A stretch of DNA of 29,486 nucleotides from Candidatus Aenigmatarchaeota archaeon (GTDB lineage Archaea; Aenigmatarchaeota; Aenigmatarchaeia; Aenigmatarchaeales; JAHLMR01). Location of the stretch: positions 1 through 29,486 of the forward strand of contig JAHLMR010000007.1 of the NCBI GenBank assembly GCA_018920255.1, written 5' to 3'. Below are positions 1 through 29,486 of the stretch, piece by piece. Position numbers and translations under genes: made by a program. Position 1 is the stretch's first letter. Every line of letters begins with the position of its first letter. The notes beneath the pieces were generated by a model that was not told where the DNA came from, did no database searches, and saw only the letters and a program-made list of their open reading frames with translations.

Positions 1-533
1 GGAGAATAGGTAGAAGTAAAATATTGATATAGTAAGTATAAAGATATGATAAAGATAATAGCAACTAATATTGGTGGAAAAGCAAATATAGAAAAAATTA
101 ATGCAATTCCAGCAATACTTACTAATCCTAAAAGAATTTCTTGCCAGTGATTTTGAACTGCTCTTAAAATAGCAGAGAAAAAGTTTGCTGAAGCTTCTAA
201 TAGTTTTAAACCTGCTTCAATAAACTTTCCTTGAGAAATTAAATAAAATATAGAAGATATTGTATTAAATCCATCGTTAAATGATTTTTTAAGAAATTTT
301 AAAAGACCAGATAAAGCATCACCATTAGAATTTCCCTTAGTATTTTTATTATAGTAATATATAGCACCAAAGCCTGCTCCAAAACTAATTACAGAACTTA
401 TAATTTTATCAAAAGAAGTTGCTTGTCCGGAGATTGGATTAAAAGGTACTGCAAATCCGGGTAGAGAAAAAGATAGTATAGATAAAAAAATAAAAAGAAA
501 TTGACGTTTAAGGAGTTTATTTATTACTTTCAT
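1..533 (-). CDS. Membrane/secreted protein with signal peptide, C-terminus cut by window edge
   Basis: An open frame runs without a stop from an ATG at 533 to the window edge, so about 177 residues are visible and the C-terminus is missing. The N-terminus is basic, then hydrophobic (KLLKRQ, then FLFIFLSILSFSLPGFA), which is a typical signal peptide with a cleavage-like site near residue 28. A glycine-rich hydrophobic stretch (SFGAGFGAIYYY) and, near the visible end, a long hydrophobic region of about 40 residues suggest two or three membrane segments. I do not recognise a family. The gene lies downstream of tRNA-Met on the same strand. Codon composition matches the neighbours. Function unknown. 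Confidence 0.7.
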   Translation of the reverse strand, partial: MKVINKLLKRQFLFIFLSILSFSLPGFAVPFNPISGQATSFDKIISSVISFGAGFGAIYYYNKNTKGNSNGDALSGLLKFLKKSFNDGFNTISSIFYLISQGKFIEAGLKLLEASANFFSAILRAVQNHWQEILLGLVSIAGIALIFSIFAFPPILVAIIFIISLYLLYQYFTSTYS

Positions 534-647
534 TATAAATAATTTAATTTTATTTATATTTAAAACTTGAAAAATAAAATAAATTTTTTATTGATATGTA
601 ATAAGTTTCTAAATTTGTGAATTTAAAATTGGTGTCGGGGGCGGGGA

Positions 648-758
648 TTTCTCTGCAACTTCTTCGAAGCTTCTTTTTCAAAAAAAGAAGCTTCAGCAAG
701 AAAAACTGTCTTTCTTGATGCAACTTCTTTTTTAAAGAAGTTGCAAAGAAGGTTCTTC
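648..758 (-). other. 111-nt hairpin-array intron in T-loop of tRNA-Met (59/60)
   Basis: The insert splits the T-loop after TTCAAA. Plus-strand hairpins: AAAGAAG/CTTCTTT (745-761, overlapping the exon edge), an 11-bp stem 720-744, a 7-bp stem 697-717, and a 13-bp stem 666-694. A relaxed BHB can be drawn with TTC/GAG as central helix and 5' bulge AA^G. The tract 649-776, including the T-stem 5' half and variable loop, is identical over 128 nt to 20090-20217 in tRNA-Lys. Confidence 0.82.
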
Positions 759-780
759 TTTGAACCCGCGACCTTCAGAT

Positions 781-816
781 ATCTCATTGATTTATTCTCG
801 AAACTCATAAATCTAT
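781..816 (-). other. 36-nt canonical 37/38 intron of tRNA-Met
   Basis: A textbook archaeal bulge-helix-bulge: outer helix TCAGA/TCTGA, central helix CTCA/TGAG, 5' bulge TA^A, 3' bulge AT^A, inner helix GATTTAT/ATAAATC. Splicing restores the anticodon loop CTCATAA. Position 37/38 is the commonest intron site in archaeal tRNAs. Confidence 0.9.
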
Positions 817-833
817 TATGAGTCTGACGCTCT

Positions 834-848
834 TTCCTGCAATAATGT
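834..848 (-). other. 15-nt intron in D-loop of tRNA-Met (20/21)
   Basis: The interrupted D-arm folds as a very compact bulge-helix-bulge: outer helix GCTC/GAGC, central 4-bp helix CCTG/CAGG, 5' bulge GTA cut as GT^A, 3' bulge AAA cut as AA^A, and an inner mini-hairpin CA-TTAT-TG. Cutting at the standard place in each bulge joins GT to A and gives the normal loop AGCCTGGTA. The pairing is read directly; excision is inference. Confidence 0.8.
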
Positions 849-892
849 ACCAGGCTGAGCCACCCCGACTTTAAAAAAATAATAAAAATTAG

Positions 893-901
893 AATTTATA
901 A
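893..901 (-). promoter_or_regulatory. Probable TATA box for tRNA-Met
   Basis: An AT-only TTATAAATT-type motif is centred about 28 bases upstream of the mature tRNA 5' end, the usual archaeal box A distance. It overlaps the stop codon of the Lon-like gene. Based on position and composition only. Confidence 0.4.
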
Positions 902-1615
902 ATTAAAATATTTAAGTGCATCATATATATTATTCACTGCAATTACTTGTATACCTTCTATTACAATATCTTTAATATTTTTCTTTTCATATCTTTTTTC
1001 ACAAATTTCATAACCATTTTGATTTATACATTTTTCAACTGGTGTATAAATATCTTGTTTAAAATTTTCTTCTGGAATTAGAAATATACTAACTCCTTTA
1101 CTTTTTGCTGCTTTAATTTTTTCTAAAATTCCTCCAACTTCTCCTATACTTCCATCTTTTTCTATTGTTCCGGTAATTATAATGCTTTGATTAATAGATT
1201 TGTTTTTTAATGCTGCTATTGTTGCTATTGTAATTGCTGCACCTGCAGAAGATCCTCCTACTAATGTAGCATTATCTGTTTTTATTGTATAGATAATATC
1301 AATATTATTAGTATTTATTCTAGTAATTTCTTCTGCTATTTTTTTAGCTGTTTGAATAGAATCCTGAGTATCAACCCAAAATTTTATTTTATCTATATTA
1401 GTAAGAATTTTTCCAGAACCCGGTTGTATCTCAACTATTAGTTCAGTTAGCACACCTTTATTGTTTTCATCTACTGCAGGTAAATACATTTTTACATATG
1501 AAGAATTTATTTGGGTTTCCTCATAAGAAATTTGATTTTGAAAATAAAAAAATAATAAAAAATATGTTAAAAATATGAAAATTAATATTAAAATAAAATA
1601 TTTAGTATTTTTCAT
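896..1615 (-). CDS. Membrane-anchored Lon-like (S16) serine protease
   Basis: 239 residues. An N-terminal membrane anchor (about residues 7-26) is followed by an S16 Lon-type proteolytic domain. The catalytic serine lies in GGSSAGAA (about Ser123) and the catalytic lysine in GGILEKIKAA (about Lys166), giving the Ser-Lys dyad of the family; the GTIEKDGSIGEVGG segment between is also typical. There is no AAA+ domain, so this is an archaeal stand-alone Lon-like protease rather than LonB; it probably acts at the outer face of the membrane, possibly on envelope proteins. The frame is open back to 1684, but that extension overlaps the small zinc-ribbon gene at 1641-1793 and lacks a membrane-anchor look, so the ATG at 1615 is preferred. 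Confidence 0.85.
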   Translation of the reverse strand: MKNTKYFILILIFIFLTYFLLFFYFQNQISYEETQINSSYVKMYLPAVDENNKGVLTELIVEIQPGSGKILTNIDKIKFWVDTQDSIQTAKKIAEEITRINTNNIDIIYTIKTDNATLVGGSSAGAAITIATIAALKNKSINQSIIITGTIEKDGSIGEVGGILEKIKAAKSKGVSIFLIPEENFKQDIYTPVEKCINQNGYEICEKRYEKKNIKDIVIEGIQVIAVNNIYDALKYFNL

Positions 1616-1640
1616 AATCTTATAAATAATTTGATAGTAT

Positions 1641-1793
1641 TTATTTTTTTGCTTTACCGAGAATTCTAAAAACTTTTGTTCCACATGTAGGACAAACTCC
1701 TTGAATAGCCTTTAATCCATTTTTCATTTCAACTTCTCTTGCATCCTTTATTTCAACTGTTTTTTTACATTTCATACATCTACCTTCTGTCAT
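1641..1793 (-). CDS. Small zinc-ribbon protein (DUF5679-like)
   Basis: A 50-residue protein with two CxxC pairs (CMKC at residues 6-9 and CPTC at 34-37), a treble of charged residues between them (EIKDAREVEMKNG) and a basic tail. This is the pattern of the DUF5679 family of tiny archaeal zinc ribbons. A strong Shine-Dalgarno sequence GAGGTG lies 6 bases upstream of the ATG. It is the first gene ahead of the Lon-like protease on the same strand and diverges from the pilin gene. Function unknown; nucleic-acid or protein binding is plausible. Confidence 0.8.
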   Translation of the reverse strand: MTEGRCMKCKKTVEIKDAREVEMKNGLKAIQGVCPTCGTKVFRILGKAKK

Positions 1794-1862
1794 AAATAAC
1801 ACCTCTTTAAATAATATTTAAATAATAATAAAAATATTAAGTTATTAAAGATTGTGGTTTAT

Positions 1863-2285
1863 ATGAGAGGTATATCACCTTTAATAGCTTCAATTTTACT
1901 TATAGCCTTAACAATGACAATTGCTGTAATTCTTGCAAATTGGGCTACGGGAATAACACAACAAACATTAGCTACTACTCAAAGATGTATTGGTGCAAGA
2001 CTAGAATATACAACAGCAGATTATCCCAAATGGAATCCTTCTGATGGAAGCATAGTAGCAGTTATAACATCTTATGGGGCAACAATGGGAAAATTTAAGT
2101 TTGAAATACTTTTAACAAACGATACAATTTTAGTTTTTCCTGATAAAACTAATCTTATATTAGCATCTGGAAGTACTGGTACAGTTATGAGCGATCCAAT
2201 ATTAGTTTCAAGAGATAATATTAGAATGGTAAGAATAACTTCAAATTGTACAGATGTAAAAACAACATGGGAATCATTAAAATAA
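1863..2285 (+). CDS. Type IV pilin-like protein
   Basis: About 140 residues. The N-terminus MRGISPLIAS, followed by a hydrophobic helix ILLIALTMTIAVILANW, is the class III signal and assembly helix typical of archaeal pilins and archaellin-like proteins (DUF1628-type). The remaining domain is beta-rich and carries two cysteines (in TQRCIG and TSNCTD) that could form a disulfide, as in surface pilins. An upstream GTG at 1854 is in frame, but the ATG at 1863 places the charged RG directly before the helix and is preferred. Single gene between divergent and convergent neighbours. Confidence 0.75.
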   Translation: MRGISPLIASILLIALTMTIAVILANWATGITQQTLATTQRCIGARLEYTTADYPKWNPSDGSIVAVITSYGATMGKFKFEILLTNDTILVFPDKTNLILASGSTGTVMSDPILVSRDNIRMVRITSNCTDVKTTWESLK

Positions 2286-2286
2286 A

Positions 2287-2934
2287 TTACCAGCATTTTA
2301 TATAATTATTTAAAATTTCTATATTTACTGGCTCATAAAAAACATATTTTTCATCTAATATATATGCTGGAATTGAAGTAATATTATAATTTGTGAGAAG
2401 GATATCTATACTTGTAAGATTTAAATCTGTTGGTAAAGTTATGTATACTGTTTTAATCCCACATCTTTGTTTAAAATCAAAAAGCAATACATCCAAAATT
2501 TTTTGTTTTTCTGTTTTGTTATAATATGAATAAAAATAAATAACAGTTGAAAGTTTATCAGCACATAAATTTTTAAGTTTTAATGTATTTTTTAAAAGCT
2601 GAAGATCTAATAATGCATAATTTTGTTTTTCTAATAAAATTTCATTTGTTAATTTATTTGCAGTATCATAAAGTTCAATTTTTTTTCCAAAAAAATATAT
2701 TTTATCAGCTAAAATCCTATTTTGTTCTATTAAATAATCGCATTTTTCAGAAGTAGAAGCATTTATATACTCTTCAAAAAATTTTGCATCATTCCATAAA
2801 ATATTTATGTATAAATTTTCATTTTTTATTTCATTTAATCTTATAACTTCAGAGAGGTATCCAATCAAAAAGAAGGTAAAAATTATTATAAAAAAAATTA
2901 TTAATGTTTTTCCTATTAGGTTTTTTAGTTTCAT
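2287..2934 (-). CDS. Membrane-anchored protein with thioredoxin-like C-terminus, unknown function
   Basis: About 215 residues. One N-terminal membrane helix (about residues 8-25) is followed by an extracytoplasmic helical region with many lysines and a C-terminal part whose NYNITSIPAYILDEKYVF segment resembles the cis-proline region of thioredoxin folds (strand, S-I-P, strand, then a glycine-poor hairpin). No CxxC redox motif is visible, so a redox role is doubtful. The ATG at 2934 follows a GTGGT sequence and comes directly after the stop of the upstream glycosyltransferase, suggesting translational coupling. No firm family assignment. Confidence 0.6.
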   Translation of the reverse strand: MKLKNLIGKTLIIFFIIIFTFFLIGYLSEVIRLNEIKNENLYINILWNDAKFFEEYINASTSEKCDYLIEQNRILADKIYFFGKKIELYDTANKLTNEILLEKQNYALLDLQLLKNTLKLKNLCADKLSTVIYFYSYYNKTEKQKILDVLLFDFKQRCGIKTVYITLPTDLNLTSIDILLTNYNITSIPAYILDEKYVFYEPVNIEILNNYIKCW

Positions 2935-2936
2935 AA

Positions 2937-4160
2937 CTACCACGAATATGATTTTGTTAAAAACTTTATTGTTGAATGAATATAATTTAATGGTGTTAAG
3001 AATATATAAATTGTTAAAAATATTATTAAAATGAAAAAATTATCTTTAATTTTTATTTTTAAATTTATTTTATGAAAGCTTAACCATATCCATAAAAAAG
3101 ATGAAAATATAGAAAAAATACTTAAAATTATAAAAATATTAGGCAAAAGTAAGCTATCAAAATTCAGAATATTTAATAAGTTTACACCATAAAAAGATGA
3201 TGAAAATATAATAAGAATATCATAAAGCCTTGTTAAAATTAAATAAACTGTTAATATAAGCCCCAAAATTGTGAAAAAATATGCAGATATAAATAATGGA
3301 ATAACAAAACAACCAAATCCACTATATTTAGTATTAAATAACATATCTATATGTTTTATTGTTGTTTGCATTCCACCAATATTCCATCTTATTCTTTGAT
3401 GCCACCATTGTTTAAATGTTTCAGGAACAGAAGTTAAAATTTTTATTGGGACTGACATTTTTATTTTATATCCATGTCTTAAAATTCTCCATGCAATTTC
3501 TATATCTTCAGTCATATTATTTTTATCAAAACCACCTATTTCTTTTAATACTTTTTTTCTATAAAGAGCAAATGGTCCTGGAGTTACATATATTGCATTT
3601 AAATTTTCTAAAATTTTTCTACTTAGAATATATAAGATATATTCAATACTTTGGAGTTTTTCTATTATATTTTTTGGCCTATCAACAAAAATAGAAACTG
3701 TTACTGCAGCAACATCTTTATCTTCAAAAAAACCAATAGATTTTAGTAATGCATCTTTTGAAGGATATGTATCAGCATCTATAGTAACAATTATCTCTCC
3801 CTTAGCTTTTTTTAATCCATAATTTAATGCATCTGCTTTTCCTCCATTTTTCTTAGAAAAAACTTTAATTCCTTTTATTTTTTTTAAAATTTCTAAAGAA
3901 TTATCTGTTGAACCATCATTTATAACTATAATTTCAAATTTTTTAGGATATTTTAATTTTTTAACATATTCTATAGTTTTTTTAATACATTTTTCTTTAT
4001 TATAAACAGGTATTAAAATACTTACAGAAGGGAAACTTTTTGGCTTAGAATATGAAACTATATTTTTTCTTGAAATATAAAATAGATTAAAGAAAAAAAT
4101 CATGAAAAAAATACTTGAAATAATTAAAAACAAAAATATCCAATCTAATAAATACATCAT
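2937..4160 (-). CDS. Membrane glycosyltransferase, family GT2
   Basis: 407 residues. One N-terminal membrane helix, a cytoplasmic GT-A domain (about 43-270) and three or more C-terminal helices (about 285-400). Hallmarks: SILIPVYN at 48-54, NDGST at 81-85, GGKADALN at 106-113, the metal-binding DAD at 128-130, the TED at 217-219 (catalytic acid region) and QRIRW at 255-259. The QxxRW motif places it with processive-type enzymes such as poly-N-acetylglucosamine, cellulose or hyaluronan synthases, or archaeal dolichol-sugar synthases. It may add or build surface sugars; its position next to the S-layer gene suggests glycan decoration of the envelope. Sugar donor unknown. Confidence 0.88.
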   Translation of the reverse strand: MMYLLDWIFLFLIISSIFFMIFFFNLFYISRKNIVSYSKPKSFPSVSILIPVYNKEKCIKKTIEYVKKLKYPKKFEIIVINDGSTDNSLEILKKIKGIKVFSKKNGGKADALNYGLKKAKGEIIVTIDADTYPSKDALLKSIGFFEDKDVAAVTVSIFVDRPKNIIEKLQSIEYILYILSRKILENLNAIYVTPGPFALYRKKVLKEIGGFDKNNMTEDIEIAWRILRHGYKIKMSVPIKILTSVPETFKQWWHQRIRWNIGGMQTTIKHIDMLFNTKYSGFGCFVIPLFISAYFFTILGLILTVYLILTRLYDILIIFSSSFYGVNLLNILNFDSLLLPNIFIILSIFSIFSSFLWIWLSFHKINLKIKIKDNFFILIIFLTIYIFLTPLNYIHSTIKFLTKSYSW

Positions 4161-4175
4161 AATTAATACCTTAAG

Positions 4176-4213
4176 AAAAAATTAAATAAAAACCTGATGG
4201 AAAAACCATCAGG
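4176..4213 (-). terminator. Hairpin plus T-tract terminator of S-layer gene
   Basis: An 8-bp perfect stem CCTGATGG/CCATCAGG (4193-4200 and 4206-4213) with a 5-base loop. Read on the minus strand it starts 12 bases past the S-layer stop and is followed by TTTTTATTT, the form of an intrinsic terminator. Confidence 0.75.
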
Positions 4214-4225
4214 CTAATTTAAATT

Positions 4226-6364
4226 CTATTGTACAACTACTGTTTGGAAGTTTTCTCCAGTTACTTTTGCTGAACTGGATGTTATGCTTGCAAGTTTTGT
4301 TCCATCTTGTACTACACGTGCTGCAAGCATTGTATCTTGTGCGCGTGTTCCAGCAATAATTAAAGCTGTCTTTCCTGATGTAAATGCATCTTTAACAACT
4401 TTAATTATTCCAAAGTTTTCTGCTGGCCAGTTTTCACATGTGTAATCAAACTTTCCTGCTGTTGCTAAATCTGCAACTAAGCTGTTTACACATGGACCTC
4501 CTACTAATACTAAATCATAGCCAGATTTATCACTTGCTGAAACTTCGCTGTCAAGTTTAACTACATTTGATGTTATTGGTACTGCTTCTTTATAAGTTGT
4601 TCCTCCAGCAGCAGATGTTTGTATTCCTAATCCAAATTTTCCTTTTACTTGTTGTGCTGGATATTTTATTACAACTTTATTGTTTCCAGCATTTGTTTTT
4701 ACATTAACTAATGTTATTCCAAAATCTGATACGATGTCATGTTCCCATGTTCCAACTTCCGCTGGATTGCCTGCTGTATTATCAAATTTTACATCTCCTG
4801 TTTCTGCATCATCACTAGTTCCTAATCTTATTTTTTTGTCAGCGCTATTATAGTTATAATATGCTTCCCAAGCATTATTTGTTTTTGTACCGAATAGTTT
4901 AGGATGTGTGTTATTTGTATAATTTATTGTATCTGTTGTTTGATCATATGTTAAGCTAGCAATGGTAACCCCTGATGCTCCAGATGCATCTTTCCATTCT
5001 GTTGCATTTACATATCTTGAAGATTTTGAATCATAGTATACAACCATTATATGCTTGTCTGATGTTGTTTTATTAATTAACATATATACATCTTTTTGAT
5101 AACCTTCAACACCATTTATGTTAAATATTGGAACATCTGAGGATAATTTTATTGCAGCTACTTCACTTGATGGTACTAAAATACCATATCCAGATGATGC
5201 TGTACTATTATATACTGTAAATCCAGAAACCGGTGAAATTGTTATTGTTGCATATTTGTTTACTGTAAATCCTTCAAATACAAATCCTGTATAATCTTCA
5301 GGGGTCATTAATTTTTCTCCTGATTTTAGATAAAATGTATTTCCATCTTTATCAGTACCACTGAATTTTACTCCTATGTAATCACTTGTACCCCATTTAT
5401 TTGTATTAGCAAAGCTTATATCCCATTGCCATGATTGATCATTTTCAGTGTATAAATCTCCAGAATTTATTGTTTTTTCAATATCTGACCCAACCGCTGC
5501 AAAAATCTCTGCTTTTGCTACTCCATATACTTGAAATTCATATGCATTTTGTAAATATATTTTTAGATTTCCATTATCAAATTCTTCTGTTGAGCCTTTT
5601 GTTATAATCTTTTGATCAACTAGTGATCCTCCTTTATAAACTGCTATTTCAGCCTGTGTTGAACTTCCCATTATAAATTTTATTTCATAATCTCCAACTG
5701 TTAAGCTTCTTGTTGCATCAATTGTTCCTTTAGTTCCTTTTAATACAGTTATTGAACTACCACCGATTCTTGTTAACAAATAGTCTTTACCTAATATTTT
5801 TATTGAAAGAGGTTTTGTTGCGCTTAATCCACTTAAATCAACTGTTTGAGTTGATATTATTCTATATTCAAATCCGCCTAAATCTTTTGCAACAACTGTT
5901 CCATTATAGATATCTTTATTATTATCTAATGTCATACCTGTACCTAATACTATTTTTTCTTGTAGTGTTGTTTTGTTTCCACCAAAGTTTATATCAAATT
6001 CTTTTAAAGATGGTATTGAAACACTACTAAATTGTGTTGTTCCAAATGCATTATCTATATCTCCGCCAAATTCTACTTCTCTTTCTGGTCCATCAACTTT
6101 AGCTAATCCTGTTCCTGCAACAGATTTTTCTATTGTTGCTTTTCCTGCTAACATTACTGCAACATTTATTGCTCCTGCTACATCTTCTGCTTTTGCATTT
6201 GCTCCAACTACGAATAATGGAAAGCTTACTGTACTATCTGTTACTGATACTAAATCACTGATTTTATTTACTTGAGTTATAGTTGCTGCCATTACAGGTG
6301 CTGCTACTGTTAATCCTGTCATTAAAGCAGATCCTGCTATTGCAGCTAATTTTCTAAATTGCAT
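4226..6364 (-). CDS. S-layer surface protein
   Basis: 712 residues with a clear signal peptide (MQFRKLAAIAGSALMTGLTVAAPVMAA, cleavage after about residue 27). The mature protein is acidic, rich in Thr, Ser, Gly and Val, and beta-strand-like throughout, with no catalytic motif. The N-terminal segment after the signal (TQVNKISDLVSV...FPLFVVGANAKAEDVAGAINVAVMLAG) and the C-terminal part with VLVGGPCVNSLVADLA and GTRAQDTMLAARVVQ match the conserved ends of the archaeal S-layer family (S_layer_N/S_layer_C, as in Methanococcales and several DPANN). It would form the cell-surface lattice. A strong GGAGG lies 10 bases upstream of the ATG. It has its own promoter, structured leader and terminator, consistent with high expression. 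Only two cysteines, both near the C-terminus, are seen. Confidence 0.9.
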   Translation of the reverse strand: MQFRKLAAIAGSALMTGLTVAAPVMAATITQVNKISDLVSVTDSTVSFPLFVVGANAKAEDVAGAINVAVMLAGKATIEKSVAGTGLAKVDGPEREVEFGGDIDNAFGTTQFSSVSIPSLKEFDINFGGNKTTLQEKIVLGTGMTLDNNKDIYNGTVVAKDLGGFEYRIISTQTVDLSGLSATKPLSIKILGKDYLLTRIGGSSITVLKGTKGTIDATRSLTVGDYEIKFIMGSSTQAEIAVYKGGSLVDQKIITKGSTEEFDNGNLKIYLQNAYEFQVYGVAKAEIFAAVGSDIEKTINSGDLYTENDQSWQWDISFANTNKWGTSDYIGVKFSGTDKDGNTFYLKSGEKLMTPEDYTGFVFEGFTVNKYATITISPVSGFTVYNSTASSGYGILVPSSEVAAIKLSSDVPIFNINGVEGYQKDVYMLINKTTSDKHIMVVYYDSKSSRYVNATEWKDASGASGVTIASLTYDQTTDTINYTNNTHPKLFGTKTNNAWEAYYNYNSADKKIRLGTSDDAETGDVKFDNTAGNPAEVGTWEHDIVSDFGITLVNVKTNAGNNKVVIKYPAQQVKGKFGLGIQTSAAGGTTYKEAVPITSNVVKLDSEVSASDKSGYDLVLVGGPCVNSLVADLATAGKFDYTCENWPAENFGIIKVVKDAFTSGKTALIIAGTRAQDTMLAARVVQDGTKLASITSSSAKVTGENFQTVVVQ

Positions 6365-6386
6365 TTATTTCATTCCTCCTTTTTAT

Positions 6387-6440
6387 TTTTTGTGCGGTGA
6401 ATGCACAAAAATATAGAGTGCTAACTTTTTGTAGCACTCT
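6387..6440 (-). promoter_or_regulatory. S-layer mRNA leader with two hairpins
   Basis: Two perfect 9-bp hairpins follow each other in the leader: AGAGTGCTA/TAGCACTCT (6415-6423 with 6432-6440) and TTTTTGTGC/GCACAAAAA (6387-6395 with 6403-6411). If transcription starts about 25 bases from the TATA-like element at 6461-6468, the first stem sits at the very 5' end of the mRNA. A stabilising or regulatory 5' stem-loop pair is the likely role (inference). Confidence 0.6.
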
Positions 6441-6460
6441 TTTCATATTAAAATATTATG

Positions 6461-6468
6461 ATATAAGG
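6461..6468 (-). promoter_or_regulatory. Probable TATA box for S-layer gene
   Basis: CCTTATAT on the minus strand, about 25 bases before the first leader hairpin. Of several AT-rich stretches in this 253-base gap it is the one with a C-rich (CCCC) element just upstream. Not proven. Confidence 0.35.
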
Positions 6469-6617
6469 GGTTATTAAATTTTCTTTAAACTGTTTCTATA
6501 TTGTTTTTTATATTAAAAATATTATTTTTTAAATTAAAAATAAATTATATAAATGCTTTAAAAAGTTTATAATGGTGTTTTATAACTTATTTTTTAATAA
6601 AAAGTAATTTAAATATA

Positions 6618-7505
6618 TTATTTTTTTGAAAATTCTTTAACAACATAAATCCTGTTAGAACGTCCAATTCTTTCTAATCTTATTATTCCTCTCTCACTTA
6701 AATTCTTTAAAACCTTAGAAACTTTTGCTTTAGAAAATTTACTTTCTCTAACGATTACTTTTTGATTAACACCATCTCCATGTTTTAATATTAATTCCAT
6801 TATTAATTTTTCATCTGATTTTAAAATTGGGAGAAATATTTGTACTCCAAGTTTTTTTCTAAACCTAAAAATTAAAATAATTATTAAAATTGAAACAGTA
6901 GCTATTATAATTGTAATTAATGGAATTTCTGTTTTTTCTTTTATTAAAGATTCATAAAATATTTGGAATGATAAAAGTTCACCTAATGGTAAATTGTTTT
7001 TTTGCCAATAAACAAAAATTTTTCTTCCATCACTTGCAATATTTCCATATGTTGGAATTATTGATTCTCTATCAGAAATTATTGCTGTTCCTTCAGGTAA
7101 ATATACTTTATATAAAAATGAATTTATTGTATCATAAACAATGAATTCTTTTTTAAATGAAAAAATATTATTTTCTTTTTTTATATTTGAGGAAATAAAA
7201 TTAATTTTTAAACTTCTGTTTGATTCAGATGCTAATTTTGTATCACAAATCAATAAATTTCTATCAGCTGATTTAGATAATTCACAAGATGCAGGAAAAT
7301 TAGAAGAATAAGAAAAGTTTTTAATATCGAATAAAAATGAAATTTTTACTTGGGATGTTTCATTTGGTTCTATTGTCATTATAATATTATCAGTTATCAA
7401 ATTATCATAAATTATTGATTCTTCACCAAAATAAATTATTTTAGAAAATGATGCCTGAGAAAATAAAAAAATAAATAATAGTATAGTAATTAAATATCTA
7501 TTCAT
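6618..7505 (-). CDS. Membrane-anchored winged-helix regulator with extracytoplasmic domain
   Basis: 295 residues. Signal peptide/anchor (1-21), an extracytoplasmic beta-rich domain (about 22-195), one transmembrane helix (about 195-214, IPLITIIIATVSILIIILIF), a basic border (RFRKK) and a cytoplasmic winged-helix domain (about 228-295: KSDEKLIMELILKHGDG, then SKAKVSKVLKNLSERGIIRLERIGRSN). This architecture is known in archaeal membrane HTH proteins (DUF7343/DUF7345-like) and suggests a one-component sensor that couples an outside signal to transcription. Its start overlaps the end of the upstream gene by 4 bases, so the two are probably co-translated. It lies upstream of the S-layer gene, a possible target (inference). 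Confidence 0.8.
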   Translation of the reverse strand: MNRYLITILLFIFLFSQASFSKIIYFGEESIIYDNLITDNIIMTIEPNETSQVKISFLFDIKNFSYSSNFPASCELSKSADRNLLICDTKLASESNRSLKINFISSNIKKENNIFSFKKEFIVYDTINSFLYKVYLPEGTAIISDRESIIPTYGNIASDGRKIFVYWQKNNLPLGELLSFQIFYESLIKEKTEIPLITIIIATVSILIIILIFRFRKKLGVQIFLPILKSDEKLIMELILKHGDGVNQKVIVRESKFSKAKVSKVLKNLSERGIIRLERIGRSNRIYVVKEFSKK

Positions 7506-7948
7506 TTTTTCTCACTTTTTGGATTTACAAATACGATTCCACCTATTCCAGCTGCAGCAAATTGATGCATAATACCTGCAACTGAATTTAAAACTGTTTG
7601 TGCAGCATTTATATTTATTTTTAATTCTTTTGGTTCTATAATTTCTATTGCAGACGGACCGTATACTATTATTAAATTAATAGCGGTTTCAAAATTTTTT
7701 ACAATACATGTTATTTCAAGTGTAGATGACCAAGCTTCGTTTATCCCTTTCATTGGATTTAAAACTTTACTTGATTCTCCGAATTTTTTTGAATAAATCT
7801 TAACTCCTTGTTCCTTTTCAAATTTTTCAAAAAGTGAGTTTAATGAATTTTCTGCTGTTTCTTTATTAATAGCTAAAACTTCAAAAAATATATTTAGCTT
7901 TATCCAACCTTCCTTTATTTTTTCCTTAACTTCTTCTTCAGATATCAT
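7502..7948 (-). CDS. Conserved-looking unknown protein
   Basis: 148 residues, cytoplasmic, with an N-terminal charged helical region (EEEVKEKIKEGW, then FFEVLAINKETAENSLNSLFEKFEKEQG) and a central beta region ending in GPSAIEIIEPKELKININ. The C-terminus is helical with small residues (AAQTVLNSVAGIMHQFAAAGIGGIVF). I do not recognise the family. It overlaps the membrane winged-helix gene by 4 bases and is probably its operon partner. No membrane segment is certain. Confidence 0.65.
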   Translation of the reverse strand: MISEEEVKEKIKEGWIKLNIFFEVLAINKETAENSLNSLFEKFEKEQGVKIYSKKFGESSKVLNPMKGINEAWSSTLEITCIVKNFETAINLIIVYGPSAIEIIEPKELKININAAQTVLNSVAGIMHQFAAAGIGGIVFVNPKSEKK

Positions 7949-7991
7949 TAAAATCCCTTAGTTAATATTTTAATTTTTTATTTTAAAAAGA

Positions 7992-8001
7992 TTAAATATA
8001 T
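7992..8001 (+). promoter_or_regulatory. Probable TATA box for tRNA-Thr
   Basis: TTAAATATAT-type sequence about 15-20 bases before the mature 5' end, within a longer AT-only stretch from 7984 to 8010. Exact box uncertain. Confidence 0.35.
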
Positions 8002-8031
8002 TAAATAATATGCCCCAGTAGCTCAGTTGGT

Positions 8032-8044
8032 ACAAATGCAAAAA
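8032..8044 (+). other. 13-nt intron in D-loop of tRNA-Thr (20/21)
   Basis: Same site as the tRNA-Met D-loop insert. Pairing: outer GCTC/GAGC, central TTG/CAA (a fourth G-A pair is a mismatch), 5' bulge GT^A, inner CA..TG, 3' bulge AA^A. Joining gives GCTCAGTTGGTAGAGC, a normal D-arm. The common pattern ACA...TGCA...AA with the tRNA-Met insert suggests a shared origin. Confidence 0.75.
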
Positions 8045-8083
8045 AGAGCGGCTGCCTCGTAAGCAGCAGGTCGGGAGTTCAAA

Positions 8084-8107
8084 GCAGCTTTTAAAAAATG
8101 AGTAAAA
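8084..8107 (+). other. 24-nt intron in T-loop of tRNA-Thr (59/60)
   Basis: Splits the T-loop after TTCAAA, the same site as the larger inserts. A 4-bp central helix TTCA/TGAG and 5' bulge AA^G can be drawn; the 3' side loop is 6 rather than 3 bases (TAAAA^A), a relaxed form. A small AAAG-cag-CTTT hairpin begins at the same place as the first hairpin of the long versions. Confidence 0.72.
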
Positions 8108-8138
8108 ACTCCCCTGGGGCTCCAAAGAGGTGCTTAAA

Positions 8139-8447
8139 ATGCCGGAATACATATGTTTTGTGAAAAAGAATAATGTAAAAAAAGCTGAAGAAAAATTAAG
8201 AAAGGATTTTGATATTGCAGCAAAGCAATCAATAACAATTCGTGATAACATATCATTAGGAATAAAAATTCAAGAAGAAGGAAGTTTCTTTTATATTCGT
8301 GGTACTGAAGAGGGTATATTAAGATGTAAAGAACTTATTAAAGAATTTGTGTTTGAGTTAAAAAATGAAATTTTAAATGAAGCAAAAAACAAAATATTAG
8401 AGGAAGAAGAAAAGGCAACAACAGGATTTGGAGGAATATTTGGGTAG
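8139..8447 (+). CDS. Small unknown protein
   Basis: 102 residues, soluble, highly charged, with a long C-terminal helix (about 65-95, KELIKEFVFELKNEILNEAK...) and a glycine-rich tail TGFGGIFG. The start at 8139 is fixed by GAGGTG at 8127-8132 with a 6-base spacer; the frame is open to a GTG at 8130 inside that site. Not recognised. It lies between two tRNA genes and 10 bases ahead of another small unknown gene with the same kind of ribosome-binding site, suggesting an operon. Confidence 0.7.
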   Translation: MPEYICFVKKNNVKKAEEKLRKDFDIAAKQSITIRDNISLGIKIQEEGSFFYIRGTEEGILRCKELIKEFVFELKNEILNEAKNKILEEEEKATTGFGGIFG

Positions 8448-8457
8448 AGGTGAAATT

Positions 8458-8715
8458 ATGACAGCAAAAGTTGCATTATTTACTATAGGCGCAACAAGAC
8501 AAACAATAGAAAATACAATTGATAAATTAGTTAAAGTAAATGGATATGTAGGAAAATATAATAATATACAAAGATTATTAGAAGATGCTAGATTAGGAAA
8601 AATGAGTCATGTAGTAATTAGCCACCCAGATGCATTAGATAATGTAACAGTAAAACAATTAAAAGAATTAAATATTATTATAATCACATTTAAAGAATTA
8701 GATAGAATTTTATAA
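8458..8715 (+). CDS. Small unknown alpha/beta protein
   Basis: 85 residues starting MTAKVALFTIGATRQ. The start is fixed by GAGGTG directly before it (GAGGTGAAATT-ATG); the frame is open further upstream to 8428 but that overlaps the previous gene. The pattern of a hydrophobic strand, helix, strand (MSHVVISHP), helix and strand (NIIIITF) suggests a small Rossmann-like or P-loop-free alpha/beta fold. No motif identifies a function. The stop codon ends one base before the tRNA-Gly(CCC) gene. Confidence 0.68.
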   Translation: MTAKVALFTIGATRQTIENTIDKLVKVNGYVGKYNNIQRLLEDARLGKMSHVVISHPDALDNVTVKQLKELNIIIITFKELDRIL

Positions 8716-8716
8716 A

Positions 8717-8874
8717 GCGCCATTGGTCTAGTGGTAGGATAGGAGCTTCCCAAGCTCTTGGCCTGGGTTCAAAGAACCTTCTTTCTTAAAGAAAGAAGGT
8801 TCATCAAGAAAGACAAATTTTCTTGATGCAACTTCTTTTTTAAAGAAGTTGCGGGATTCCCAGATGGCGCACCA
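8717..8874 (+). tRNA. tRNA-Gly(CCC) with T-loop intron
   Basis: Acceptor GCGCCAT/ATGGCGC (8717-8723, 8864-8870), A871, encoded CCA 8872-8874. D-arm GTCT-AGTGGTA-GGAT, anticodon stem GGAGC/GCTCT, loop TTCCCAA with anticodon CCC, T-stem CTGGG/CCCAG. The insert 8774-8857 splits the T-loop; removal gives TTCAAAT. The gene sits one base after a stop codon and 3 bases before an in-frame ATG of the next gene. Confidence 0.93.
8774..8857 (+). other. 84-nt hairpin-array intron in T-loop of tRNA-Gly(CCC) (59/60)
   Basis: Three consecutive perfect hairpins: 12-bp GAACCTTCTTTC stem (8774-8802), 9-bp ATCAAGAAA stem (8803-8827), 11-bp GCAACTTCTTT stem (8828-8852). The last two are also in the tRNA-Met and tRNA-Lys inserts, but in reversed order, and the 11-bp module has loop TTT where those read AAA in the tRNA sense, as if flipped. 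Junction pairing TTC/GGG plus bulges AA^G and AT^T is a relaxed BHB. Confidence 0.8.
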
Positions 8875-8910
8875 TTAATGTTTATATTTAGATTTTTAAA
8901 TTATTTTATT

Positions 8911-9798
8911 ATGAATAAAAGAGAGTTATTTTTATCAGATTTAGCATTAAAACTTTTTGGAAAATGTGTTGAAAAAAATAAAAAAATATTTCAAAATTTT
9001 CGTGCTGCAATTGTTTCATCTGGAATAGAAATTCTTTCAGTAACATATATTTCATGTATGCTTTTATATCTTTGTATAGCTCCATTTATTTCTTTAATTT
9101 TTTCAACGTTTATAATTTTTGTATTAAAATTTATAATAATAAATTGGTTAGTTGATATTTTAATTTACATACTTATATTTGAAATTTTAACATTTTTGAT
9201 ATTTTTTAGTTACCCATATATAAAAATGTCAAATAACACTGCAGAAATAGATAGCAATCTTCCATTTGCTTTAATACATATGCAAACAATTGCTGAAAGT
9301 GGAGCACCACCTATTGTTATTTTTAAACTTTTATCAAACTTTAAGGAATATGGTTATCTTTCTAAAGAATTTCAAAAAATTTCAAGAAATATAGAAATGT
9401 TTGGAATGGATAATATCTCAGCTATAAGAGATGTAATGTTAAAAACTCCATCATCGAATCTTAAAGATATTTTATCTGGAATGATTACAACTATTCAATC
9501 TGGAGGAAAGCTTTCACAATATATTTCTGAAAGAGCTGAACAAATGTTATTTGAATATAAACTCTCAAGAAGAAAATATGAAGAGACACTTACTGCATAT
9601 GCAGATATTTATACTGTAGTATTAATAGCTGCTCCACTTATGCTTGTTATAGTATTAACTATTATTGCAACTATAGGAGGAAATGTTTTTGGTATTCCCC
9701 CAAATTTGCTTATTATAATAAGTGTTTATGGAATAGTTCCATCATTAAATTTAATATTTTTAATTTTTTTACTTATTACTCAACCTAAAGGTGGATAA
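8911..9798 (+). CDS. Type IV pilus/secretion membrane platform protein (T2SSF), first copy
   Basis: About 295 residues. Membrane helices near the N-terminal third, then a cytoplasmic T2SSF helical domain (EIDSNLPFALIHMQTIAESGAPP ... GMITTIQSGGKLSQYI) and C-terminal helices (about 240-290). The pattern EIDSNLP..L.....IAESG and later IQSGG matches archaeal FlaJ/TadC-type proteins that anchor the pilus assembly ATPase. An ATG at 8878 is also in frame but gives an unusual hydrophobic start, so 8911 is preferred; neither has a clear ribosome-binding site. It is followed 4 bases later by a second T2SSF gene. Confidence 0.8.
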   Translation: MNKRELFLSDLALKLFGKCVEKNKKIFQNFRAAIVSSGIEILSVTYISCMLLYLCIAPFISLIFSTFIIFVLKFIIINWLVDILIYILIFEILTFLIFFSYPYIKMSNNTAEIDSNLPFALIHMQTIAESGAPPIVIFKLLSNFKEYGYLSKEFQKISRNIEMFGMDNISAIRDVMLKTPSSNLKDILSGMITTIQSGGKLSQYISERAEQMLFEYKLSRRKYEETLTAYADIYTVVLIAAPLMLVIVLTIIATIGGNVFGIPPNLLIIISVYGIVPSLNLIFLIFLLITQPKGG

Positions 9799-9801
9799 AA
9801 A

Positions 9802-10572
9802 ATGAATAAACTATATATAATAACAAGTATAATAGGGTGTATAATTTTTTCTATAAATGTAATTTATTTTTTAAATTATCAAAAAATTTTTACTATAATA
9901 AACATTATTGCAATTTTAATTTTATTTGGAATTCCAATATTTTCAAAATATTATAGTTTTTTAAAAGTAAAAAATATAGAAAAATATTTTCCTCTTTGGT
10001 TAGGTGATGTTTCACGAAATATTAGAAGCGGTATGACTCTTTCTCAAGCAATAGTAAAAACAAAAGAAAACAGATATGGAAATTTTTCAAAAATTTTAAA
10101 ACACGCAGCAATACAAATTGACTGGGGTGTTTCCTTTTCAAAAATTTTAGAAGAAATTAAAATAAAATGTAAAAGTGAAGTTATCTCTCAGGCGCTTTTA
10201 ACTATAGAGGAAGCATATAAAAGTGGTGGTAAAATAGCAGAAACTTTAGAAAGGGTTGAAAAAAATATTAATGAAATTAACAAACTTAAAGAAGAAAGAT
10301 ACTCAACAATATATTCACAAGTAATAACTGGCTATATAATTTTTATTATATTTTTAGTTGTAATTTATATAATGAAAACGCAATTATTACCAATGCTTTC
10401 AAATCTTTCATCTGAAACAAACATTTCTAACTATATTATACACCTCACAATTATTCAGGCAGTTTTTTCAGGAATAATTATTGGAAAACTATCAGAAGGT
10501 AAAATTATTTCTGGTTTAAAGCACAGTCTTATTTTATTTATCATGAGCTATGGAATTTTTGGATTATTATGA
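9802..10572 (+). CDS. Type IV pilus/secretion membrane platform protein (T2SSF), second copy
   Basis: 256 residues: two N-terminal helices (about 1-52), a T2SSF domain (about 60-165: WLGDVSRNIRSGMTLSQAI, then IQIDWGVSFSKIL and EEAYKSGGKIAETLERV) and about three C-terminal helices. The two tandem proteins together correspond to the two T2SSF halves that many archaeal FlaJ proteins carry in one chain; paired FlaJ-like proteins are known in some archaeal pilus systems such as the Methanococcus Epd pilus. Together they probably form the inner-membrane platform. No assembly ATPase gene is present in this window. Confidence 0.82.
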   Translation: MNKLYIITSIIGCIIFSINVIYFLNYQKIFTIINIIAILILFGIPIFSKYYSFLKVKNIEKYFPLWLGDVSRNIRSGMTLSQAIVKTKENRYGNFSKILKHAAIQIDWGVSFSKILEEIKIKCKSEVISQALLTIEEAYKSGGKIAETLERVEKNINEINKLKEERYSTIYSQVITGYIIFIIFLVVIYIMKTQLLPMLSNLSSETNISNYIIHLTIIQAVFSGIIIGKLSEGKIISGLKHSLILFIMSYGIFGLL

Positions 10573-10605
10573 TAATTTAAATAAAAGAAATTTATAATTT
10601 TTATT

Positions 10606-11013
10606 ATGCGTGGAATAAATATTTTAGTTTCACATACATTATATTTAGCAATTTCATTTGGTCTTTTATCAGCATTATTTGGAGCATATATTTATACAAC
10701 ATATAATTGGGAAAACAATTTAAAAAATGAAGAATTAAAAGAAGTTGCATATTCTATAAAATCTCAAATATCTGACTTATCAACATATTATTTTGATAAT
10801 TTTACAATTGAAAAAAGATTGAATATAAAAAATTATATTGGAAATAAACAATATAAAATAGAATTTAAGAATAAGACAATAAAAATTTCTCAAGATGATA
10901 ATTTTGTAGAAGTAAATGTTTCTAATGATTTTGAATTAACTGGTGTTGCTTTTGCTCCAGCAAAGATAATTTATAAGTTTCCTGAAAAAACAATAGAAAT
11001 AAAAGGTGTATGA
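10606..11013 (+). CDS. Pilin-like single-TM protein
   Basis: 135 residues. The N-terminus MRGINILVSH, followed by a hydrophobic helix (about 11-32), resembles a class III signal pilin, and the rest is a small beta-rich outside domain (NKQYKIEFKNKTIKI). It is the first of four similar small single-TM genes in a tight row after the platform genes. Minor pilin or pilus assembly factor is likely; family not certain. Confidence 0.65.
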   Translation: MRGINILVSHTLYLAISFGLLSALFGAYIYTTYNWENNLKNEELKEVAYSIKSQISDLSTYYFDNFTIEKRLNIKNYIGNKQYKIEFKNKTIKISQDDNFVEVNVSNDFELTGVAFAPAKIIYKFPEKTIEIKGV

Positions 11014-11014
11014 T

Positions 11015-11695
11015 TTGACAGATATTGATTATATTGTTTCATTTGCAGTATTTTTATCAGTGTTTATTGTATTTTTTTCTATTTTAGGAAATTTACTTGA
11101 AGCAAGATCAGATTTTACAAAAGATAAATTAATAGAAAATGAACTTAACATAATTTCAAATAATCTTAAACAAACTTCATTATTTAATAATGTTTATTAT
11201 GCAAAAATAAGATTAGCAGAAATTGGTAGTTTTCAACATAATGAAAATTTAAGTTTAAAAATTGATTTTAATATTTTTCCAGAAAATTTAAAGGTTTATG
11301 ATAACAAATTTTCTATAGTTCCGTTTGTATATGAAAATAATATATTAAATATTTCTAATAATTTTTTAGAAAATGAAGAAAAATATTATTTTTTAATTTG
11401 GACAAACGATGCTAAAATAAATAATTTTGAATGTTTAGATTGTAAAGATAAATTTATAACTTCAAGCATAATTTTTTCTGATTATTGTTTTTTAAGGGTT
11501 GCAAATTTTGAAAGTTTTAATTATACAAAAATAAAAAATGAGTTAAATATAGATCATAACTTTAACTTATTAGTAGACAATAAAAAATATGGACCAGAAA
11601 CATATAAAATACAACACTATGGATATCTTAATATTTTTTATTTAAATGAAAATTATGAAATTGAAAATAAAATAATAAAAATAGGTGTTTGGTAA
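11015..11695 (+). CDS. Single-TM pilus-cluster protein
   Basis: About 226 residues with one N-terminal helix (about 5-24, YIVSFAVFLSVFIVFFSILG) then an outside domain. A cysteine pair (CLDC) lies near the middle. The TTG at 11015 is chosen because AAAGGTG lies 6 bases upstream and it avoids overlap with the previous gene's stop; GTG at 11006 is the alternative. No family recognised. Position in the cluster suggests a pseudopilin or accessory protein. Confidence 0.6.
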   Translation: MTDIDYIVSFAVFLSVFIVFFSILGNLLEARSDFTKDKLIENELNIISNNLKQTSLFNNVYYAKIRLAEIGSFQHNENLSLKIDFNIFPENLKVYDNKFSIVPFVYENNILNISNNFLENEEKYYFLIWTNDAKINNFECLDCKDKFITSSIIFSDYCFLRVANFESFNYTKIKNELNIDHNFNLLVDNKKYGPETYKIQHYGYLNIFYLNENYEIENKIIKIGVW

Positions 11696-12033
11696 TGCAT
11701 TTTAGTTTAGAAACATTTATTTCAGTTGCAATTTTACTTACTTTTATAGTATATATTTATCAACCGCCTGTATGGCAACCTGAAAATGAAATTGAATCTG
11801 TTTTAATATGTATTAAAAATTTAGATTTACAAGGAAAAATAAGAGAAAATGTTTTAAATGAAAATTATGAAGAAATAAAAAAGAATATTCTATTATGTGT
11901 AAAAACTGGTATTGATATTGATTTAAAGATAAACTCTGAATGTAATGGAGAAAAGAAAATTACATATTATATTTATGGAAACAATGAAATTGTTTTACCA
12001 AAAAGTATAAATGTTTGTATAAGAAAATTATAG
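11695..12033 (+). CDS. Small single-TM pilus-cluster protein
   Basis: 112 residues: hydrophobic helix (about 5-22), then a PPVWQP turn and a small domain with four cysteines (ICIK, LLCVK, SECNG, NVCIR), which could form two disulfides. The ATG overlaps the previous stop in a TAATG arrangement, with GGTG upstream, so translation is coupled. Unknown family; pilin-like accessory protein is an inference from context. Confidence 0.6.
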   Translation: MHFSLETFISVAILLTFIVYIYQPPVWQPENEIESVLICIKNLDLQGKIRENVLNENYEEIKKNILLCVKTGIDIDLKINSECNGEKKITYYIYGNNEIVLPKSINVCIRKL

Positions 12034-12041
12034 GTGAAAAA

Positions 12042-12602
12042 ATGAAAGCACAAATATTTATGACATTTACAACACTTTTTATTGTTTTTACTCTTATATT
12101 ATATATAAATTGGTTTAATGAAATTTATATTCCAGAAAAATCTCTTAATAAATTTTATATTGAAAATTTTAAGACAGAAATTTATAATTTAGTTGAAACC
12201 TCAATTTTAAATTCAAAGGTTGAAGAAAATGTAAATAAATTTTTAATTTTTATTTTAAATGACATACAAAGAAATAAAATAAAAATTAATGCTGTTTATT
12301 GTTTTGTAAATGAAACTGATATAACAGTAGGAAATTTTTTAGAAAAATCTGAAAATTTTAGTATAAAAATTTATGATAATTTTGGTGAAAGAATTCATGA
12401 TTTTGGATATATAGAAAATTTTTCATCAAAATCTAAAAGTATAACACCAAATGGAAATTATATTATAAATGTATTATACAATAATGAAAGTTTTAATTTT
12501 TCTGGTAGTGAAAACGAAATTGTTTTTAGTATAAAAATTTATGAAAGCTCAATGTATGAGCAAGGAAGTCTAATATTAAATGTTAAAAGATATAAAAAGT
12601 AA
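12042..12602 (+). CDS. Single-TM pilus-cluster protein
   Basis: 186 residues starting MKAQIFMTFTTLF with one helix (about 6-25) and an extracytoplasmic domain rich in Asn, Phe and Tyr. AGGTGA lies 5 bases upstream of the ATG at 12042; an earlier ATG at 12015 overlaps the previous gene and is rejected. The KAQIF-type N-terminus followed by a helix is frequent in archaeal pilin-like proteins. Unknown precise role. Confidence 0.6.
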   Translation: MKAQIFMTFTTLFIVFTLILYINWFNEIYIPEKSLNKFYIENFKTEIYNLVETSILNSKVEENVNKFLIFILNDIQRNKIKINAVYCFVNETDITVGNFLEKSENFSIKIYDNFGERIHDFGYIENFSSKSKSITPNGNYIINVLYNNESFNFSGSENEIVFSIKIYESSMYEQGSLILNVKRYKK

Positions 12603-12634
12603 ATTTTTTAAGTATTGCATTTAAGGTATAATTT

Positions 12635-13198
12635 ATGAAAAAAATATTGATTTTATTTATAATAATTGTAATTTTTATAGGAGGGTGTGTTAATAATAGT
12701 GAAGATAGATTTCACAAATATTTAGATAATAATAAACTTACCTTTAGATCTGATTTAAAAGAAGCAGAAAAAATACCTATATTTATAAATGAAACTAGTT
12801 GTAAATATTTTCTTTATCCTGAAATACAATATACATATATTAATATAGCATTTATACCAAATGAAACTGAAAATTCATTTTATGCAGTAACAGGTAGTGA
12901 AATTGGAAAATATGTAATAATTTATAGATATTTTTATAATTTTACTCCAGAAATAAAAGTTGTACAAGTAAACTCTTCAAAGGAAGCTGCAAATTTAGTT
13001 GACTCTGAAAATATAGTAATTCTGCTTTTAGGACCATCACAAACAAATAGAACTGGAGTCTCATTTTATAATAATTTTGTTATAATAGAAGGTAAAGATT
13101 TAAGTGAAACTAATAGAACATGGACTGATTTGGATTTAGCATTTGATAAATTTTTACTTTGTGTTCTTGAAGAAGCAAATAAATATATTAAGAAATAA
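12635..13198 (+). CDS. Putative lipoprotein
   Basis: 187 residues. Signal peptide MKKILILFIIIVIFIGGC with a lipobox-like IGGC, so the cysteine at 18 is the probable lipid anchor. The rest is a small alpha/beta domain without known motifs; three later cysteines are present. It closes the pilus-like cluster and overlaps the convergent truD stop by 11 bases. Function unknown. Confidence 0.65.
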   Translation: MKKILILFIIIVIFIGGCVNNSEDRFHKYLDNNKLTFRSDLKEAEKIPIFINETSCKYFLYPEIQYTYINIAFIPNETENSFYAVTGSEIGKYVIIYRYFYNFTPEIKVVQVNSSKEAANLVDSENIVILLLGPSQTNRTGVSFYNNFVIIEGKDLSETNRTWTDLDLAFDKFLLCVLEEANKYIKK

Positions 13199-14312
13199 TA
13201 TATGAAAGAACAACAGAAGCATATGAACCAGGAGGTAAAATAAAACTTATTTTTGCTTTTAATTTTCCTTTGTTTATTTCATCTTCAGAAATTTCTATAA
13301 TTTTTAATTCTTTTGGAATCAATAAAATATTTCTTTCAGAACCCGTACATGCAAGTTCTGGCATGGATTTCATTTTAAAATCTTCTAATTTTATATTATT
13401 TTTTTCTAATTCTTTTATTAATTCATAATGAAATAAATTATCTTTATTTAATATTGTGTTATACCCTGGGAGAGGAAGTTTATCATTTATTTTTGCATTT
13501 TTCCATATTCTACTAACAACATTATTCCATATTTCTGATTGGACAGCATTAATAAATATCTTTCTTAATCTTTTTGGTATTCTTCTTAATGCTCCTGCAA
13601 AATCATTTTTATTTTTCATAAGATAATCTAACATGGACCTTTCCCATTTTAATCTTTTAGGAAATAATTTTAAAGAATCTGAAAAATTTTTTTGCTCCCA
13701 ATTTTTAGCTAACCAATTTCTTGCTTTTTTTGCATCTTCAGGTTCATTTTCAAAAACTTTTGTTAAATATATTTTTACTGCATTTTCAAAATCTGATTTA
13801 AGCATAGCTTTTCCAACTTCTGCTGTTATTGGTCTTACTTCTCCAAATCTTTGTGGTCCAAAAAAATTTGGAATTCCTTTTTCAAGATTCTTAAAAATAC
13901 TAATTAGTTTTCTTTCTAATTCGTTTTTTTCATCTTTTATATCTCTTATAGTAATAATAAACTTATTTCCTTTAATCATTCCTAAATTTAATCTTTCCGA
14001 GCTTTGTTTGTAAAATGTTATTTTCATATCTTTTAATTTTAAATTTTCAAGTTGTTCTTTAGAAACTTTCCAAACAGAAACAAATTGTTTTGTTACAGCT
14101 CTTTTATCTTTCGTTCCTGCTATTCCAAATCTCTTTTTACTGACTTTAAGAGCTTTAGCTATTCTTAAAATTGCTTGTGTTGTCTCCCAATTAAATTTTT
14201 CTAATATAAAAATTGAATATTCTCCATTTTTATCTTCTTTTATATCCATTGGTATTTCTTCAACATAAAAATCTTCTATTCTTTGTCTTAATTTTCCATT
14301 TATTTTTTCCAT
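13188..14312 (-). CDS. truD: tRNA pseudouridine synthase TruD
   Basis: 374 residues. Makes pseudouridine at position 13 of tRNA (family knowledge; archaeal TruD/Pus7 may also act on position 35 in some tRNAs). The N-terminal half has the catalytic motif FGIAGTKDKRAVTKQFVS, whose Asp is the nucleophile, and NFFGPQRFG, the second TruD signature. The C-terminal insertion domain typical of TruD follows (about 155-330), and the end returns to the catalytic fold (LPPGSYASVVL). The start overlaps the stop of the upstream DUF63 gene (TAATG). Confidence 0.93.
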   Translation of the reverse strand: MEKINGKLRQRIEDFYVEEIPMDIKEDKNGEYSIFILEKFNWETTQAILRIAKALKVSKKRFGIAGTKDKRAVTKQFVSVWKVSKEQLENLKLKDMKITFYKQSSERLNLGMIKGNKFIITIRDIKDEKNELERKLISIFKNLEKGIPNFFGPQRFGEVRPITAEVGKAMLKSDFENAVKIYLTKVFENEPEDAKKARNWLAKNWEQKNFSDSLKLFPKRLKWERSMLDYLMKNKNDFAGALRRIPKRLRKIFINAVQSEIWNNVVSRIWKNAKINDKLPLPGYNTILNKDNLFHYELIKELEKNNIKLEDFKMKSMPELACTGSERNILLIPKELKIIEISEDEINKGKLKAKISFILPPGSYASVVLSYIIS

Positions 14313-15106
14313 TATAGCTCAACCATACTTACTGTAAGACAATCTCTTATTCCTAACGCAAGTCCTAAAATTAGAATGATAAATTTTAAAAAATTTTTAA
14401 AGTTTTGATTATCTGCATATTTATCTATTAGTAAAAGAGATAACCAAACAACTATTAGCTTAAGTGGAAACATTATCCATGCCCCAAAATTTGAAATAAG
14501 AAAAGAAGGTAAAACATGCTGTTCATAGTATCCAAAATAGGTAAGTGCGGTATAAGTTGAAGATGCATCAAAAAGGTGTGCGAAAATTATTGATGCATTT
14601 ATTTTTGATAATAAATTTAACTTTAAAAGAAAAAGAATAAAAATCAAACAAAACATTGAAAATAAAAAAACATAATAAAGACTTAGTGGATTTGTAATTT
14701 TTGTAATTGATAGATTGTAAAAACAAAATATTAAACCTGTTCCAAATAAAATTTTATAGTATTTTATTTTAAATTTTTTTTCAGTTAAAATGGAAATTAA
14801 AAATGTTATAAAAACTAATATAAAAATTATAAAATATATTGGTGGACTACACCACCACCAAGCATTATTTGAATATATACCAGCCCCATGATCTTTTAAT
14901 GCTCTTGTCCAACCACCATATATTATAAATGGAATAAAACCTATGAAAAAATATTTATCTATTTTTATTTTTAATTTATTTATTACTTTATAAATTCCTA
15001 GTGCAAAAATACAGAGAATTAAACCATATAATAAAGTTGCTTCTAAAGTATAGTAGTGACATAGAGGATTAATAAATTTTTCATATATATAAGAATTTAT
15101 ATCCAT
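14312..15106 (-). CDS. DUF63 family membrane protein
   Basis: 264 residues with about eight membrane helices. The conserved archaeal DUF63 signature is visible: YGGWTRALKDHGAG followed by WWWCSPPIYF, and later HLFDASSTYTALTYFGYYEQHVLP. The family is nearly universal in Euryarchaeota and many DPANN, function unknown; the D-A-S and E-H residues inside membrane segments suggest a membrane enzyme (inference). Coupled to truD by a TAATG overlap. Confidence 0.88.
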   Translation of the reverse strand: MDINSYIYEKFINPLCHYYTLEATLLYGLILCIFALGIYKVINKLKIKIDKYFFIGFIPFIIYGGWTRALKDHGAGIYSNNAWWWCSPPIYFIIFILVFITFLISILTEKKFKIKYYKILFGTGLIFCFYNLSITKITNPLSLYYVFLFSMFCLIFILFLLKLNLLSKINASIIFAHLFDASSTYTALTYFGYYEQHVLPSFLISNFGAWIMFPLKLIVVWLSLLLIDKYADNQNFKNFLKFIILILGLALGIRDCLTVSMVEL

Positions 15107-15111
15107 TTAAA

Positions 15112-15450
15112 TCACAAAAGTTTTAAATTTCCTGTTATTTCATCTATTTTTTCATCTTCATCTGGTCCTAATCCTAATGCTGTTATTGTACCTGGTTCTA
15201 TTTGAGTTAATCCTTTATCTATTATAATTTCTGATGGTATTTTTTTATTTTCTGCAAGTTTTTTTAAAATTAAAATTTCGTTTTCAGAGCTAACCTTTAC
15301 AACAACTTTTTTCATTCCTTCATTTATCCACTTCTCTCTTTTTTTCTTATCTGATTTAAGAAAAGCAGCTAAACTTGCGTGTGCTGCTTGACTACATAAC
15401 TTTCCTTTTCCCATTTTTAAATCTGTTCTTATAACTATCACTTGTTTCAT
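15112..15450 (-). CDS. pth2: Peptidyl-tRNA hydrolase 2
   Basis: 112 residues. Releases tRNA from stalled peptidyl-tRNA. The N-terminus MKQVIVIRTDLKMGKGKLCSQ is the family signature, followed by AAHASLAAF and, near the end, DKGLTQIEPGTITALGLGP, the other conserved block. The frame is open to 15501, but the ATG at 15450 begins at the exact family start and has GTGAT upstream; the longer form overlaps the CDP-alcohol transferase gene. Confidence 0.95.
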   Translation of the reverse strand: MKQVIVIRTDLKMGKGKLCSQAAHASLAAFLKSDKKKREKWINEGMKKVVVKVSSENEILILKKLAENKKIPSEIIIDKGLTQIEPGTITALGLGPDEDEKIDEITGNLKLL

Positions 15451-15455
15451 TTTTA

Positions 15456-16013
15456 TCACAAAAGCTTTTTGATTGCAATATAAAATCTTTCTATAAAGCA
15501 ATAAAAACTTATTATCGTTACTGCTATTGCAGCATAATAAATATAATTAAACAATAATCCAAAAATAAAAATAGTTAATCTTATTCCTCTCCAACTTATT
15601 TTTTCTCCTATATTTGTTTTTAATAAAAATTCTAATACTGCACTCTCATAACTTGAAATTAAAACAAGTGATAAAAGTACAATTCCTAATAAAATATCAA
15701 CATATCCAGTTAATATAATAGAACCGATTAAAAGAGTGTCAGAAATTCTATCTGAAAATCTATCAAAAAAAACTCCAAAGTTTGTTGTACATTTTTTTAT
15801 TTTTGCTAATGAACCATCTAAAATATCAAAAAAACCAGATAATAAAACAAATAATGCTGCTATTTGGAGATTTTTATTTAAAATAAATAAAGAAGCTATT
15901 AACATTAAAACTATACTAAAAAGAGTTATAAATTTTGGAGATATGTTTATTTTTTTTACAATTTTTATAATGACTTTTCTCTCAAAATTTTCTTTTATAT
16001 TTGAAAGCAGCAT
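15456..16013 (-). CDS. CDP-alcohol phosphatidyltransferase (archaeal phospholipid headgroup enzyme)
   Basis: 185 residues with about six membrane helices. The active-site motif DxxDG-x2-A-K-x8-G-x3-D-x3-D is complete: D63, D66-G67, A70-K71, G80, D84, D88 (the usual Arg is Lys). It transfers CDP-archaeol to an alcohol, most likely inositol phosphate (archaetidylinositol phosphate synthase) judging by size and layout; glycerol phosphate is an alternative. CarS, which makes the CDP-archaeol substrate, is encoded 1.2 kb away on the same strand, and Pth2 follows. Confidence 0.85.
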   Translation of the reverse strand: MLLSNIKENFERKVIIKIVKKINISPKFITLFSIVLMLIASLFILNKNLQIAALFVLLSGFFDILDGSLAKIKKCTTNFGVFFDRFSDRISDTLLIGSIILTGYVDILLGIVLLSLVLISSYESAVLEFLLKTNIGEKISWRGIRLTIFIFGLLFNYIYYAAIAVTIISFYCFIERFYIAIKKLL

Positions 16014-16065
16014 AAATTAATTTAAACCGTATGAATTTAAAAAGATAAAAAATATATGAGAAAAT

Positions 16066-16566
16066 ATGATAGATTTATCCTCAATTTTTGCTTTAATAAC
16101 ATCATTTTCTATTAGTTTAGGGTATTTAGGTGCATTTATTTTAGGTTTTTTTAGTAGTTTCACTCTTTTTATACCATCTCCAACATTTATAGGAGTTTTT
16201 ACTCTTGCTGCTTTAGGAACCTATAATCCGCTTTTATTAGGAATTTTTGGTGGATTAGGTGCAACAATAGGAGAATTAATAGGGTTTGTAGTTGGTGTTG
16301 GGAGTAAAAAAATTTTAATAAAAAAATATGAAAAGGAATTAATTGATATTGAAAGAAAATTTCAAAAATATGGTGGGTTTATAATAATTTTTATTTTTTC
16401 TGCAACCCCATTACCATTTGATTTGGTTGGTATTTTTTGCGGAAGTATAGGATATCCATTTAAAAAATTCTTTTTAGCAACATTTTTTGGAAAATTAATA
16501 AAATATATATTTATTGCTTATGCTGGTTTTTATGGTATGCATTGGTTAGTTTCATATCTATTTTAA
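16066..16566 (+). CDS. DedA/SNARE-associated (VTT) membrane protein
   Basis: 166 residues. Membrane segments near 12-50, 55-85, 105-130 and 140-165. The VTT-domain pattern shows in FIPSPTF, the glycine-rich GGLGATIGELIGFVVGVG, and the cytoplasmic FQKYGGFIIIFIFSATPLPFDLVGIFCG followed by FFLATFFGKLIKY. DedA proteins are implicated in lipid scrambling and membrane homeostasis (polyprenyl phosphate and phospholipid flipping in bacteria). It diverges from the CDP-alcohol transferase and converges with PHP, overlapping it by 9 bases. Confidence 0.85.
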   Translation: MIDLSSIFALITSFSISLGYLGAFILGFFSSFTLFIPSPTFIGVFTLAALGTYNPLLLGIFGGLGATIGELIGFVVGVGSKKILIKKYEKELIDIERKFQKYGGFIIIFIFSATPLPFDLVGIFCGSIGYPFKKFFLATFFGKLIKYIFIAYAGFYGMHWLVSYLF

Positions 16567-17256
16567 TAATTCTTCTTTTCTTTTTTTAGAAAAAAACCAG
16601 TTCACAGATCTCCATATTTTTTTATAATAAACTTCTATTAAAATTTTTCTTTTAGCTTCTCTTCCAAAAACCTTTACTTTTCCATTTTTTATTTCTGAAA
16701 TTGGATCATTATTACAAATTATACCAGCCGCTCCTAAGGTAAGAATAGAATGAGAATCGCTTCCAGCTACCATTGGAATAGAATATTTAATTGCAAGTTC
16801 TTTTGCTGAATTGTTTTGAAATTTTAAAGCAGAACATGCATTAAGTACTTCTATTGCATCAGCAAATATTGCTTTTTTCATTAAACATTCTCTTAAAATA
16901 AATTTTGCAAACGGATGTGGGGCAATTGCTATTCCACCTTGAGAATGTATTTCATCTATAGAATCCTTAAGAGACATATAAGGTTTTATTTCTTTATGTA
17001 AACCTATTCCTAATAAATCACCAGATGCTGTTTTTATTTCTTCACCTATTATTACATTAAAATTTGGATATTTTTTCTTTGCATAATTTTTTGCTTTTAA
17101 TGCCCCCTTAATTGTATTATGGTCTGTAATTGCTATTCCGTTTAATCCTTTTTTTACTGCGGCATCTACAATTTCTTCAGGCGTGTTTAAAGCATCATAG
17201 CCCCAAAAAGCCACTTTACTATAAATTGTATGAACATGTAAGTCGTATTTTTTCAA
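16558..17256 (-). CDS. PHP-domain phosphoesterase
   Basis: 232 residues. Metal-binding motifs of the PHP superfamily are in order: DLHVHTIYS (5-13), ITDHNTIKGA (about 43-52), GEEI, IAPHPF (about 111-116) and GSDSH (about 165-169). Likely a metal-dependent phosphatase or nuclease of the YciV/PHP type; substrate unknown. The start is directly after the end of the upstream CarS gene (4 bases), so the two form an operon. Confidence 0.88.
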   Translation of the reverse strand: MKKYDLHVHTIYSKVAFWGYDALNTPEEIVDAAVKKGLNGIAITDHNTIKGALKAKNYAKKKYPNFNVIIGEEIKTASGDLLGIGLHKEIKPYMSLKDSIDEIHSQGGIAIAPHPFAKFILRECLMKKAIFADAIEVLNACSALKFQNNSAKELAIKYSIPMVAGSDSHSILTLGAAGIICNNDPISEIKNGKVKVFGREAKRKILIEVYYKKIWRSVNWFFSKKRKEELLK

Positions 17257-17260
17257 AATA

Positions 17261-17800
17261 TCACCAGGGAACTGATTTCAGTTTAATTAAATAGCTTATA
17301 ATATTTGTTATTCTATGAACTATTATTGTAAAAATTATCATAAATAAAAACATAATTACTGTAATTTTAAAAAATAATAAGCCTATCATTGTTGCAGATA
17401 AAATAAAATTTGTTTGATCTAAAATTGGTGCATCAGCGCCTCTTTCAAGACTAATTCTTCTTTTTATAAAGCTTCCAATTAAATCTCCTGATAAAGCACT
17501 AAAAGACAATATTAATGCATTTAACGGGTTTATGTAAGGAAGTTCAAAACCATAATAAATTGCTATTGAATTAAATTTAGGGTATAAAATCCACAATATT
17601 CCACCATAAAAAATTCCTGCAAGAATTCCTATTATAAATCCCTCTATTGTTTTTCCATCACCAAATATTCTTTTCCCATCACTCCAAGTTTTTTTAAAAT
17701 CTATAGGTACTTTTCCTTTTACTAAAACGGGAAAACCATTAGCAGCATATAATGGAATTAATAACCACAATGCTTTTATTATTTCATATAATATATCCAA
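17261..17800 (-). CDS. carS: CDP-archaeol synthase
   Basis: 179 residues. Activates 2,3-di-O-geranylgeranylglyceryl phosphate with CTP, giving CDP-archaeol, the branch point to all archaeal phospholipids. Signature blocks: YAANGFPVLVKGKVPID, SDGKRIFGDGKTIEGF, and the C-terminal SGDLIGSFIKRR...PILDQ. Five membrane helices. The start is a TTG at 17800 preceded by AGGTG with a 5-base spacer; the frame stays open to 17881 but that part lies in the tRNA-Gly gene and its intron. Confidence 0.92.
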   Translation of the reverse strand: MDILYEIIKALWLLIPLYAANGFPVLVKGKVPIDFKKTWSDGKRIFGDGKTIEGFIIGILAGIFYGGILWILYPKFNSIAIYYGFELPYINPLNALILSFSALSGDLIGSFIKRRISLERGADAPILDQTNFILSATMIGLLFFKITVIMFLFMIIFTIIVHRITNIISYLIKLKSVPW

Positions 17801-17814
17801 ATAAACACCTAATT

Positions 17815-17998
17815 TGGTGCGCCAGCTGGGAATCCCGCAACTTCTTCGAAGCTTCTTTTTCAAAAAAAGAAGCTTCAGCAAGAAAAACTTTTTAAGTTTT
17901 CTTGATGAAACTTCTTTTTCTAAAAGAAGTTTCGAAGCTTCTTCGAACCCAGGTCAGCAGCTTGGAAGGCTGCGGTCCTACCACTAGACTACTGGCGC
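17815..17998 (-). tRNA. tRNA-Gly(TCC) with T-loop intron, overlapping Sec61-beta gene
   Basis: Acceptor GCGCCAG/CTGGCGC (17998-17992, 17825-17819), A17818, encoded CCA 17817-17815. D-arm GTCT-AGTGGTA-GGAC, anticodon stem GCAGC/GCTGC, loop CTTCCAA with TCC, T-stem CTGGG/CCCAG. The insert 17832-17941 splits the T-loop; removal gives TTCGAAT. The first 15 bases are also the last codons and TAG stop of the Sec61-beta gene. Confidence 0.93.
17832..17941 (-). other. 110-nt hairpin-array intron in T-loop of tRNA-Gly(TCC) (59/60)
   Basis: The cleanest T-loop BHB here: outer CTGGG/CCCAG, central TTCG/CGGG (two G-T pairs), 5' bulge AA^G, 3' bulge AT^T, restoring TTCGAAT. Inside are a TTCGAAG/CTTCGAA stem touching the exon, a 12-bp GAAACTTCTTTT stem, a CAAGAAAACTT stem and the same 13-bp GAAGCTTCTTTTT stem (848-876 of this kb) as in tRNA-Met and tRNA-Lys. 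Confidence 0.83.
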
Positions 17999-18157
17999 TT
18001 TTGTTAAAAGCGTTAGTATAATTTCAAGAGCAGCAAAACCTGTACAAATTAATACAACATGCTCTGGTTTTAATTTTATTAAACTTTTATCTTCTTCGTA
18101 ATATCTTACAAGACCCCCCATACTTGCTGGGGTTTGTATTTTTAATTTTTCTGCCAT
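17984..18157 (-). CDS. secG: Preprotein translocase Sec61-beta subunit
   Basis: 57 residues: cytoplasmic N-terminus (KIQTPASMGGLVRYYEED), the family block with GGLVRYY and IKLKPEHV, and one membrane helix (about 33-52). It is part of the SecYEbeta protein channel. The ATG at 18157 is chosen over TTG at 18166. Oddity: the final codons and TAG stop overlap the first 15 bases of tRNA-Gly(TCC) on the same strand. Confidence 0.9.
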   Translation of the reverse strand: MAEKLKIQTPASMGGLVRYYEEDKSLIKLKPEHVVLICTGFAALEIILTLLTKAPVV

Positions 18158-18199
18158 ATTAATCAATTTAATTTTATATTTTTTTAACTTTTTAAATAT

Positions 18200-18985
18200 T
18201 TATTTTATTATAAAATAATCTACAAGTTTTCCTTTCTCATCTCTTAAATATACAATATCATAATTGTTATTCCAAATAGGAAATCCGGAATTCCAATAAA
18301 AAATATTTTTCGTATTATATCCATAACCAGTATATAAAATTAAAGAAGAATTTGATTCTAAAGAATGATTAAAAATAAAAGTATTCCATGCTGAATCATG
18401 AATTTTCCATTTTGAAATATTACAAGAAAAATTACATAAGTTTTTTATTTCAACATATTCATCATTTAATGAATTTTTTTCAATAGCATTTATTTTTAAA
18501 ATTTTTATACAATTTTTACATGGATTTTCTGATTTTTCGCATAAACCTATATTTTCTTTTATACAATCTTTAAATGCATTTTCAAAATCAAAAGTATATT
18601 TAAAATTACTATTTAATATATAAGGTAAAGCAAGTCCGTTTTTAATCATTTCTTTATTTACATTTGTATTATTAAGAAAAATAATTCTTAATAACCTTCC
18701 ATATTTATCTTTATTATCTTTGATTTTTTCTAATAAAACATATTTATTAAGAACTAAATATTTCAATTCTTCCTTTGCTTTTTCATAGTATTTATCTCCG
18801 TTTTCTGGAGCATTAATTCCTAAAAGTCTTACTTTTTCTCCTGTTTCAATTTCTATTGTATCACCATCGATAACATTAATAACAAAGGCTATTTGTTTTT
18901 CCTTATTAAATGTAAAAAATATAACTATACTTAAAATAGAAATAAAAATAATTAATAAAATAATACGCTCTCTTGTAAATTTCAA
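18200..18985 (-). CDS. Secreted or membrane-anchored nuclease, SNase domain plus lamin-tail domain
   Basis: 261 residues. N-terminal membrane helix (about 10-26), then a staphylococcal-nuclease domain: VIDGDTIEI, KVRLLGINAPE, KDKYGRLLRIIF, with the conserved Asp, Arg and Glu of the active site visible. A C-terminal lamin-tail (LTD) domain follows (NDEYVEIKNLCNFSCNISKWKIHD ... GKLVDYF). Extracellular nucleases with LTD are often DNA-degrading. The start is TTG at 18985, preceded by GAGGT, just past the stop of the upstream small gene. Outside DNA could be a nucleotide source (inference). Confidence 0.85.
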   Translation of the reverse strand: MKFTRERIILLIIFISILSIVIFFTFNKEKQIAFVINVIDGDTIEIETGEKVRLLGINAPENGDKYYEKAKEELKYLVLNKYVLLEKIKDNKDKYGRLLRIIFLNNTNVNKEMIKNGLALPYILNSNFKYTFDFENAFKDCIKENIGLCEKSENPCKNCIKILKINAIEKNSLNDEYVEIKNLCNFSCNISKWKIHDSAWNTFIFNHSLESNSSLILYTGYGYNTKNIFYWNSGFPIWNNNYDIVYLRDEKGKLVDYFIIK

Positions 18986-18989
18986 AAAA

Positions 18990-19184
18990 TCAAACCTCAG
19001 CTGCAACTGATATCCAAAACATTCCTGCAACCAAAATTAATACAAAAGCAATTATATATGCTATTGATACTGATAATAAATCTGTTCCTAATTCAGAAGG
19101 ATTTATATTTCCTGCTATTAAAATTCCTAAAAAAAGACATATTCCACCAATTATCCAAAAACTTATTTCTTTTGCTGTTACCAT
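18990..19184 (-). CDS. Small two-helix membrane protein
   Basis: 64 residues: helices about 8-25 and 37-60, with short polar ends (MVTAKEIS, NINPSELGTD). No family recognised. It lies immediately upstream of the nuclease gene, whose ribosome-binding site sits in its last codons, so the two are in one operon. Confidence 0.6.
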   Translation of the reverse strand: MVTAKEISFWIIGGICLFLGILIAGNINPSELGTDLLSVSIAYIIAFVLILVAGMFWISVAAEV

Positions 19185-19227
19185 AAAAATATTTTAATGT
19201 ATTTAATATTTAAAACTTTCTAAATTT

Positions 19228-20061
19228 TCATAACAGAATTTTTTTAAAAATTTCAATTGTATCAACTGGCTCATATTTTAAATCTTTAATGGTTTTTTGT
19301 ATGTTATAATTTCTATCTTCAAAAAATGCAGAAATTGTTTCTTGGGTTATTGGAGGTTCTATATTAATAAAATTACTTAAATTCTTTATTAGAGCAAATA
19401 TTTTTTTAATAAGCTCTATATCCTTTTTTGTAAAATAAATGATTTTATATTTATCTTTTAATGTATTAGCAAGATTTTGAAATAAAAATGAATTTTTATC
19501 TGCTACATAATATATCTCAGAGTTTCCATGAAATATTGAGAGATATATTGCTTCTACTACTTTTTTAAGATAAACCAAATGAAGGTTTAAATCTTTAATT
19601 ATAGGTAAAATTTTAAATTTTTTTATAAGTTTAAGTCTATTTTCATCATATACTGGTGCAATCCTTAATATTGGTATTTTAATGTTTTTTTGAAAATCAA
19701 AGGCTATTTTTTCTGCTTCTTTTTTACTCTTGGAATATAATGTTTCTGTTTTTTCTGTTACTGCAACAGAACTAATATAAATAACTCTTTCAATTCCTTC
19801 CTCTTCAGCAACCTTTAAAATATTATAAGTACCATTAACATTTATATTTTTTATTTTTTTGTAGTCTCCACTATATTTTTTTAATGCTGCTAAATGAATT
19901 ACAACATCAGAATTTTTTATTGTTTTTTTAATGTGTGATGTATTAGTAATATCATAACCTAAGGATTTTGAAAACATTATAACTTTATGACCTTTATTAT
20001 TAAGATATTTTACAACTTCTTTTCCTATATAACCTGTTGCTCCAGTAACAAAAACCCTCAT
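19228..20061 (-). CDS. NAD-dependent epimerase/dehydratase (extended SDR)
   Basis: 277 residues. Rossmann motif VTGATGYIG at 5-13, catalytic Tyr-Lys pair in Y109-S-K-S-K113, ISS at 96-98 and the LAA motif near 58-60. It probably acts on a nucleotide-sugar or other sugar substrate for envelope glycans; the exact reaction cannot be read. It starts 12 bases after the end of the tRNA-Lys gene. Confidence 0.85.
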   Translation of the reverse strand: MRVFVTGATGYIGKEVVKYLNNKGHKVIMFSKSLGYDITNTSHIKKTIKNSDVVIHLAALKKYSGDYKKIKNINVNGTYNILKVAEEEGIERVIYISSVAVTEKTETLYSKSKKEAEKIAFDFQKNIKIPILRIAPVYDENRLKLIKKFKILPIIKDLNLHLVYLKKVVEAIYLSIFHGNSEIYYVADKNSFLFQNLANTLKDKYKIIYFTKKDIELIKKIFALIKNLSNFINIEPPITQETISAFFEDRNYNIQKTIKDLKYEPVDTIEIFKKILL

Positions 20062-20072
20062 AAAAATCTCTT

Positions 20073-20259
20073 TGGTGGGCCCAACGGGATTCTCTGCAAC
20101 TTCTTCGAAGCTTCTTTTTCAAAAAAAGAAGCTTCAGCAAGAAAAACTGTCTTTCTTGATGCAACTTCTTTTTTAAAGAAGTTGCAAAGAAGGTTCTTCT
20201 TTGAACCCGCGACCTTCCGCTTAAGAGGCGGTTGCTCTACCAGACTGAGCTATGGACCC
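20073..20259 (-). tRNA. tRNA-Lys(CTT) with T-loop intron
   Basis: Acceptor GGGTCCA/TGGGCCC (one G-T pair), A20076, encoded CCA 20075-20073. D-arm GCTC-AGTCTGGTA-GAGC, anticodon stem CCGC/GCGG with an A27-A43 mismatch, loop CTCTTAA with CTT, T-stem GCGGG/CCCGT. The insert 20090-20199 splits the T-loop; removal gives TTCAAAT. Confidence 0.92.
20090..20199 (-). other. 110-nt hairpin-array intron in T-loop of tRNA-Lys (59/60)
   Basis: Near-copy of the tRNA-Met insert: the 128-nt tract 20090-20217 is identical to 649-776 and extends into exon sequence (variable loop, T-stem 5' half). Junction: central TTC/GAG, bulges AA^G and AA^T. The hairpins match those listed for tRNA-Met, including the 13-bp stem at 20107-20135. 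Confidence 0.83.
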
Positions 20260-20298
20260 TTAAAAAATAAAGAGAATCAAAAATTTTTAAAATCTTCT

Positions 20299-20487
20299 TT
20301 ATTTTTTTCTATTTCCCTTTCCTAAAATTTCTTTCCAAGCCCATCTAAAAGAACGTAATCTTTTATTTGGATAACCGCATGCAGCACATTTCTTTTTTTG
20401 AATGTGATACGAATTTCTTCCACATCTTCTACATCTTATATGAGTTATTTTATTGTGTTTACCAAAACTTGGAGTTCCCTTAGTCAA
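20299..20487 (-). CDS. rpl37e: Ribosomal protein eL37
   Basis: 62 residues. The start [21 protein letters not shown], two CxxC pairs (CRRC at 19-22, CAAC at 34-37) forming the zinc site, and the basic tail with [15 protein letters not shown] are diagnostic. A 50S subunit protein. The stop of the LSm gene upstream is 14 bases before its start, a common archaeal pairing (LSm-eL37). Confidence 0.97.
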
Positions 20488-20501
20488 TTATAACACCGTT
20501 C

Positions 20502-20720
20502 CTATAAAATTGGAGCAATATAAATTATTGTATCTCCTCGAACAAGCATACTTCCAAATTTTACTACTTTATCATCTTTTCTTTCTTCTCCTTCTTCTAT
20601 CCAAATATTTAAATGTAAGTCAAATGCTTGTAAAATTCCTGTAACTTCAACTCCATTTTTTAATTTTATAAATATTCTTTTTCCCTTTGATTTTTCTAAA
20701 ATATCTATTGGTCTTGGCAT
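20502..20720 (-). CDS. LSm (Sm-like) RNA-binding protein
   Basis: 72 residues. Sm1 motif (KRIFIKLKNGVEVTGILQAFDLHLNIWIE) and Sm2 motif (VRGDTIIYI) are both complete. Forms a heptameric ring that binds U-rich RNA. Operon partner of eL37. Confidence 0.95.
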   Translation of the reverse strand: MPRPIDILEKSKGKRIFIKLKNGVEVTGILQAFDLHLNIWIEEGEERKDDKVVKFGSMLVRGDTIIYIAPIL

Positions 20721-20801
20721 TTTATCACAAAATTTATAGTAATTGGAATATATTTAAATCTATAGGAATCTTTAAAAAGATTACAAAATTACATATAAAA
20801 T

Positions 20802-21017
20802 ATGTCTGAAAAGAAAATTGTTATTGAAAATAAAGATGAATATACAAGATTTGAGAAAACAAGAATAATTGGTGCAAGGGCACATCAAATTGCAGCAGGG
20901 GCTCCTATATTTATTAAAACAAATGAAACAGATCCAATTAAAATAGCACAAGCTGAATTTGAAGCGGGAGTAATTCCCATTGTTGTAAGAAGAAAATTAC
21001 CAGCAAAAAAAGAATAA
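20802..21017 (+). CDS. rpoK: RNA polymerase subunit Rpo6 (RpoK)
   Basis: 71 residues. The conserved block YTRFEKTRIIGARAHQIAAGAP and the C-terminal GVIPIVVRRKLP define Rpo6/omega-like subunit K of archaeal RNA polymerase. It diverges from LSm and its stop abuts the convergent nop10 stop. Confidence 0.96.
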   Translation: MSEKKIVIENKDEYTRFEKTRIIGARAHQIAAGAPIFIKTNETDPIKIAQAEFEAGVIPIVVRRKLPAKKE

Positions 21018-21167
21018 CTAATTTTTTCTCTTATATTTTTCATATTTTAATTCTTTTTCTAAAGAAAACTTAGGTGGGTGTGGAGTTATTGTTTTTTCTT
21101 TACAAATATTACAATATTCCATTAAAGTATATTTACCGCACTTTTTACATTTTTTTATACTAAGCAT
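21018..21167 (-). CDS. nop10: H/ACA RNP protein Nop10
   Basis: 49 residues. The zinc ribbon (CKKCGKYTLMEYC, then CNIC) and the family block TITPHPPKFSLEKE identify Nop10, the small subunit of H/ACA guided pseudouridine synthase (with Cbf5, Gar2/Gar1, L7Ae). The start ATG overlaps the aIF2-alpha stop by one base (TAATG), the usual archaeal order. Confidence 0.93.
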   Translation of the reverse strand: MLSIKKCKKCGKYTLMEYCNICKEKTITPHPPKFSLEKELKYEKYKRKN

Positions 21168-21934
21168 TATTCAACACGCTCAAATTTTGCTTCCCCGCCA
21201 CTTTTTATTACTTTATTAACAATTTCTTCAGCAACTGATAATAATTTTCTTTCACCTATTTTTTTGTTTTTTGTTTTAATTGAAATAAGATAGTATGGTG
21301 CAGAAATATATTTTATTTCTACTTCATTAGATACTTCTGATAAAATTTGTTTTATTTTTTCTATTCCATCTGGAGCTATAAAAGAAATTGACAGCTTTCC
21401 TTTTAATTCTATTTCTCTTTTTTCCATAAATTTCTTAGAAATTTCTATTATTTTGTTTAAATATTTATCTTCTATTATTTTTTTCCTCTTTAAAAGTTCT
21501 GGATTTTCAAATATAATTTGAAATCCCTTAAACATTTCACCAAAATTTTCTTCTAGCTTTATTCCTATTTCTTTATATGCATCTTCTGGCTGCATTTTTA
21601 ATTCTTTTGCAATTTCTATAAGAATTTTTTGTGCTTTTTGTTCTCGTTTATATGCTTTCATTTTTTCTTGTGCTTCGTGTTCAGAAACTCTTTTTATACT
21701 TAAATTTATGTTATTATCTTGATCTATAGATAAAACTCTTGCAATAATTTTTTGTTTTTCCTTTAAAATTGTTTTAATGTCTTTTACCCACTTTCTAGAA
21801 ACTTCAGAAATATGAATCATTCCAGTTTTCCCTGGATACTCATCTAATTCAACAATTACAGAAAATGGATTTATTTTTATTACTGTGCCTACAACAACTT
21901 CGAAAACTTGAGGTAATTCTTTTTTCTTTATCAT
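21167..21934 (-). CDS. Translation initiation factor aIF2 subunit alpha
   Basis: 255 residues from ATG 21934. N-terminal S1 domain (VVGTVIKINPFSVIVELDEYPGKTGMIHISEVS, then IKTILKEKQKIIARVLSID), helical middle domain and C-terminal alpha/beta domain (about 165-255). Part of the aIF2 trimer delivering initiator tRNA. The frame opens to 21979 but would overlap eS27 and lacks the family start. Confidence 0.94.
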   Translation of the reverse strand: MIKKKELPQVFEVVVGTVIKINPFSVIVELDEYPGKTGMIHISEVSRKWVKDIKTILKEKQKIIARVLSIDQDNNINLSIKRVSEHEAQEKMKAYKREQKAQKILIEIAKELKMQPEDAYKEIGIKLEENFGEMFKGFQIIFENPELLKRKKIIEDKYLNKIIEISKKFMEKREIELKGKLSISFIAPDGIEKIKQILSEVSNEVEIKYISAPYYLISIKTKNKKIGERKLLSVAEEIVNKVIKSGGEAKFERVE

Positions 21935-21971
21935 GATTAAAATATATGTAGAAATAGTTTTTAATATTATC

Positions 21972-22157
21972 TTATTCAAAAGTTTTCAATACTTTAGCTT
22001 TTATTTTTGCCTTTCCACCAAAATTTTCTGCTAATTCTGCACCACAAACTAAACAAAAAACTTTCATAGCTGGTTTATTGAAAATAATTTGTTCATTTTT
22101 GCATTTACTACAAATAACTTTTAAAAATTTAGATTTTGGCTGTAAAATAGTTCGCAT
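21972..22157 (-). CDS. rps27e: Ribosomal protein eS27
   Basis: 61 residues. Zinc-binding CSKC and CLVC pairs (residues 16-19 and 35-38) with conserved [19 protein letters not shown]. 30S protein in the conserved archaeal order eL44-eS27-aIF2alpha-Nop10. Confidence 0.95.
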
Positions 22158-22159
22158 AA

Positions 22160-22447
22160 CTATTCCTTCTTTAATTCAAATTTTTTAATTCTAAAACCTT
22201 TTCCAATTGTTAATTCTTTTCCACATTCTTTACATTTATATCTTAAATCTAATTTTTTTGTTGGCTTTGCTCTCTCTTTTGGATTTGGTCTAGGAAAGCT
22301 TCCAAATCCTTTCATTTTTCTTTTAAATCTTCTTTGTCCACTAGCTAAAGTTCTTTTTTTCTTTCCACCACTAACTTTTTTAACTTCAACTTCTGTATGT
22401 TTTTTACAAATTGGACAATATCTTCTTTGAATTTTTGGAATATTCAT
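22160..22447 (-). CDS. rpl44e: Ribosomal protein eL44 (eL42)
   Basis: 95 residues: N-terminal zinc pair ([13 protein letters not shown]), basic middle with [16 protein letters not shown] and [26 protein letters not shown], second pair CKECGK. A 50S E-site protein; eS27 follows directly. Confidence 0.96.
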
Positions 22448-22486
22448 AATTATTTTAACTGAATGTAATATATTTAAATTTAATTT

Positions 22487-23776
22487 TTATGGTTCAGTTC
22501 TTTCAATTGTTCTAGGAAATGCTATTGCATCTTTAATAGTTGGTACGCCTGTAAACCACATTACAACTCTATCTACTCCTAAACCAAAACCAGCATGAGG
22601 TACACTACCATATCTTCTTAAATCAAAATACCATTCATAATTTCTAGGATCATCTTTTTGTTCTATTAAAGCTTTTTTCATTTCATCAATATTTAAATCT
22701 CTTTCTGAACCACCAATAATTTCAAAACCAACTTCTGGAGCTAATATATCTAAACATCTTGCCAATTCTGGATTTTTTTGATCTCTTGGTTTATAAAATG
22801 CCATTACTTTTTTCGGATAATGTGTTACAATTACTGGTTTATTAAAATGTGCTGTTATTTGTTTTTCCTCTATAGACCTTAAATCTTTTCCAAATTTTAC
22901 TTCTATCCCATCTCTTTTAAGAATCTCTAATGCTTCTGTATATGTAATTCTTGGAAATGGTGGTACAATATTTTCTAGTATTTTATAATCTCTTCCAAGC
23001 TCTTTTAATTCTTTTTTATTGTTTTCAAGTACAGACTGAGCTAAATATGAGACTAAATTTTCACAAAGTTTTGCTAAACCATCTAAATCCATCCAAGCAG
23101 CCTCTGCTTCACAATGCCAGTATTCTGTTAAATGTCTTGCTGTTTTTGATTTTTCTGCACGAAAAGATGGTCCTAAAGTATATACCTTTTCTAATCCGTA
23201 AATTAAAGCCTCAAGATAAAATTGTGCTGTTTGAGAAAGTCTTAATTTTTCTTTGCCAAAATAGTCAACTTCAAACATTTCCAAACCAGACTCTGAAGTT
23301 TTTACAAAAAATGGTGCTTGTACATAATAGTATCCTTCCTTTTTAAAAAATTCATGAATTGCATTAAAAATTGTAGATCTTATTTTCAAAACATTTATCA
23401 TTTTCCAACTTCTTACCCAAAGATGTCTAACATCTAAAAGAAATTCTTCACTTATATCTTTAGAAATTGGAAAATTTTGAGATTGTCCGATTATTTGTAA
23501 TTTTTCAACTTCAATTTCTCTTCCTCCGGGTGCTCGATTGTCTTTTCTTACAAAACCATAAACATATAAACTTGTTTCAATACCCATTTTGTCTGCAATA
23601 TTAAAAAAATCTTTATTCTTTTTTACAACACACTGAATACGTTCAGAACTATCTCTTAAAATAAAAAATATATTTTCTTTTGAAGATCTGTGTCTATATA
23701 CCCAACCTCTTACCCAAACATTTTTTTCATCATATTTTCCATCAAGAATATCTGAAATTTTAATAAATTCTTCCAT
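22487..23776 (-). CDS. asnS: Asparaginyl-tRNA synthetase
   Basis: 429 residues. N-terminal OB-fold anticodon-binding domain (about 1-105), class II catalytic domain with motif 2 FRAEKSKTARHLTEYWHCEAE and motif 3 GLGVDRVVMWFTG near the C-terminus. The motif 2 wording (HLTE.WH.EAEAAWMDL) matches archaeal AsnRS such as that of Pyrococcus better than AspRS. It implies direct charging of tRNA-Asn. Start is adjacent to the gins51 end (one base). Confidence 0.88.
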   Translation of the reverse strand: MEEFIKISDILDGKYDEKNVWVRGWVYRHRSSKENIFFILRDSSERIQCVVKKNKDFFNIADKMGIETSLYVYGFVRKDNRAPGGREIEVEKLQIIGQSQNFPISKDISEEFLLDVRHLWVRSWKMINVLKIRSTIFNAIHEFFKKEGYYYVQAPFFVKTSESGLEMFEVDYFGKEKLRLSQTAQFYLEALIYGLEKVYTLGPSFRAEKSKTARHLTEYWHCEAEAAWMDLDGLAKLCENLVSYLAQSVLENNKKELKELGRDYKILENIVPPFPRITYTEALEILKRDGIEVKFGKDLRSIEEKQITAHFNKPVIVTHYPKKVMAFYKPRDQKNPELARCLDILAPEVGFEIIGGSERDLNIDEMKKALIEQKDDPRNYEWYFDLRRYGSVPHAGFGLGVDRVVMWFTGVPTIKDAIAFPRTIERTEP

Positions 23777-24376
23777 TTAATCACCTGTATTTAATATTTT
23801 TGCTAAATTTCTTTTTGAAAGCATTTCAGCTATTTCAATTGGAAGATTAATTCTTTCATTGCATGAATATGGCCCGTACTCTTTTTCGTCAGGACCCAAA
23901 AATCTTGGTATATCTTGTATAATTAAAACTTCACAGTTGTTTTCTAATCTTTTTTCTTCTTTTATTTCAAGAATTTTATTTTTTGCTTCAGAAATTTTTT
24001 CTTCAACTATAGTTGTATAATCAAAAATCCTTCCTCGAATTTGATCTTTATAATTTTTCATAAGAAGTATAAGCTCGTCGAAAAATTTTTGCTCTTCTTC
24101 CGTCATATTTTTTAATGGTAATTCACCTCTAATTGTTCTAAGAGCACCTAATACAATTTTTTTCATTCTTCTATTTATAATATCCTCTAAAAGAAGTTTT
24201 GCATTTTTTACTTCTATTATAGATTCCGGATTTTTAGAATTCTGTTTTTGATTAAACCATAAAGAAACTGATTTATAAAAATCATTAGGAAGTTTTGATA
24301 AAGTTCCTTTTTCATCTTCTTTTTTTTCTTCTCTGTTAATCATTCTTATATATTCATAGGTTATTATTTCAGTCAT
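23777..24376 (-). CDS. GINS complex subunit Gins51 (Gins15)
   Basis: 199 residues. N-terminal GINS A domain (EYIRMINREEKKEDE, LPNDFYKSVSLWF) and C-terminal B domain (VLIIQDIPRFLGPDEKEYGPY). Bridges MCM helicase to the replisome; in many archaea it lies next to primase or PCNA genes, as here. ATG 24376 is preferred over GTG 24385; GTGAT before the ATG is a Shine-Dalgarno-like site overlapping the primase stop. Confidence 0.85.
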   Translation of the reverse strand: MTEIITYEYIRMINREEKKEDEKGTLSKLPNDFYKSVSLWFNQKQNSKNPESIIEVKNAKLLLEDIINRRMKKIVLGALRTIRGELPLKNMTEEEQKFFDELILLMKNYKDQIRGRIFDYTTIVEEKISEAKNKILEIKEEKRLENNCEVLIIQDIPRFLGPDEKEYGPYSCNERINLPIEIAEMLSKRNLAKILNTGD

Positions 24377-24381
24377 TTTTA

Positions 24382-25668
24382 TCACTTATTTTTATTCTTT
24401 TTAATAGATTTATTATTTTTCATTTCTTTTAAATAAAGTGAAATTGCATAGTTTACCGGATTTTTTTTACAATTTTCATTTTTTTGACATATTCCTATTG
24501 ATTTATAATATAAATCAGAATCGCAATTTGCTGGCATTAAAACTCTTGATTGTCTTGCATGCCATTTAATTTGAGTTGTTATATATCTTTCTGAAAGTTT
24601 TTGTGTGTTTTTCGAATTCCATTCTAAAAGAATTTTTTCAATATCCTGAATATTCCAACCAACATTTTGTAAAAATGTTATAATTGTAAAAATAGATCTT
24701 TTTTTACCATCTGAAAGACCCTTTAAAATATTTTTTATACAAGGTGGAAAATATTTTTCTGGTATTTTAAATCCTATTTTTATATTTTTTTTCTTTTCTT
24801 CTATCTTTTGTGGTTTAAAAAATCCAGTTTCAGCAGCCCATTTAAATGCTGCATCAATAAGATCATTTGCTTCATCTTTTTTATTAATAAGAAAATCAGC
24901 ATATATTTTTGGTTTTTTAAAATCAGCCCATTCTATATTAAAGTTTTTTATATCTGATATTTTTATTGGAATTGAAATTTTCCATGTTTTTTCATTAAAT
25001 GAGTAAGGCATTCTAAACAAATGCCTTACTCCCCAATTTTTTTCTATTTCAACAAATTCATAAGGTGATAATTCTTTTAAAGATGGTATAAGATTTATTA
25101 AAGAGCTATAGCCGCCTTCTAATGCAACAAGTCTTTCAAGTAAGCGATCTTTAATTTTTTCACTTATAAAAGAAGAAATTAATCTTGGGAGATTTGGATA
25201 AAATTCTGAAATTGATTTACCATTTATTTTTTCTGGAAATGCGTTAGAAGCTATTGCAATATGAAAACCCCTTCTTCCACTAAACTTAATAGTTGGAGAT
25301 ATTGAATACTGTTTAAGAAACTCGCATACTTCAATTGCACATTCTTTAGAATGTTCTAATTTAACTTTAGAATCAATATCTATTATCAAATCAAACCCAC
25401 AACGAAGTTTATTTAATTCTAATTCATTTGACGTTATACTCATTGGTTGTGACCAATGCTCAACAGAACAATGGAATGCAACTGCTCCTTTCTCTACTCT
25501 TTCAACAATATCTCTAGAGTATAATAAAATATCTGGTCTTTTTAAATAAATACCATCTGATGTTACAGAAACAACTTCTCTATTTTTTGAAAAAGAAAGA
25601 ATTTTTTCTTGAATAATCTTATTTGAATAGTAATTTAGAATTTCTTCTTTAGATAAGCTTTCTACCAT
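24382..25668 (-). CDS. Single-chain DNA primase (PriS domain fused to PriL Fe-S domain)
   Basis: 428 residues. The N-terminal half is the catalytic PriS fold: FHCSVEHWS, D97-I-D99 metal site, SGRRGFH at 130-136. The C-terminal part (about 305-405) matches the PriL Fe-S domain: PPC at 308-310, NCDS with Cys382, and Cys394 and Cys400, the four iron-sulfur ligands, along with KGLSDGKKRSIFTIITFLQNVGW. PriL's N-terminal domain is absent. In most archaea the two are separate proteins; single-chain primases are known in Nanoarchaeum and other DPANN. Synthesises RNA/DNA primers. Confidence 0.87.
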   Translation of the reverse strand: MVESLSKEEILNYYSNKIIQEKILSFSKNREVVSVTSDGIYLKRPDILLYSRDIVERVEKGAVAFHCSVEHWSQPMSITSNELELNKLRCGFDLIIDIDSKVKLEHSKECAIEVCEFLKQYSISPTIKFSGRRGFHIAIASNAFPEKINGKSISEFYPNLPRLISSFISEKIKDRLLERLVALEGGYSSLINLIPSLKELSPYEFVEIEKNWGVRHLFRMPYSFNEKTWKISIPIKISDIKNFNIEWADFKKPKIYADFLINKKDEANDLIDAAFKWAAETGFFKPQKIEEKKKNIKIGFKIPEKYFPPCIKNILKGLSDGKKRSIFTIITFLQNVGWNIQDIEKILLEWNSKNTQKLSERYITTQIKWHARQSRVLMPANCDSDLYYKSIGICQKNENCKKNPVNYAISLYLKEMKNNKSIKKNKNK

Positions 25669-25719
25669 ATACGTAAAATATCTGTAAAATTTAAAAAGAT
25701 TGAAATATCTTGAAATACT

Positions 25720-26664
25720 ATGAAAAGAGAAGATATTTTAAAGGAAGAGGTAAAAGATTATAGAGTTTTAGAAATAAAAAATGTTTCAGAAATTTCAAAA
25801 AAAATGTTAGAATCTGGGGGTTTTACTGCAAAATCCTTTGGTAAAGCTGTTGATATTTTAACAGATATGTTTAAATCAGATTGTATAAAATTTCTTTCTT
25901 TTCCTGGTTGTATAGTTTCTACAGGACTGCGTGGAGTAATTGCAGAATTAATAGAAAATGGGTTTGTAGATGTTATTATTACTACATGTGGAACATTAGA
26001 TCATGATCTTGCTAGAGCATGGGGAGGAAAATATTGGCATGGAAGTTTTGAATATGATGATGCTTCCTTAAAGGATATTGAAATTAACAGATTAGGAAAT
26101 ATACTTGTTCCAAATGAAAGTTACGGAATTATTATAGAAGAAAAAATGAAAGAAATTTTAACAAAAATTTTTAAGGAAAAAAATATTTGGTCTGGTTTTG
26201 AATTAATACAAAAAATTGGAGAAACTCTTAATGATAAAAATTCAATATTATATCAGTGTGCAAAAAGAAAAATACCTATTTTTGTACCAGGAATAACGGA
26301 TGGAGCGTTTGGTACTAATCTTGTTTGGTTTTCTCAAGAAAATGACTTTAAATTAGATCTTTTGGAAGATGAAAAGGAACTTGCAAAAATTTCATTTACA
26401 AAGAAAAAAACTGGAGCATTAATGATAGGTGGAGGAATTTCCAAGCATCATACTATATGGTGGAATCAATTTAAAGGTGGTCTTGATTTTGCTGTTTACA
26501 TAACTACGGCAACTCAATACGATGGCTCTTTAAGTGGAGCAAGACTTGAAGAAGCTATAAGTTGGGGTAAAATTTCAAAAAATGCAAAATATACAACAAT
26601 AGATGGAGATGCAACATTAATTCTTCCATTTTTATTAAAAGCTGTTTATGAAAGAATATTATAA
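25720..26664 (+). CDS. dys: Deoxyhypusine synthase
   Basis: 314 residues. Converts a lysine of aIF5A to deoxyhypusine using spermidine and NAD. Conserved blocks: GFVDVIITTCGTLDHDLAR, GSFEYDD, FVPGITDGAFG, and the C-terminal DGSLSGARLEEAISWGKI with the catalytic lysine, followed by DGDATLILPFL. A divergent promoter region separates it from primase, and it converges with PCNA. Confidence 0.95.
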   Translation: MKREDILKEEVKDYRVLEIKNVSEISKKMLESGGFTAKSFGKAVDILTDMFKSDCIKFLSFPGCIVSTGLRGVIAELIENGFVDVIITTCGTLDHDLARAWGGKYWHGSFEYDDASLKDIEINRLGNILVPNESYGIIIEEKMKEILTKIFKEKNIWSGFELIQKIGETLNDKNSILYQCAKRKIPIFVPGITDGAFGTNLVWFSQENDFKLDLLEDEKELAKISFTKKKTGALMIGGGISKHHTIWWNQFKGGLDFAVYITTATQYDGSLSGARLEEAISWGKISKNAKYTTIDGDATLILPFLLKAVYERIL

Positions 26665-26666
26665 TT

Positions 26667-27416
26667 TTATTCTTCGCTTACACGCGGAGCCAATATAAAC
26701 GATAAATGTATGTTTGGATTAGAGAATTCTAATTTTATAGGATAATCTGTTCCAAAACTTATTTTTGCTATTTCTGAAAGTTTAGATGCTTTAATTATTT
26801 TTTTCAAATAGTCTAATGGGTATCTTGATTTTACTGTTTCTCTAATATTATTTATAGTTAAATTCTCTCCTGCATTTACTTTTATTTCAACTTTACTTCC
26901 ATCGCCTTCTGCTTTTAATATGAATTTATCCTTTTGTAATTCAAATAACATAGAATCAGCTATTATATCACCATCCGAAATACCTTGTTCAAGTATTTCT
27001 GATTTTATATCTGCAGTAGAAGGAAATTCTAATCCAGTTATTTGACTTGTTTCTTCAGAAGAAATATCTAATATGGGTATTGCAAATGTTCTTGTTGACT
27101 TTCCTTCTGAATAAAGTTCTAATCTTTGTTCTTCTTCATTAAACTTTAAAGTAAGAATATCTGAAGGATCTATCCTTTTCAAAATTGTAAGAAAGTTAAT
27201 TATATTTAATCCTATATCTAAATCACCAGAATAGTTATATTCTGCAAACGCATTAGAAAATATTTTAAAATCAACAAGAGTAACCATAGCTCTATCTGTT
27301 GCAGTTAATTCTATACCACTGCTTCTAATTTTTAAAACACCCTCATCTATTAATTGAGCGATTGTTTCTATAGAATCACGAAATGCTTTAATATCAGTTA
27401 ACTTTGCTGAAAACAT
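26667..27416 (-). CDS. pcn: Sliding clamp PCNA
   Basis: 249 residues, the usual size. N-terminal FSAKLTDIKAFRDSIETIAQLIDEG, the DxxxRMVTLVDF-like DRAMVTLVDF block, central LDISSEETSQ linker and the end PIKLEFSN...LSFILAPRVSEE. Homotrimeric clamp for polymerase, ligase and FEN1. GAGGTGG lies 7 bases before the ATG. Confidence 0.95.
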   Translation of the reverse strand: MFSAKLTDIKAFRDSIETIAQLIDEGVLKIRSSGIELTATDRAMVTLVDFKIFSNAFAEYNYSGDLDIGLNIINFLTILKRIDPSDILTLKFNEEEQRLELYSEGKSTRTFAIPILDISSEETSQITGLEFPSTADIKSEILEQGISDGDIIADSMLFELQKDKFILKAEGDGSKVEIKVNAGENLTINNIRETVKSRYPLDYLKKIIKASKLSEIAKISFGTDYPIKLEFSNPNIHLSFILAPRVSEE

Positions 27417-27458
27417 ACAACCACCTCTATTTAATTTTAATTAATAAAATATTTAAAT

Positions 27459-27770
27459 TCAAAATTTTATTGTATTTTCTCTTATTTTTCTATTCAATTC
27501 AATATCAAAATTATTTATTTCTTGTACACAACAACCAAAGCATTTTTCTCCTATAACATCTGCAATTACTTTAACTCTTTGCCCAGAATTTATGTATGAT
27601 AATTTATCTTCTGAATCAAATAATACTTCAACTATTCCAGTACCATCATCTAAAAAAAATGAACTTTTATTTAAATTAACTATTGTTCCTAAAAGTCTCA
27701 CTCTTCCATTTTTTGGTAATTCAGAAATTTTAGAATCATTAAAATGGGCTGTTTTTTTAATAAATGGCAT
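27459..27770 (-). CDS. Small OB-fold nucleic-acid-binding protein
   Basis: 103 residues with one OB fold: GRVRLLGTIVNLNKSSFFLDDGTG, VEVLF, GQRVKVIADVIG. It resembles RPA-type small ssDNA-binding or RMI2-like proteins. A CFGCC cysteine cluster near 81-85 is unusual. Upstream of PCNA on the same strand, so a replication/repair role is likely. Exact family uncertain. Confidence 0.7.
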   Translation of the reverse strand: MPFIKKTAHFNDSKISELPKNGRVRLLGTIVNLNKSSFFLDDGTGIVEVLFDSEDKLSYINSGQRVKVIADVIGEKCFGCCVQEINNFDIELNRKIRENTIKF

Positions 27771-27852
27771 ATTAAATTTTTATATTAATGAAATTAATAA
27801 AGATTTTGTTTTATAAAAAATTTTAAATATCCTAAAAAAATAATTAAAAAAT

Positions 27853-28131
27853 ATGTTTGGAAAAATTGAATCAATAATAAAAGAAAAAAATTTGAAATTA
27901 TCTGATTGTGATTATCATACAATGAGAAGCTTAGAGAACGGCGGAAAAATTAGAGCTTTGGTTTTAAAGGGTGAAAAAATAGCTCATGTTGAATATATTT
28001 GTCCAAATTGTAAAAATTATGAATATAAAACAATAGAGTGGAAACAAGTTTCTAAAGGTGCAAAATATAGATTTACTGTAGATTGTGGAAAATGTGGTTT
28101 TAAAATTAAAGTTGAAAAGCTGAAAAAATAG
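27853..28131 (+). CDS. Zinc-ribbon protein, unknown function
   Basis: 92 residues. N-terminal helical part then a zinc ribbon with CPNC (about 50-53) and CGKC (about 78-81) joined by a beta hairpin region (EYKTIEW...RFTVDCG). Conserved-looking archaeal small protein, function unknown. Diverges from the OB-fold gene. Confidence 0.65.
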   Translation: MFGKIESIIKEKNLKLSDCDYHTMRSLENGGKIRALVLKGEKIAHVEYICPNCKNYEYKTIEWKQVSKGAKYRFTVDCGKCGFKIKVEKLKK

Positions 28132-28155
28132 ATTAAGTAGATATTAGATTCCTAT

Positions 28156-28222
28156 TTTACATTTTTAACTTCAGTAAATACTAATTCTCTGTCTTTTGTT
28201 TTTGAAATAATATCGAATTTTA
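28156..28222 (-). pseudogene. Decayed fragment of PD-(D/E)XK-like gene
   Basis: 67 bases differ at only four positions from 29349-29415, inside the intact open frame at the window end. Read on the minus strand it gives FDIISKTKDRELVFTEVKNVK followed at once by a stop, so only the D...E-V-K core remains. Confidence 0.75.
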
Positions 28223-28277
28223 GGACCTATTGAAATGAAGTTTTCTTTGTTTCACATATCTATTATTATTTTTCCGT

Positions 28278-29126
28278 TCAGATTAAATATTCTTTTACAT
28301 TCCATAATGTTTTATATTCTTCTAAACTTTTGAAAAATTCTTCTTTATTTTCAGCTAAAGCACTTACTATTAAATTATAAAACAAATAATCACGATATTT
28401 TTTGTATTTCTCTTTTTGAGCTTTAGTTAATTTTTTCTTATCTAAAGGAAAATGTAAAAGAAAGAATATACCTCCATCATCAAATACTTCTTTCTTAAGT
28501 GCAGGGGCATTTTTTACTTCTTGAGGTAAAATTTCTAAAAATTTTGGACCGAAAATGTAAAACGGTGAATTAAATGCTGCTATTATCCAACCATCAATTA
28601 CTTTATTGAAATCTGTTTCTTTGGGTAATCTTTTATGTTTTAAAATAAAATCCCAAACAGTTATTGCACTTGTTGCATCTTCATCTTCTAAAATACTATA
28701 AATAGAATAAACTAATGAAGGACGAACAAGTAAATATAAATCTTTAACAAAATTAATAATTAATTTTTGATTTTTAATTGATTTAATCTCTCCATCTGTG
28801 GAGAAAGCTATCATGTCCCATTCTATTTTTTTTCTGTCTTTATTTACATCTTTAGGGAAAAAAGAAATACCAACCAAACTGCTAAATACTTTAAAATCTA
28901 AATATAAATTAAATAAATCTCTTTTTTTACATCTTTCGCTCCAACGTTTTATTGCTTCATCTAATGTGTAATCAACATAATCAAGATTTTCATTTTCATA
29001 TTTAGTTAAAAACTTTCCATTATATTTTTTAATAATCAAATCAGCTACTTTTTTAAGTACTTCTTCTGTTATTGGTATTGTTTGTTCGAAACATACAACT
29101 AAACGTTTTTCTTTTGAAATTGACAT
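28278..29126 (-). CDS. Unknown protein
   Basis: 282 residues, soluble, mostly helical and highly charged, with no membrane helix and no motif I recognise. ATG 29126 lies 6 bases after the stop of the PD-(D/E)XK-like gene, with GGTTGAT upstream, so both are probably co-transcribed. It sits between that gene and the decayed copy of the same gene, so it may have travelled with it. Accessory or defence-type partner is possible but unsupported. Confidence 0.6.
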   Translation of the reverse strand: MSISKEKRLVVCFEQTIPITEEVLKKVADLIIKKYNGKFLTKYENENLDYVDYTLDEAIKRWSERCKKRDLFNLYLDFKVFSSLVGISFFPKDVNKDRKKIEWDMIAFSTDGEIKSIKNQKLIINFVKDLYLLVRPSLVYSIYSILEDEDATSAITVWDFILKHKRLPKETDFNKVIDGWIIAAFNSPFYIFGPKFLEILPQEVKNAPALKKEVFDDGGIFFLLHFPLDKKKLTKAQKEKYKKYRDYLFYNLIVSALAENKEEFFKSLEEYKTLWNVKEYLI

Positions 29127-29132
29127 ATTCAA

Positions 29133-29486
29133 TCAACCTTATCTATTACTATTATATCAATATTATATATTGATTTAAATTCTTCTAATTTATTTAAAAT
29201 AGTTTTTGGTATTTTTTCATGTGATATAAATCTATATTTAATTTTTTGATTAATTTCAATGTTTTTAAGAAAAATAAGATGTGATTTTATTTGTTTTATT
29301 ATTTCTTTGAAATCTTTAGTTTCGGAATTTTCATAAATTTTTTCCCAATTTACATTTTTAACTTCAGTAAATACTAATTCTCCATCTTTTGTTTCTGAAA
29401 TAATATCGAATTCTATGTTTTCTGTTTCTTTTTCTCTAATTCTTTTAATCTCTTTAATAGCATTTTCATTTATTTTAATATTTTTA
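29133..29486 (-). CDS. C-terminal part of protein with PD-(D/E)XK nuclease-like domain (cut by window edge)
   Basis: 118 residues visible, open to the window edge, ending at a TGA. The run IEFDIISETKDGELVFTEVKN has the order Asp, then E-V-K, of the PD-(D/E)XK nuclease fold; the same wording occurs in the C-terminal DUF234 domain of archaeal AAA+ ATPases, which is the likeliest identity. A free nuclease is the alternative. N-terminus not visible. Confidence 0.65.

Follow-up and report, generated by a model that had tools for sequence, protein, structure and literature searches.

The best case so far for how introns in archaeal tRNA genes are gained and copied comes from the Thermoproteales. 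According to a 2010 study, as cited in two later articles (PMC4090602, PMC4033280), introns transpose in this order, more than half of the tRNA genes are interrupted in extreme cases, and a two-subunit endonuclease has broad specificity. Position 59/60 is among the listed non-canonical intron positions of archaeal tRNAs (PMC4090602), and the type of endonuclease coevolves with the position of the intron, as in the comparison of the two-subunit enzyme of N. equitans with the alpha4 enzyme of the nanoarchaeon Nst1 (reviewed in PMC4033280). Within the Micrarchaeota, ARMAN-2 combines non-canonical introns with an epsilon2 endonuclease (PMC12397907, PMC4033280).

Here we describe a window of 29,486 nucleotides (contig JAHLMR010000007.1), the whole stretch of DNA analysed, from a genome that falls in the Aenigmatarchaeota class, in keeping with the original prediction of a DPANN host. 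Its tRNA genes hold inserts that are, very probably, relaxed bulge-helix-bulge introns at 59/60, spliced by EndA and RtcB, with bodies that have spread between tRNA genes. This kind of intron is already known in other archaea and parallels intron transposition in the Thermoproteales; its scale in this Aenigmatarchaeota group and the presence of its hairpins in several DPANN phyla appear to be unreported in the literature that we searched. As in the Thermoproteales, tRNAs lacking close kinship carry highly similar introns. Unlike that case, the host is a DPANN archaeon, most of the family sits at the single T-loop site 59/60, and the introns are built as arrays of palindromic hairpin modules, with each of three genomes having its own families at the same site. 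ARMAN-2 is likewise a DPANN lineage with introns at many tRNA positions, but its enzyme is a fused three-unit protein, whereas here there are two separate subunit genes and the introns are hairpin arrays.

Inserts and putative splice sites in the tRNA genes of the window

Each of the five tRNA genes in the window carries an insert in the T-loop directly after TTCRAA, as had been predicted, with lengths of 24 to 112 nt rather than 24 to 111. The tRNA-Met(CAT) gene (630-869, minus strand) has three inserts: 112 nt in the T-loop (647-758), consisting of three hairpins plus half-hairpins; 36 nt in the anticodon loop (780-815, boundaries taken from the ARAGORN intron length); and 15 nt in the D-loop (833-847, from the ARAGORN test). 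In the tRNA-Thr(CGT) gene (8012-8124, plus strand), a 13-nt D-loop insert (8033-8045, also from the ARAGORN test) accompanies a 24-nt T-loop insert without a stable fold (8084-8107). The remaining three genes are tRNA-Gly(CCC) (8717-8874, plus strand), with an 84-nt T-loop intron of three successive hairpins (8774-8857, fold z-score -9.7); tRNA-Gly(TCC) (17815-17998, minus strand), with a 110-nt intron (17832-17941, z-score -6.3); and tRNA-Lys(CTT) (20073-20259, minus strand), also with 110 nt (20090-20199, z-score -4.9).

ARAGORN reports no tRNA in the window as it stands. With the inserts taken out it finds all five, the Met gene being read as Met(cat) and the Gly and Lys genes as ccc, tcc and ctt; for Thr and Met, the D-loop insert also had to be removed. 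Apart from partial tRNA hits, an Rfam search of the window yielded nothing but chance similarity to hairpin families. Removal restores a 7-base T-loop in all five genes, provided that the 3' exon of Met begins at C60, directly after TTCAAA; the 8-base loop originally predicted for Met is thus a matter of boundary choice, and the prediction holds for the other four. The Lys gene also has an empty site, in that positions 1-60 and 168-187 of the Lys query lie next to each other in the relative G015, and uninterrupted Lys genes are found in L054-L056 and L061-L062 as well, so the insertion is not a chance feature.

In the T-loop inserts of three genomes of the order, the last bases before the T-stem read GRR-A-N-Y in 41 of 42 cases, the Thr-CGT insert being the sole exception. 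Such an end allows U54-U55-C56 to pair with GRR and leaves a bulge of 3 nt, so that a 3-bp UUC:GRR helix with a 3-nt 3' bulge is possible in 41/42. Because the central helix has 3 bp and a fourth pair occurs in a minority (of the 18 introns in this genome that bear the motif, about 7 by our own count), the strict bulge-helix-bulge, with its 4-bp helix and two 3-nt bulges, does not appear to form; the 5' bulge is not strict either, i.e. the motif is relaxed. In position and relaxed ends these inserts resemble known 59/60 introns, from which they differ in their number (19 of 40 tRNA genes) and in the common UUC:GRR exon-intron pairing.

Splicing enzymes and a proposed mechanism

The genome encodes an RtcB ligase and two adjacent EndA-type splicing endonuclease genes (G000:C11 57145-57666 and 57624-58214). 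One subunit keeps the catalytic Tyr and His and the other lacks the His, the arrangement of an (alpha-beta)2 heterotetramer. The canonical catalytic Lys is absent from both, with Ala at K156 (M. jannaschii numbering), so the Tyr-His-Lys triad is incomplete; position 156 is Ala, Ser or Thr in every aligned His-bearing EndA of the class. Is the second subunit needed for T-loop introns? Within the order the two go together, much as in the coevolution of endonuclease and intron position: T-loop introns occur, among the tRNAs seen, in the two-EndA genomes (G000, G001, G003, G005, G006, G009), and Lys is intact in the single-EndA genomes of family f3 (G008, G011, G012, G015), where a tRNA model finds 43 tRNAs in G011 and G012 versus 19 in the present genome. 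In the wider class, however, this tie fails, as the single-EndA genomes G031, G040 and G057 hold T-loop inserts, and the second subunit is therefore not strictly needed.

The ends resemble splice sites, the genome has splicing enzymes, relatives show empty sites and the tRNAs can be restored; together these make non-canonical 59/60 introns, as first proposed, the best reading. The model below builds on a sequence motif, enzyme genes and restored tRNAs, from which we infer cutting and joining. In the precursor, the T-stem would be extended by the 3-bp helix between U54-U55-C56 and the GRR that closely precedes the 3' splice site, with A-N-Y left beside it as a 3-nt bulge. The two-subunit endonuclease would cut on the 3' side of A59 and on the 5' side of Y60; the exons would be joined by RtcB to give TTCRAAY. 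The AU-rich, perfect hairpin arrays between the splice sites probably serve to hold two weak sites together. Besides the short helix, the Thr-CGT insert and the missing catalytic Lys, it speaks against the model that the minimum-energy fold of some inserts (e.g. Lys) breaks the T-stem and favours a competing hairpin.

Hairpin families, copying and possible mobility

A small set of palindromic hairpins, strung together in arrays, makes up the inserts, which are near-identical across unrelated tRNAs (98% identity between Lys and Met, 97% between Phe and Arg-CCT). This common hairpin family, copied between genes, was missed by the original prediction. How similar two inserts are shows no relation to how similar the 5' parts of their tRNAs are (Spearman rho 0.005, 120 pairs); insert similarity is 0.42 within a genome versus 0.158 between genomes, a difference reached by 0 of 2000 label shuffles, and sharing an anticodon across genomes brings no gain (0.165). 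Two other genomes of the order (G003, G005) have the same site and ends with insert-body families of their own. Since the ends are conserved across the order and the bodies are genome-specific and common to unrelated tRNAs, the bodies appear to have spread between tRNA genes and to have been homogenised within each genome, probably through gene conversion from intron to intron or through insertion at TTCRAA, a T-loop sequence that is nearly universal. The Phe and Arg-CCT genes both have a GCGCG T-stem, where Arg-CCT is GCGGG in those relatives that were read, which suggests that the whole T-arm was converted at least once. The idea that copying always takes the T-stem along was rejected, since sharing a T-stem does not make pairs clearly more similar overall (0.73 vs 0.68).

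Outside tRNA T-loops, this genome holds only short matches (14-19 nt) to the hairpin modules. Among 84,980 prokaryote species, a hairpin core from the inserts matches 38 loci, nearly all labelled DPANN; many of them lie within tRNA genes or next to them, at different intron sites. For example, a Micrarchaeum (L102) has an Arg-TCT intron at 37/38 that agrees with the Asn T-loop intron of this genome at 69 of 81 aligned positions; one intron family thus occurs at different tRNA positions, as in the Thermoproteales, although this is not seen inside the present genome. Copies of the core also lie outside tRNAs in other DPANN genomes, beside genes that have no common functional theme. It is conceivable, if still doubtful, that the core AACTTCTTT-loop-AAAGAAGTT, with ATCAAG after it, represents a mobile RNA or DNA element that is confined to DPANN, has escaped recognition and moves between sites and between DPANN phyla, with tRNA introns as a safe home; its sites, under the same tentative proposal, would be tRNA introns (D-loop, 37/38, 53/54, 59/60), tRNA 3' trailers and some UTRs. 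We consider it improbable that the hairpins are REP-like palindromic DNA elements that landed in tRNA genes and came to be spliced secondarily, their mobility being due to a Y1 (HUH) transposase recognising a TTGAT-flanked hairpin. One strand of the core does read CTTGAT-NN-hairpin, and the copies outside tRNAs in other DPANN genomes would fit, but this genome has neither a Y1 transposase (PF01797; found in 1 of 15 relatives) nor dispersed copies outside tRNA T-loops, and the orientation relative to the tRNA, counted by eye, looks biased, as fits a role at the RNA level. A viral carrier was also considered and rejected, there being 0 matches in 2.9 million viral contigs.

Extent across the genome and its relatives

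Genome-wide, 19 of the 40 tRNA genes found have a T-loop insert, 20 have an intact T-arm and one has an insert at 53/54. Finding five of five in the window was therefore partly luck (P = 0.018 at a rate of 19/40); the generality implied by the original prediction was overstated, as half of the genes escape the inserts. That prediction had named a lack of inserts in most other tRNA genes as a refutation, and the outcome is half and half. Nor does this genome stand alone in its high rate: in G005, which belongs to a different family of the order, at least 16 such introns are present.

If the inserts were retained, mature tRNAs would have hairpin extensions at the T-loop elbow, akin to expansion segments; the hairpins are indeed very stable and well formed (z-scores of -4.9 to -9.7 for long inserts), but only the ends are kept and the bodies and lengths (12-129 nt) differ freely from gene to gene and from genome to genome, half of the tRNAs lack an insert, relatives have uninterrupted orthologues, and a splicing endonuclease and ligase are encoded, so we judge retention very unlikely. 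Although DPANN archaea do have group I introns (PMC6125680), self-splicing group I or II introns are close to inconceivable: a catalytic core needs far more than 12-129 nt, and Rfam gives no such match at E <= 1 in the window. Nor do we give any real credence to dead tRNA copies or to errors of assembly or binning, for which a 25-contig draft with some contigs ending in tRNA genes might speak, as interrupted genes are the only copies found for several isotypes and G003 and G005 show the same site and ends around different bodies. For Phe, Asn, Cys and Trp, one gene each was found, and these single-copy essential isotypes are interrupted, which makes dead genes very unlikely.

To return to the probable introns at 59/60, a DPANN order in which some members have about half of their tRNAs interrupted at one site, with a homogenised family of its own in each genome and empty sites in relatives, is a setting where gain, copying and loss can be traced directly. 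There is also a practical consequence. As they stand, 0 of 20 interrupted genes in the genome are recognised by ARAGORN; after in-silico removal 20 of 20 are (3 also requiring removal of a D-loop insert), with the correct isotype except for Arg-TCT and Leu-TAG, both of which still hold anticodon introns. In genomes of this kind, about half of the tRNAs thus escape standard tRNA finders, and estimates of how complete a reduced symbiont's genome is, or how dependent on its host, can be distorted as a result. The organism itself is a tiny archaeon.

Interrupted tRNA genes and their in silico restoration

The window is contig C23 of a draft genome of 552 kb (25.7% GC, 25 contigs). ARAGORN recognises none of its five tRNA genes, which were placed by reading both strands and with a purpose-written finder. 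As first noticed from the sequence, all five are interrupted directly after TTCRAA in the T-loop; the inserts measure as follows: tRNA-Met-CAT (630–869, minus strand) by 112 nt, tRNA-Thr-CGT (8012–8124, plus) by 24 nt, tRNA-Gly-CCC (8717–8874, plus) by 84 nt, and tRNA-Gly-TCC (17815–17998, minus) and tRNA-Lys-CTT (20073–20259, minus) by 110 nt each. The Met gene also carries D-loop and anticodon-loop inserts, and Thr-CGT a D-loop insert. These D-loop inserts (window 833–847 and 8033–8045) and that of Thr-GGT (contig C1, 6142–6154) resemble one another (CA...TGCA..AAAA) and, on this likeness, may represent a second small intron family. The window also holds a single ORF with matches to the small and large archaeal primase subunits, i.e. 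a fused primase (24382–25668, minus).

Genome-wide, we located 40 tRNA genes, counting as one the Ile-TAT copies in which contigs C13 (3–108) and C25 (4–109) both terminate, an assembly overlap. Nineteen carry the T-loop insert, 20 have an intact T-arm, and Leu-GAG (C18, 42429–42547) is interrupted at 53/54 instead of 59/60. The striking density of interruption thus holds up, although the window itself was a fortunate sample: five of five has a probability of 0.018 at a rate of 19/40. The finder located no tRNA-Asp gene in this 94.6% complete genome; the gene could be absent, or could carry an interruption or split that the finder does not detect.

None of the 20 interrupted genes is recognised by ARAGORN unspliced; 17 are recognised after in silico removal of the T-arm insert, and the other three (Met, Asn and Thr-CGT) once the D-loop insert is also removed. 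Arg-TCT and Leu-TAG are then assigned a wrong anticodon because their anticodon-loop introns are still present. Empty sites also occur: tRNA-Lys of the relative G015 is uninterrupted, with query positions 1–60 and 168–187 adjoining, and the tRNA-Lys T-loops of loci L054–L056 and L061–L062 are intact. By these sequence comparisons, the T-loop inserts behave as introns, which would be excised and the exons ligated.

Predicted splice sites and splicing enzymes

Among 42 T-loop inserts (19 from this genome, and 7 and 16 from G003 and G005, of other families in the order), 41 end in GRR-A-N-Y immediately 5' of the T-stem 3' strand, so that U54-U55-C56 can pair with GRR, leaving a 3-nt bulge. Cuts after A59 and before Y60 would give TTCRAAY, the T-loop form in intact tRNAs of this genome. 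The predicted junction is a relaxed bulge-helix-bulge, with three pairs in place of four. Of 18 inserts found among loci fetched from other genomes, 11 share this end; T-loop inserts that have it include those of L106 (a Pacearchaeote), L100 (a Nanoarchaeote) and L112 (a Diapherotrites archaeon).

Position 59/60 is among the described archaeal tRNA intron positions, and similar introns in different tRNAs have been described in Thermoproteales (PMC4090602, PMC4033280). No paper on T-loop introns in DPANN or Aenigmatarchaeota turned up in the literature searched; since subscription journals mostly lay outside that search, this is weak evidence of absence.

The genome encodes RtcB ligase and two adjacent EndA-type endonuclease genes (C11, 57145–57666 and 57624–58214). 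T-loop introns are present in the tRNAs read from the order's two-EndA genomes (G000, G001, G003, G005, G006 and G009) and Lys is intact in the single-EndA genomes of family f3 (G008, G011, G012 and G015), a comparison based on few tRNAs per genome except in G000, G003 and G005, and on drafts of varying completeness. The tRNA model RF00005 counts 43 in G011 and G012 versus 19 in the present genome (G000). A second, weak EndA match is present in G002, also of family f3. The link between two EndA genes and T-loop introns is suggestive only, because G031, G040 and G057, outside the order, have one detected EndA gene yet carry T-loop inserts. In every aligned catalytic (His-bearing) EndA of the class (C11 57145–58214; loci L226–L254), Ala, Ser or Thr replaces the canonical catalytic lysine (K156 in M. 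jannaschii), and an inserted Lys-rich loop separates the catalytic Tyr from the catalytic His.

Turnover of the insert bodies

The long inserts are perfect hairpins in tandem, drawn from a small set (GAACCTTCTTT, GCAACTTCTTT, GAAACTTCTTT, GAAGCTTCTTT and partners). Their fold z-scores range from -4.9 to -9.7, whereas the 24-nt insert of Thr shows no stable fold (+0.5). The hairpins probably help bring the splice sites together. Elsewhere in the genome, the modules have only short matches of 14–19 nt. Inserts of unrelated tRNAs reach 92–98% identity, and insert similarity is unrelated to that of the 5' tRNA parts (rho 0.005). In G003 and G005 the T-loop introns occupy this site too, but their bodies differ. 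Insert similarity is 0.42 within a genome, 0.158 between genomes and 0.165 between genomes for the same anticodon, so the inserts cluster by genome and not by anticodon. The difference between the within-genome and between-genome values was reached in 0 of 2000 label shuffles; because introns within one genome are related, this figure is descriptive and should not be read as a strict probability. Thus the insertion site and the ends are conserved, whereas the bodies turn over and become homogenised in each genome, with copies presumably spreading by conversion or transposition.

The hairpin core in other genomes

A pattern from the inserts, CTTGATNNAACTTCTTTN{1,8}AAAGAAGTT, matched 38 loci among 84,980 prokaryote species, none bacterial; the reversed control, run on 156 genomes of the class, matched nothing. 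Record titles name Micrarchaeota, Nanoarchaeota, Pacearchaeota, Aenigmatarchaeota and Diapherotrites; two loci come from a single bin with the title Marsarchaeota, and four from a bin called simply 'archaeon', which was matched to the class of the present genome. With an objective finder, 17/41 pattern sites lay no more than about 420 nt from a tRNA gene, versus 12/228 random windows drawn from these loci (Fisher P about 7e-9). Judged by eye, some 24 of the 38 loci are in or adjoin tRNAs, as anticodon-loop introns or in the D-loop, T-loop, 53/54 or 3' trailers. For example, a 37/38 intron of Micrarchaeum Arg-TCT aligns with our Asn T-loop intron at 69/81 positions, well past the 29-nt pattern used for selection. 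A mobile hairpin element specific to DPANN, with tRNA introns as its main refuge, is a tentative reading that we regard as rather doubtful.

In Micrarchaeota, arrays of this core lie directly downstream of tRNA-Ala genes (L098, L104, L127). The core is also present just upstream of protein gene starts (L100, L132) and, in L118, close to a LAGLIDADG-like ORF that may sit within a group I intron.

Follow-up and report, generated by a model that had tools for sequence, protein, structure and literature searches.

The window analyzed here, contig C23, is a stretch of 29,486 nucleotides from the genome of a Candidatus Aenigmatarchaeota archaeon (552,063 bases in 25 contigs; 94.6% complete). In the window sequence as it stands, ARAGORN called no tRNAs because the tRNA genes are interrupted. 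T-loop introns were excised in silico with cuts between TTCAA (TTCGA in tRNA-Gly(TCC)) and the final two T-loop bases. After excision, the program accepted tRNA-Gly(CCC), tRNA-Gly(TCC), and tRNA-Lys(CTT), and it accepted tRNA-Met(CAT), with its 36-nt anticodon-loop intron, once the T- and D-loop introns had been removed. For these window tRNAs, a canonical tRNA thus results in silico from removing the intron, as defines an archaeal tRNA intron. The T-loop intron of tRNA-Thr(CGT) is 25 nt long (8083-8107) and carries no hairpin unit. The preliminary description of this DNA had placed an intron in the tRNA-Gly(CCC) gene at 8774-8857; an intron does lie there, one nucleotide off that position. 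Table 1 lists the genes, the introns, and the repeat units within them.

Table 1. Interrupted tRNA genes of the window, their introns, and the repeat units
Feature	Position	Strand	Basis or score
tRNA-Met(CAT) gene, three introns	630..869	-	Sequence; ARAGORN after removal of T- and D-loop introns
tRNA-Met T-loop intron, 111 nt	649..759	-	
Unit D (GAAGCTTCTTTTT hairpin) in tRNA-Met, antisense to tRNA	666..703	+	R1 36.3 bits
Unit B in tRNA-Met, sense to tRNA	711..744	-	R1 55.8 bits
tRNA-Met D-loop intron, 15 nt	834..848	-	
tRNA-Met anticodon-loop intron, 36 nt		-	
tRNA-Thr(CGT) gene, T-loop intron and short D-loop intron	8012..8121	+	Sequence; intronless homologue L188 in G004
tRNA-Gly(CCC) gene with T-loop intron	8717..8874	+	ARAGORN after in silico excision
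tRNA-Gly(CCC) T-loop intron, 84 nt: sense unit A and antisense unit B, tail to tail	8773..8856	+	
Unit A (13-bp hairpin and tail): GAACCTTCTTTCTTAAAGAAAGAAGGTTC + ATCAAGAAA	8774..8811	+	R1 46.8 bits, E 1.4e-6
Unit B, inverted (11-bp hairpin): GCAACTTCTTTAAAAAAGAAGTTGC + ATCAAGAAA	8819..8852	-	R1 55.8 bits, E 3.2e-8
tRNA-Gly(TCC) gene with T-loop intron	17815..17998	-	ARAGORN after excision
tRNA-Gly(TCC) T-loop intron, 110 nt	17833..17942	-	
Unit D in tRNA-Gly(TCC), antisense to tRNA	17848..17885	+	R1 36.3 bits
Unit C (GAAACTTCTTT hairpin) in tRNA-Gly(TCC), sense to tRNA	17898..17933	-	R1 49.7 bits
tRNA-Lys(CTT) gene with T-loop intron	20073..20259	-	ARAGORN after excision
tRNA-Lys T-loop intron, 110 nt	20091..20200	-	
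Unit D in tRNA-Lys, antisense to tRNA	20107..20144	+	R1 36.3 bits
Unit B in tRNA-Lys, sense to tRNA	20152..20185	-	R1 55.8 bits

The long introns had been described as arrays of perfect hairpins with an AAAGAAG core, and all of the modules named in that description are present in the window. The Gly(CCC) intron has two perfect hairpins, one of 13 bp (GAACCTTCTTTCT/..) and one of 11 bp (GCAACTTCTTT TTT AAAGAAGTTGC). The Met and Lys introns join an GCAACTTCTTT AAA AAAGAAGTTGC hairpin to a 13-bp GAAGCTTCTTTTT hairpin, and the Gly(TCC) intron joins a 12-bp GAAACTTCTTT hairpin to the same 13-bp type, so that the 11-bp module (Gly(CCC), Met, and Lys) and the 13-bp module (Met, Lys, and Gly(TCC)) are distributed as first reported. 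The window holds 8 matches to the pattern CTTCTTTN{1,8}AAAGAAG versus 0.02 expected from dinucleotide shuffles, all of them within these four T-loop introns. When the ATCAAGAA tail was added to the core pattern, 5 matches remained in the window versus 0.00 in the shuffles. Chance AT-rich hairpins were ruled out by the shuffles together with a backwards-pattern control.

The building block of these arrays is polar: a perfect hairpin, with a stem of about 9 to 16 bp and usually a 3-nt loop, is followed by the tail ATCAAGAAA or ATCAAAA. CAAGAAA, once listed as a module in its own right, is present as part of this tail and not as an independent piece. Each unit-bearing intron of the window contains two units, paired tail to tail. 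The inversion noticed between AAA and TTT loops is real. Unit B takes the first place, sense to the tRNA, in Met and Lys but the second in Gly(CCC), where hairpin and tail are inverted together; the 11-bp module is reverse-complemented there because the whole unit occupies the second, antisense place. The term "palindromic" therefore needs qualification, since the unit is polar and its inversion follows from tail-to-tail pairing.

A covariance model, R1, was built from observed units only. The stem is 100% paired, with compensatory changes at 6 of 11 pairs and a covariation of 0.383 versus 0.102 after shuffling; compensated variants include TAAACTT/AAGTTTA, GAACCTT/AAGGTTC, TGACCTT/AAGGTCA, and TAATCTT/AAGATTA. 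Conservation of the core and the tail in R1 partly reflects how the units were selected because the pattern used to choose them fixes both. When these loci, themselves pattern-selected, were scanned for hairpins of any sequence, an ATCAA tail followed 27 of 577 non-core hairpins, compared to 1 to 9 for ten words of the same composition. An Rfam search of the window matched zero families, and a group I intron, another catalytic intron, or a known RNA was rejected on that result; in the loci of relatives, Rfam matched only tRNA, SRP, and 5S RNAs.

Genome-wide, 17 T-loop introns were located; 16 carry perfect hairpins of 10 to 16 bp and 1 has none. R1 identified 29 units at E ≤ 0.01, and the matches listed all lie within T-loop introns. 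No tail-bearing exact copy was found outside the T-loop introns of this genome, and every strong blastn match to the Met intron in its own genome lies in a tRNA T loop. Four main hairpin types occur (A, GAACCTT; B, GCAACTT; C, GAAACTT; D, GAAGCTT), in the pairings B/D, A/D, C/D, A/B, A/C, and D/B. Intron sizes range from 53 nt, with a single unit (L019), to 129 nt. In the four introns of 119 to 129 nt (L004, L008, L009, and L011), an extra GGTTC/AGTTC-ATCAAGAAA (or AGCAAGAAA) 3' tail segment lies beyond the inner pair, which fits, as judged from the sequence, introns that grew as further units were added or nested. A tRNA at about 1810-1950 of locus L323, read as Phe, has two abutting tailless hairpins, as does L027.

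Because units are located only in T loops here, their spread in this genome may largely be the copying of whole introns. Plain copying could in principle account for the whole pattern: a single hairpin-rich T-loop intron would have been passed between tRNA genes by recombination or gene conversion and then diverged, with a unit that is not itself mobile. The constant polarity and pairing of the units in T loops agree with such a history. So does a 128-nt block that is identical between Met and Lys and contains both T-loop introns together with T-arm exon sequence, and large-scale transposition of introns between tRNAs has been described (PMC4090602). However, unit types combine in both orientations, beyond what copying alone makes, and the account is weakened further because units are dispersed in other genomes, many of which have the same polar unit outside T loops and tRNAs. 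As a full explanation, we regard copying as unlikely.

In all 16 hairpin-bearing introns, a GAA, GAG, or GGG close to the 3' end of the intron can pair with T54-T55-C56. The resulting helix at the exon-intron junctions is relaxed, and no strict bulge-helix-bulge (BHB), with its 4-bp helix and two 3-nt bulges, is apparent. The genome has two adjacent EndA open reading frames (PF01974; E 4.6e-25 and 1.2e-16; G000:C11:57379-58187, L323), consistent with heteromeric enzymes that tolerate noncanonical sites (PMC4090602). The EndA pair adjoins tRNA genes with T-loop introns.

Relatives differ in these insertions. Within the same order, tRNA-Lys(CTT), tRNA-Gly(TCC), and tRNA-Thr(CGT) are uninterrupted in G004, and tRNA-Gly(CCC) is uninterrupted in G011. 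At the level of gene comparison, these data show the T-loop introns to be a lineage-specific gain in this genome. Variation of the arrays among relatives, which the preliminary description had proposed to look for, was found within a single genus (G066 and G067), in tRNA-Ser, tRNA-Gly, and gene junctions. The D loop of tRNA-Ser holds a clean 39-nt unit insert in G067 and none in G066, with no target-site duplication visible at the G067 insertion; only G066 has a tRNA-Ser T-loop intron, and the intron content of tRNA-Gly also differs between the two. An intergenic unit of G066 is absent from the matching G067 region. At a G067 junction read as rpS24e-rpS27ae, a unit overlaps the TAA stop codon; the relatives read at this junction are without such a unit, having short junctions or unrelated sequence, and G055 has a different hairpin there.

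Evidence for insertion outside T loops rests on other genomes because no such copy was located in this one. The preliminary description had also proposed testing for modules outside tRNAs; these occur in many other archaea, while in this genome the modules were found only in T loops. When GTDB contigs were searched for exact matches to the hairpin followed by ATCAAGAAA, at least 100 stretches were returned, a lower bound on its spread; those listed were mostly from Aenigmatarchaeota, Micrarchaeota, Nanoarchaeota, Woesearchaeota, Pacearchaeota, and Diapherotrites. R1 was positive in 53 of 156 Aenigmatarchaeota genomes, with up to 29 units per genome, and in all 16 of the other genomes counted as DPANN (1 to 46 copies each), one of which is labeled Marsarchaeota in its record. 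ANME-1 GoMg1 has 13 R1 units; two of them (L308) directly follow a tRNA, upstream of a gene read as aRF1 from its translation. Several bacterial records matched the exact pattern too, including Clostridia, Denitromonas, and Gilvimarinus, with many from one Clostridia MAG. R1 matched 0 of 9 bacterial genomes, all nine chosen for an exact-pattern match, and on this result the bacterial matches are taken to be coincidences or unrelated repeats. Viral carriage was rejected, with zero exact unit copies in IMG/VR contigs.

In other genomes, units lie within tRNA introns, abut tRNAs, or overlap stop codons. Positions were compared for 99 units from these genomes. For 14 of them, the start is no more than 6 nt from the stop codon that ends a frame of 100 or more codons, compared to 38 of 1,980 random positions (binomial P of about 8e-9). 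Of the same 99 units, 18 lie inside ARAGORN tRNAs, a lower bound because ARAGORN misses D- and T-loop introns, and 16 have such a tRNA no more than 25 nt away. This excess of units around stop codons and tRNA ends, together with a stem kept by compensatory changes, could be read as the mark of a functional RNA or DNA signal at gene ends, acting in 3'-end processing, mRNA stability, or termination and later captured in introns. That reading is doubtful, however: whether beside tRNA genes or within tRNA introns, the units occur in either orientation, no T run follows the hairpin, and the unit is not kept at the orthologous gene end examined, the rpS24e-rpS27ae-like junction.

Several loci show further rearrangement around units. 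Four or five tandem copies of 10 to 20 nt follow the unit at L245, L246, L251, and L257 (G066/G067); ATTACTGTATTCTAAAACAA and TAAAATAAGAAA are examples of such sequence. At L066, L067, L084, and L122, tRNA fragments are duplicated and have units at their ends; the fragments comprise a tRNA-Gly-like 5' half in two Micrarchaeota and tRNA 3' ends. The L038 unit (G112:C12:6515-6556), close to where an ABC-permease-like frame begins, lies between the two copies of a 15-bp direct repeat, CATGATTGACTTTGC. Classical MITEs carry terminal inverted repeats and a short target-site duplication; of the loci compared with them, L038 and the duplicated tRNA ends at L066, L067, and L084 show duplicated flanks, and the tRNA-Ser D-loop insertion shows none. 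If DNA synthesis switched templates or folded back at AT-rich sites, perfect stems with 3-nt loops, inverted tail-to-tail dimers, and the tandem copies behind some units would arise with no dedicated element. Nonetheless, such synthesis is a rather improbable source of a core and one-sided ATCAARAA tail that recur across several phyla and are absent from all nine bacterial control genomes.

Which enzyme might move the unit was approached through its domains. This genome, 94.6% complete, has neither Y1_Tnp nor RVT_1, and Y1_Tnp was not found in most of the unit-rich relatives (G063, G066, G083, and G146). Y1_Tnp was present in 5 of 13 pattern-positive genomes and in 26 of 143 others, a weak association that is not significant in the phylum (Fisher P of 0.14 and 0.23). 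A RAYT or a reverse transcriptase as the mobilizer was rejected on these grounds: both domains are missing here, and Y1 is weakly associated elsewhere.

These results bear on whether the unit is a REP proper, that is, whether a Y1 tyrosine transposase (RAYT, IS200/IS605 family) recognizes the hairpin and tail and mobilizes the units. The likeness is considerable. As with the GTAG and CGTC REPs (PMC3733652), the unit is a short palindrome of 20 to 40 bp, tagged at one end and present in multiple copies, that occurs singly, as dimers, and in clusters of defined orientation (tail-tail here; head-tail at L093 and L118), with compensated stems and often extragenic positions in other genomes. The higher fraction of Y1_Tnp among pattern-positive genomes also points this way. 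Unlike those REPs (PMC3733652), the unit has a conserved ATCAARAA end (TTYTTGAT on the other strand) in place of a GTAG or CGTC tetranucleotide, belongs to archaea (DPANN and ANME-1), is frequent in tRNA introns, overlaps stop codons, and has no linked RAYT found. CGTC REP families are also without a RAYT (PMC3733652). Because the GTAG/CGTC tag is missing and no RAYT link was found, we did not file the unit as a REP, and membership in the family proper seems quite unlikely. In the text searched, a survey of bacterial and archaeal REPs published in 2025 (PMC12306157) mentions neither DPANN nor introns.

Taken together, the T-loop introns are likely to be spliced-out inserts assembled from units of a short polar repeat, dispersed through DPANN archaea as REPs are in bacteria. 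Units would insert at the borders of genes and within tRNA genes, and a dispersed unit would have entered one T loop, where it was tolerated because it is spliced. Copies in tRNA genes would persist because EndA excises them, with the pairing of T54-T55-C56 and the intron 3' GAA (GAG or GGG) acting as a relaxed BHB. From there, whole introns may have been copied into other tRNAs with similar T arms, and gains or exchanges of units may later have lengthened and rearranged them. A bolder version, in which a DPANN-wide mobile hairpin family without genes of its own is moved by an enzyme and creates tRNA introns by insertion, is a tentative proposal to which we give somewhat less than even chances. 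The preliminary description had argued for a palindromic mobile unit over simple drift; the analysis strongly supports a dispersed palindromic unit, and the support does not extend to a transposition event or a mobilizing enzyme.

The unit looks like a previously undescribed candidate mobile repeat hiding in parts of tRNAs that are spliced out. The Rickettsia RPE is a small palindrome that enters genes, is tolerated, and becomes part of the protein; the units described here, by comparison, would be spliced out of the tRNA and not kept in the product. RPE is named among the bacterial palindromic elements (PMC3733652). In Thermoproteales, noncanonical tRNA introns and tRNA intron transposition have been reported (Fujishima 2010, as cited in PMC4090602). 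Those introns resemble the present ones in being near identical at one position of different tRNAs, in the accompanying EndA genes, and in lineage-specific gain, whereas a dispersed repeat, found outside tRNAs as well, makes up the present ones, and their modules are shuffled and inverted. Like the Asgard Atabeyarchaeia and Freyarchaeia (PMC11291895), this genome has many interrupted tRNAs, several introns per gene, and noncanonical positions; unlike here, a hairpin repeat unit is not mentioned in the accessible part of that account.

No prior description of the dispersed unit was found in the open literature, as distinct from subscription papers and preprints. As far as searched, then, the dispersed building block of tRNA introns is new, while intron transposition between tRNAs was already known. 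Previously, similarity and not a defined mechanism was the sole basis for proposing intron transposition in archaea (PMC4090602). Because a searchable unit occurs both free and inside introns, with presence and absence between congeners, tRNA intron gain becomes directly testable; under the bolder version above, such gain would count as the transposition of a short, defined element. The unit is apparently a multi-phylum dispersed palindrome of DPANN archaea, in very small genomes. To our knowledge, dispersed repeats are not expected in genomes of that size. Separately, the window contains a 74-nt direct repeat close to its right end (28149-28222 and 29342-29415), the two copies of which are 92% identical.
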